Under the pieces are notes generated by a model. It saw only the letters and a program-made list of their open reading frames with translations. It was not told the DNA's origin and ran no database searches. A stretch of DNA of 64,000 nucleotides. Origin: Branchiostoma floridae. Lineage: Eukaryota; Chordata; Leptocardii; Amphioxiformes; Branchiostomatidae. The stretch is from the NCBI RefSeq assembly GCF_000003815.2, contig NC_049981.1, positions 3,648,699 to 3,712,698 on the forward strand, in the 5' to 3' direction. The translations under genes were made by a program, and so were the position numbers. Positions 1-64,000 of the stretch are shown here, piece after piece (position 1 is the first letter of the stretch; every line of letters starts with the position of its first letter).

Positions 1-94
1 AACTGTGCCTCAGATAATTGTGCCCTGAGGTCTGACCAACGATCTGAATCCGTATTTTACCCCGAACCGTGCCTTGTGGTTAAATCTACAGTCT

Positions 95-101
<7 letters not shown>

Positions 102-157
<56 letters not shown>
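102..157. repeat. (TA)n microsatellite
   Basis: An uninterrupted run of TA dinucleotides about 56 bp long, 3' of the polycystin gene. Confidence 0.97.
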
Positions 158-159
<2 letters not shown>

Positions 160-410
160 TTGTTGTAGAAATTAGTGCTATGTCACCCGTCCGTTTTTGC
201 CACATCAACTCTAAGTCCGTAACTGCTCCAAGACGAGCGTGAACTACGTTGATTCTTCTTCATCACAGCGCGCCGAAAAACAAAGATAGCGGGGCTGCAG
301 GAAAAAAAGCACGTTGGACAGACCCCTAAAAACACTAAGCTCCGCCCCAAAGCACAGTATGGGACAAGGTCCCCTGTGTGCCCAGAACTGTGCGTGATTG
401 GGCACGATAC

Positions 411-481
411 GGGGCAGTCCCCGCGTGTCCCGAACCGTGCTTTTGCCCCAGGCACGGTTTGAGGCACGCGGGGACTGCCCC
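411..481. repeat. GC-rich foldback (inverted repeat) with a second hairpin at 477-508
   Basis: GGGGCAGTCCCCGCGTG at 411 pairs with its reverse complement at 465-481. The stem continues through CCGAACCGTGC/GCACGGTTTG, leaving a loop of about ten bases near 442-449. Immediately after, 477-508 is another 32-bp palindrome (GCCCCAAACCGTGCCT against its complement, one mismatch). Related AACCGTGCC words also occur at 1-80 and 505-525. Confidence 0.75.
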
Positions 482-545
482 AAACCGTGCCTAGGCACAG
501 TTTGGGGCAAGGCACGGTTCGGGGCGCAACAATAGCAGGACATTT

Positions 546-1650
546 GACTGAATGATTTGTCGATTACGGAGTGATATTGACTAGAATGTCATTTCATCTT
601 TATTATGATATTTGCTTAGACCACAGTGGCTTGAATGATGGATGCGAGGATAAAAGATTATTGTTAAAGAATCATGCATATCACCCATAGATAGCGACTA
701 TGTACAGTATCCAAAGTATCCATTATATTGCCATTATTAATGTAACGCAAGATCTTATTGACACTTTTGATTCTAGTTTGTACACTATGATGTTATGAGT
801 CAAGTTACGACAACGATAAGAGTCGGTACCAAACATGGTACGAAATATAGGAATGGGGAAATTCGTCTGCAAAAGACATTTGTGTCAAACATTTCACATT
901 TGACCTTAAGTTAGTTTGTAAACGATTAAGTCGTGAAACAGGATCAAGATTTGTACCAAGAATAGGGTAAACTCGACTGTAATGACAATTACACTATTTT
1001 CATCGATATCGCTAATTGTACACACGCAATTATATGACGATTTTATTACTGCCACACATATAAGGATATCACATCGTATCGCTGTAAGATGCAGAGGACA
1101 TTGTCGTTGATTTAGAACATCAATCCCCCTTTGTTATCCATAGACTATTGAATACCAAGACAGATACCAAACATAATTCAACCTAAAATATAATGACAAC
1201 TACAATATTTACATAGTTGAATGTTCACACGGTCATCACACATTGTTAATCTCAGAAATATAATAATGGGAATAACGAATATATAAAAAGCTAAAGAGTA
1301 GCTGACACGTAAACTACGTACAGGGAAACATAACCTTTCTAAACTACATGAGAACAGTGTGCAGCCTTATTGTGCCGTGTGTGTATTCAAGCTGATACAA
1401 AGTGATCCACTCTTGATTATATATCATTAATTTCCGTATTACTATGTATAATATAGAACTGGTACGAATTTACAAGACGCTTAAGTCAATGTAACTATAT
1501 AGTAAGTGAACAGTTTATTGTAAAACTATCATGCGACACATCTGTTATCCATTCATCATATTGCAACTCTTCATGTTCAAAATTGAACTATAATTTTTTT
1601 TTAAATTTAGCTAGCTATAATCTCACTTGATAAAATCGTACTTTCGTACA
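546..1650. other. 3' flank, no gene recognised
   Basis: AT-rich DNA without a supported ORF on either strand. No promoter or RNA gene recognised. Confidence 0.5.
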
Positions 1651-1654
1651 GTAA

Positions 1655-1660
1655 TTTAAT
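1655..1660 (-). promoter_or_regulatory. Candidate variant poly(A) signal (ATTAAA)
   Basis: ATTAAA on the minus strand lies about 31 nt after the proposed stop codon at 1691-1693. No AATAAA occurs close by. It is a plausible cleavage signal for the polycystin transcript, but a six-base AT-rich match in AT-rich DNA is weak evidence. Confidence 0.25.
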
Positions 1661-1690
1661 TGTGTCGAGCTTGTGGTCATTTGTGAAACT

Positions 1691-1854
1691 TCAAGCTTGC
1701 GAAGTACTTGGCTGAACGTCACACAGTGGAATCAGCTGACGATTCTTGCACTCAAACTTGTGAATCACGTCAGTCACCCTGTCCACTTCCTGCAGTACCG
1801 TTTCAGTCCGCTGGAGGGTCTCTTCCATAAAGTGGTCCGGAAGTGGTGCTTCAA
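1691..1854 (-). CDS. Terminal exon: C-terminal coiled coil
   Basis: This exon is not obvious as a long ORF, but it follows in frame from the S6 exon: the split codon G|TT gives ...DFD-VEAPLP. It encodes about 54 residues and ends in TGA at 1691-1693. The acceptor is TTTCTGAAG. The segment [17 protein letters not shown] then VTDVIHKFE has hydrophobic residues at heptad spacing, as expected for a short coiled coil. PKD1-family tails commonly carry a coiled coil used for assembly with a PKD2-type partner. There is no EF hand. If the upstream intron were retained, translation would instead stop at TAA 2168-2170 after about eight residues. Confidence 0.6.
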
Positions 1855-4800
1855 CTTCAGAAACGGCAAGAACGCAATGAATTTTAGTATAGCTTTTCTT
1901 TTTGTAATGCAGAACACTCTGAAATATTTGTTAATGATTAAAGTTTCTTTCTAAATCATTTGGTTATTTGATAACAATTGTTGGAATATTTGCCAGCAAT
2001 TGTTGGAATATTTCATGGCAATATTCGAATATTTCATGGCAATTTTCGAATATTTCATAGCTATAAACCTGCTGGAATCACAAGATGACTTCCTGCGATC
2101 TAATAGGTCTTGCTGTCTTTGGGAAAACGTTTACAAAAATATTAATTGCTAGGAGCTAACAAAACTGTTAGACAATGGTAGCTCTGATATTACCGTCAAA
2201 GTCCTGGGGTTCATGACGCATGCCCAGAAGACTCCTGAAGGAGTTCCAGAAGTAATCTCCCATCGCCGTGTCCACGCCGATGTCGTCTGACGTCTGACAG
2301 TAGCTCAGCCAGTTACAGAGCATCCCCACTCCGAGATTCATCTATAGGAGAACATAGACAGGGATATTTAGGCTACATGGTGTTGTTGAAGCTGTTGCAC
2401 TTATCATGCAAACTCGAACTCGGAATGGTTGGTGATAACAAATCATTATAAATATTTCTCTAAGACGGATTTGATTATTGTCTGACCAGGTAAAAGACGA
2501 AGACCATGACGAATGTAGAATAGTACAGAGGTCCCATGACACGATCTACTGCCTTCATATCGTCCGCAAAGACTCCGACGAACGGCCTCCCCAAGCCCAT
2601 CTCAAACAGCACGTACGACGTTTTCTTAAAGCCGGAGAAGGTCTCCATGTTTTTGCCGAAGATCAAATTCCCGCTGATGCCGTAGGCCACTATGATAACC
2701 AGCATGTACACAGCAAACCCGAAGGCTTCGCCGTATATCAGCTAGTGTAAACGAAAAAAAAATTGTTTTAAAAATCATTGGATCAACAGAATGGACAAAA
2801 CGTTAACATTTTGGGTAGAAATGTTCACGATGAATTCTACGTACGCGAGGCAGAGCGTAGACGGTAGCCACGCCCCTGGAGAAGTTGAGAACCCGCAGGA
2901 TGCAGAAGGTACTGATGAAGATGGAGAAGGACAGGACCTCCTTGAAGGTAGCGTCCCATTGGCCAGCGGTACTGATGTCTACGAACTCATTGATGCCGAA
3001 CACCCCTGTAAAAATCCATGTGTGAAAACGTTATTGTAAAAATGTTTGGCTGTATCTCGACAATCTCTAAACCGATGGGTGAAAAGGATGTTTTTACATA
3101 TGCAAAAAGGGTTTCTGCTTTCCCCCAAATGTAGGCAACATGTAGATAGTTTGTCAGCAGATACCTTTTGCTTGTTGTATATCACGCAGTGCAGCAGCTG
3201 CCTGGATGTATCGAAGTGCGAAGGTAACAATGACGGCTGTCGACAAACCAATGTTGCACAGGATCAAGACGTTCCAGAAACTGGTGAAGTACGCACGACC
3301 GCTCTTCCGTATGTTCCAAATCTCATTGAGGATGTTGTAGATGTAGAAAAGGACGAACAAGATGTGGAAAAGCATCTGGACATAGTCGTCTGCTGTCTGG
3401 TACTGGAACAACCGGAAAGACTGGATACTGGGCTGGAGTTCAGCAGCGCCCCCTGGGAGGTACTGCAGCCTGAACACCACGCTACTGAACAGCTTGACGT
3501 CAGGGTGGTAGAAGTTGGCCCGGAGCATGAGAGTGTCTGAAACCATCAGGATCCAGTCGGTCTGTTTTAGGAAGTCTATCACTGCAGCAGCCTGACCAGC
3601 ACCTCGTGACAGGTCCACCGTGGTCAAGCACGACGAACTCCCGTTTCTGTAATAAACAATAACGACAATTTTCTAGCAAAAAAAGGAAAAGGGAAGGTAC
3701 GAGGGCGATTCAAAAAGTAATGCCACTGGTTCTATAACAGGCTCATTTTTTCATCGAATGAGTTGAAGTTTGGCACAAAGGTACAAAAATATATCCTCTT
3801 GAGATTGAGACATCTCAATTTGTTGTTAAGATTTTTATGACTGACTGAGTTGAGTTCAAGATGACCACACCCTTGTTATCCAGTCGGAAGAAATTAGAGG
3901 GTCAATTAACGTGCGATTGGTAATGTCCCTGAATCACTTGTAGCTATTGTAAGAAACTAAAATTGCACATGTGTCAAGTTGCATTTCTCTATAAGCCACA
4001 TGCCTATTTTCATCTTTTAAATACAACAATTTATTATTTGTTCGTTCCTGGTGTGAAGTAAGGTCGTTAGGGTCGTAATTAGCGGTGGATTACGGGTGGG
4101 CTGCTTAAAGTTTCTATAACCGACTTTCGTATCAACTGAGAAAAATCAAACTTAACACACTTCTTGGTCTTGAAACAGTTAATAATTGTGCAATGTTTCG
4201 CATCTGTTGGTTAATGGAAAACAGTCTACAAAAACCTTTATTCAACAAATCACATATTTGGCTATTAATCAAACTGTCTGTAATATAGCAACTCGCTCTG
4301 TTCTAGTGGCTGTAAAAGATGAACCATTAAAAGTTCAAACATGAAATTTAGCATGTAATCTATAGAGACATTTGTTATTATACAGGTAAAATTTCAGCTT
4401 ACTACAATAGTTTTAAAATGGTAATTCTAGAGGAACTGATCTCCTGACAAGCTTAAGATCGTGGTCATCTTAAAGTCATCTCTGTTGCTCATAAAGATCT
4501 AAACCTCAAATCGAGATATCTCAATCTCAAGAGGATATAGTCTTGTACATTTGTGCCAAATTTGAACTCATCCGATGAAAAAATGAGCCCGTAATAAAAC
4601 CAGTGGCATTCATTTTTGAACCGCCCTCGTATATAAAAAGATTTTTGATTGCAAATACCTATAAACGAAAATTAAGAGGTTGATATATTATATCAACTCT
4701 CATAATTTCAACGGGAACTATAATAGCGCCACATTAAAAAAACATTTGTTATAGAGGCCTTCTCAAGACTGTCTTGAACACCTAAATATCTAAAATGTAC

Positions 4801-7800
4801 TACTGATGCTCAATTGGAACATCACTTTAGATTTATGCATTTTTTGTCATGTGGCGGTATTATAGCATTCGCTGGAATTATGAGAGTTGATACTAAATGA
4901 AACAAATTGATAGAGGACGTTGAGCTCATTTTCTCTGGATACGTACATAAAACTTGCCAACAATTCATCAGCATCAAATACGTTTGATATTCGACCAATG
5001 CATGCAATACAAAAGGAATTTATTCATTGTACCTGACTTCGTTGACAATAAATACAGCGTCGCTGTTCGAACAGTTCTTTCCATTCTGTCGGCCGAGAGC
5101 TCCATTCAGTAGATTCATCATCAACTCAGGATAGAGTTTTTGCTGACTAGTTTCGAGGTCTATATCTATTGGGTCCTCTGCAATTGAATGAACATTCCGA
5201 TAAAGACTCTGTTGACCAATTCAACACATTTTTACTCAATGGTCACCAGATGACCAGAAGGTCACATCAAGCTTTGACGCTAAGGCCACTGAGAGGTTTC
5301 GGTTTATATGTAACATTAACAGCATCTCCTCTCCCTAAGTCAGAAACTTTATGGTTGAGACAAGCTCAACTGCTCACTGTGATTGAGGAATAACTAATCC
5401 ACATTGGACCAAAGACACTTTTTACCTGGATGTTTGGTGATTCTCTCCAGGCGAACAGGACCGATCCGGAACGCGTTTGTTCCAGCCGGAAACTGTTTGT
5501 CCAGCCAGCTGAGCTTCTGCCCGCTGTACCCCCGCTCTGGGTGGAGAGACGGGATCAGTTCAGACGACAACCACTCCCAGGCGTCGTCTACTGTGGCGAC
5601 CTGAGAAGATAGTGTTAAATCATGACATATAAACTTGATAAATGACTAGTTGTTGGGATAGTCAATGATTGCAAAGATCAGAGCAGTTACCACTAATAGA
5701 AATCTGCATAGGCGATATTGAAAAAGTTAGCAAGTTCAGGGTGTCATAATCTCATCCGTGAACATTCCAGGTCATAAGAACTCACCCCACACAGCAGCCC
5801 GCTTTCTCAAGTTTCTAAAAGTCTAATTTTTAAACTTTCTGACCAGCGCAAGATATCCCACCGGTCAACCTACACCAATATGAAATGTTTCTTACATTTT
5901 CTTGTTACAAGTCGAAAATAGGCTAAAATACTCATTTTGAGCCTTCTGCGGCTGCGTCAATTAGGGTCATTGCCCATCATGGTCAAAGAGGTCATCATCG
6001 CCGGCTACTCACAGGTGTGTAATGCATAACGGTGATTTAACAGTTATGCCAACGGCCGACAAACCAACCAACCAACCGACCAACCAACCATAACTTACCA
6101 AAATAGTGTAAAATGAACGCCATTTGGCGCTCAATTTTCTAAACATTTCTACCACTCTGTTATCGCCCGGATTGCTGTTTAGCCTGCCAGCTTGAGAACA
6201 GCAGTTTTTGCAACCGTACCTCCTCATACTCGGATAGCAGGCTGTTCTCCAGAGAGGTCCTGATATGGTAGACGTGTCTGTCGAAGCCCAGAATCCCGAT
6301 GTAGAAGGCATTTCCAGTGAAGATGAGCAGAAACACCAGGAGCACCAGGATGTTTCTACCTGTTGTCATCCTTTCGGTCCAGTTCGGGTCATGGTCGGTC
6401 TTCCTCGGGACCGGTGGTAAAACCCTCCGAGCGGGAACTGAATCAGAAATACAGAACACCAATGACGTTAGCTGTATAAATACTTTAGATAAAGGCTCAA
6501 TTTTGCCAAAAGAACGTTGAAGATGTTGTTCTATCTAGTTAATTGTTCTTCTTTTGAATAAATCATACAAAAAAAAATGTTATACCCCATGCTCTGATAG
6601 TGAAAAAATACAAAGCCGCTTATTGACTAGGACTAGGGTAGTGGCAGTCTACTATAGTCTTACACGTGAAACTTTTGAAGACAAACCTGTATATTCTCTG
6701 CTCTTTTTCTTAAGGACACCGATTGGACAACGCCCTGTGTCCGATAAATCCTTCCCCAAAACTCCCCGAGCACAAGCGGTCACAGACCACACAATAGGTC
6801 CGATGATGACCGCCTTTGTGTAAGCAGTCAGAAAAATCTGCAAAGTACGTACAGCGGTTAAGTCACAAACAATCATAAAATACATCGACAAAAACTAAAA
6901 ACGTTTATTGGAATGTTTATTGTTAAAAAGTACTTACGAATTTTAAGGGATAATAAGTTCTATATAGGGATGCTCTAGAGTCTACCTGCAGCATCAAGCT
7001 GCGTGCCGTCTTCTGGTTTTGCCATCTTGGATTTTAGCCGATAAAGTCATTAAATTAGTATAATTCATTCATATCTATTTTCGAAAGATATACTTCATTT
7101 AATAACATTGTATCAATGCCATCAAGTAGCCGAAATCATGTACAATTGATTGATAGATCCGACATTTAGTGATTTTTGTCCAAAATACATGTCAAAAACC
7201 TGTTGCATAGCAAAACAAGAAAAAACGGAAAACTTTGCAACCTTTCTCAATCTGTTGCCAACTAATTTTCTTAAATTTTGGTTACTTTAGCATAAGCCCT
7301 TCAGGCGGTATGCGACATCAAAGTTGGCACAGGCCTCAAACCCTATACCACCCCCACCCCTACCGGCCGCACCCCCGGTCTGAATGCATGCTAACCTGAA
7401 CAGGCTCCAGCAGAAACGTAGAGAATAAGAATGCCAGGACGAATTCCTTTAGCCAGGCCTGGCTTCTCTCAGCTCCAAACTGCAGACTGTACACGATGAC
7501 GAAGAAGCTGCTGCAGACAGACGTCAGGATGGCGAGGATCCACGCCACCGTCTTGTAAGGAAACCGGCGGGTCGTTTGAGATGTCGGCTTTTTCATCACT
7601 CCAGGAGGAATCTGATCCTCCAACGCAGGCTGCTTGCGAAACATCGGCACGAGGATGACGTAAACTGGCAGGAACACTGTGAAGGATGTAGCTGCAGTAC
7701 CAATCAGTTCCGATAGACGGAGAGTGATGACTCCAGCGTCGAACAAAATGACATCGTGTGCACCCAGTTTGACCCCGTACCACATGGCGCTGCCCACCAT

Positions 7801-10800
7801 CCACAGGGTGGTCTGAGCCAGGCAGCAAACCAGGCGCTGCGCCCGGCTGAAGTGTCTCACGCCGGAGTTACACACGGCTGACAGGAGCAGATGGTCGTCG
7901 TACAGAAGGTACAGAAACGTCGGCAGGGTATACTCGGACATGCTAAGGTAAATATAACGACATTTGTCCATGGTCAAGAATCCCAAGACGGGGAGAATTG
8001 CTTCTATAACATGTTATATACTTTTCTTGCGCGTAATTAACCTTCAAGTTTCAAGTTGTGTTTCTTCATCGTTTGCATTGACTGTCACTTTCAATTCAAA
8101 GCCGATGAATCACAAGTTCAGATTACTTAATTACTAGTTTAAGTGAAGGGAACTGCCGTAAAAAAAACTTACCGCTTTTCTCCATCAGCTGCCTGCAAGG
8201 TCCTTATTGTCCTACCGTCTCCTTTACGAGAGGACAGCCAGGAGTAACAAGGGAAACTGAATCTGTGCAAAAAAGACACAACCCAAAAATAACGACCGAC
8301 CATTTGTTTCACGAGCCATCGATTTTGCTTCTATTGTCAAATGTGTAAGGAGCAGGAGATGCTCAGTCTGTAAGTACAACCTACTCAGCATTACAAAATT
8401 AATTTAAAAAAGTCAGTGAAAACCCGCTTCTATATCGTGTAGAATACAATTTGTTCTGAAGCCACAGCCTTAAACTATGGATAGAAATCAAATAGCCAAA
8501 AGTTGACCCAGTACCCACCCTTGTGATGTCTGTACGTCCCAGACCTTGACGTTGTCTATGAAGAGTGACTCCATGGCGCCCTTCCCGGAGCTGTCGTGCC
8601 AGACCTGTACAGACTGAAGCTCGCCGATTGAGGCCGGTGTCGTCATGATGTGGTACGTGTCACCTCCTCTGGCTAGGATCTTAACACAGATACAAACAGG
8701 GGGAATTGTAGTTTTCTTGATCATTTTCAGTTGTGCTTCTTCTCTCCATGGCAAAGTCTGCATTACTTTATGATACCTTGTTTTAGCTGCAAATTACAGC
8801 GCCGAGTCTTTATCTTACGTGTTTAGAGACGCACAAATGTAAACCAACACATCTCACCAGGCCTGCAGGGTTGAGAGTGACCATGGCTGTCCTGCCCTCT
8901 GACCCTGTGATCATCAGCCCGACCACAGACGCCGTGCCGGCATCAGGCTGGGTTCCCGTACGGACGGACACGACGTAGACGTAGTCCGCACCGGGAACAT
9001 CCGATGGGATTGTGGAGACTTTGGGAACAATGGCCATGTTGGAGTTTGCTTTGGCGAGCTTTGCTGCTTGTCCAAGAGCAATGCTGTCGGCCACTGCGGT
9101 TTGTAGAGCGATGTGGCTCTGAAAAGGCATGGATGACTAAATATTGAATTTCTATAAAGTTAAAATTGATACCTGATACAAACAGCTTATGGTTCCATTG
9201 CATGCACCTGAGAGTGATGTGATTGGTTGGAGCAGTGTAAAGTACCAGCGTTCAACGTACTAGGTATCGTAAACATTGCTAAATACGTTTAGAATATCTG
9301 TTTTGAACAACAGTCACATAAGCAATTTTACGTACCCTGATGTTTGACTGTAATATCAATAGTTGGGATATCAAAAAGATCATCCACAATGCTAAGATCG
9401 TTCCGTATACGGTCGCATTAGTGGACAACTTTTGAGTGTTGTTATAAAACTTGTCGAAGTTCACGAAATTAGGGAGTGCCAGAAAAGACGCTGCCAGAAT
9501 CACCCTGGAGCTTTTCCCATCGCTATTTGGTGCCATGTCACACGTGCACCGAGTGGTGGTCTCATTCGTTTCAATGCCAACCTGCGGTGCAGATATTACA
9601 TAGTGGTGGTCAGAAAAGCAACAGCTTTTTTTAAACTGTAAAGGCAAAATCCAGTACTTCTAATTGAGTATGATAATGAAAATGAAAGCAAATGCTATGT
9701 CTTTGCTAGCAAAAGAGAGATGAAGCAAAAAGCGGTATCAATTTTAACAAACTCTCAAATCTCAAAGTACCAGTTGCCGAAAATGAAATTCATTAAAAAA
9801 TAAGCTCTACTGGCAATCACGTACGTCACCTTTGATTGTCTACATCAACCAGTTAAACGAGCAATATTATACTATCATATCGGTAAGTCAGTAAAACCTG
9901 GCAGCGGCGGTTGTCCCACGTCTGGTTCTCGTGAAACCTGCAGGGATGACGTCACGACCTGCGGGGGGCAGGGTCCGAAGGACCGCTGACGCCAGGAGCC
10001 GTCTAAAACCACCATGGGATTGATCTCCACCTGATTCACAACCAAACATAAGTGTTAATTTATGAGGGACTTATATGTTCATTCACTGTCACAGAAAAAG
10101 AATTCAAACCAATAAGTTGGAATCCAGAGAAAAATCTTAACTTAGAGTAGACACATGCATGATATACAGTTCTACATAATTTGTACGTCCCGTTTGTTAC
10201 CTGCAATTAAACCTCGGCTGACACATTGGAAGAAACTTATCATTTATCATACTGTACTGAAGTTTGTCATGATGTTTTAAACTTATATTACATTACTAAT
10301 AGTTAACATCTGAAACCATGTAGATAAAGAACTTCAATTAGAGAAATTCGATAGTAGTGATCAGGTTCTGTCGACCTTTTCTCTTCACTCCAACCATGAG
10401 CCATCCGCGCTCCATGCTGATCTCCGGAACAAATGATGTACTGAAATTGGAGTAAACGAGACCAAACGGCATATCAAAACCGCCATAGTCAGTGACTTCG
10501 GGAGGTTTGACGGTTGTTGTGTAGTCGTATTCTTCCTCAGTTGGGAAGTCGTGAAACCGGAAGTACACCTGCAGCTCCGTGTCGACATCATCGACTGAGA
10601 ACCTGAGCAGGGGCACCTGGCCTCCATCGGCGATGTACATGGCGTGATGCTTCATGTTGGTGTCACGGCTGGGAACCTTGGTCAGGGGGAAGGATCTACC
10701 TGCATCATCAAGGTTCTGCCTGTATGATGTCGACAGGGTGTCATGATACTGTTCTCCTGTGGTCCTAAACTGCACTCTCTGTTTGACGACAACGGTGATG

Positions 10801-13800
10801 TTTGGCTGCCCGCTTGATGCATCAGGAAGATCCTTCTCTTTGGTGATTGTTACCATGACTACCGATGAGGTCACCTTAGTTTTCTCCACACTCCACACAA
10901 ATGGATCCTCAACAAATGCCACAACCTGAGAGAGGCATAGAATTAAAGGCCGTTAACTTTTGCTAACCACAATTTTCATACGAAATTGAAACATCGCTCT
11001 TTTACCACCTACAAACCGTGACAATGATTGTTATAGTTACATATCAGAAGAATTGAATGTAGGTGTATAATGACATAATATAGAACGACTTAGGTCAATA
11101 AGAATTTGCATGCCTTCATGGTGGAATCCTTCGGAAAGCTGTCCTCCTTTGTGAACACGATGGAGCCGACGTCATCACTGATAGGAACGGTACCGACATC
11201 CGGGACACTCTTTTTCACGGCCGTCAGCACACCGTCTGACCGGATGTACGTACTTTCAACTTCCGGTGGTGTCTCTTCCAACAGCTTGTCTGCTGCCGCA
11301 TCCAGTAGCTCCAGTAGATCTCTCGTTTCGCTCATAACCTATATTGTGGGACAAGTTCTTTCAGCCAAATGCTCTTTGATAGAATATTACGTTATCTGAA
11401 TATTTTTTTTTAATAATGTGTCTATTATACGGGTCCGTCTTTCTTAATATTGATACCTGAACATCGTCTGCTTCTGACAATGAATATGTTTTACCTAGAA
11501 TTTCCCGGCAATTAGGAATACATTTAGATACATAGCAATCAACAGGGCACCTACCCGAGATTTCAGGCGTTCTTTCCTCATTTAGTTCTGTTATTAGCTG
11601 TTCTACAGGTGATTTGTCTGTAGCCCTGACGTCTATCAGTTTCTTTAACTCATCTGTTACACCAGAGGAAAGGTCAATGGTCGTCTCCATAGCAACGGTC
11701 TTTCTGCTTTTGTCTTGAGCTCGAAGAACCGACGACGTAGAGTCAGTCACTTCTGTATAATTGGTACGGAAGTCAGATATATATAACTAAAGACGTAGTG
11801 GATGATGGTAACACAATAGATTATTGATAATAGCTTGAAGCATGAAGGGTGTGAAATGAATGATTTTAGTTTTTTCAACCTCGTTGTCGTCTTTTCATTG
11901 TTTTTTAAACTTTTGATGCATTAGTTGTAGATGCAGGCTGCATGTAGTCAATGGCCCATCTTATGAGCATAAGAAACGTCCTAGTAGTTTATTTACTTGT
12001 GACTACAAAGTCCCGTTAAGCATTAAGACGTTCGTATCTAAGAAAGAAAAAGAGAACCTTGTAGAAGTTCCTTTCGATCCTCTAGGGTACCACTGAAGTG
12101 GTTCACCTTCTCATTAAGAGTCTTGATAAGGACAGGGATCTCCTCCTGTAGTTTAAGGAATTGGCACACCACTTATAAGAACATTTCTTCGAGAATAACG
12201 CCAGTACTCACTTGGTCTAAACAATTACGGAAGTATACAACACGCAGAAGAATATAATTAAGCTACATACATTGGTAACAAATATATGATGAATTCAGGA
12301 CAAATTATGTAGTATTACCTCTATCAGAAAGTGCGCCTGGGTTGATGATTCTTGAGTGGTGGTGAAAACTGGAGGTGGAGGTGTCGGCTCGGCTGTACTG
12401 GGCGGCAGGGTGGGGAGTGTGGTCATAGGCGACATGATGGAAGCATCGTCATCCATATAATCAGATGAGTCCCCATCCATGCCTGTAGTAAAATTTTGAA
12501 ACCATTTGAAGAATGGCTGTTTTACAAAAGGTGATTTCACAATATTGTTAAGATGAAATGTTTCCTGCTCTCTATAACATTAAATAAGCTATCAATCAAA
12601 TATTTTCTTTTCTATATCGCACAGCTAATTTCACCGTTTAAACGCGTGTGCGTTCTGTTTACCTCCGAAGACGAATGGCGTTGTCGTTTTGACGGTTGTT
12701 GTTGAACTTGTAGGCATCACGTCTGTAGTGGACATGGTGGAAGTGTCCATCAGACGAGCTGTGCTGGTCTGTTGTCGGGTCAGTATCCAGTTGTTTGGTT
12801 GAGCAGGGGAGGTGGTAGGTGATGTAAGCTGTTGTGTTGTAGTTGATGTTGTTGTAGAAAGTTCTGTGAGGAGGATGAGTATGTAAGTGCCCTGGCGTTA
12901 GGCATCTAAGTCTTTACTACCCCTTTTATTTCTTCTAGATTCTGCGCTGGGTTCAATGTTCACTTTTGGATTTGAAGTTAATCATTGAAAGTTAGATACA
13001 TTCGAACTGATGAAGTTGCCCTTGGAGAAAAGGTGAACGTATAAACTAAATGAAATCAACCAAGCTCACGTAGTAGGCCGGTTCCATATCATAAACAGAC
13101 AACACTCAAAAGCGTCCAACAGAAAAATATTAAGACGGTACATGACGTACCAATGCAGCTATGTCCGTCCCAGCCCATCACGAACCCTTCACTACAGGAA
13201 CAGTTGTAGCTTCCTACAGTGTTGGTGCAGAACTGGCTACAGCCGCCATTCTTAGTAGAACACTCGTCAACATCTGCAAAGAAAGACAAATAGAAGTATA
13301 CAATAATCAATTTACTCTTACTTAACTTGTTTTCTGCAAAGAGACTCAGAAACTCAAGAACTGGCAGTATACAACCAGGTGCTCTGATCACATTCCCTCC
13401 AAATACAAAACGTTCGAAATAAAAGAAAATAAACAAGTGAGATTTACCATTACAGTGATGTAAAAAACTGTCCAGGCTGAACCCTTCCCTACACGAACAA
13501 CTGTAATATCCTACAGCGTTGTTACAGACCTGACCACAGCCACCATTTCTGATGAGGCACTCATCAAAATCTGTGGACCAGAAAACAGATAAGCACTGGA
13601 AAAATATGATGCCAAAGTAATAAAAGGTTCTAGTTTAATCCCATTTTCCACAGATGCTGGACTTTATTTCACATTTTGTAACGTATTTATTTTCAGGACA
13701 TCATCACGGCTTATCATGTCACAGTCATACCCGTTATAATTATTTGTCCGCCAACGGCTAAAGATGCCCCCTGAAGTTCCATCCACGCCCCCCTCCCATA

Positions 13801-16800
13801 ATCTCCTTCATTTCCTATATCTTTGAATGCAATTCAAATTCTATTTTTATCTTGAAACTCGTCCCACTACTGCACTGATATGTCTTGAGTCGCCAGTTGT
13901 TTTGATATTAATAGATAGTCCACGTTGCCTTCGCACATTTATACACAAAACTAACAAAAATGTCGATGTACGGTACGCTTTTCGATGTTTCTTCGCTTCA
14001 TTTTCCAATGCTATCATAGGAAAATTAAAAATGATACATATTACTTACCTGTACAGGTGTGTCTGTCTCCGTCCAGTATAAACCCTTCACTGCAGGAACA
14101 GTTGTAGCTTCCTACATTGTTAGTGCAAGTCTGGCTACAGCCGCCGTTCTGTGTGAGGCACTCATCAATATCTGTAGATCAAAACACACAACATACAAGA
14201 CCAGCATATCAATACAGTGGAATTCAAAAATAGACTCAAAGTTCTCACTTGTATGTCACTTGTTCAATGTTAGTTTAAGAATTAGTTTGTGCGTTACTGA
14301 ATATCTAGATGTATCTCTTGACATTACACATGTGGCATGTAATACTTGTGGCGTGTATACTCCTTGTGGAAAAAGATTACCTGAAGTTGTAAATCGGCTT
14401 AGTGAAACCATAAAGAGACTTTTGGACTTTTGTGTTGTTCTTAAGAATGGTTTCTATTGTTTTAGTCCGCCTACATGTACATACATGTACAGAGAACTAA
14501 ATCAACAGTAAGCCCAAGTGACTGTTCATTCCTCACACCTCATGAGGTCCCAAAGGAAACATGGCAATTTGGAACCCCCATTACTATACTAAGGTACTCT
14601 TACAGTAGCATTACAGGCGGGCACCTTCTTCCTGAAAGTAATGTGGTGAAGTCAATGCTCTGCTGGTCAACCTAGAATGGGGACAGTCAACAACGCATGA
14701 CGCCTATGGGAGGGTGATAAGCGGGATTAATTAATAGAAGAAGGTAGGGGAGGATCACTAACACCTGCGGTGGCTAGGGCAATGGCATTAGGGAATTTAC
14801 ATTAAGCCTGAATATTTCACGGAGGTATATTAAATCTTTGACTCCTTACTTCCTTCTTGTTTATGATTTGTTTCATACCTTGACAGAAAAGATCCGGTTC
14901 TGTCCATGACCCGTCTGTCGTGCATTTTCTTGTTATGATGTCACCGGAAGTGACGTGATGTCCCGGGGAACATGGGTAGGTACAGTTCTCCCCCAGCAGA
15001 TAGGGACAGTCACACACGGGCCCGGTAGTGTTGGCTTGGGTCGGTGGGTCAACACACACTCCTGGAAATCCATCTGAAGGGAAACGGAAGACTAAATTCA
15101 TTAATTCTAAATTCATTAATGGTCTTTCATTAAGCTTTACACAGTGACTACTTAAAACATCACAAGGATCTTTGATTTAAACTGCATGTTCTAACACAAA
15201 TATTGGAATGACCCATGGTTTGAATCCTTGACAAAAACTTGATATCTACAATCGACAGTTTAAAATAAAAGCCTAGTTCAAGTTTCCTACAGAGTACACA
15301 AAATAAAAATAAATCGACATGTACGAAGATCTTTGAAACTATAAAACTAATAAAACCTCACCATGATATACTAATACAAACTGCCTTATGACACCATATG
15401 GGAATATATTATTAGTTACAATGTTTATATCAGTTGATGTTGTTGGTTAAAGACGCCATTTATTATTTTTTTCCTTTTCATTTCAAGACAACTGGGTAGC
15501 TCATTTCAGTAGAATAGGTTGATTTTCAAGACACCCTTACTTTATACAGAAGTATGTGACATTCAGTCGGAAGACAAAATTGCAAAACATTCAGCGGTAC
15601 AACAAAAAGAAATCCGGTGCGTTAAATCAAAATGCATGTCCATAATTCAAAGTCGTGGCCTTCCAAGGTTATAAATAACCAAAATTTGAAACGTCATCAA
15701 AGAAGTTTTTACCTTGACTACAGTTAAACATAAATTCCCCAGGTACACTCGAAATTCCGTAACCTATTTTGCTGAGTTCAGTAATGGGATGAGGATCTGT
15801 CCAGCTCATGAAGGGTTCCACCTCTCCAGCCCTGCCCACACCAACACTTCCGCCTTTCGACCAGCAGATCCAGAACCTTCGGAACTCTTCGCCCGATGTC
15901 ATGTCTACACATTCAGAAATATAATGTAAAAAATTCAAACACAAAAAACGACAAAAATACAAATTACTATTATAATATTGAAAAGGCTTTGGCAAACTAC
16001 GTTACCTGTTGAATAATAACTCGCAACGTTGTCTCGACCAGCGTCCCTTGTAGTCCTCACTATCTGAGACCGTCCAGATCTGAGCACAACACGATACCCG
16101 TCCTGATTCTCCGTCGTGTTGAGGTAGATAAGGCCGTACCCATTGTCGCTGGTGTTGACCTTGACCTCGAAGATGAAGGGCGATGAAACGAACTTGGGAA
16201 GGTCCCAGGTCAGAGTTCCACCCTCTACGTGCTTCGTGAGCGAACAGGTTTCTGAGTAGGGATACCGAATAAAAAGATGTATGGTAACCTTAAAGACAGC
16301 TTTCAAGCTTCAAAGGTGTCGGCAAATATGTTAGTACCTTCACTCCAGATAAACCATTAGACAAAGTACATATCAAATTAAGAATACCAACACATTGCAA
16401 TGTGGGTGTGTTATAATATATAATGATGAGCTCTGTATCTAATTGCACTAACCAAATGACATAACCAGCCATCAGTGACATGGCTGGTTATATTCTATGG
16501 AAAGACTAGTAACTTTTTTATGACTGTGCATCTAGCTGTGTTCAAGCGACTCCATAAAGTATCAGAATACAAATTATTTTTCTGAAACAAAAGGAAGTGC
16601 CCGATGAATGATGAAAGAGATAAAGAGTCGAATAATATTAAAGATGTTAGAAATGCCTAGGCGAATTCCATCCACATTGAAACCTACTGTTGCAGCCTGC
16701 AATCTCGACCCTCATCACCATCTTTCCATTCCAGGTCTGAGGCAGGAAACGCACATAGCGGGCATCAACTGGGTTCTCTAGTAGGTTGGTTACAGGGAAT

Positions 16801-19800
16801 GTTCTGTCGAAGTTGCCTGGAAAGACCTGGAAGGTAAACGTGTAAAGTTCTACCCTTCTGTATAGTACACTGGTAGTCTCAACCTTACCTTTCAACTCTA
16901 GATCTCCAGTATAATTCATTCTGACACCGTCAATAGCTATGGAACAGATTAGTACTTCAAAACCACTGTACTTAAAAGAATCAGAAAAAAATTGTTTAAA
17001 CTAGAATTTAAAACAAATATTTTACTGCCTAATATACCTTTTCTGAGCCATCACTGCCCGTGTATGTCATCCAACTGATCAGATCTTTGCTGTGTTGCAG
17101 TTTGTATGACGTCACCCATTCGTTGGCATAAGGCCGGCCCTGAATGATGGTGCCCCAGACACGCATTACCTCCTTTAAATCCACCTGAAAGGTTGATTTG
17201 TTTGTTTTTTCGTTATAAAATGCAAAATAAAACGTCATCATTGATCCCTGATTATGGAACAAAGGATTTTCTGAAACTTCGGCCAGGAAAGTATTGATGA
17301 ACGATCTTCAATAGGGAGATGATGTATATAACACGAGGGTTAAATTTATAAAGTACCTGCAGCCATTGTCCAACGGTATTAGACCAGGGTACCCAGCCGC
17401 CTCCTCTGTTTAACCGGCCATAGTGAGGTAAATAACCGTGATGTAAGACCGAAGATGCCGTGATGCTGCCGTCAGGTATGACACCAGATTCCATCCCAAG
17501 TGGGTGTGGACAAGCTGGGGCGACTGCAGCTAAAGAATTATGAAGATGCAATCTTTGGCAAAGGGAATGCTGTTTCGAATTTACAATAGTTCTCATCACA
17601 CTACTTGCAATATCATTTTGTAGTAGTCAAGTGACTCAACCGCTAGTCTCCTTCACCGGCGTCTCTGGGGGCCTTGGCGTAAGTATTTTTTTTGGAGGGG
17701 GGGGGTCCGTACAAGACCAAGCCGGAAGTACTGCAGAACGCTAACCGTCCCATCCTCCTCTACGGGCGCGCCAACTGGGAAGTCATGAAGCAGGACATGG
17801 AGACACTACAGCAGAGCTTCACAGACTCGGAACACATGTCAACAGAAGAACTGTGGCAGAAGTTCAAGTTGGCATTGAAAGTTAGCATGGCCAAACATAT
17901 CCCAACTAAGAAACCTAGACGAAAAGAATCCCTTCCCTGGATGACCTCAGGCATCCATCATCTCATCAGAAAGCGTGACAGACTCTACAGGAAGATGAAG
18001 AAAAGTGGCAGCCTGGACATGCGGAAGGAAGTCAAGAATCTGAACAGAGAGATCAGGAAACAGATGCGGCGCTCCTACTGGAGATACACCGAACACCTGT
18101 TCTCTCCCACCAGCTCAGAAGAGAGCTCCAGACCTAGTCTGAAAAGATTCTGGACCTACATGAAGCACCAGCGCTCCACCACCACTGGCGTACCTGCCCT
18201 AAAGTCAAATGGAAAGCTTGTCATTGACCCTAAACAAAAAGCCGAACTACTGAACAAACAGTTCTACACTGCGTTCAGCGAAGGAGCCACATACACAGCA
18301 TCAGAATTCAAGGACCGGTGCCCAATGCCTGACTCTCGTAATGACTTTCCCTCCATGGATAACATCACGATCAGTACCAAAGGCATTGAGAAGCTCCTGA
18401 CAAGACTGAACCCCATCAAAGCAGCAGGCCCAGATGGCATCACTCCACGCGTGCTGAAAGAGCTGGCCACAGAACTCTCCCCCATACTCACCACCATTTA
18501 TAAGTCGTCGCTACACACAGGCCAGGTACCCAAGGATTGGAAGGAAGCATTGGTGACTCCAGTGTTTAAAAAGGGAGAACACTACAAGGCATCCAACTAC
18601 CGTCCTATCTCCCTCACCAGCGTCCCTGCCAAAATCCTTGAGCATGTCCTTGTTAGTGCCATCAAGCATCACCTTGAATCGAACAACATCTTGTCCACTC
18701 AACAACACGGTTTCCGCAAGCACCACTCCTGCGAGACTCAGCTCCTCGAGTTTGTTGAGGAAGCCTCGTCAGCTATGGAGAGCGGTGTTGCAACTGACGT
18801 CATTATTATGGACTTTCAAAAAGCGTTCGATCGAGTGAATCACAGCCTCCTCGTACACAAGTTAGACCACTATGGGATCAGAGGGCGCACCAACAGCTGG
18901 ATAGCGAACTTTCTCAGTGATCGCAAGCAGGCTGTGGTGGTCAATGGTGCCCAGTCGAGCTACGTGGATGTGAGATCGGGCGTCCCACAAGGTACGGTGC
19001 TGGGACCGTGTCTTTTCCTCACCTACATCAACGACCTGCCGGAGAGGATCTCCTCCCCCTCTCGTCTATTCGCTGATGACACTGCCGTGTACCGGCTGAT
19101 CACTTGCCTTGAAGACTCCTCAAAGCTGCAAGAGGACCTCGGTAAGCTAGAAGACTGGGAGAGCGAGTGGGATATGGCCTTCCACCCAGACAAGTGCAGT
19201 CAACTGAACTTGACACGTGCCAGAAAGCCGCCCAATGCCCACACCAGTTATAAGCTCCATAACCACACCCTTGAACGAGTTCCATCCGCCAAGTACCTTG
19301 GAGTCACATTGCAAGCAGACCTATCCTGGGGCAAGCACATCGATAACACCTACTCTAAAGCCAATCGAACATTAGGATTCCTACGGCGCAACCTGAGGGT
19401 TTGTTCTAGCAAGACAAAGGAGCTGGCGTACAAAGCACTAGTCCGACCAGTTGTGGAGTACGCCAGCTCCGTTTGGGATCCTCACACCAACAGAGACATT
19501 AGCAAAATTGAAAAGATCCAACGCAGGGCAGCCCGTTTTGTCCTGAACAGGCACAGAAACACGTCCAGTGTTTCTGATATGCTGGAACAACTTCAGTGGC
19601 CTTCCCTTCAAGACCGACGCCGCACCAGCAGACTCGCCATGCTGTATAAAATCCTGAATGGTCTGGCACATGTGCGCTGCAAAACACTGAAGCCTCTACC
19701 TAGTAGCAACAGATGCCGAAGGGGTCACAGCCTACAGCTGCAACATATCCCCTGTCGCACCAACTACCGACTCAGCTCCTTCCTCCCCAGGACTGTTCGA

Positions 19801-22800
19801 GAATGGAACAACTTGTCCGAAGAAACTGTACAGTCCCCATCCCTGGCCCGTTTCATTCTAAAAGTATCCAGTGCCTCCTAGAGCATTAGTGGTGACCTCT
19901 GACCCCAACATGTCAATTATTGCCGAAGACTCGGCAGCTGGACATTACGGGAAGAAGAAGAAGAAGTACAAGCTTCCCGGTTATATTCCTTTCGCGAAAT
20001 CCCCCCCCCCCCAAAAAAATACGCCAAGGCCCCCAGAGACGCCGGTGAAGGAGGCTACTTAACTGCCCTTACACGCAAACGTCATAGTCATACGACTGGT
20101 TACATTCTATGGGAAGACTCATACATACATACATACATAATCATACTTGTTAACAAGTTGGAGCAGGGAAGACTGTTTACCTTTTATATGTTCAAAACTA
20201 ACTCTAGTCTTCGTTAAACAATCCAATGAATTCTCAAACTGCAATGAATCTTCGGGAAAAGAAATGTATTTGCCTGATGATGTGTCAGAAAATGTTACCT
20301 GCTGAATCTGTGCCCGTCGTTACGTCATGTAATATTTATCCTTGAATTGTTTTTCCATTCCACGAGGATTAAAAAAAAAGATTATTTTAAAAAATGTACA
20401 TAAATAAAGCTATTAGAAATACTCATTCGGTTTGAAACTCACTGGTATTACAGCCCGCGATCTCCACCCTCATAGCGATGCGATTATGCCAGGACTGGAT
20501 AACAAAACGCACATAACGGGCATCAACTGGGTTGTCCAGTAGGTTTGTGATAGGGAGGCTCATGTCGACGTTGCCTGGAAAGACCTAAAAGGTAAACAGA
20601 TAATCTTTATATGAGAATTTTTACAAAAGCAGTTAAAAGGAGTTAAAACAAATATTAGATAGTGCAATAGGAAAGAAAGGCAAGATAAAGTCAAGACTCA
20701 TATGCAAACAGTTAAGGTAAAAATTTATGCTTTATGTCACTTGGTTGTATATTTGTTTTATGTAGAAATAGAAAGAGAATAATTTCAATTCTTAGATACC
20801 ATTTCTGAGCCATTACTGCCGGCATATGTTGTCCAAGTAATCCGATCTGTACTGTACTGGAGTTTATATGACGTCACCCATTGTTGATTGAAAAGCCGAC
20901 CCTGAATAACGGTGCCCATGACCCGCTTCATTTCCCCTAAATCCACCTGAAAAGTAATCGTTGTTTATCGTTATATAATGCAGTCAGAGGTTAGAGGAGA
21001 TTGTTAAGCTAAATTTGGATCCAAATAAAGTCAAAGGAGCAGGTTTTCAGGCTTAAAGACACGCTATTTATGCTGAGCTTAGGCCTCATACAAACTTTGT
21101 TCTTAGATATTGTCAATGTAGAAAATGCGTGAAAATATTATGAACATGGCATGATTTTTCATTCGGCTCGAAAGGTGGTGTTGCAATAAGAAGTATAGTG
21201 CAGTCCAATCAGGTTCCCCTTATTAAAGGTAACTGAAAAGGTTACTGATAAGTGCATACAGAAAATAGTTACCTTTGCAACAAGCATGTAATGTGAATTA
21301 TTTAGTTTATGAATATTTATGCCTATACCTGCAACCATTGTCCAATGAAGTCGAGGTTGGCTGCCCAGGCGGTTCGTCCATTTACCCGCCCTTGGTACGG
21401 GTCGAGACCAGCACTTTGAGCACGACTATTAAGCAAGGACGATGATGCAATGATGTTGCCATCAGGTATGGCACCGGATTCCATTCCAAGAGGTTGAGGA
21501 CAGACTGGTGCGACTGCAGCTGAAGGATTAAGTATATGTATCCATTGGCTAATATAGTGCTCTTTCAACACAATAGCTTTAAGTACACTGTTTGACAATA
21601 CTTAATCTAAGTCTGTATCAGTCAAGAGACTTAAAGGAGTCATAAACTCCAGAAGAGAGTGCTATTTTCCGACGGATTTACTGCTGATAATATTGTGTAC
21701 GGGCAAACTTAGTTTCTACCTTCTACAGCAACTCTAGGTTTAGTTATTATATTCATAAATAACTGAATACGATGGTTCTTGGGAAAGAAATCCATTTTTC
21801 TAATGATGTTTCCGATAATGCTAGGTAGTGGACCTGTTTTAACCGTATGTGATGACATTTTTATCCTTGAATGTTTCCATTCCTCTTTGACAATGGAAAA
21901 TAATGGTTTTAAACATCAGAAAAAGCTATTAGAAATATACATCCAGGTCAAAACTTACTGGTGTTACAGCCAACAATCTCCGCCCTCATTGAGATGTGAT
22001 TATTCCAGGACTGAACCACAAAACGCACATAACGGGCATCAACCGGGTTGTCCAGTAGGTTCGTTACAGGGAGGCTCATGTCACTGTTCCCCGGAAAGAC
22101 CTACAAAGTATTCGTTAATTTTGATGAGTAAATTTCTGTTTTCTGTACGGTATATTCTATTCAGCTCTAATGTAGTTGACTAGCGCTCACCAGATAATCA
22201 TCTTACATTCTGTATGTCTACAGCACAAATCATGGATCATGAATCAAATCCGCTTGATATACAATATATAATGACAAATGCTTTATATGACTACGTGGTA
22301 CTTGCTTAATCGCATATTATGATTTTTGACATACCATATCTGAGCCATTGCTGCCAGCATATGTCGTCCAAGTAATCCGATCTGAACAGTACTGGAGTTT
22401 GTATGACGTCACCCACTGTTGGTTGAAAAGCCGACCCTGAATGATGGTGCCCATGACGCGCTTCATTTCTCCCAAATCCACCTGAAATTCATTTATGTTG
22501 TATAAAAATGAAAACAAGAGGCAAGAAGTAAAGCTTTATCTCTTGAAGAGTGTTTGTATACTAAAATTAGACCATATTGACGGATATTATTTTTGCTTCG
22601 CTCACTCGGTGGTTTAATTCGGTGGTTATAGCAGAGAACGAGGCGTTGTGACACCATATACACCTCGGTGCGGGTCATAAACCCTTGATTCTAGTCCGAT
22701 CAAAGTCCCTGATTAAGGTATCTGTGAATTTTTTATAACTTCATGCAAATAAAGCTTTTCAAGTTTGAGTTGTAAAAAAGCCTAAATCCATGTGATTCAC

Positions 22801-25800
22801 AAACCTAATGAGCGTATTAACAGACAATTGTCACATCTTCAACAGGGATACAATATACAGAACAGGATTGTTTATGAAGTCTGACTACCTGCAACCACTG
22901 TCCGATATAGTTGTGATTTGCTGTCCAGGCGTCTCTTCCGTTTAACCGCCCACGGTAAGCCTCCTGACCAGCACTACGGCCAACACTATTAATCAAGGAC
23001 GAGGATGCGGTGATGCTGCCATCAGGTATGGCACCGGATTCCATTCCAAGTGGTTGAGGACAGACTGGGGCGACTGCAGCTGAGGAATCAAACAGATGTA
23101 TCCATTAGCAATAAAGTGCTCTTTCCGAATGACAATAGTTTTGAATTAAGTCCACTTTCTGACAGGTCTTAATCTAAGTCTGTATTAGTGAAGCACCTTT
23201 TAATATCTCTTACGCACCAAATTTCCAATCATACGGCTGTTTATATTGTGCGAGGAAACTTAGTTTTTATTTTCTATAGCTTTCTGGGTTCCCTTACACG
23301 AATAGATCAATTTTTACAATAAAATGATTCTTGGGGGAAGTATTTGGTTAATGAGGTTTCCAAAAATGCTACGTAATGGATTTGTTTGTACCATATGTGA
23401 TAAAATCTTTCTCCTTAAATGCTTCCATTCCACATTTCCATTATGGAAAAGAATGGTTTAACAATTCACCTAATGCTATTAAAAATACACGTTTCAAACT
23501 TACTGGTGTTACAGCCAACAATTTCCACCCTCATGGAGATCTGATTATGCCATGACTGGACAACAAAACGCACATAACGGGCATCAACTGGGTTGTTCAG
23601 TAAGTTTGTTACAGGGAGACTCATGTAACTGTTGCCTGGAAAGACCTGAAAAGTAAACGTTTAATTTCGATGGGTGAATTTCTGTTTTCCTGTATGATAT
23701 ATTCTATTCAGCTCTAAATCTACTTCACTAGCGATGACTAGTTTAGTCTCCGTACATTCAGTTCGACCGTCTGTTTGTCTAAAGTGCAGATCACAACCCG
23801 CTCAGACAAATCAATGCTTGTGATAAAGTTGTACTTTGCTTCAACTAGACGTAAAAATACGCATTTCGCATATTTTGATTTTTGACATACCATATCTGAG
23901 CCATCGCTGTCGGCATATATCCAAGTAATCCGATCTGTACTGTATTGGAGTTTGTACGAAGTCACCCATTGGTACTCATGACTAAGACGACCCTGAATGA
24001 TGGTACCCATGACGAGCTTCATTTCTCCTAAATCCACCTGAAAGGCAAGTTGTGTAATAGTATGCAAAACAAGACGCAAAAAGATACTATCAGTATACTG
24101 CGATTAGGCCATATTGACCTGTATTATTTTTAATGCATAAATTTCCAAGTCAAAAAATATTATAACCACGAAATGATTTTCTGGTAAAAAAAAGTTGGTG
24201 TTGCGATAATGACTAGTATAGTATAATCAGGGTTCCTGATTAAGGTAACTGAGGAGTTTCCCAAACTATTGTGCAGGAAAATATTTCAAGATTGTGTTGT
24301 AAGAAATCTAAATTCCTGTAATTCACAAACCTAACGAACGCATTAACCGAAAAGTGTAACATCTTCAACAGGGATACAATGTACAGGACAAGAGTGTCTA
24401 GTAATTGAAGTCTGACTACCTGCAACCACTGTCCGATATAGTTGTGATGTGATGTCCAGGCGGCTCTTCCGTTTAACCGTCCCTTGTAGGGCTCGAGGCC
24501 AACACTACGACCAACACTATTAATCAAGGACGAAGGTGCAGTGATGCTGCCATCAGGTATGGCACCGGATTCCATCCCAAGAGGTTGAGGACAGGCAGGG
24601 AGGGGGACTGCCGCTGAGGGATCAAGTAGATGTAAACGTTAGCAAGTATTGTGCTATTCATTTATCATAGTTCTAAGTACATTTCTTAATAGCTATTCAT
24701 TTGATTATGCATAAATCGCGTAACTTAATCGCCCTTCCACACCACCGTAACAGTCACGCGGCTGGTTATACTGTTTTTTTTTGCTTTCTATAGCTGAGAA
24801 TCTAGCTCTGACGTCCGTTTAAAAACCGGTGGATTCTCAAACTACAGTGAATCTGGGGGAAAAAGAAAAATATGATGTTGCAATACCTTTGGCTACACTT
24901 GTATATGGCTCTCAATCGAATTCTGAGTTAGTCAAGCGCTACATACTAGCTTTTCAGTCACATGGCTATTCATACGGTACGGAAAGACTCAGTTTTTACC
25001 TTCTATAGCTGCGCATCTAGCTCTGATTTACAGTCTTCTCATATTTCAAAAAATGTTACACACTGAATCTTTTCTCATCCTTATGTAATATAATGTTAAT
25101 CCTTGAATGTTTCCTTGAATTCCACCTTGATCATAGAAAAGAGTAGTTCTAAAAGTCTTCCTAAAGATATTAGAAGTTGTCATCCGGATCGAAACTCACT
25201 GGTGTTACAGCCCACAATCTCCACCCTCATAGCGATGCGGTTATGCCAGGACTGAACCACGAAACGCACGTAACGGGCAACAACTGGGTTGTTCAGTAGG
25301 TTCGTAACAGGGAGGCTTACGTCGACGTTGCCTGGGAAGACCTGAAGGTAAACGAAAAGTTAAGATTAGGTTATTTTGTGTCATATTTTAGACTCAGCTC
25401 TAGATCTCCAATACTCTCAATGACCAACAGTATCCGAGACCAACAATATCAAATCAAAATCAAGGGTTTAAATTCGTTTTGAAATATAAAATCTATGCTC
25501 TATATGATCTCGTTGTATTTTATCAACTCTAGAAAAAATGAATATTTTCATATTTGAGATACCATTTCTGAGCCATTACTGCTGGCATATGTTGTCCAAG
25601 AAATCCGATCTGTACTGTACTGAAGCTTGTACGACGTCACCCACTCTTGGACATGATAAAGCCGACCCTGTATGATAGTGCCCATGACGCGCTGCATTTC
25701 CCCTAAATCCACCTGGAAGACAAAGGCTGTATCTCTATACGGAATAAGAAATAAGATGGAGAAAGAACAGTTCTAACTATATCTTGAGGACATACATTGC

Positions 25801-28800
25801 ATGATAAGATTAGCGCCACATTGGCGGATACTGATTTCGTTCTTAGACATTCTCAATGCAAAAAGAAATGTGGGGAATCTCAAGTCAAAATTTTATAATT
25901 ATAAAACCTGGAAAATATTTTCTTCGTCGTCATTTTGGACCGAAATGTTGCGGTAAGGAGTAATACAGTTATCGAACTTTGGGCAGGCAATTTTCTTCAA
26001 GGCTGCGTTGCAAGAAATATAAATTCTCGCGATTCATCCACCTTTTGAAGGCATTTTACGAAAATAGTCACTTTTATAATAAGGATCTAAACGTAAATAC
26101 CAGCAGGGTTAAGTTTATGAGGATGTCTGCCTACCTGTAGCCACTCCCCGATAACGTTATGGCTGGGTGACCAGGCTAATGGGTGGTATGCACCACCGGC
26201 GTTTAATCGCCCTCGGTAAGGCTCGAGACCAGCAGTACGACCATTATTAAGGAAGACCGAGGATGCAGTGATGCTGTCATCAGGTATGGCTCCAGATTCC
26301 ATCCCAAGTAGGTGTGGACAGGCAGGGACCAAGGCAGCTAAGAATTCAAGTAGATGAAACCACCATTACAAGTGTGTTGAGACAGGCTTTGAGAGGTTTC
26401 CAACTTAAAGTCCTGATAACTATACTTGTTTATAACTCTCAATTATTTTCTGTATTAGTCAAGCAACGTAACCGTCCTTACATACCACATTTCCAGTAAA
26501 ACGGTTTGCGGGAAGACTTGGATTTCCTTCTAAAGCTGTGCATCCAACTCAGGACATCCTTACACGACTCGATAAATTCTCAAAATGCAATGATTCTTGA
26601 GGAAAAAATGCATTTGCCTAATGATGGTTCAGAAAATGCTACCTGCTTGATCTGTTCCAATCCTTTTGTGACAAAAGGTCTGTCCTTGAAGGTTACAATG
26701 AATTTAAAAAAAATTCAAGAGCCCACCTGAAGCTTTTACAAAAAAATATCCATGTTGACACTTACTAGTGATAAATAATGCATACATTTTATGGCTCTTG
26801 GTAACAAACGTTGGCACATACGTAATGGCTTATGCATTTGCACACCGAATCCGTATGTGCGTTTTGACACACTTTTGAGAAATTTGGCGAGAGATTCGGT
26901 GGGCGTCACTCCACTGTAAGGGAAAGTCCCTTAAAAGGCTCAACATCGGGGACATATCGGGTATGGAACCTTGGACCTCTTGGTTCTGAGCCCATTAAGC
27001 CACAGAAACGACACTTACTAGTGTTGCAACCCACAATCTCCACCCTCATGGCAATGCGATCATTCCAGGACAGGACCACAAAGCGCACATAACGGGCATC
27101 AACTGGGCTGTCTAGTAGGTTCGTGACAGGGAGGCTCATGTCGACATTGCCTGGAAAGACCTGAAGGTAAAGGCATAATGAAGATTAGGGTATTTTAACT
27201 CTTTTGTGTTGTACATTTTACTCCGCACATTACGCTCGAGATCAACAATACATCAAAAGCATTGGATAGAATGGGCTTTGTCATATAAATCTAATGCTTA
27301 TTAGGTATCTGTATCTGTATGGTCAGTGTAACCGGCCTTTGGGGTAACGCACCAGCCTTTGTAAATGTATCTATGTAGCCTGTATAACCACCCTTAGGCG
27401 TAACACGGGTATCCTCTGCAATTCTAATGCTATTTAATGGGGATACTTGATGGCAACGAGTTCCGCTCTGCTTTAAAAAATTGAACATATCAATCCTAGG
27501 TGGATAACTCTGGTACCTGAAAGCATTGTCTATTTCTTGATCTTTTCTGAGCTTACATCGGTAGTACTTATAGTAGGAGCAGTATTTGGTACATCCACCA
27601 TCGTATTTGTCACCTTGTAGATAGTGCATATTCTAATAATTTTTGTTCTGTCATCACGTGACTTTTACTGTGCATCTGTTTTCTTTTTTGTGACAATATG
27701 TGACTTTGTTGTATTTTGTATATTGTTTTAGTCTTATTGTACATTGTATATTGTTTTGGTCTGGGAATTTAAAACAAGTAAAATATTTTGATATTTGAAA
27801 TACCATTTTTGAGCCATTACTACTGGCACATGTTGTCCAAGTAATCCGGTCTGCACTGTATTGGAGTTTGTATGACGTCACCCAATGGCGGTCCTGATGA
27901 TCAAGTCGACCCTGAATGATGGTGCCCATGACGCGCTTCATTTCCCCTAAATCCACCTGAAATGCAATTTCTGTTATAGAATGCAAAATAAGAGGCAAGA
28001 AGACCAGATCTAACTATATCTCTTCATGACACACTCTGTATTCTGAAATTTGGTGATAAGGCCACAGCAAGTAGATTTTATGGATGGCATCATGTGCAGA
28101 ATTCAAATATATACTGAGATAGGGTGAAAAAACAAGATTGGTAAAAAAGACAAGATGGCTAAATTTTGAAAATATGCAACATAGCCGTTGTAGCAAAAAT
28201 CACAACCAATAAGGCAGTCATTTCTTTATTCATTCTTTATGTGGTAGACTGGTGTTCTGGATCACTAAGATTCGCAAACCTGTCCATCGTATTGTATTAT
28301 AGCAATTGTTGTATTATTATAACATATGATTGTGTTAGTTACTTATGTTCGTTATTTATTGATTTCATTGATCATACATCTTGTGTAAGCATAGAGGAGG
28401 AGGGCACAGCATAAACTGTTAAGGTTTTCCTCTCCTCCTGCACGTGTTTTATGTTTTATTCTTTTCTGTATTTATTATCATTTTGTTGTGCAAATAAATA
28501 AACAGACAAACAAACAATTCAATAGAAATTCAATAAAGAACGCGCTTGCTGCGTTAATGAAGATGTCTGCCTACCTGCAACCATTGACCGACGAGGTTGT
28601 ACTTTGCTGTCCAGGCGCGTGTAGGCGCGACGTTTAACCGGCCGTAGCGAGGCTCGAGACCGTAACTAGAGGAACTTTCACGATGGAACGAAGATGCAGT
28701 GATGCTGCCATCAGGTATGGCACCAGATTCCATTCCAAGAAGATACGGACAGACGGGCGCGACTGCAGCTGAGAGTTCAAGTACAAAGAGATATTAGCAA

Positions 28801-31800
28801 AGAGAGAGAGCTGTTTCCCCTAGGCCCTCTACAATACCTGCAACTACACTTGTATATTGCTCTTCATCTGATTCCGTATTAGTCAAGCGACGTAACCGAC
28901 TCTAGACACCAGCTTTACAGTTACACGGCTGGTTATATTGAACGGAACGACTAGTTAATCTCCTATAGCTGAGCATCAAAATCTGATGCACTGTCTGATA
29001 ACGATTCAGAAACTGTTACGTATAGATCTGTTTTCGTCCGTATGATTGTTTACGAATGTTCCATTCTACATCAATTATGCAAAAGAATCAATTAAAGAGT
29101 GCACCTTAAGATATCGTGAATATTCATCAGTTTTAACACTTACTAGTGTTACAGCCAACAATCTCCACCCTCATGGAAATGTGATTATTCCAGGACTGGA
29201 CGACGAAACGCACATGACGGGCATCAACTGGGTTGTCCAGTAGGTTCGTGACAGGGATGCTCATGTCGACATTGCCTGGAAAGACCTAAGAGGTGAAAAC
29301 GGAATTTAGATTATTACATTTTATTAATTTGTTCTTTTGTGTCGTATATTTGATTCACCTCCAGATTTTCATCACGTTCAATATCTCCGAACATTTCGTC
29401 CGAGACCAACAAAAAAAAACACAATAGCGCAAATCAACACCAAAGGAGCGTTTTGACATACAAAATTAATGCTCTATATGATAGTATAGCTTTATAGTAC
29501 CGTATAATTTTGATATTTGAAATACCATTTCTGATCCATTATTGCCGGCATATGTTGTCCAAGTAACCCTATCTGCGCTGTATTGGAGTTTGTATGACGT
29601 CACCCAATGGCGCTCCTCGTGATCAAGTCGACCCTGAATGATGGTGCCCATGACGAGCTTCATTTTCCCTAAATCCACCTGAAAGACATTTTTTATAGAA
29701 TGCAGAATAAGACACAAGAAGAGTAAATGTATGTATGCTGAACTTAGGCCATATTATCGGATACCAATTTTGTACATACACTTTCTTAATGCAGCAAATG
29801 CCTGCAAATTACAAGTCCAAAGAATCACCGAACGGTCTTTTGGGGCGGCATGTGGGGCCTCATGGTGGTGTTGCGGCAAGAGCTAGAATCAGGCTCACCT
29901 GATGAAAAAGACTAAGGAGCTATACTGAACCGTTGGCCAGATAAATCTTATCAACGTTGTGTTGTAAAAGCCCTGGATTCAAAAGATGCACTCGCTCGAA
30001 AAAGGCATTTATGAAATTCGTCACTTTTGCGACTAGTATCTTTGCACAATTGTTCTATAAAGGTGTATGCCTACCTGAAACCATTGTCCGACGAAGTTGT
30101 ACCCCGCTGTCCAGGCGCGTGTAGGAGCTGCGTTTAACCGACCGTAGCGAGGCTCGAGACCGTACGTATAAGAGGCTTCACGATGGAACGAGGACGCAGT
30201 GATGCTGCCATCAGCTATGTCACCAGATTCCATTCCAAGTAGACGAGGGCAGGCTGGGGCAACCGAGGCTGAGGATGAAACTATTGACAAAGACAGTGTT
30301 GTTTCCTACTTACAGTACTTGAATATAACAATAAGTACATTTCTATATAGCTATTCAGCTAGTGTGCGTTAGTCATTCGACTTGACCGGTCATACGCATC
30401 AGCTTTCCAGGTACATGGTTAGTTATATTGTACGGGAAGACTTTTACATCATTAAGCCGTGCATCTAACTCTGGGCCTCGTTAAACAACACGAAGAATTT
30501 TGCACAATACAGTAATTATTTGTGGAAAAGACCTGCATTTGCCTGATAAATGTTTCAGAAAAAAATACTGGCTGGATAACATTCAAGTTCTTTAGAATAC
30601 ATTTTATGGTGGTGGTGAGTTTACGACACAATCAGTACGTTCTCAATATAGACAAAGTACATTCAAAGAGGCCTTTTGCGACTTTATATTTATAGTATAG
30701 ATTTTCAGTACATAAATGCTCATTTTGCAACTGCTTTGTACGATTTAAGATATGATAGAAAACGGGCGAAATTCAATGTGCACGCGAAGGTATTTCACAT
30801 AAACGAATCAATGTGGCAAATAAAAAGTTCCCAAAAAAATTTTCATCTGGGTTGACACTTACTGATATTACAGCCCAAAATCTCCGCCCTCATGGAAATG
30901 CGACCGTGCCAGGACTGGACCACAAAACGCACATAACGGGCATCAACTGGGTTGTCTAGTAGGTTCGTGACAGGGGTGCTCATGTCTACGTTGCATGGAA
31001 AAACCTAAAGGTGAACGGATAATTTTCTTGAGGTTGATTCCCTTCCATTCTGGCATATGTTTTATCCAGCTGTAGATCTTTATTACTAGCACTGAGCTTT
31101 TTCCCGCCCGAGACCATGATACCATTAGCACAGATCAAAACCAATGTGCACATCTAAACTGTTTTGCCGTACAATATTAATGCTTTATGTGACTTCGTTG
31201 TATTTTGTAGTAAAAAAACGCAGAGGTACCGTTTCTGAGCCATTGGTGCCAGCATATGTCGTCCATGTAATCCGATCTGCACTGTACTGGAGTTTGTACG
31301 ATGTTACCCACTGGTGCTCATGATAATGTCGACCCTGAATGATTGTACCCGTGACGCGCTTTAATTCCCCTAAATCCACCTGAAAGACAATGTTTGCTCT
31401 TCGTTATAGAATCCTTCTTTAGAGGCAAGAAGTATTTCTTTAACCCTCAAGCACCAGGCATTTTTTTACGACTAAAATGACCGAGTGGGACCCCAAATGT
31501 TTTGTTCATAAAATCTCAGTTCCAATACTTATCGGTGGTCATTGAACATACATTGCTTCGTGAATGTAATAGGAATATTTTGACATATTAATGTGTTGCT
31601 AATTCCAGCTCATCATCATAATGTATGCATAAATCTGGACCCCAGACGGACTTAACACAGACTTCCCTTTATAGCTTCCACAGTATTGTACCAATCTTCG
31701 TCAAAACTTAGGAGAAGTTATGGCGGATATTGACTGACAAAGTCACAGAAGGAATTTTTCTGCAGATTGAAAATGTTCAAATGGCACTGCAAAATTAACG

Positions 31801-34800
31801 CCTGGGGTCAAACGGACCCCACTCGGGTGTTTGAGGGTTAAGACATGTATGCTGAAATTAGGCACATTGGTTATTATCAATTTTGCAGTGAGACATTCTT
31901 AATGCACAGAAAAAATCAGAAGTCAAAACATAAAAAAAAAGATTTTCTTAGCCGACAATTCGGACCGAAGGATGGTGTTAATGTTCCGGTATCGAGTGCA
32001 ATTTGATAAGGATCCCTGCCTGATGAAAGAAAGTGAGGATTTACCGAACACTTCAGGTAACCTTTTTTTAATGTTGCATTATGAAGGCATTTACAGAACA
32101 TCGTCAATTTTGCAAAAGGTTGTAACATAAAGAATTTAAGCGTTTAGTTTAGGAAGATCTCTGCCTACCTGCAGCCACTCTCCGATGAAATTCCACGTTG
32201 CTGTCCAGGACTCTGCGCCGTTTAAACGCCCTTTGTAAGGTTCCCAACGACTAGTACCACAACAACGGTCCCATCGGGTTGAGGATGCAGTGATGCTGCC
32301 ATCAGGAATGGCACCGGATTCCATTCCAAGAGGATTACTACAGGCTGGGAGAACATCACAAGCGGAACTATGTTTTAGTTAGCTAAAAAGAAAACGTTCA
32401 AGAACAGCTACAAGAAAAAGTAATGTCGACTAAGTCTGACAATACCACCAGTATTGCGGAAAGGAAATATAACATTCTTGACCTAAAACAAAATATGTAA
32501 TACGCAATGACTAGATATTCTCATCAATGATTTTTTTCTATTAACAATTGCAAATGATGCCAATCAGTATCTAATTTTCAGTATTAATGGTGAAGTTTAT
32601 AGATCCACTGCATTCTATGATAGAAGATGTGACACGTATCAATTATGCAAATGAGAACAAAACTGCATAACTAAAGGAAAAATCTTACGATTCCGTTGTG
32701 TTAAATGATGTCAATTTCATACTTGCGGCATTAGGAAGCTAAATACACGTGAACGATAACGATCCAGCTATTCGAGAAGCTGGTAACATATACAAGCACA
32801 CAAACATACAAGGTCCTCTGCAGTACCGTAGAGAGACACCAGGAGACCCCTTTTTAAATTTGATCTTCGTTTACTCGACAGGTATCCACCGACAAAATAT
32901 CACGACAGTTCATCTACACATTCTCTTGTTATGCTGTAAACTTACATCCACAACCATTGTAAAATGTAATCATCTTGGTGAAGGTAGCAAACGTAACGTG
33001 AAGGTAACGAAACAGAATGACAAGGTACTGTCGCAACAGATCTACATGATCAATACCGTACAATCGGCAACTTTGTGTTTTTATCCGACTTTGTGTTCTA
33101 ATTTGAACTGTCAAATCAAAGATGTAATCTTTTAAAGATTTAGCATGTGTAGAAGTGCAAAATGTTGGGAAAATGTGGCAAATGTCTTTTTTTCACATAC
33201 ATGTAACAGCTCCCATATCTGTTCTTATGGGGTTTTTTTTCTAGATTTCGTACCATTGCAGAAAAGATCCAGTTCTGTCCATGACCCGTTTGCCGTGCAA
33301 GTTCTGGTTATGACGTCACCGGAAATGACGTGATATCCCGGAGAACATGGGTAGGTGCAGTTCTCCCCCAGCAGATAAGGGCAGTCACACACGGGACCGG
33401 TAGTGTTGGCTTGGGTCGGTGGGTCAACACACACTCCGGGAAATCCATCTGAAGTTTGAAGTTTGAACAGAAAGAAGGGCGTCAGAATTTTCCCCCACGA
33501 GATTATACAGGATTTTTTTTTAGTATTGGTCTTTCTATTTACTGATTTGAATTTGGAGGCAAACTGATGTCCCAAATGACTATGTGCAACTTTTCAGATC
33601 CTGTCTAGATGAAGTCTTTGTCTCCAAATTGTTCTTCCTTATTGTATCTAGCTCTCTTCTCTTAGTTTGACTATGCTTGCAAGATTCAACGTAATACTAT
33701 AAGTGTGGATACCGTAAAATAAGTTACGTTCCATTACCTCGAGTACAGTGGAACATGAAGTATCCAGGTACATCCCAAGTCCCGTACCCCACTTTACCAA
33801 TGTCAGTAACGGGATGAGGATCTGTCCAGCTCATGAAGGGTTCCACCTCTCCAGCCCTGCCCACACCAACACTTCCGCCTTTCGACCAGCAGATCCAGAA
33901 CCTTCGGAACTCTTCAGCCGATGTGATATCTGAATATTCCGAAATAGATCAAAATAGTCAAAAATACAATCAACGGATATAAGAATCAACAAATGCAATC
34001 ACCACAGCAGACCATTTTACCTGTTGAATAGTTGTTCGCAACGGTGTCCCTGCCTGTGTCATTTGTAGTTCTCGCTATCTGAGACTGTCCACATCTGAGT
34101 TCAACGCGATACCCATCCTGATTCTCCGTCGTGTTGTCCCCCCACCGGTAGAGGTAGATGAGGCCCGATCCACTGCCGCTGGTGTTGACCTTGACCTCGA
34201 AAATGAAGGGCGAAGATTTGACCCCGGGAAGGTCCCAGGTCAGAGTTCCATTTGCCACGTGCTTTGAGGAACAAAATACTGGATAGAGATGCCGGGAAAA
34301 AGAATGCATGATAACCTTTTAAGGTAAATTTCAAGATTTAAAGGGGACGGTAAGTGTTTTAGTGTTTTTACTTAAAGTTATCTTTACCATTAGAAAAATT
34401 ACATGTTGGTTGAATCATTGGCTGTACTCACAACCTCACCTCAATTTATCCACACTTTGGATGTTTTGTAATGATTTGTATGATGATTTGTACAATTCTG
34501 AAGCAACTATGGTCATTTCCCCAGCAGTTGTATTTTGAAATTTTCTTATGTGGACTGGATCGGAATGCCATATATAACGGCTGAGCACGCTCTCCTTATG
34601 GGATTAGAGGTAATTACTGCCTGACCAATAGTGGTCCTCGCTCAGTTTTGAGAGAGGGTTTTTCCCTGCATCCATTCCCAAAAACAACCTGTCCACTGTC
34701 TCTATCTTGTTTTCCAAACTCTAATATTGTTCCAACGATAAGTCGATTCCTTTTCGCTGAACAGCTGTTGTGTCAGGAAACCTGTAGCGCTTGTATACAC

Positions 34801-37800
34801 TGGGTCAGTAGAACGGCAGGTTGCGCGCGCAGGAGCTATACTGCGACGTAACGCCATTAATATTAACGCCCGTCCATCCATCGACTCAGCTACAATATCT
34901 TGCAGTTCAAACATGATGACGTATCGTTATGACTCTGATACACTGAGGGTGAATCATACTGGGCTCCTCATCTTATATATAATACCATAAGTACTTATCC
35001 AATAGGGTAATGTCACGTCATCGGTACTGTATACACCATTACCCTTGTATAGGTGTACCCAGTTGATCAATATTGACCAAGACGAAGCCATACTTAATCC
35101 GATACATTTTTAATAAATAGTTAATCCTTTAATTAGTGGTAATACAATTTGCCGTTAATCCTCCGATAAGAAACTAATTATGTCAACACTCCCTGGTGCA
35201 GCGTCTCCTAGCGGCGGAGTCAGAACTACCGTGGTCTCATTAGACCTCTCCTCTACTCGTCTGAATTCCTTTGTAGAATTTATGAAAATTCATATTTGTT
35301 CTTTGGTACATAAGGAGATCACCTATTGCATTTTGAAACCAAAATTTCCACAGAAAATATTCGAAACAATGCCGTCTTGGCATGTCAAGCATTTTCAAAT
35401 TTTTACTGTACTGTATTCATGATCATTCCTCCCTCCGGGGTCTGATCTTTCCTCCTTGCTCTTTGCTCTTCTGATTTATGTATCTCTCATTCTGATTGGT
35501 CAGAGTCCTGTGTGTCTATTCTTGAGATTTATTCAAACTTTCGAAAGTCATTAGTACACATGTTAAATGTTTGTTTTTCTTCTGACGCACGGTACCCGGG
35601 AAAATAAGGGCGTTTTCTGCGTGTTTACTGTAACAACCTGCGGGTGACCGCGTGTGACCCCCAATAAAACACCCGTTCTGTTCGATCACGTCAGACCGAA
35701 CATGATTCGTGTTCTAAAACCCCAGATAGAAGTCTGGAAATTTTGGGGCCAGATTTGACCATCATGTGTAATAGATAATCACGACCCTTCCTACTTGACA
35801 TATAATTTGATCACTCCGAGATATATTGAGGTAGCAAACTTGTCATACCATCTGGACTAGGTCTTGTAGTTGTTGTCATAGCTGATGTCATTCCAGTTGT
35901 CACAGGTGATGTAGTTTCTGCAGGGACGAAAATACGCTTTGGATGATGCGACTGACAAAATATGATAATTACCTGTATACGCATATTTCCAATATTTTCA
36001 CTCTTTAGTTTTACCCTATTCAGACCGGGCTGTTTGGGTCAATCTGGGACGATGGGGGAGAGGGAGGGGGGCTTTTGTAGACCACGGTGCCCCTTCTAAC
36101 TCCAGTAACTCTTTAAAGACTTATCATATCGATCATATGAAAAATTTTAGAGAATGATGTAGACATAATATATAAAGGTTTTAAAGTTAGAATGTAATAC
36201 GGCCTAATTATTACGTCATTAATTCGATTGTATTACCTTGAACCATGAAAAAGGATATTCCCAGAAAGCTTCAAGGTATGCTACAAAAATGTAACAGCAA
36301 GTAAAGATGCGATTTAGCCCCGCATATTGTACGCTCCTCGCAATTCAGCCCCTGGCTGCAAAGAGTGAGTAGTTGGCCCACCCAATAACGAACGATAACG
36401 ATAACAATGTTGTTATCGTTATTGTTACACTTACCTGTGCTGCATACTAGAACTTCAACTCTCATGCAGATGTGAGTATGCCAAGACTGAACCACGAAAC
36501 GCACATGGCTGGCATTGACTGGGTTGTCTAGAAGGTTCGTCACAGGTGAGAGTGCGTTTGTGTTGCCTGTAAAAACCTGCAAGATAAACGGATGATTCAG
36601 ATCAAGGCTTCTTCCAACTGTCAGAAGTTTGCTAGTATTACCAACCAGACAACGTCGATATCTTTCGCATTTCATAAACAACGAACAGCAATAGTTGGGC
36701 TTAAGCTTAAAGCGTACCACGATTATACATGTAGGTGTGTAATAACCAGATGTCATCTTGAGCAAACAGACGTGATGAATAGAGGAGTGTTGTGAGGCGA
36801 TATTTGCCTTGAAACGAGAGTGATAAGAGCTGGAGCAGTGTGCGCTGCTGGTAAAACAAATAAAGTAGAAGTGTGGCACTTTGAAAGGGACATGACCCAC
36901 CAACAGATACCCGTATAGACGTGGGGCAAAATCAATTTTAATTTCCATACTTGTATCTACGTTACCTTGTCTGAGCCATCACTGCTGGTATATGTCGTCC
37001 AACTGTTCCACACTGCTCTATACTGGAGTTTGTATGACGTCACAAACTGATCTCTATAATCGGTTGTGCGGCGTCCCTGAATAACCGTACCCGTGACGCG
37101 CTTTATCTCTCCCAAATCCACCTAGAAGGCAAATATAATAATCATAGCGTCTTTTTTGTAGAGACGCGAATAGTAGCAGCTTTGCAGAACACAGCGTTTC
37201 TGAATTATATCGGTATAACAACTAATTCTAGTTACACGTACAGCGAGAACTTAAATTGATCATAAAACAACGATAATATTCATGGGGTTTTGCAATGTAT
37301 CGACATGCATAAAATTAATCAAGTTGCAGCCACGTCGCCTTTAAAGTCATAGTCTTCAAAAATCATCTATTTTGTTAAAATGTAAAAAAGTTTGCTCGAG
37401 AAGATAAAGCTGAAAACAGTTGACAGCCACTGCAAGCTGTTAGTCAACATTGCACAAAGCGAACTTATCATTTCACGCCAAATTAAAGTCCAGTACTGTT
37501 GAACTAAAAGATTTTGCCTATTTTTTTTTTTAAATCGGCAAAAAAATTTCAATGAATACAAGTTTAACTGCTGCTGATGCTGTATTTCCAAACTTGCACC
37601 GCTACATGTCATAACAGATCATGTAAGATTTTGTTTTCGATTATAACAGAGTTGCCAACATGAGTGTTGTGGTGGATAAAAAGTTAACAGGAAATACTTC
37701 TTTTTCAAATATGCGTAAAGAATGTGTCAAAAGATATACCTACCTGCAACCATTGTCCGATTTCGTTCGCCCTGGCGGCCCACGCACCATGGCCAGCAAC

Positions 37801-40800
37801 TCCGTTTAGGCGTCCCTGATATGGCGCAAAGTCACGATGGGACGAGGATGCAGTGATGTCACTGTCGGGTATGGCACCGGATTCCATTCCAAGTGGAACC
37901 TGACATACTGAAGGAAAACAAATTATGTTCCAGGTTGTTTGAAATGTCCTTGGGTGATGGGGGTCTGTAGTATTCTGTTTGCCACTGATGATTCTGTTTG
38001 CGACTGATGATGATATTTTTGCATTAGCTTCTCAAAAAAAATAAACATTGAAAAAAGAACATTCGAAAACCTATAATCAAGTTCCTTGACCAGCCATGGA
38101 TTTCATATTGGTTTTTCACTCAGAGATTTAGCTACCAGGGTTCTAGATTGTTTTCTTTAATGCTCAGAACTGATATGTGGTAGCCATAAATAATAGCATA
38201 GTTTTGAAGACTTTCGGTAACGTCATCAAAGCAGATTATGAGCCTGGGCAGAAAATAGAGAAGAGGGGGAATTTCAATTTATTGCCTTAGTAGCACTGGA
38301 CTTGAAATTGAAACCCCTACTCTTGTGTTTAAAGATTACGATTGCTTACCACTTTAGCTCAAAATCATATTAATGAAGCATTGTAGGCAAAGAAGAGAGT
38401 GGATGTGTGTTGTCTGCAAGAGACCAAGGTTGCAAGGGATGTATCTCTAGTCATGCGGCATGGTCACCTGAAGCTTCTAGGCCAAGATCAAGGCCACCAA
38501 CGAGGAGTGGAAATATGGGTGAGCCGCTGGCTGGCTAAGCGAATTCAGGAATACAAACAATTTGGCGATCGCATATTTTGCGTGAAGATCGGTTTCAAGC
38601 AGCAAACCTTTCAACCCCTCGTCGTGGTCTGTGCCTTTAGTCCAACCAGTCAGACATGCCAGAGGTAACCCAAGGAGAGGGAACGGTTCTACTTACAACT
38701 GTCCGCAACCTTTAACTTCTATCCTTTAAGGTCTTTATTGTACTTAGTGGGGGACTTTAACTCCAAACTGGCAGAGTCGGCCAAGAGGTCGAACGATGGG
38801 GTAAAAGTCGTCGAAACGAGAATGGCAACAGTCTGTTACACTTCTGTCAACAGCACAGCTTAGTGACTCTCAACACTCTATTCTGACACCATCCAAAGCA
38901 TATCACCACATGGGAGTCCAGCTTCCGGACGGAAAACAACAAAACTGTGCGAAACCAAATTGATTTTGTCCTCGGACGAATCAGCCTGAAGCGTATGGTC
39001 ACACAAGCCAGAGCTCACCATGTCCCAGAGATCAGCACTGACCACCGCATGGTGGTCACTACCATCTCTTCTCCACGAAAGCTTTGGTTCTCCAAACAAG
39101 CATCACGGGCAAAGACCATCCGGGTGGAAGAGCTCCGAGGCAGCAAAGAAAAGCAGGAGCAGTGGAGATCCGCTGTTTCTGTGGTAGTGATGGAACAGGA
39201 ACCCCTCACCTGGGACGAAGCGGCGACGTTACTGGTACAGCAGGGGAAGAAAGTTCTGGGCATAGAACAGCGCAGAAGACGCACACAAACTTATACCGAA
39301 GACCCTCTAGTCGCAAAGATGTCGAAAGATCAGAAAGACCTGCGGCAACGCATACAGCAGCTGAAAAGGGGCACTGTGACCCGCACTATGCACGACAAGG
39401 TAAAAGCGCTCACGGCAGAGCGAAGGGGGCTACAAAACAATAAGCGCAAGCGGGTACGTGAACTGGTCAAAGCTAAGTTACATACCCAAGCATCAGAGGT
39501 AGAGGCCATTACGGGCGACAATGCCAGAATGTTTGCAGCCATGAAGAGCCTCAGGTTCAGTGGTGGAACACTCCTCGCAATACATTCCATCAATGGCGAG
39601 ATGCTTGTCAAACCCTTAGACCAGGCCAAAGTCATCGCAAAGTACTTCAACACTCTTTTCAACATCGATGCGGCCCCACTCCCTCCGTTACAGGCAGCGC
39701 CCCTCTGTACCCCAGTATCAGCCATAGAAGTCGCTACGACAGCTTCACGGCTTAAGAACGGACGCAGCATTTGGGCGGACGGCGTTGCAAATGAACTTTT
39801 GAAGCACTGCTCCGCCCAGCCCGACGATCCCATGGCTAACACGATAGCAAAGATTATCAACGCTATGTTCAGCAAGGGAGAAGTAATACCAGCTTTAGGA
39901 CAAGGCATCCTGGTCCCTCTACAGAAACCAGGCAAGCCACGAGGCCCGTGCAGCAGCCTTCGCCCGATAGTGTTACTAAACGGCGTAAGAAAGATCTTCT
40001 CACTTATTGTGCTCGAGAGATGTAAACCACAAGTGTCCCGCTATCTGCCGAGGTCACAGTCAGCCTTCCGCCAAGGCCATAGCACCGCCGACATCGTCTT
40101 TACCAAGAGAATTCTTGCTGACCTGGTCATGACAAAAATGTGGGATGTCCACGTCTTGGGAATCGATCTTTCATCTTAGCCGCGCATTTGATACTGTAGA
40201 CAGAGCTCAGCTCTTATCGGTATTAACAGATGTGGTAGACGACAACGACACAGTGCGTATGGTGCAGGCCCTGCTGACCGACACAACTCTCACTGTACCT
40301 GTACGTGGTGAAACAGCCCTCCTTTCTATGCAGTTGTAGGCTAACCACAGGGTGACAGCCTAAGCCCACAGCTTTTCAACATTTACTGCGAGGCAGTCCC
40401 CCGTGACTTGCGAAAGAGCTGCCCGCCCACCCCCGCTGAAGACAAGAGGCTTCGGCTACACCCTGAGACTCAATATGCAGACGATCTTGATTTCTTCAGC
40501 ACATCTCACCAACATCTAGAAGAGATACATATACATGAGAGCGTTGTCAAGATCCTGCCGGAATGGAAGCTGCAAGCCAACGCCAGCACATCTGCTGGAG
40601 AACGGATCGTGAAGAGGAAGTATGGAGAAAGGCAAAGACGGTAGGCTTCCGTCTCGGCATTACAGATGACATCGAGGGCAAAATGCAGCTGGCCAACCTT
40701 GCCATGAAGAACATGTTCTACATGTGGGGAGCAAAAGCTGTCTCTCTGGAACTGAAGCTGAAGCTCTTCCATGTGTATGTTCTACCTGTACTGCTATACA

Positions 40801-43800
40801 ACGCCGGGACATGGGGGCTTACGGAGCAGCTTGCTAGTAAGATATACAGATGGCACCGAAAGCAGCTGAGGTGTATAGCAGGCTACATCTACCCCAACTA
40901 CATCAGCAACAAAAACCTCTACAAGCAGTGCAAAACGTCTCCACAACACAATGAAGTACACCGGAGCAGATGGCACATTTTGGGACACATCCTACGTATG
41001 CTGGACTCATCCCCTGCCCAAAAGGCACTCAACATCGCCTTCAGCAAGAAACTGACACCTAGATTAGGTAGGCCCCGCGAAGGCCTTTTAGACTGCCTGA
41101 TTGACGACGAGAAACTGTACTACAATCAGAATGTCAAGATGGCACCGCAATGCTGAAATGGCTGCGGGACCAGGCAGCGGACGAGACACAGTGGAGTGGG
41201 AAGTACAAAGACATTAATGAGGACACACACTGATTTGGTGTGCCGATGACAGTTATAATCTAAGAACTGTACATTTGCACCAAAGACCAGTAATTATTTC
41301 ATGTAGGCAAAGCCTATCCTAAATCCACCCACCCGCTTTTTGATATTTTCTCTCTTTCTGATGGTGAAATCAAATATTTACTACTTTTTGGTACTTCCCT
41401 TTGCAACTATTCCATAAACTGTTTGATTATGTCTTCAACTCAAAATTTCATTGTGCAAACTGGCCGTTTCTTACCATGTTTTTTTCCATGTCCTATATTT
41501 CCGGGGGGGAGGGGTACCAGGACTTGTGCTTCTACCAGTCAATCCACTAGTATACTATTTGTACACCAAAAATAGTTACTCAAGCAACTGGATATGGTTT
41601 TGAAACGGTCAGACGTTTCGGAAAGAATCCACTTTCCTTCGTCAGTGACACTGAAGTGATCTGCAAGAAACAGGTCTTTTATACTCTAACTATGAATGAA
41701 GACAATTTCAGATGTCCAATAGGAAAGGTTGTAAGACAATTGTGCTCAGGAAGAAGTGACATAAGTTTGGGCCCCCTAGCGTCTAGTTACTTCCATGAAA
41801 TGTAATGGAATGGAGGTAATATTAAAATAAATTCATCATATTTTACCCTGTGTTTGTGTGTCTGTCTGTGTGTAAACAAGATAACTCAAGAACGATTGGG
41901 TGGATTGATTTCATACTTAGTGTGTTGGTAGGCTGGAAATGATTAGATTTTGGGCCCCCTAGCGGCTCCCTTTGGTAATGCAGCGCAATTTCCGGTTTTG
42001 CTATTTCGGTGTTCTGAACATGCTATGGTCACGATTTTTAAGTATTAAATAGCTCTTGTGCTCAGAAAGAAGTGACATTAGTTTGGGCCCCCTAGCGTCT
42101 AGTTTTGGGATAGCAGGGGCATTTTTGTCAAAAACTTCTGAAGAGGATAACTCAAGAAGGGAACAACGGATTTTCATGATTTTTGGTATGTAGACAATGT
42201 TGTACAAAATGAAATACTTATTATGCGAAATAGGAGCAAATTATCATAATTAATGACAATATTAAATCATAGCAGTTTTTTCTATGTATCTCTTGTCTTG
42301 GACGTAATATGGTCTTGCAATTTAGGTGGTAGATAGCTTTCAGTGTCATGACAAAGTGGGGCAAGTTTCAGCCCCCTAACATTCAATTTGGGAACTGCAG
42401 GAGCGTTTTTGTCAAGACATTCCAAAGAGGATAACTGCAGAAAGTATTGACGAATTGGCATCATATTAGGCATGCGGGTACCTTTGGCAAAGATGTTCAT
42501 AATGATATACATGTTATGCAAGTGAGGACTTAATTTGCATAATTAATGTGGAAATTGCATAATTCCATTGTTTGCCATAACTGGACTTCAATATATGTAA
42601 CACATGTTAATTATGATAGGTGGAATGGGGTAAATTGATTGGTTATATATAATTTGATATGTCTCATGTACTACTGCAACGGTAATTGGGGTATAATTTC
42701 TTGAACTTCATTTCTTATTAAGTTCACTGTGTTTTACTTATCAGTTTTATAGGTTCACACATGTCTTTTTCTGTTTACGATTTACGTGCCATGCATGTGT
42801 TTGTATGTGTTTCGTTTCTTTGAAAATCAATAAAAAAATTTAAAAAATAAAAAAATTATGATAGGTGGAATATAAGCAGATACCAAATATAGTAATGAGG
42901 AACTTATTTGCATAATTTATGTAAAAAATTGCAATACCGCTTTATGATTAATAATGGGAATTTTACAATTGTGACGTGTGTACGTTTGTCAATGATGAAC
43001 AACACCATGCATAAATTATGTTGTTAGTCAATTGCATGAAATTTACGAAAGCTCTAAATTTTCATGGAGGTATGAGGTCGCCGAACTCTAGTTTTAAAGG
43101 CAGTTTGTTTGATTACTACGAGTATAAAACAACAATGACGTAAGCAAAGATCCATACCCGCGCCCCACACTCATTGAAGTTTCATTAGGCCATCCCTGGG
43201 TAATGTCAACATTTATACCTAAATCGGTACCTTGAGCAGTCACTTTTGTAGTCGTTGCCATGAGCACAAGGGTCATTAGCTTCCAAAACCCTATTGTAAA
43301 CGGACCCGTAATCGTGTCAGCTTACACAACCTGAGCACAAATTACCAATAGCCATTAAAGATTGTATAATATTATTTTGCAAGTTTAAAATCTCGTTGGC
43401 ATTTTTGTCCTGCCATTTTGTATCGAAAGGTGGAGCAGGTCATAAGTATAAGACCACAGCCATTGCGTTTGTTGGTGGCATAGGGCCGAAGGAATGAAAA
43501 AGCAGAAATAAGACTGGCAATAAAAACGTTATTGCCATGGCGACGATTGAGGTGAACATCAACATAACTGAAACCGGGAATCGACTGAAACTTCCCTGTC
43601 ATGTATCGCACTATCTCTGGCACAATTCGCCAGCCCAACTGTAACTGAAACCTACAGCCAGGAGAAATGTACTATTCCTGGTACATGTTAAGATCTGTTA
43701 ACTAACCAGCCCTCAGGAATGGAATGCACTGCTATCAGCTATCTGTACATGTATCAGCAATGAACAGTAATGCACTTCCCCTACTTCTATAATATACACA

Positions 43801-46484
43801 CAACATGGTTATTGTGAGGAGTATAGTGGAGAAGAAAAAAAAAAGAAAGAACCAACTGTTTCAAACACTTCAGTACTAGAAGATTTCCTTGAATAACTTT
43901 CTTGCACCTAATCCACACGACTGTCCTACTCAGCAATATCCCAGTCCTTTGGATAACTTGACGGTTGAACTGTCCACACAATGGATGTCTTCGCCACCCA
44001 CAGCAATAATAGTCGATGCAAGAATCTCCCTCAGTCTTTTACCTCCGTCACCAATACAGTATAGCATCCACTAGCTGCCATGAGGCGAGCCAAATGGTAT
44101 ATTGTTGCCAGTCTGCAAAACTTCTAGGAATTGTACAGGCACGTGTCAACAGGAATGCTATTCAACGGGAATGTTTGAAATTCCAGATCAGGCAGCCAAT
44201 GTTGGCAGGGCTTCTGGAATTCCAGCCGCTGGAAGAAAATGGGTCATGGGGACTCCCTTCGAGGCTAGAGGTATTTGGCCTAGAAACCTGGGACAGATTG
44301 GTGAAATTCCAGTGAGGGGACAAGGGGGGTTGACATCATCTTTATTGACATATAAACGCAACACATTTAAAATCAACATACAAGATGAGTTTAAAAGACG
44401 AAGAAACCTAGGCCGACCCCTTACTCAGAATAATAACAATTCTGGAGGGCGCAAGGTAAAACATCAGATGTGCATCCGACTTTTTGATACATATAGCATT
44501 GCACAACGTTACATAGCAATCTTAGAGTGTATTGCACTGTAGCTTTTACAAGAATATTGCACTTAAACAAGATATATTGCACTTAAACAGGATATATTGC
44601 ACTTAAACAGGATATATTGCACTTAAACAGGATATATTGCACTTAAACAAGTTAAAAGTCATCTGGTAGAGAATAACCCAGATGGGGACTCCCACACAGG
44701 GGTGTTTCTCGCACAATATATTGCGTAGGACGAGCACAATGCGCATTGACCTAGACGTCGCTTTAGCTTTCTGACCTCGGCGTCTTTATTGCGTACAGCT
44801 GCAGGGCATAGCGATCTCAGCTTTCTAGCATTATCACTATTGACCCACCCCCTACTGCCCACCTCTATAGTGACGACAGTTGAACTATAGTTACTATGTA
44901 GGTATATGTCTTCCTTCAAGTGTTCATACTTGGCCATTTTCCTGTCTACTGCTGCTTGGGTATTTTGTTCAAAAGGAACAGTCAATTCAACAAGAGTCAA
45001 GTTCTGCTGAGCTGAGTTTTGTATTGTAATGTCAGGTACAAGTGGTGTAGGTAGAATGTCCGGGGGTATTGTGATGTGCGTCCCTCCCTCATGGTGTTCA
45101 GGACTCAGATCACACCGTATGGTAACCGGCGGTTCAGACAGGGAGTACCATCCTTGTAGTGTCGTAACCAGTTCCTTAAGCACACTGTTGTGTCGCCATG
45201 TGTATCTGGCTGTCAGTGCCACAGGACAGGCATTGAGAACATGGCGAAGGGTCTGATGGCCTTGACATAATGGGCACTTTGTTGAGAGCAGCTTTCCCCA
45301 GCGGACTAAGTTGTCCCGTGTTGGTAACCAGTTCGTCATCCCGTTCAGCGCGAACTCGAACACTCCCCTCGGGGCATTGTACAGAGAGCTTCTCCATCTG
45401 ATGTCAGTTTGTTCTATCTCAACTAGTTCCGTCCATCTTCCTTGTACTTTGAGAGTACTACTGTGTTCCTCAATCTTACTGTCGTTGTCCTTTTGTAAGC
45501 GGGCTTTGATTGCCTGGCACAATTTCTTCTTTGTTTGTTGGGAGTTTGCTTGATCGTGAGTGTCATCATCACGCAATGTTGTTAGGCTTTGTTCGGCGAT
45601 GGTAAAGCATTCCATCGTTCCTGTGGACTTTCGCGTGAATGCCGATTCCCTTTCGACCTTCGCGTCGAGGGCATTTCTGACGCTGTCATCACCTGACGTT
45701 AGAACAGTGGCCATTACGTTGGCGTGTTGTTGCATGTATAGTTGTTGGACCGATGAGAGCCCTAGCCCTTGACTATGGTATATTATGCCCGGGTCAGAAG
45801 ACTTCTTCATGTTGGCCCACTTCTTAAGGTACTGCGTGACACTATGGCTGATTTCATGCAGTTGGGTTCTGGACACATCGTGAACAGTCAAGAGGTACCT
45901 GATGGCACCTTGGATGTACACCCTGTACATTTCACACTTGTACTCCCCACGTACAGGGCTGGCATCCACGTTCATGATGATCCCATGTTGTGTGTTGGAC
46001 CCGATAATTGTCTCCTTCAGGATGTCCGAGACAGGACCTGACGACCCGCTAGCAGAAATGTAGCCGCCCAGGAACTTGAAGGGGGATGTGATTATATTAT
46101 CCATAGGATGGTTCCCGATTGAGAAAGACATGTCCTTGGCGTACCCACTGCAGATGCTGAGGGTTTTACATTTTTTCGGCTTCAGTGTCAGGTGGATACT
46201 TTGGAGATGTTGGTCAAGTGTGTTGATAATCCGCTGCATGGATCGTGACCTACATACGGTAAGTGCCAGGTCATCAGCGAATGCGAAGGGCATGTGGGTT
46301 TTGTGTCTTAACTGAAAGCCGTTTGAATGGCATTGGAATGGCATTCCAACCATGTATGAGGAAGCCAGTGTCACTGGAATTCTAGTCTAGGGTAAGTTGC
46401 TTGGTCCCAGCTGGTGAGATGACTGTGCACAAAGTACAGATTTGCAATTTTGCATGTAACCAAGAATAAAGTATATTTAGCACT

Positions 46485-46515
<31 letters not shown>

Positions 46516-46545
46516 CGTGTGTGTGTGCGTGCGCGCGCGTGTGCA

Positions 46546-46602
<57 letters not shown>

Positions 46603-49600
46603 CCTTGATATTAAGTCTTTTCTACCTTTTCTACCTAATATATAATATGATAGGGCTTGAAAAAATTGCATTTGGCTCGAAATATGATTATCATTTGCCA
46701 TCGTTCAAGATTATGACCTCTAAGTATTTCCTGTCTACCTATGGTGTATGGCTTGAACAAGCATATTCTTTATAACATACCCATGAGGACAATGTGATCA
46801 ATACCTTGTCCGCCTGTATGAGGTTTGATATCATGTCCTTCAGTCAGAAATAGTCACTACTGTGTTGGGCATTGATACAAGAGGAACTGACTTGAAATCA
46901 CTGCTGTGATTTTTGTATGTTTTATGTGGCTGTGTGTACCAGTGTGTGACCTTGATATACATTTAGTATATGTCATGAAAAATTACATTTGGCTCTGAAT
47001 ATAATTACCACTTGCCATTTGCCATTATTTCCTGTCTGCCTATGGTATATGGCTTTCCCTATCAGCTGACCTGAGCTGACCCGAGCAACTGACCTGATCC
47101 CACCTTTCTAGGTCATGACCCATTCCATACATGCCCTTGAACATGCCAGGCTTACATTCCATGCATGCCCGTCGAAACATGCCTGTACAATTCCTAGAAT
47201 TTATGGCATTCCCTTTCAGTTGACCTGAGCTGACCCAACCATCCCCCTGATCCCATTGGACCTAAACTATACTTGCAACAAGGGCTTGTGATCATGTAAT
47301 TTTCATTTCATTTGTGGAACTGACAGGTGCGTACCAATTACCTAACAAAATAAGTAATCCACTCAGACGATTAAGAAAGACAGAGATACGAATATAAATG
47401 CCTGAAATCTCAACCCAGCAATGAGATGTAAAGTACTGGAAGTTGTTGTCACCATGACACCTTACGTTAGATAGCGTTAACCCTATTCAGACGGGGGACA
47501 AGTTTACAAAGTTTAAGAAGGTTTCTATATTTCGTGTTGCCATGGGAACTGGTTATTGACAGGCATTTTTGACGATAATTTCGGTTCTAACAATATTTTA
47601 CATTACAGTTATTTTGTCACATAAAGGAAATTTCGTGTGTTTTTTTCATGTATGCAAGAATGAAAATTCAATGATCATATAAATCATTTATGAGTTACAG
47701 AAGTTACTCGGGCCTCAAAAGCGCCCCCCATGTACACTATTTCACATCCGCTAACTTTCTAGCGAGGACCAATGAGATCACTGCTGGCAGGTCAATGACA
47801 ATTACTAGTGAATTAGCCAATAAAGGCCGAGTAGCGGCCGAGTGGCGGGCTATTCGCACCCTTACCTATCATGTAAATACCAGAAAGCCAAACCAAGCAC
47901 ACAAGCAGTTTGCGGGAGTTGTTTACTACGATACTTCCACTATCCGTATGAAAGCATATTACTACTACTTTGATGACCAACGCACGGATGTGAAGAGACT
48001 GTAGTGATGAAATTCTACACATTCAATGGCGCTGCACTTGCGCTAATGAAGCGATCGCTGCAGGACGGAACATGTCCAGACGAAGGCGAGATTTGTGAAG
48101 CAGATCCGACTTTTCCCACCAAGAGCAAGCTGTCTAAGACGGATCGGGTACAGAAATGGACGGAAATCAAGGCCAAACTAGTCTTGAATAAGGATTTTGA
48201 GGCACATCGCGAGGCCCCAAATCAACGACTCCCGCGGCGAGAGGAGACTGGAGCCATTTTCCGCCATAGTCACTTGGGCACAGATGCAAAGTCCGCTGGC
48301 GTCGCGTCTCTGATCCACCGGTCATGGCGGGAGAATTTGGAATCATTAAGTAAAAGGAACTTGTTTTGATTTAAACGATGTTCGTCTCGTTATGAGGCCT
48401 TGACACTCGTACTCAGTTGAAGCAAGAAGCTTACAACATATCATTCTTTAACATCTTTGGTTGAGGACTTGTGTGCTCTTACGATACAAAGAATTTTTTA
48501 AATTTTTTATTTGATTTTATCTATTTTGCACAATCTTTAAAAAAGATAACATAAAACAAACAAGAGTTCGTAGACCTCAGGCCTGCATGAAATGTATTGA
48601 GTGTCTGTAGACTTATTGTGTATTTTTTTCCCTTTTTTTCCGTGTTTGCGTGGTTGGAAAATGTGCACCATGCAAAAGTCTGAAATTCCATTTTCGGAAT
48701 GTGTAAGTTTGGGCATGGATGAACATTACTTATTTTGGATTTCTTAACCATGTAACCAACCACAGTACCTTGAATTTGTTGAGACGACTTTTCCTACCTT
48801 TTTTTTTGTCTCAGATGGCCCTTGTAGTTATTCTGTCACATATGATATATTCAGTACTGATATCTTCCTATTTCAATGTACTGACCTAATGCAGCTGCTA
48901 AATTTCCTTAGTGTGGCAATGATATTCATTAAAGATTTATTTCTGGAGTGCTATAACACTTGACACTGGAAGGTTATTTGCATAATTTGACCAATTAAGT
49001 TTTTACAGTAGAGTCCATTCCAAGACACCATGAGGATTTTTAGGCGATATTTGTAATAAGTCTGAATTATTTTGAATAAAAGAATATCTAAGCCACAATA
49101 ATTAAATTGTTTTCAAAAAATTGACTAAGAAAATACTTATCTATTTGAATTCCTTTGAATATTTTAGAAACATTTTGAAAGTAACTGTACAAAGATATCT
49201 TTATTTAGAATAATTCTGAAACCTCTGTGTGATTCTTTCACATTTACAAATATTTACAAATATTTGTAAACTTTGCCAAATGGTAAAATTAGTTTATTGC
49301 CCCCATAAAAGTAAGACCTACTGTATAAGTAAGTTGCCTCAGTATATTTTTAGATTTCTCTGTTGGGCACTGGTGGGTCCTTTGTGGTGGGCCATTGTTG
49401 CATGACACCCAACCATACTTTGCAAGGATGTGTGAATTGCTATCTTCCCAGCCCACTGAACCATTTACAAAATATTGCAAAAAATGGTAGAAAATGGTAA
49501 ATAATGGTAGAATGCTGTTATCATTATTTAGAAACCATTAGAAGTATCCAATTCCACACCATGAATATTTCCACAGTTTAACAGGACCAGGGAAATATTT

Positions 49601-52600
49601 ATAAAGTTGAAACAGTATTAGAAATATTTCTGAAGTATCACATGTCCTAGACATGCAATTACAAAACTTTAAAATCAATTCTAAACAATGGCAACAAACA
49701 TCCGCACGGTGACTTGGAATGGACTCGAGTTCCATAGACAACATGAATAGTGGTAGCCCCCATCCAGCAGCAACAGTTAGTCCCCAGCTGGGTGATATGA
49801 TATTTTATTCAACCATCCAACAAATGGAAATTAAGGGTTAATGTATCTAAAACGAAAGTACTGGTTTTTACAAAAGGTTCTATTAACAGATTATCAAACA
49901 AATTCTATATATATGGCAAAGAAATACTAGTAACCGACAGTTATACTTACCTTGGTATTCCCCTGACTTCTTCGGGAAAGTTTAAAGCAGCCAGGAAATA
50001 TTTAAAGAACAAAGCCATGAGAGCTTTATTCAAACTAAAGTCACTTTTATTCTCAGAAAAGAACATTCCAATTCACCTAGGAATGAGCCTTTTCAACAAG
50101 TTTGTACTGCCTATTTTACTGTACGGAGCCGAACTCACATGTTTTGACCAAACTTCTAAAGCAATCAAAATTATTGTATCAAAACAAATTCCAGAATCTT
50201 CACCCAAAACTGTTTTCTCTTCCTTTTTAAACAAACTCCATCTAGAGGGAGGTCTCCCAGCAACTGTTAGGAAGAGTGTGTCTTCGGACCTCACTCATAC
50301 TTACGTCATCCATTTTAAGAAAAGATCAGACAAGGATAGATTATTGAGACTGGCATCAGGAATGAAATTAGAAAATGACAACTTCGCAATTGAAAATATA
50401 CGACTTTCTTCACATACTAGTATCCCAGAATTTGACACCATTGACATGAGTTTCCAAAAATTTTTACTCGGAGTACATGCGAAATCATCAAATGACGGCA
50501 TCCGTGGTGAGTTAGGAACCTTTCCCATTTCGATCAATGCTGAGATACAATTAATCAAATACTGGCACCGTCTAGCAAACTTACCCGAAGATTCTTTACT
50601 ACGTGAAGCATATGATGTTGTACTTTCCGGCGAATACGACTGGACAAATCACGTAACTGACATTCTCAACTATAATGGTTTTGGACATGTATGGACAAAC
50701 CCGAGGTTGTATCATGTTAATATGCTAACCGACCAATTACGACTCCGTTTACAGGATATATACATACAAGAATGGTATTCTTCTATCCAGAATAACTCAA
50801 AACTTTGCATTTATTCTACGCTAAAGGAAAGATACGGACAAAAGAAGTATCTTTCGAATGTACACAGTTTCGAACTTCGTAGAGCAATTACAAAGATGAG
50901 AATCAGTAGTCACAAACTAAATATAGAAGCCGGAAGATATACTAAAATTCCCCGTGACCAGAGGTTTTGTCCATTTTGCCCAAATGAGATCGAAGACGAA
51001 CGTCACTTTGTTATGGATTGTTCTCGATATAATGATAAACGCACAGAGCTGTTCACATTACTTTCCGCTTGTTCTAAAGAATTTGCTACTCTCTGTTCGA
51101 TAGATAAATTCAACTACATTCTGGGAGGCGATAACCCTCACTGTGTACAAGTAGGCAAATATATCCACGAATGTTTATACCGTAGAACTAATAGTGTTAA
51201 TGACATGCTAGACCCTATATATTGATTTAATCATACCTATAGATATCCATATATGTGTGTTTAGTTGTACTGTAAGTAGTTGTTATACATGTAGACCTTA
51301 CGAAAGTCGCTGTACTTTTGTCGTGTCAATAAAGATCGTACTAAAACCTAAACCTAAGTGACAAAATGCAACAAACGATACCAAATTTAAACTAGAACAA
51401 AGCTTCTACCACTTAACCCTGTATGTACTATAGATTAAGCAGGCCCAAAAATCAAGCGACCATGACTAGCCCCAAACTACAAATTACCTGCATACTATAC
51501 GGAAATGGCATCCCCAAAGAAACAACAAGAAACACAGGAAGATAATATACATACCTTTCTCTTACACTCAAGCTCTATACATTTCTCCTCCACTTTAGAA
51601 AGTTGTATCTTCTTCTGATTGCCAAACAGGGTAAAGGAACTTGTACCAGAACTTTAAACTCTCAAAACACCACAAAGACTAAGCAGCAAACTCAAATTGT
51701 ACCTAACAGCAACAGATACTAGTAGAAACAGAACTGCCTAGTACATCATCTGGCTGGAAACACTGTTGATACAAAGTAACCTGATACATTGAAGGTGGCA
51801 GAAGCCAGTACAGAAACAGATGACGATTCTACACCTAAGCTTAAAGACCTATCAATCAACCCAAACCCAACCAAACCAAGCAGATATTGGGGGGATGCCC
51901 CAACCGCACAAAAACAGGCTCAACCTACAGTATCAAGTTCAAGCACTAGGAGGCCCAAAATCAAAGCTGACCACCAGGACACCAGCAACAACCCACGTAA
52001 CAAATAGCAACACGATGGCACCTTGCGTTCCGGAGATACAGCGCACGCGCAGTGCCCGCACAAAAGGTAACCTGGAATGTCAAGTTCAAGCACCAAGGGC
52101 GCCAAAATCAAAACTGAGAATTATTCAGCCACCGCCAACAAATGTGCCAAATATCATCGCGCCCGCACCAACCGTTCAGAAGATATAACTCCGGAAATAC
52201 CCCTCCCGGACACAAAATTCGACCTGCCGCGTCAAGTTCAAACGCGACAAGGCCCAAAGTCAATCCTAGGCAACAGGCAACAACTTCCCACCCATGCACC
52301 AAAAATCGTCGCAATGGCGCGTATCATTCAGGACACACAGCGCCAAAAGTGCCCCCAAAACACCAAAAATGCCACCTGCAATGTCAAGTTCAAACGCCAG
52401 GAGGCCCAAAATCAAACCTGAGTGTCAAGCCACCACCCCCAACCCGCGTACCAAAAATCGTCGTGCTCGCATCATCCGTTCTCAAGATACAGCGCCCTAA
52501 ATCCCCAGCTTCCAAATTTTCCCACGCCCGTGAAAACCATACCTGCATACATGCAGGTAACTAACAAATGAAAGTACATGCAGGGGGGAAGAAAAAAAGC

Positions 52601-55600
52601 CTCGTGGCTTATACACAGTCTTCCTCCAAAGTAACAAATAATGATACAATTTAACAATTCATAAGCTGAATATCAGACATATGTCAGTATAAAAGAATTC
52701 TAATCTATTAGAACTGGACTTGAAATTGAAACCCCAACTCTTGTGTTCAAAGATTACGATTGCTTACATTGTAACATTGTAGGCAAAGCCCAAACCAGGT
52801 GGTATAGGTCAATTCTAAATCCTCCCACCTGCGTATGTTCCGTTGATACCTCCGTTTGGCTGGTCGTCTTCGCCAAAAGAAGTGAGCGTGAGGATGTAAT
52901 CCGTGTAGGGCAGCAGTCCCGGTACGGTAGCCGAGGTGACTCCTGCCCCCGGTGAGGGGGAGAGGTCTCGGTAGGAGCCTGACCCGTCTGCCGGCTGGTA
53001 GCGGAGCCTGTAGCGCGAGATAGGAAGACTCCCCACGACTGTCCAGGACACGGAAAGATGACCTATCCCGCCATCATCAAGAGTCAGCCCTGCGAGACCT
53101 GGAACTGTATAGTTTTAACAATTAAACAAGTGACCGTAGGTAATATAATCTGTGACGTAATTCTGGTATATGTTGAGTGTTTTGCTGTCTGTGTTGTGTG
53201 ACGTTGTGTTTAGATCGCATAATGATTATATTACATGGCATTAAACCTAATATATAGTATGAAGTTAGTTAAAGATGTCTTACATATGTCTTCCACATGT
53301 TAATCACATTACTGTAGACGTAAAAAGCAATAGCAGCGTCATATGTGAGCGACACCAAAAGGGAACAGACAAAAGTTTCTGTGTGTGGTAAAAACATAAT
53401 CCCCCTTCATGAAAATTCTCCTTGAACCATACTCCTTCTGTCCTGCTAATTCCCTGAAGCGGGCACAAACAAACCCGGGTACGAGATAGCACAGCTGAGT
53501 GCGTACAACATCTGCTTGACGGGATCCAATTACCACAAGGCTTAAGGCGGCATCAAAACGAGGACCTGAACCACTATACCGGAAGGCGTAGGGGTGAATT
53601 CTGAATATATTACATCCATAATAAAATTATGAAAACAGCTACCGCGAAAAAACAACAACGTGCATCATCGCACAGGTCCATACAGAGTACATGCCAAACT
53701 ACATACTCATGCGACAAAGGGAAGATACAGAAATCTGATGCGAACGCGCTTGACATCGTCAAAAATAATACCCCGTCGCCGGAGGTTACCATCTGATCAC
53801 AGATTACTTAAAAATAACCGAAGTGCAAGTGAACTAAACTCTACCCAATGAAACAGCAAACCCTTACCAGGGTTGCAGCCAAGAACTTCAACCCTCATGC
53901 AGATGTGATTATGCCAAGACTGAACCACGAATAGCACATAGCGGGCATTGATTGGGTTGTCTAGAAGGTTCGTCACAGGTGAGAGTGCGTTTGTGTTGCC
54001 TGTAAAAACCTGCAAGATAAACGGATGATTCAGATTAAGGCTTCTTCAAACAGTCAGAAGTTTGCTAGTATTACCAACCAGACAACGTCGATATCTTTCG
54101 CATTTCATAAACAACGAACAGCAATAATGAGGGCTTAAGCTTAAAGCGTACCACGATTATACATGTAGGTGTGTAATAACTAGACGTCATCTTGAGCAAA
54201 CAGACGTGATGAATAGAGGAGTGTTGTGAGGCGATATTTGCCTTGAAACGAGAGTGATAAGAGCTGGAGCAGTGTGCGCTGCTGGTAAAACAAATAAAGT
54301 AGAAGTGTGGCACTTTGAAAGGGACATGACCCACCAACAGATACCCGTATAGACGTGGGGCAAAATCAATTATAATTTCCATACTTGTATCTACGTTACC
54401 TTGTCTGAGCCATCACTGCTGGTATATGTCGTCCAACTGTTCCACGCTGCTCTATACTGGAGTTTGTATGACGTCACAAACTGTTCTTCATCATCGGTTG
54501 TGTGACGCCCCTGAATAACCGTACCCGTGACGCGCTTTATCTCTCCCAAATCCACCTAAAATGCAAATATAATAATCATAGCGTCTGTTTTGTAGAGACG
54601 CGAATAGTAGCAGCTTTGCCGAACACAGCGTTTCTGAATTATATCGGTATAACAACTAATTCTAGTTACACGTACAGCGAGAACTTAAATTGATCATAAA
54701 ACAACGATAATATTCATGGGGTTTTGCAATGTATCGACATGCATAAAATTAATCAAGTTGCAGCCACGTCGCCTTTAAAGTCATAGTCTTCAAAAATAAT
54801 CTATTTTGTTAAAATGTAAAAAAGTTTGCTCGAGAAGATAAAGCTGAAAACAGTTGACAGCGACTGCAAGCTGTTAGTCAACATTGCACAAAGCGAACTT
54901 ATCATTTCACACCAAATTAAAGTCCAGTACTGTTGAACTAAAAGATTTTGCCTATTTTTGTTTAAATCGGCAAAAAAATTTCAATGAATACAAGTTTAAC
55001 TGCTGCTGCTGCTGTATTTCCAAACTTGCACCGCTACATGTCATAACACATGGAAGATTTTGTTTTCGAGTACAACAGTGTTGCCAACATGAGTGTTGTG
55101 ATGGATAAAAATTTAACAGAAAATAATTCTTATTCAAATATGCGTAAATAAATTTTTTAATGTTGCCAAAGATATACCTACCTGCAACCATTGTCCGATT
55201 GACTTCGCCGAAGGCACGGCGGCCCATGCACCACGTCCAGCAACTCCGTTTAGGCGTCCCTGATATGGCGCAAAATCAGGATGGGTCGAGGATGCAGTGA
55301 TGTCACTGTCGGGTATGGCACCGGATTCCATTCCAAGTGGAACCTGACAGACTGGGGGAAAACAAATTATGTTCCAGTTAGTTTGAAATGTCCTTAGGTG
55401 ATGGGGGTCTGTAGTAGTATCCTGTTTGCGACTGGTGGTGATACTTTTGCACTAAGCTTTTCCAAAAAAATAACCATTGCAAAAAGAACATTCGAAAACC
55501 TTAGTCAAGTTCCTTAACCAGTCATGGATTTCATATTGGTTGTCACTCAGAGATTTAGCTGCCAGGGTTCTAGATTGTTGTCTATCGTGCTCAGAACTGA

Positions 55601-58600
55601 TATGTGGTAGGCATAAATAAAAGCATAGCTTTGAAGACTTTCGGTAACGTCATCAAAGCAGATTATGAGCCTGGGCAGAAAATAGATAATACGGGGGATT
55701 TTAATTTATCAGCACTGGACTTGAAATTGAAACCCCTACACTTGTGTTCAAAGATTACGATTGCTTACCGCTTTAGCTCAAAATCATATTAATGAAGTAT
55801 TGTAGGCAAAGCCCAAACCAGGTGGTATAGGTCAATCCTAAATCCACCCACCTGCGTATGTTCCGTTGATACATCCATTTGGCTGGTCGTCCTCGCCAAA
55901 AGAAGTGAGCGTGATGGTGTAATCCGTGTCGGGCAGCAGTCCCGATACGGTAGCCGAGGTGACCCCTGCTCCCGGTGCGGGGGAGAGGTCCCGGTAGGAG
56001 CCCGACCCGCCTGCCGGCTGGTAGCGGAGCCTGTAGCCCGAGATCGGAAGACTCCCCACGACTGTCCAGGACACGGAAAGATGACCTATCTCGCCATCAT
56101 CAAGAGTCAGCCCTGCGAGACCTGGAACTGTATAGTTTTAACAATTAAACAAGTGACCGTAGGTAACATAATCTGTGACGTAATTCTGGTATATGTTGAG
56201 TGTTTTGCTGTCTGTGTTGTGTGACGTTGTGTTTAGATCGCATAATGATTATATTACATGGCATTAAACCTAATATATAGTATGAAGTTAGTTAAAGATG
56301 TCTTACATATGTCTTCCACATGTTAATCACATTACTGTAGACGTAAAAAGCAATATCAGTGTCATATGTGAGCGACACCAAAAGGGAACAGACAAAAGTT
56401 TCTGTGTGTGGTAAAAACATAATCCCCCTTCATGAAAATTCTCCTTGAACCATACTCCTTCTGTCCTGCTAATTCCCTGAAGCGGGCACAAACAAACCCG
56501 GGTACGAGATAGCACAGCTGAGTGCGTACAACATCTGCTTGACGGGATCCAATTACCACAAGGCTTAAGGCGCCATCAAAACGAGGACCTGAACCACTAT
56601 ACCGGAAGGCGTAGGGGTGAATTCTGAATATATTACATCCATAATAAAATTATGAAAACAGCTACCGCGAAAAAAAAAAAGTGCATCATCGCACAGGTCC
56701 GTACAGAGTACATGCCAAACTACATACTCATGCGACAAAGGGAAGATACAGATGCGAACGCGCTTGACATCGTCAAAAATAATACCCCGTCGCCGGAGGT
56801 TACCATCTGATCACAGATTACTTAAAAATAACCGAAGTGCAAGTGAACTAAACTCTACCCAATGTAACAGCAAACCCTTACCAGGGTTGCAGCCAAGAAC
56901 TTCAACCCTCATGCTGATGTGAGTATGCCAAGACTGAACCACGAATAGCACATAGCGGGCATTGATTGGGTTGTCTAGAAGGTTCGTCACAGGTGAGAGT
57001 GCGTTTGTGTTGCCTGTAAAAACCTGCAAGATAAACGGATGATTCAGATTAAGGCTTCTTCAAACTGTCAAAAGTTTGCTAGTATTACCAACCAGACAAC
57101 GTCGATATCTTTCGCATTTCATAAACAACGAACAGCAATAATTGGGCTTAAGCTTAAAGCGTACCACGATTATACATGTAGGTGTGTAATAACCAGACGT
57201 CATCTTGAGCAAACAGACGTGATGAATAGAGGAGTGTTGTGAGGCGATATTTGCCTTGAAACGAGAGTGATAAGAGCTGGAGCAGTGTGCGCTGCTGGTA
57301 AAACAAAGAAAGTAGAAGTGTGGCACTTTGAAAGGGACATGACCCACCAACAGATACCCGTATAGACGTGGGGCAAAATCAATTATAATTTCCATACTTG
57401 TATCTACGTTACCTTGTCTGAGCCATCACTGCTGGTATATGTCGTCCAACTGTTCCACGCTGCTCTATACTGGAGTTTGTATGACGTCACAAACTGTTCT
57501 TCATCATCGGTTGTGTGGCGCCCCTGAATAACCGTACCCGTGACGCGCTTTATCTCTCCGAAATCAACCTAAAAGGCAAATATAATAATCATAGCGTCTG
57601 TTTTGTAGAGACGCGAATAGTAGCAGCTTTGCAGAACACAGCGTTTCTGAATTATATCGGTATAACAACTAATTCTAGTTACACGTACAGCGAGAACTTA
57701 AATTGATCATAAAACAACGATAATATTCATGGGGTTTTGCAATGTATCGACATGCATAAAATTAATCAAGTTGCAGCCACGTCGCCTTTAAAGTCATAGT
57801 CTTCAAAAATCATCTATTTTGTTAAAATGTAACAAAGTTTGCTCGAGAAGATAAAGCTGAAAACAGTTGACAGCGACTGCAAGCTGTAAGTCAACATTGC
57901 ACAAAGCGAACTTATCATTTCACGCCAAATTAAAGTCCAGTACTGTTGAACTAAAAGATTTTGCCTTTTTTTTTAAATCGGCAAAAAAATTTCAATGAAT
58001 ACAAGCTTAACTGCTGCTGCTGCTGTATTTCCAAACTTGCACCGCTACATGTCATAACACATGGAAGATTTTGTTTTCGAGTACAACAATGTTGCCAACA
58101 TGAGTGTTGTGATGGATAAAAGTTTAACAGAAAATAATTCTTATTCAAATATGCGTAAATAAATTTTTTAATGTTGCAAAAGATATACCTACCTGCAACC
58201 ATTGTCCGATTGACTTCGCCGAAGGCACGGCGGCCCATGCACCACGTCCAGCAACTCCGTTTAGGCGTCCCTGATATGGCGCAAAATCAGGATGGGTCGA
58301 GGATGCAGTGATGTCACTGTCGGGTATGGCACCGGATTCCATTCCAAGTGGAACCTGACAGACTGGGGGAAAACAAATTATGTTCCAGTTAGTTTGAAAA
58401 GTTCTTAGGTGATGGGGGTCTGTAGTAGTATCCTGTTTGCGACTGGTGGTGATACTTTTGCACTAAGCTTTTCCAAAAAAATAACCATTGCAAAAAGAAC
58501 ATTCGAAAACCTATAGTCAAGTTCCTTAACCAGTCATGGATTTCATATTGGTTGTCACTCAGAGATTTAGCTGCCAGGGTTCTAGATTGTTGTCTATCGT

Positions 58601-61600
58601 GCTCAGAACTGATATGTGGTAGGCATAAATAAAAGCATAGCTTTGAAGACTTTCGGTAACGTCATCAAAGCAGATTATGAGCCTGGGCAGAAAATAGATA
58701 ATACGGGGGATTTTAATTTATCAGCACTGGACTTGAAATTGAAACCCCTACACTTGTGTTCAAAGATTACGATTGCTTACCGCTTTAGCTCAAAATCATA
58801 TTAATGAAGTATTGTAGGCAAAGCCCAAACCAGGTGGTATAGGTCAATCCTAAATCCACCCACCTGCGTATGTTCCGTTGATACATCCATTTGGCTGGTC
58901 GTCCTCGCCAAAAGAAGTGAGCGTGATGGTGTAATCCGTGTCGGGCAGCAGTCCCGATACGGTAGCCGAGGTGACCCCTGCTCCCGGTGCGGGGGAGAGG
59001 TCCCGGTAGGAGCCCGACCCGTCTGCCGGCTGGTAGCGGAGCCTGTAGCGCGAGATAGGAAGACTCCCCACGACTGTCCAGGACACGGAAAGATGACCTA
59101 TCCCGCCATCATCAAGAGTCAGCCCTGCGAGACCTGGAACTGTATAGTTTTAACAATTAAACAAGTGACCGTAGGTAACATAATCTGTGACGTAATTCTG
59201 GTATATGTTGAGTGTTTTGCTGTCTGTGTTGTGTGACGTTGTGTTTAGATCGCATAATGATTATATTACATGGCATTAAACCTAATATATAGTATGAAGT
59301 TAGTTAAAGATGTCTTACATATGTCTTCCACATGTTAATCACATTACTGTAGACGTAAAAAGCAATATCAGTGTCATATGTGAGCGACACCAAAAGGGAA
59401 CAGACAAAAGTTTCTGTGTGTGGTAAAAACATAATCCCCCTTCATGAAAATTCTCCCTGAACCATACTCCTTCTGTCCTGCTAATTCCCTGAAGCGGGCA
59501 CAAACAAACCCGGGTACGAGATAGCACAGCTGAGTGCGTACAACATCTGCTTGACGGGATCCAATTACCACAAGGCTTAAGAAGCCATCAAAACGAGGAC
59601 CTGAACCACTATACCGGAAGGCGTAGGGGTGAATTCTGAATATATATTACATCCATAATAAAATTATGAAAACAGCTACCGCGAAAAAACAACAACGTGC
59701 ATCATCGCACAGGTCCGTACAGAGTACATGCCAAACTACATACTCATGCGACAAAGGGAAGATACAGATGCGAACGCGCTTGACATCGTCAAAAATAATA
59801 CCCCGTCGCCGGAGGCTACCATCTGATCACAGATTACTTAAAAATAACCGAAGTGCAAGTGAACTAAACTCTACCCAATGAAACAGCAAACCCTTACCAA
59901 GGTTGCAGCCAAGAACTTCAACCCTCATGCTGATGTGATCATGCCAAGACTGAACCACGAATAGCACATAGCGGGCATTGATTGGGTTGTCTAGAAGGTT
60001 CGTCACAGGTGAGAGTGCGTTTGTGTTGCCTGTAAAAACCTGCAAGATAAACGGATGATTCAGATTAAGGCTTCTTCAAACTGTCAGAAGTTTGCTAGTA
60101 TTACCAACCAGACAACGTCGATATCTTTCGCATTTCATAAACAACGAACAGCAATAATTGGGCTTAAGCTTAAAGCGTACCACGATTATACATGTAGGTG
60201 TGTAATAACCAGACGTCATCTTGAGCAAACAGACGTGATGAATAGAGGAGTGTTGTGAGGCGATATTTGCCTTGAAACGAGAGTGATAAGAGCTGGAGCA
60301 GTGTGCGCTGCTGGTAAAACAAATAAAGTAGAAGTGTGGCACTTTGAAAGGGACATGACCCACCAACAGATACCCGTATAGACGTGGGCAAAATCAATTA
60401 TAATTTCCATACTTGTATCTACGTTACCTTGTCTGAGCCATCACTGCTGGTATATGTCGTCCAACTGTTCCACGCTGCTCTATACTGGAGTTTGTATGAC
60501 GTCACAAACTGTTCGCCCCTGTTGTCGATTGTGTGGCGCCCCTGAATAACCGTACCCGTGACGCGCTTTATCTCTCCCAAATCCACCTAAAAGGCAAATA
60601 TAATAATCATAGCGTCTTTTTTGTAGAGACGCGAATAGTAGCAGCTTTGCAGAACACAGCGTTTCTGAATTATATCGGTATAACAACTAATTCTAGTTAC
60701 ACGTACAGCGAGAACTTAAATTGATCATAAAACAACGATAATATTCATGGGGTTTTGCAATGTATCGACATGCATAAAATTAATCAAGTTGCAGCAACGT
60801 CGCCTTTAAAGTCATAGTCTTCAAAAATCATCTATTTTGTTAAAATGTAAAAAAGTTTGCTCGAGAAGATAAAGCTGAAAACAGTTGACAGCGACTGCAA
60901 GCTGTTAGTCAACATTGCACAAAGCGAACTTATCATTTTACGCCAAATTAAAGTCCAGTACTGTTGAACTAAAAGATTTTGCCTTTTTTTTTTAAATCGG
61001 AAAAAAAATTTCAATGAATACAAGCTTAACTGCTGCTGCTGCTGTATTTCCAAACTTGCACCGCTACATGTCATAACACATGGAAGATTTTGTTTTCGAG
61101 TACAACAGTGTTGCCAACATGAGTGTTGTGATGGATAAAAGTTAACAGAAAATAATTCTTATTCAAATATGCGTAAATAATTTTTTTAATGTTGCAAAAG
61201 ATATACCTACCTGCAACCATTGTCCGATTGACTTCGCCGAAGGCACGGCGGCCCATGCACCAAGTCCAGCAACTCCGTTTAGGCGTCCCTGATATGACGC
61301 AAAATCAGGATGGGTCGAGGATGCAGTGATGTCACTGTCGGGTATGGCACCGGATTCCATTCCAAGTGGAACCTGACAGACTGGGGGAAAACAAATTATG
61401 TTCCAGTTAGTTTGAAATGTCCTTAGGTGATGGGGGTCTGTAGTAGTATCCTGTTTGCGACTGGGGGTGATACTTTTGCACTAAGCTTTTCCAAAAAAAT
61501 AACCATTGCAAAAAGAACATTCGAAAACCTATAGTCAAGTTCCTTAACCAGTCATGGATTTCATATTGGTTTTCACTCAGAGATTTAGCTGCCAGGGTTC

Positions 61601-63596
61601 TAGATTGTTTTCTGTAATACTCAGAACTGATGTGTGGTAGGCATAAATAAAAGCATAGCTTTGAAGACTTTCGGTAACGTCATCAAAGCAGATTATGAGC
61701 CTGGGCAGAAAATAGACAATATGGGGGATTTTAATTTATTAGCACTGGACTTGAAATTGAAACCCCTACACTTGTGTTCAAAGATTACGATTGCTTACCG
61801 ATTTAGCTCAAAATCATATTAATGAAGTATTGTAGGCAACCCAGGTGGTATAGGTCCATCCTAAATCCACCCACCTGCGTATGTTCCGTTGATACATCCA
61901 TTTGGCTGGTCGTCCTCGCCAAAAGAAGTGAGCGTGATGGTGTAATCCGTGTCGGGCAGCAGTCCCGATACGGTAGCCGAGGTGACCCCTGCTCCCGGTG
62001 CGGGGGAGAGGTCCCGGTAGGAGCCCGACCCGTCTGCCGGCTGGTAGCGGAGCCTGTAGCGCGAGATCGGAAGACTCCCCACGACTGTCCAGGACACGGA
62101 AAGATTACCTATCCCGCCATCATCAAGAGTCAGCCCTGCGAGACCTGGAACTGTATAGTTTTAACAATTAAACAAGTGACCGTAGGTAACATAATCTGTG
62201 ACGTAATTCTGGTATATGTTGAGTGTTTTGCTGTCTGTGTTGTGTGACGTTGTGTTTAGATCGCATAATGATTATATTACATGGCATTAAACCTAATATA
62301 TAGTATGAAGTTAGTTAAAGATGTCTTACATATGTCTTCCACATGTTAATCACATTACTGTAGACGTAAAAAGCAATATCAGTGTCATATGTGAGCGACA
62401 CCAAAAGGGAACAGACAAAAGTTTCTGTGTGTGGTAAAAACATAATCCCCCTTCATGAAAATTCTCCTTGAACCATACTCCTTCTGTCCTGCTAATTCCC
62501 TGAAGCGGGCACAAACAAACCCGGGTACGAGATAGCACAGCTGAGTGCGTACAACATCTGCTTGACGGGATCCAATTACCACAAGGCTTAAGGCGCCATC
62601 AAAACGAGGACCTGAACCACTATACCGGAAGGCGTAGGGGTGAATTCTGAATATATTACATCCATAATAAAATTATGAAAACAGCTACCGCGAAAAAACA
62701 ACAACGTGCATCATCGCACAGGTCCGTACAGACTACATGCCAAACTACATACTCATGCGACAAAGGGAACATACAGATGCGAACGCGCTTGACATCGTCA
62801 AAAATAATACCCCGTCGCCGGAGGTTACCATCTGATCACAGATTACTTAAAAATAACCGAAGTGCAAGTGAACTAAACTCTACCCAATGTAACAGCAAAC
62901 CCTTACCAGGGTTGCAGCCAAGAACTTCAACCCTCATGCTGATGTGAGTATGCCAAGACTGAACCACGAATAGCACATAGCGGGCATTGATTGGGTTGTC
63001 TAGAAGGTTCGTCACAGGTGAGAGTGCGTTTGTGTTGCCTGTAAAAACCTGCAAGATAAACGGATGATTCAGATTAAGGCTTCTTCAAACTGTCAAAAGT
63101 TTGCTAGTATTACCAACCAGACAACGTCGATATCTTTCGCATTTCATAAACAACGAACAGCAATAATTGGGCTTAAGCTTAAAGCGTACCACGATTATAC
63201 ATGTAGGTGTGTAATAACCAGACGTCATCTTGAGCAAACAGACGTGATGAATAGAGGAGTGTTGTGAGGCGATATTTGCCTTGAAACGAGAGTGATAAGA
63301 GCTGGAGCAGTGTGCGCTGCTGGTAAAACAAAGAAAGTAGAAGTGTGGCACTTTGAAAGGGACATGACCCACCAACAGATACCCGTATAGACGTGGGGCA
63401 AAATCAATTATAATTTCCATACTTGTATCTACGTTACCTTGTCTGAGCCATCACTGCTGGTATATGTCGTCCAACTGTTCCACGCTGCTCTATACTGGAG
63501 TTTGTATGACGTCACAAACTGTTCGCCACTGTTGTCGATTGTGTGGCGCCCCTGAATAACCGTACCCGTGACGCGCTTTATCTCTCCCAAATCCAC
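1691..63596 (-). CDS. Giant polycystin-1-like receptor-channel gene (73 exons, 5' end outside window)
   Basis: A single minus-strand, intron-split gene encodes a polycystin-1-type membrane protein. The C-terminal half has the family order GAIN/GPS, TM1, PLAT, then ten more membrane segments including the polycystin extracellular (TOP) loop and the pore. The hallmark [14 protein letters not shown] and TOP motifs are all visible. The N-terminal half is a string of F5/8C, FN3, FAMeT, sushi and EGF domains, mostly on exons with symmetric 1-1 boundaries. I joined exons by splice sites and phase, and the frame carries through every junction except the GPS exon near 9938. Known PKD1-family proteins pair with PKD2-type subunits in the plasma or ciliary membrane; applying that here is inference. 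The annotation could in principle be two adjacent genes, but no stop, promoter or phase break separates the halves. Total coding length in the window is about 13.7 kb. The start codon and signal peptide lie beyond position 64000. Confidence 0.8.
1975..2065. repeat. Short imperfect tandem repeats in last intron
   Basis: Four to five near copies of a ~20-24-bp unit built on GGAATATTT(C/G)...GGCAA occur in the intron before the terminal exon (AACAATTGTTGGAATATTTG, then ATTTCATGGCAATATTCGAA and variants). Confidence 0.7.
2194..2741 (-). CDS. Polycystin pore: S5, pore loop, S6 (exons 2487..2741 and 2194..2341)
   Basis: The first exon carries S5 ([19 protein letters not shown]), the pore helix region and the start of S6. 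The second finishes S6 and gives the cytosolic start. [20 protein letters not shown] aligns by eye with the PKD2 segment just after the selectivity filter. Where PKD2 proteins have an LGD filter, this protein reads EMGLGRP, without the acidic residue, so it resembles a PKD1-type non-canonical subunit. The join ...[12 protein letters not shown] is phase 0. The second exon ends GAC G|GTAATA, splitting a codon with the terminal exon. Confidence 0.8.
2845..3646 (-). CDS. Polycystin TOP-domain end and S2-S4 (exons 3165..3646 and 2845..3005)
   Basis: Exon 3165..3646 begins in the extracellular polycystin loop: [20 protein letters not shown], then ADVKLFSS-like strands and the RLFQYQ strand. It continues into S2 ([18 protein letters not shown]) and S3 ([19 protein letters not shown]). 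Exon 2845..3005 adds S4 ([17 protein letters not shown]) and the S4-S5 linker ending YALPR. The G|GG split codon between them restores [10 protein letters not shown]. The V/TVDL...FL..TDW and FY..DVKLFSS patterns are diagnostic of the PKD channel family. Confidence 0.85.
3700..4629. mobile_element. Mariner-like MITE in a polycystin intron
   Basis: The element has long terminal inverted repeats. The left end reads CGAGGGCGATTCAAAAAGTA, and the right end is its diverged reverse complement ending CGCCCTCG. The similarity continues inward for roughly 120 bp (the TCTTGAGATTGAGA arms). TA dinucleotides flank both ends (3698-3699 and 4630-4631), the target duplication used by Tc1/mariner elements. 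The ~930-bp body contains no transposase ORF. It lies in the intron between the two TOP-domain exons. Confidence 0.75.
5033..5600 (-). CDS. Polycystin extracellular TOP loop (exons 5426..5600 and 5033..5177)
   Basis: Exon 5426..5600 encodes [20 protein letters not shown], then [12 protein letters not shown] and the [12 protein letters not shown] strand. This matches the conserved start of the polycystin loop (an FW.WL..L.P helix, then G..R.RQLR). Exon 5033..5177 encodes [10 protein letters not shown] followed by a poorly conserved, Asn-rich piece with an NCS glycosylation sequon. Split codons G|AG and AG|A join both exons to their neighbours in frame. The donors (CCAG|GTAAAA and TCAG|GTACAA) fit consensus. 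Confidence 0.8.
5601..6219. other. Intron with (CCAA)n tract
   Basis: This polycystin intron holds a short CCAA/CCGA microsatellite at about 6060-6090 and no coding sequence that I can support. Confidence 0.6.
6220..6837 (-). CDS. Polycystin S1 region (exons 6687..6837 and 6220..6437)
   Basis: Exon 6687..6837 finishes the preceding membrane helix ([17 protein letters not shown]) and enters a Cys-containing cytosolic loop. Exon 6220..6437 gives a basic loop ([16 protein letters not shown]) and then the S1 helix [19 protein letters not shown]. It ends SEYEE|, which joins in phase 0 to [10 protein letters not shown] of the TOP loop. In PKD1-family proteins this helix opens the six-segment channel module. 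Confidence 0.8.
6838..7395. other. Intron, no feature recognised
   Basis: AT-rich polycystin intron. I see no coding, RNA or repeat signature apart from a short C-rich run near 7350-7376. Confidence 0.5.
7396..7942 (-). CDS. Polycystin TM2-TM5 exon
   Basis: This exon of 547 nt contains the PKD1-family signature [20 protein letters not shown] immediately after the PLAT linker. TM2 follows (ending SAMWYG), then TM3 ([16 protein letters not shown]), a loop with [19 protein letters not shown]4 ([19 protein letters not shown]) and TM5 ([16 protein letters not shown]|). The donor CAG|GTTAGC gives a phase-0 exit into IFLTAYTK. The start is set by acceptor TTACCTTAG|C: one base completes the CG|C arginine codon from the PLAT exon. 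The order and spacing match polycystin-1-like proteins. Confidence 0.85.
8173..9118 (-). CDS. PLAT/LH2 domain (exons 8858..9118, 8519..8679, 8173..8262)
   Basis: The three exons encode a PLAT beta-sandwich in the first cytosolic loop. It starts [20 protein letters not shown] and continues [16 protein letters not shown], then [43 protein letters not shown] and [19 protein letters not shown]. This is the classic order in polycystins (Y.V.V.TG..AGT..., GE.....VWHD.SG, L..V.V.D, F.C..WL). PLAT domains bind membranes and protein partners. The N-terminal part of exon 8858..9118 ([20 protein letters not shown]) is a helical linker after TM1. Phases are 0, 0, 2, 2. Confidence 0.9.
9336..9581 (-). CDS. 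GPS C-terminal strand and TM1
   Basis: The exon has 82 codons and is phase 0 at both ends. It starts with the CTC pair of a GPS-like motif ([12 protein letters not shown]) and continues [15 protein letters not shown], typical of the stretch between GPS and TM1 in polycystins. TM1 follows ([20 protein letters not shown]). The usual cleavage triplet HL(S/T) after C.C is absent: the sequence reads [15 protein letters not shown]. Four NxT/NxS sequons precede TM1. Confidence 0.8.
9898..10002 (-). pseudogene. GPS exon with an apparent 1-nt frame break
   Basis: Two in-order but out-of-frame segments lie here. Entering in phase from the GAIN exon through acceptor GGTTTTAG|AC gives [20 protein letters not shown]. 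The following bases encode [13 protein letters not shown] in the next frame, which fits the GPS pattern (W...C) and exits in phase 0 to the CTC exon. One surplus base around 9937-9938 (CTGCAGG|TTTCAC) separates the frames. Alternatives are a 40-nt microexon 9898..9937, or an earlier acceptor at 10030, but neither satisfies both flanking phases. It may be a sequencing or assembly error, an allelic lesion, or splicing that I have misread. Confidence 0.5.
10376..10925 (-). CDS. GAIN-domain exon (polycystin juxtamembrane ectodomain)
   Basis: This is a 550-nt exon from [18 protein letters not shown] to [11 protein letters not shown]|. The opening resembles the V..F..NPF strand that begins the late GAIN fold of PKD1-like proteins. 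The remainder is beta-rich, with repeated V-x-V strands ([39 protein letters not shown]). I infer GAIN from position and pattern; sequence conservation here is low. The exit donor AAAG|GTCGAC is weak. Confidence 0.65.
11114..12145 (-). CDS. GAIN/REJ-like helical region (exons 12058..12145, 11457..11752, 11114..11338)
   Basis: Exon 12058..12145 ([19 protein letters not shown]) and exon 11457..11752 ([20 protein letters not shown], then a Cys cluster [20 protein letters not shown]) lead to exon 11114..11338 ([20 protein letters not shown]). The acidic amphipathic helices match subdomain A of GAIN domains in position and character. No REJ domain is recognisable. Phases are 0-1, 1-0 and 0-0. The last exon ends AAG|GCATGC, an apparent GC-AG intron donor, and joins STMK|VVAFVE. 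Confidence 0.65.
12319..12863 (-). CDS. Ser/Thr/Pro-rich mucin-like stalk (exons 12663..12863 and 12319..12482)
   Basis: Exon 12663..12863 encodes [20 protein letters not shown] and later [20 protein letters not shown]. Exon 12319..12482 encodes [20 protein letters not shown] and then [13 protein letters not shown]. The composition predicts dense O-glycosylation and an extended stalk between the EGF domains and the GAIN fold. The joins are [15 protein letters not shown] and FLIE|EEIP. Confidence 0.75.
13151..13273 (-). CDS. EGF domain 3 (calcium-binding type)
   Basis: A 123-nt, phase 1-1 exon encodes [20 protein letters not shown], then [13 protein letters not shown] and a final HSC. The D-x-D-E-C start and the GSYNCSC core are the calcium-binding EGF signature. 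It is the last EGF before the mucin-like stalk. Confidence 0.9.
13448..13570 (-). CDS. EGF domain 2
   Basis: A 123-nt, phase 1-1 exon encodes [20 protein letters not shown], then [13 protein letters not shown] and HHC. It has six cysteines in EGF spacing. The calcium-binding start is slightly altered (DFDEC). Confidence 0.9.
14049..14171 (-). CDS. EGF domain 1 (calcium-binding type)
   Basis: A 123-nt, phase 1-1 exon encodes [20 protein letters not shown], then [13 protein letters not shown] and HTC. It is closely similar to EGF 3. The three equal-length exons indicate tandem exon duplication. It joins in frame to the preceding sushi exon (FCQ-DIDEC). Confidence 0.9.
14172..14878. other. Intron, no gene
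   Basis: This intron between EGF 1 and the sushi exon carries plus-strand open stretches with no recognisable domain and with codon content like intron DNA. I see no repeat structure worth naming. Confidence 0.5.
14879..15073 (-). CDS. Sushi/CCP-like domain, copy 2 (membrane-proximal)
   Basis: A 195-nt, phase 1-1 exon encodes [20 protein letters not shown], then [18 protein letters not shown] and [17 protein letters not shown]. The G-S-W then final C pattern, with Y.C.PG upstream, is a CCP/sushi fold. The leading CVDPP...CDCP part is atypical. There are two NxT sequons. It is nearly identical to the exon at 33254..33448. Confidence 0.8.
15713..16251 (-). CDS. FAMeT-type domain, copy 2 (exons 16006..16251 and 15713..15904)
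   Basis: The two exons encode a domain resembling the farnesoic acid O-methyltransferase family (PF12248). The first part carries [28 protein letters not shown] and [19 protein letters not shown]. The second carries [20 protein letters not shown], then [14 protein letters not shown] and KIGYG. The FW.CW..G...VG......PF..W.DP core is diagnostic. In this extracellular context I read it as a binding module; no enzymatic activity is implied. Exons are phase 1-1. Confidence 0.8.
16688..17529 (-). CDS. F5/8C (discoidin) domain 8 of the tandem eight
   Basis: Exon a 17357..17529 ([20 protein letters not shown] ... GQWLQ), exon b 17038..17184 ([20 protein letters not shown] ... [12 protein letters not shown]) and exon c 16688..16826 ([20 protein letters not shown] ... 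MRVEIAGC) form one discoidin fold. The first Cys and the terminal GC form the canonical disulfide. This is the most diverged of the eight, with LKEVMRVW in strand b and a tryptophan-rich spike (RGGGWVPW). The family's NGS sequon is changed to DGS. It joins to the FAMeT copy 2. Confidence 0.9.
17648..20053 (+). mobile_element. LINE fragment enclosed by 34-bp perfect inverted repeats
   Basis: The sequence starting CTCCTTCACCGGCGTCTCTG at 17648 runs 34 bp and recurs as its exact reverse complement at 20020-20053. Inside each repeat is a T/G-rich run (17685-17705) or its complement (20001-20019). A reverse-transcriptase ORF and its 3' flank with a GAA microsatellite (about 19950-19968) lie between. 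Comparison with the paralogous introns of neighbouring F5/8C copies, which read CAAGCGACGTAACCG...CCTTACA without the insert, places the insertion in that motif. Diverged flanks CTCAACCG and CTTAACTG suggest a target duplication. Inverted ends are not LINE features, so this may be a LINE nested in a foldback/TIR element. Confidence 0.7.
17692..19881 (+). CDS. Non-LTR reverse transcriptase, 5'-truncated, frame intact (CR1/Jockey-like)
   Basis: The open frame of about 729 codons has the RT blocks in order: [71 protein letters not shown] and the catalytic FADDTAVYR near 19066-19092. A thumb (AKYLGVTL) and the C-terminal YASSVWDPH...RRAARFV block follow. The N-terminal endonuclease is missing; only the basic EN-RT linker remains. 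The frame opens at a TTG inside the flanking repeat, so the start is an artefact of truncation. The lack of stops implies a young insertion. It runs antisense to the host gene. Clade assignment is by eye. Confidence 0.85.
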   Translation: MEGGGPYKTKPEVLQNANRPILLYGRANWEVMKQDMETLQQSFTDSEHMSTEELWQKFKLALKVSMAKHIPTKKPRRKESLPWMTSGIHHLIRKRDRLYRKMKKSGSLDMRKEVKNLNREIRKQMRRSYWRYTEHLFSPTSSEESSRPSLKRFWTYMKHQRSTTTGVPALKSNGKLVIDPKQKAELLNKQFYTAFSEGATYTASEFKDRCPMPDSRNDFPSMDNITISTKGIEKLLTRLNPIKAAGPDGITPRVLKELATELSPILTTIYKSSLHTGQVPKDWKEALVTPVFKKGEHYKASNYRPISLTSVPAKILEHVLVSAIKHHLESNNILSTQQHGFRKHHSCETQLLEFVEEASSAMESGVATDVIIMDFQKAFDRVNHSLLVHKLDHYGIRGRTNSWIANFLSDRKQAVVVNGAQSSYVDVRSGVPQGTVLGPCLFLTYINDLPERISSPSRLFADDTAVYRLITCLEDSSKLQEDLGKLEDWESEWDMAFHPDKCSQLNLTRARKPPNAHTSYKLHNHTLERVPSAKYLGVTLQADLSWGKHIDNTYSKANRTLGFLRRNLRVCSSKTKELAYKALVRPVVEYASSVWDPHTNRDISKIEKIQRRAARFVLNRHRNTSSVSDMLEQLQWPSLQDRRRTSRLAMLYKILNGLAHVRCKTLKPLPSSNRCRRGHSLQLQHIPCRTNYRLSSFLPRTVREWNNLSEETVQSPSLARFILKVSSAS
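20443..21519 (-). CDS. F5/8C domain 7 of the tandem eight
   Basis: Exons 21329..21519, 20800..20946 and 20443..20584. Exon a carries [20 protein letters not shown], a spike region [20 protein letters not shown] and GQWLQ. Exon b carries [20 protein letters not shown] and an NGS sequon. Exon c carries [20 protein letters not shown] and EIAGC. Each border is GT-AG, and the phases (1-0, 0-0, 0-1) match the other copies. Confidence 0.92.
21959..23079 (-). CDS. F5/8C domain 6 of the tandem eight
   Basis: Exons 22889..23079, 22335..22481 and 21959..22100. The spike reads [20 protein letters not shown]. Exon b has [20 protein letters not shown], where an unpaired cysteine replaces the usual serine (LQYS). 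Exon c ends MRAEIVGC. The exon lengths 191, 147 and 142 nt equal those of domain 7, as expected for exon-triplet duplication. Confidence 0.92.
23504..24613 (-). CDS. F5/8C domain 5 of the tandem eight
   Basis: Exons 24420..24613, 23891..24037 and 23504..23645. The spike [20 protein letters not shown] is nearly that of domain 6. Exon b reads [13 protein letters not shown]: it has lost two threonines and the NGS sequon but keeps its length through a one-residue insertion in SHEYQWVTS. Exon a has one extra residue near its start ([10 protein letters not shown]). Confidence 0.92.
25200..26337 (-). CDS. F5/8C domain 4 of the tandem eight
   Basis: Exons 26135..26337, 25563..25712 and 25200..25341. 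Exon a is the longest of the array, with an enlarged spike ([20 protein letters not shown]) before IGEWLQ. Exon b carries [20 protein letters not shown]. Exon c shows [10 protein letters not shown] where the others have [10 protein letters not shown]. The core discoidin motifs are kept. Confidence 0.9.
27019..28768 (-). CDS. F5/8C domain 3 of the tandem eight
   Basis: Exons 28575..28768, 27804..27956 and 27019..27160. The spike is [19 protein letters not shown]. Exon b (153 nt) carries [20 protein letters not shown] and NGSKM. Exon c carries [20 protein letters not shown] and EIVGC. The introns are longer than in neighbouring copies because of inserted AT-rich sequence. Confidence 0.92.
28140..28520 (+). 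other. Possible retroelement 3' end in F5/8C intron
   Basis: A stretch absent from the other copies' introns ends in an A-rich tail (GCAAATAAATAAACAGACAA and onwards, about 28489-28520). The tail and its copy-specific presence suggest a retroposed fragment. The short plus-strand ORF here has no recognised domain. Confidence 0.3.
29144..30268 (-). CDS. F5/8C domain 2 of the tandem eight
   Basis: Exons 30075..30268, 29526..29678 and 29144..29285. The spike [19 protein letters not shown] makes this the closest relative of domain 3. Exon a has the variant GDIADGS instead of GAIPDGS and ends GQWFQ. Exon b has [20 protein letters not shown] and NNGSEM. Exon c has [16 protein letters not shown]. 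Confidence 0.92.
30863..32344 (-). CDS. F5/8C domain 1 of the tandem eight (N-terminal)
   Basis: Exons 32169..32344, 31230..31379 and 30863..31004. It follows the sushi exon directly ([14 protein letters not shown]), and its acceptor GTTCTCCCAG lies inside what is coding sequence in the other copies, so the AVAP lead-in is missing. The spike [20 protein letters not shown] has an adjacent cysteine pair, and exon c reads VFPCNVD where all others have PGN. This copy therefore has three extra cysteines, which may make additional disulfides. Exon c ends EILGCN. Confidence 0.9.
31440..31841. mobile_element. piggyBac-like MITE
   Basis: TTAA sites (31440-31443 and 31838-31841) bracket ends CCCTCAAGCACC... 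and ...GGGTGTTTGAGGG, which are inverted copies with one mismatch. GTGGGACCCC and GGACCCCACTC are further inverted matches, though less exactly spaced. TTAA targets and CCCT-type ends are characteristic of piggyBac elements. The ~400-bp body has no transposase ORF. It sits between exons a and b of F5/8C domain 1. Confidence 0.7.
32345..33253. other. Intron, no feature recognised
   Basis: AT-rich intron between the sushi exon and the first tandem F5/8C exon. A plus-strand 128-codon open stretch (32749-33135) has no domain similarity, and I do not regard it as a gene. Confidence 0.5.
33254..33448 (-). CDS. Sushi/CCP-like domain, copy 1
   Basis: A 195-nt, phase 1-1 exon encodes [20 protein letters not shown], then [19 protein letters not shown] and [11 protein letters not shown]. 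It has the same length and phase as the exon at 14879..15073, with about a dozen residue differences. It links FAMeT copy 1 to the first of the eight tandem F5/8C domains. Confidence 0.8.
33738..34278 (-). CDS. FAMeT-type domain, copy 1 (exons 34021..34278 and 33738..33929)
   Basis: The exon structure equals that of copy 2, except for a four-residue insertion ([13 protein letters not shown]). Motifs: [40 protein letters not shown] and [20 protein letters not shown]. The second exon is 192 nt in both copies and almost identical over the FRRFW...DPHP core, so the cassette was duplicated recently or homogenised. It is joined upstream to the Thr-rich linker ([13 protein letters not shown]). Confidence 0.8.
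34279..35848. other. Intron, no gene recognised
   Basis: 1.57 kb between the Thr-rich linker and FAMeT copy 1. Short open stretches on both strands (for example 34648-34914 and 35180-35422) show no domain. Confidence 0.5.
35849..35917 (-). CDS. Thr-rich linker microexon
   Basis: A 69-nt, phase 1-1 exon encodes [20 protein letters not shown] then SPD. The acceptor is TTTCTGCAG-like (CCCTGCAG) and the donor is GATG|GTATGA. It joins in frame the last F5/8C of the FN3 array (CSTG) to the FAMeT domain. The composition predicts an O-glycosylated hinge. Confidence 0.7.
36435..37907 (-). CDS. F5/8C domain of the FN3 array, unit 1 (C-terminal)
   Basis: Exons 37744..37907, 36966..37121 and 36435..36576. 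Exon a: [20 protein letters not shown], a short spike [14 protein letters not shown], then IGQWLQ. Exon b: [20 protein letters not shown] and [20 protein letters not shown]. Exon c: [20 protein letters not shown] and [11 protein letters not shown]. The terminal GC pair is changed to VC, and a second Cys appears (HICMRV). It is more diverged than units 2-5 and is followed by the linker instead of an FN3. Confidence 0.9.
38393..41301 (+). mobile_element. Degenerate APE-type LINE with 11-bp target duplication
   Basis: The duplication TGTAGGCAAAG occurs at 38382-38392 and 41302-41312. The same motif is uninterrupted in the paralogous introns (near 52786, 55801 and 58814). The insert encodes, on the plus strand, apurinic-type endonuclease pieces ([41 protein letters not shown]) and then RT blocks ([57 protein letters not shown]). 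Several stops and frame changes (for example at 38666, 40179, 40337 and 40642) break it. The APE plus RT layout and style are RTE/CR1-like; I do not assign a clade. Confidence 0.8.
38947..41156 (+). pseudogene. Broken reverse transcriptase of the inserted LINE
   Basis: Longest open part 38947-40179 (endonuclease end, linker, RT fingers), with continuations in other frames at 40145-40339, 40408-40644 and 40563-41156 (thumb and C-terminal [33 protein letters not shown]). The catalytic YADD lies at about 40473-40484. It is not expected to make a functional enzyme. Confidence 0.75.
41560..42560. repeat. Diverged dispersed/tandem repeat block
   Basis: The motif GGCCCCCTAGCGTCTAG recurs at about 41769 and 42087, with a weaker copy near 42370. 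The motif GATAACT(C/G)CAGAA-like recurs at about 41879, 42155 and 42430. The spacing is roughly 275-315 bp, and the repeats are strongly diverged. The stretch before them (GTCAGACGTTTCGGAAAG...) looks like a separate interspersed repeat. Confidence 0.45.
42561..44540. other. No gene recognised
   Basis: AT-rich sequence with A-rich runs (42820-42860) that may be old retroelement tails. Open stretches at 43372-43638, 44016-44315 and 44102-44542 have no recognisable domain. Confidence 0.4.
44553..44652. repeat. 20-bp tandem repeat, about 5 copies
   Basis: The unit ATATTGCACTTAAACAGGAT is repeated head to tail with occasional G/A changes. It lies immediately after the stop of the minus-strand LINE ORF, so it is that element's 3' UTR tail in the element's orientation. 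Confidence 0.85.
44659..46374 (-). pseudogene. LINE fragment: end of RT plus restriction-like endonuclease (R2/R4/NeSL-like)
   Basis: The 571-codon open frame starts within the RT ([11 protein letters not shown] near its N-terminus, [22 protein letters not shown]) and so lacks the fingers. Downstream are a zinc knuckle ([17 protein letters not shown], with [13 protein letters not shown]) and a PD-(D/E)xK-type core: [16 protein letters not shown], then [13 protein letters not shown] and [16 protein letters not shown] and a C-terminal restriction-like endonuclease define the R2/R4/NeSL group of LINEs. It is 5'-truncated, with no obvious stops, and presumed inactive. Confidence 0.8.
46479..46602. 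repeat. (TG)n microsatellite
   Basis: About 120 bp of TG repeats with CG-containing interruptions (about 46515-46540). Confidence 0.95.
46600..47260. repeat. Imperfect direct duplications
   Basis: A block GTGTGACCTTGATAT...CATTTGGCTC...TTTCCTGTCT.CCTATGGT at 46598-46750 recurs at 46944-47050. The phrase GACCTGAGCTGACCC followed by CTGATCCCA recurs at about 47069 and 47222. No coding content. Confidence 0.5.
47690..48369 (+). other. Two adjacent unidentified ORFs (104 and 121 codons)
   Basis: Open frames 47690-48004 and 48004-48369 abut with a one-base overlap. The first includes [20 protein letters not shown], the second [20 protein letters not shown]. Base composition here is less AT-rich than the flanks. 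I recognise no domain. It could be part of an unclassified mobile element or chance ORFs. Confidence 0.2.
48370..49800. other. No gene recognised
   Basis: AT-rich sequence with simple ATTT/AAATGG-type low complexity (49250-49520). No coding signature. Confidence 0.5.
49825..51225 (+). pseudogene. LINE ORF2 C-terminal fragment
   Basis: An open frame runs from about 49825: [19 protein letters not shown], then [20 protein letters not shown] (the post-catalytic RT block), [18 protein letters not shown] and a terminal zinc knuckle [18 protein letters not shown]. It ends in TGA at 51223-51225. The catalytic YADD and everything upstream are missing, so this is a 5'-truncated insertion. A 3' UTR with AATAAAGATCG (51327-51337) and a short CCTAAA-type tail (about 51341-51355) follows. 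The first ATG in this frame is at 50017, but the homology starts earlier. Confidence 0.8.
51930..52520. repeat. ~150-bp minisatellite, about 4 diverged copies
   Basis: TCAAGTTCAA.C.CCA.GAGG-like starts recur at about 51932, 52080, 52229 and 52383, each followed by CCCAAA(A/G)TCAA and a CCAC/CAAC-rich segment. The period is 148-154 bp. The overlapping plus-strand frames are low-complexity consequences of the repeat. Confidence 0.6.
52829..53104 (-). CDS. FN3 domain, unit 1
   Basis: A 276-nt, phase 1-1 exon encodes [39 protein letters not shown] and [20 protein letters not shown]. The W, YR.RY and L...T.Y...L positions are those of a fibronectin type III sandwich. It differs from the other three FN3 exons at several residues ([10 protein letters not shown] against [15 protein letters not shown] against GCING) and is the oldest-looking copy. 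Confidence 0.9.
53868..55351 (-). CDS. F5/8C domain of the FN3 array, unit 2
   Basis: Exons 55182..55351, 54400..54555 and 53868..54009. Exon a: [20 protein letters not shown], spike [23 protein letters not shown]. Exon b contains [20 protein letters not shown]. Exon c contains [20 protein letters not shown] and [20 protein letters not shown]. The terminal motif is EVLGCNPG. Confidence 0.93.
55852..56127 (-). CDS. FN3 domain, unit 2
   Basis: A 276-nt, phase 1-1 exon. It differs from the FN3 exons of units 3-4 by a handful of substitutions ([20 protein letters not shown]). It has an NGT sequon near the end. Confidence 0.93.
56882..58362 (-). CDS. F5/8C domain of the FN3 array, unit 3
   Basis: Exons 58193..58362, 57413..57568 and 56882..57023. 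Coding and intron sequence are almost identical to unit 2. Exon c has [18 protein letters not shown], replacing unit 2's extra cysteine (HICMRV) by serine. Exon b starts VDFGEIKRV because of AATCAACCT at its border. Confidence 0.93.
58864..59139 (-). CDS. FN3 domain, unit 3
   Basis: A 276-nt, phase 1-1 exon encodes [40 protein letters not shown] and [17 protein letters not shown]. It is essentially the same as unit 4. Confidence 0.93.
59898..61380 (-). CDS. F5/8C domain of the FN3 array, unit 4
   Basis: Exons 61211..61380, 60428..60586 and 59898..60039. Exon b is one codon longer than in units 2-3 ([14 protein letters not shown]). Exon a has SYQGRLN for PYQGRLN. Exon c ends EVLGCNLG with [10 protein letters not shown]. 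Confidence 0.93.
61875..62150 (-). CDS. FN3 domain, unit 4
   Basis: A 276-nt, phase 1-1 exon. The sequence matches unit 3 except for a few bases (including HLSVSW changed to NLSVSW near the start). Confidence 0.93.
62907..63596 (-). CDS. F5/8C domain of the FN3 array, unit 5 (partial)
   Basis: Exon c 62907..63048 and exon b 63438..63596 ([14 protein letters not shown]). Exon a is expected just beyond 64000 by comparison with the ~3.01-kb unit spacing. Exon c matches that of unit 3. Confidence 0.92.
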
Positions 63597-64000
63597 CTAA
63601 AAGGCAAATATAATAATCATAGCGTCTGTTTTGTAGAGACGCGAATAGTAGCAGCTTTGCAGAACACAGCGTTTCTGAATTATACCGGTATAACAACTAA
63701 TTCTAGTTACACGTACAGCGAGAACTTAAATTGATCATAAAACAACGATAATATTCATGGGGTTTTGCAATGTATCGACATGCATAAAATTAATTAAGTT
63801 GCAGCCACGTCGCCTTTAAAGTCATAGTCTTCAAAAATAATCTATTTTGTTAAAATGTAAAAAAGTTTGCTCGAGAAGATAAAGCTGAAAACAGTTGACA
63901 GCAACTGCAAGCTGTTAGTCAACATTGCACAAAGCGAACTTATCATTTCACGCCAAATTAAAGTCCAGTACTGTTGAACTAAAAGATTTTGCCTATCTTT

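Follow-up and report, generated by a model that had tools for sequence, protein, structure and literature searches.

The question raised by this locus is whether a single gene in the amphioxus Branchiostoma floridae joins a long discoidin (F5/8C) ectodomain to a polycystin-1-like channel body, and whether the copy found there is intact. The window, by which we mean the whole 64,000-nt stretch of DNA analysed (C3:3648699-3712698 in a 513-Mb genome), had been read in an initial annotation as one continuous gene for a polycystin-1-like channel subunit.

Module order of the window gene

On the minus strand, from 63596 to 1691, stop-free stretches and homologous exons were found in the claimed order, namely an F5/8C + FN3 array, FAMeT, sushi, F5/8C, FAMeT, sushi, EGF, Thr-rich stalk, GAIN-like region, PLAT and polycystin channel (Table 1), with a module count of 13 F5/8C (one cut at the edge), four FN3, two FAMeT, two sushi and three EGF. 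Alignment of module exons to the window (tblastn) placed 12 complete F5/8C domains and exons b and c of the thirteenth on this strand, together with all four FN3, both FAMeT-sushi cassettes and the three EGF. Exon a of the thirteenth domain starts 215 bases outside the window edge (C3:3713078-3712914).

An exon chain, made by dynamic programming followed by manual building, comprised 74 exons (13,524 nt, 4,507 residues), with AG at all acceptors, GT at 72 donors, GC at one donor and phase kept across 73 junctions. A simple exon-chain score was 762 on the minus strand versus 23 on the plus strand, using a minus-strand-trained codon table that favours the former; runs made without a homology bonus lost many exons and were dropped. 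Pfam analysis of five pieces of the chain (2,584 of 4,507 residues) returned F5_F8_type_C (E = 5.6e-45 and 5.4e-30), fn3, Methyltransf_FA, Sushi (first copy only), EGF_CA, PLAT (2.3e-13), Polycystin_dom (2e-8) and PKD_channel (8.6e-30). No REJ, PKD, LRR, WSC or C-type lectin domains were found in these 2,584 residues, and one F5/8C domain gave no NCBIfam match. The module map, the Pfam results and the 762 versus 23 score put the domain order far above chance. Strand, span and domain order as initially annotated, including the 13 discoidin domains, were therefore borne out, and the domains claimed for the spliced translation were recovered in the five pieces, with GPS seen only below the Pfam cut-off (0.053) and GAIN not listed.

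Table 1 Features of the window gene (positions within the window)
Feature	Position	Strand	Evidence or remark
F5/8C U1, exons b (63596-63438) and c (63048-62907)	62907..63596	-	tblastn; exon a beyond window
FN3 exon	61875..62135	-	tblastn, Pfam
F5/8C U2, three exons	59898..61380	-	tblastn, Pfam
FN3 exon	58864..59124	-	tblastn, Pfam
F5/8C U3	56882..58362	-	tblastn
FN3 exon	55852..56112	-	tblastn
F5/8C U4	53868..55351	-	tblastn
FN3 exon	52829..53089	-	tblastn
Intron, ~500-base repeat-unit type split by ~14-kb insert	37908..52828	-	Flank alignment
F5/8C U5	36435..37907	-	tblastn
Thr-rich linker exon, phase 1 to 1	35849..35917	-	Exon chain of window only
FAMeT (PF12248) domain 1, two exons	33738..34278	-	Pfam E 5.7e-15
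Sushi domain 1	33254..33448	-	Pfam E 1.3e-5
F5/8C D1-D8, three exons each	16688..32344	-	tblastn; D1 also Pfam
D1, D2	32344-30863, 30268-29144	-	
D3, D4	28768-27019, 26337-25200	-	
D5, D6	24613-23504, 23079-21959	-	
D7, D8	21519-20443, 17529-16688	-	
FAMeT domain 2, two exons	15713..16251	-	Pfam E 1.6e-13
Sushi domain 2	14879..15073	-	88% identity to sushi 1; sushi not listed by Pfam here
Three EGF exons (14171-14049, 13570-13448, 13273-13151)	13151..14171	-	EGF_CA E 7.8e-21, 3 stretches
Thr/Ser/Pro-rich stalk, two exons	12319..12863	-	Ends of first exon without neighbour confirmation
GAIN-like exon e56	11555..11752	-	198 nt versus 197 nt in 3/3 neighbours
GAIN-like exon	11114..11338	-	Donor GC; GT in 3/3 neighbours
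GAIN-like exon	10376..10925	-	Neighbour comparison
GPS exon	9898..10030	-	133 nt versus 173, 167 and 173 nt in neighbours
GPS end and first membrane helix	9336..9581	-	Neighbour comparison; HL-T/S tripeptide absent
PLAT, three exons	8173..9118	-	Pfam E 2.3e-13; conserved in neighbours
Membrane helices 2-5, two exons	6687..7942	-	Polycystin-1 chains E ~1e-6, no single stretch passing alone; conserved
S1, first channel-body helix	6220..6437	-	Conserved in neighbours
TOP (Polycystin_dom), exons 5600-5426 and 5177-5033	5033..5600	-	Pfam; neighbours
Channel body, four exons	2194..3646	-	PKD_channel E 8.6e-30; PDB polycystin-2 E 8e-25
C-terminal exon with stop	1691..1854	-	PolyA-like signal at 1660

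Relatives in the same genome

The 230 kb adjoining the window (294 kb in total, with 1,851 N) was searched with the window's own modules and contained three further genes: G2 (minus strand), G3 (plus strand, head to head with G2) and G4 (plus strand). As counted by eye, G2 consists of seven F5/8C, FAMeT-sushi-EGF, three F5/8C, FAMeT-sushi-EGF, FAMeT-sushi and the GAIN-to-channel part, and G3 has five and three F5/8C within the same cassette frame. G4 has a reduced plan of F5/8C and sushi, without a FAMeT match to the window modules. On C8, F5/8C-FAMeT-sushi-EGF-EGF-EGF-GAIN-GPS-PLAT-helices-channel follow one another on one strand in the order of the window's 3′ part, over 20 kb ending in a channel exon; the remaining C8 channel exons are matches of the genome-wide PKD_channel search described below. 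The end of the GPS exon is doubled at this locus (C8:19656742 and 19656881, 139 bases apart).

Thus, each of the four other loci (three neighbours and C8) has F5/8C domains ahead of the same body on a single strand, and three of them also carry FAMeT-sushi-EGF. The window gene differs from its neighbours in module numbers, in the presence of FN3 and in having no EGF after the first sushi. As its FN3 exon found no match in the three neighbours, its 5′ array is less backed by paralogues than the rest. The recurrence of the same plan in relatives within one genome indicates that the window modules make up one kind of gene.

In both G2 and G3, an 18-exon chain from e56 to the stop was in frame (18/18 AG, 17/17 GT, no inner stop; 1452 and 1450 codons including the stop), three of the exons having been located by patterns that include splice sites. 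G4 was in frame save for an N-run and an adjacent stop in the exon after e56, the acceptor of which was set by hand.

Genome-wide, PKD_channel gave 158 matches, and the 150 listed merged within 5 kb into at least 126 loci, a very large polycystin set; FAMeT gave 123. Among the matches listed, 19 of 126 channel loci had a FAMeT within 45 kb upstream on the same strand, a number reached in 0 of 2,000 strand flips (mean 12.2, maximum 18) and in 0 of 2,000 rotations (mean 0.44, maximum 9; nominal length of 25 Mb per contig). Such FAMeT matches, again among those listed, preceded 16 of 17 loci of the window-exon type and 3 of 109 others (Fisher p = 2e-16), the 17 being picked by eye; where loci are clustered in tandem, some FAMeT matches may be a neighbour's.

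Repeat array and ectodomain variation

The F5/8C + FN3 units recur with a period of ~3,012 bases, and their homologous exons and introns are 88.7–100% identical in a gapped comparison; the ectodomain units have expanded via tandem duplication. Recent 3-kb tandem units occupy 52500-64000 and 36435-37907 of the window. The insert in the intron between FN3 and U5 contains reverse-transcriptase-like ORFs (read by eye), and its flanks align at 82% and 88% to both sides of the ordinary unit intron. For this reason, junction 52829-37744, across which the initial annotation had proposed continuity, can be taken as one array split by the insert. By eye, reverse-transcriptase-like ORFs in introns were placed at 38887-41153 (+), 49801-51222 (+), 46386-44662 (-) and 17683-19878 (+).

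Divergence was higher in exons than in introns for the FN3 of unit 4 (16/261 versus 13/1158, p = 8e-6) and for exons b and c of unit 5 (22/298 versus 7/389, p = 4e-4), and this excess was absent in two further comparisons (exons b and c of unit 4, p = 0.39; unit 2 versus unit 3, p = 0.22). Positive selection on the repeat units was rejected, given that only two of four comparisons show the excess and that synonymous sites are raised too. The latter makes exon conversion an equally good reading, so that the exon excess reflects either exon conversion or fast exon change.

Values of dN/dS were 0.20–0.41 among the eight D copies of F5/8C, 0.34 between the two FAMeT-sushi cassettes (dN 0.113, dS 0.329) and 0.23–0.34 across all six pairs of body exons 61-74, being slightly higher in pairs with the window copy (0.30–0.34) than among G2, G3 and G4 (0.23–0.27). 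Purifying selection acts on both the F5/8C copies and the channel body. The most variable F5/8C columns fall in three loops picked by eye (mean 1.48 versus 0.55 bits), which we take to align to the membrane spikes of factor VIII. The nearest solved structures for D6, the one domain searched, were factor VIII C2 (best), factor V, neuropilin and lactadherin; for FAMeT, a single structural match (E = 0.61) was discarded.

Apparent frame breaks ahead of the channel body

Projection of window exons 53-74 onto G2, G3 and G4 served as a reference for this part of the chain. Fifteen of the 22 exons had AG and GT in all three neighbours, as had the last exon its acceptor; the others were stalk exons (partial or no matches) and GAIN/GPS exons. 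One of the 15 nevertheless carried a wrong donor, and AG/GT agreement in conserved sequence is thus not proof of an exon end. Exon 12145-12107 is conserved, with the alignment continuing beyond its modelled donor.

Three departures from all three neighbours are found inside ~2 kb: the length of e56, the GC donor and the GPS exon, in which the motif is partly lost and the frame is not kept. The stretch absent from this GPS exon is present at the C8 locus. Given their length differences, e56 and the GPS exon both break the frame, i.e. twice ahead of the first membrane helix, and when the first break is read through, the frame stops 92 residues past the e56 start, ahead of any helix. An alternative phase-clean chain relies on a 17-nt exon and weak sites, and omits GPS residues present in the neighbours.

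Compatible phases, from which the initial annotation had argued continuity, did not hold up as proof of one gene: the 74-exon in-phase chain had wrong GAIN/GPS ends and an unsupported 17-nt exon, and comparison with the three neighbours put two exons (11752-11555 and 10030-9898) out of frame and showed GC at one donor. A phase-clean chain is easily built and yet wrong, which makes phase agreement weak evidence. Judged against its paralogues, the window copy probably reflects gene decay or misassembly. Its exons 61-74 have no inner stop, and since they are still constrained, the breaks would be either recent or assembly errors.

The HL-T/S cleavage tripeptide was absent at the putative GPS of both the window chain and G2; the GPS of G2, at 0.29, is likewise below the Pfam cut-off, and the Cys/Trp pattern was read by eye. 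PKD1L1 and PKDREJ also have no HL-T/S and are not cut, according to an excerpt of PMC9672506, and the tripeptide is consequently not required for membership of the polycystin-1 family.

Further downstream, PLAT sits between the first and second helix, as the polycystin-1 family requires. The TOP profile is covered at 6-53 (weak, 0.04) and 129-198, with a conserved non-profile stretch in place of 54-128; exon 5177-5033 had no Pfam profile match, yet it has AG/GT in 3/3 neighbours and is 88, 88 and 78% identical to them. Loss of a TOP stretch to a transposon was considered and dropped because of this conservation. TOP intron 3698-4631 contains inverted repeat arms of 171 bases (85% complementary), perhaps a small DNA transposon. 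Matches in the PDB were polycystin-2 (channel core, E = 8e-25), PKD1L3 (9e-7) and polycystin-1 (~1e-6). Both the window copy and G2 read LGR at the filter position. Hydropathy analysis of G2 (threshold 1.6) gave ten segments, the expected second helix not among them, where the family has eleven.

Gene start and full extent

The G2/G3 head-to-head region yielded a signal-peptide exon with a phase-1 donor, present in seven copies in the 294 kb; signal peptides are seen for G2, G3 and G4 and upstream of the window gene. No copy was found in the window (best match E = 0.40). The closest one on the same strand (C3:3768542-3768471) is ~56 kb upstream of the window edge, which would give the window gene a span of about 118 kb; the window most likely holds about half of it, the 3′ half. 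Beyond the window, the same strand carries matches to three F5/8C, exon a of U1, four FN3 and two FAMeT, one of the latter with an inner stop. In 48.4 kb of introns, one other signal-like start with a phase-1 donor was found, inside the 15-kb intron, by a scan for which the window offers no positive control and which overlooks signal peptides interrupted by an intron.

The initially stated size was hence too small. One gene with a discoidin ectodomain and a polycystin-1-like body agrees with the paralogue plan and with the absence of a family signal-peptide exon from the window, and what was described is an incomplete gene. The label of channel subunit suits the family, with G2 and G3 in frame, and is doubtful for the window copy, with two frame breaks before the first helix.

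Opposite-strand (+) signal-peptide exons occur upstream at C3:3717538-3717609 and 3745304-3745375, one without ATG, in an apparently duplicated ~28 kb; by eye, no family module lies downstream on (+). G3 has two signal-peptide exons, and the G2/G3 start region (C3:3836261-3845140) is partly palindromic (1.9 kb at 75%), possibly a shared promoter.

Discussion

With the polycystin-1 family (PKD1, PKD1L1-3, PKDREJ and the sea urchin REJ proteins) the window gene shares PLAT and the channel body, together with a putative GPS-like region, the first helix and probably the further helices, and it differs in an ectodomain of F5/8C, FN3, FAMeT, sushi and EGF and in the conserved non-profile middle of TOP; REJ or PKD repeats are not common to all members of that family. 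Polycystin-2 has the same channel core (E = 8e-25), but with six helices, no long ectodomain and LGD, whereas the window gene has a large ectodomain, PLAT and LGR. Factors VIII and V, neuropilin and lactadherin are the nearest solved F5/8C relatives of D6, and in contrast to them the window gene places at least 13 tandem F5/8C on a channel. It has two domains over the cut-off in common with FAMeT (Methyltransf_FA, PF12248) proteins, here with sushi and EGF and upstream of a channel. Unlike adhesion GPCRs, it continues after the GPS-like region with PLAT and a polycystin channel instead of a seven-helix GPCR body. Among the matches listed, titles and abstract openings of the amphioxus/Branchiostoma polycystin literature revealed no discoidin-polycystin protein. 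The domain combination is real. Its ectodomain is new for the polycystin-1 family, the system as a whole being of a known kind, and the channel gene is probably not intact in the window copy.

We therefore favour, with a probability of roughly three in four, a reading in which the window is the 3′ half of a member, probably recently broken, of a polycystin-1-like surface-receptor family whose arrays would bind ligand and which would work beside a partner. The family plan would be a signal peptide, F5/8C arrays, usually FAMeT-sushi(-EGF) cassettes, a stalk, GAIN-like/GPS, PLAT, helices and channel. Discoidin domains are a type with lipid or sugar ligands, and the F5/8C arrays may attach to such ligands on cells, matrix or particles; in an excerpt of PMC7728438, a lectin-domain (C-type lectin) fragment of the PC-1 N-terminus is described as activating PC-1/PC-2. 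GAIN would stay uncut, as in PKD1L1 and PKDREJ, and binding or pull could reach the helices via the uncut GAIN/stalk, PLAT and TOP. The subunit probably works with a polycystin-2-type partner and not alone, a partner suggested by LGR in place of the polycystin-2 LGD at the filter; PMC6832002, as excerpted, gives the polycystin-2 filter as L641-G642-D643 and that of PC1 as L-R-L, with PC1 joining polycystin-2 1:3. The window copy, if translated, would end as a soluble ectodomain. For lancelets, a rate of domain-pair gain above 10 per Myr and shuffling of 1-1 exons are reported in an excerpt of PMC4284660, which would suit such a family.

That the window copy is intact, both frame breaks being assembly errors or spliced around, is possible at well below even odds. 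Its constrained, stop-free exons 61-74 and the existence of a phase-clean chain would fit, but three departures from 3/3 neighbours within about 2 kb would have to be explained away, and the chain needs a 17-nt exon and weak sites and loses GPS residues that the neighbours have. We consider it quite unlikely that the broken copy serves as a soluble ectodomain (decoy or agglutinin): a signal peptide lies upstream and the frame ends 92 residues after the e56 start, before the helices, but the body exons look constrained and nothing indicates old breaks. In addition, a stop ahead of many exons usually triggers mRNA decay.

A division into two genes, an upstream F5/8C-FN3 array gene and a downstream FAMeT-channel gene, is highly unlikely. 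The FN3 exon unmatched in three neighbours, the 15-kb intron and the weak junction 35849-34278 (site scores 1.8 and 0.9) speak for it; however, G2 and G3 also carry an F5/8C array between signal peptide and first FAMeT, the 15-kb intron amounts to an ordinary unit intron plus an insert, and the window is without the family signal-peptide exon, with just one other signal-like start in 48.4 kb of introns. Domain architectures are said to be distorted by mispredicted genes (PMC3927609), but a chain fused by prediction from unrelated neighbours is next to negligible as an explanation: three other loci, on two chromosomes, show F5/8C, FAMeT-sushi-EGF and body on a single strand, and a fourth shows F5/8C with the body.

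Returning to the preferred reading of a recently broken family member, the window illustrates that a broken gene can hide behind a phase-clean exon chain. Rather speculatively, a set of 17 or more receptor-channels within a single chordate genome might constitute a diversifying recognition system (for self, microbes or particles) with direct polycystin-channel signalling, its discoidin arrays turning over by tandem duplication, its body constrained and broken members feeding or decoying, a view that we hold to be unlikely.

To our knowledge, the stimulus of polycystin-1 proteins is an open question. In this family the polycystin-1 body is kept while the ectodomain is swapped for long discoidin arrays, in several copies, and as the reading frames of G2 and G3 stay open through the body and discoidin ligand types are known, the proposition that the stimulus is set by the ectodomain can be put directly to the test.
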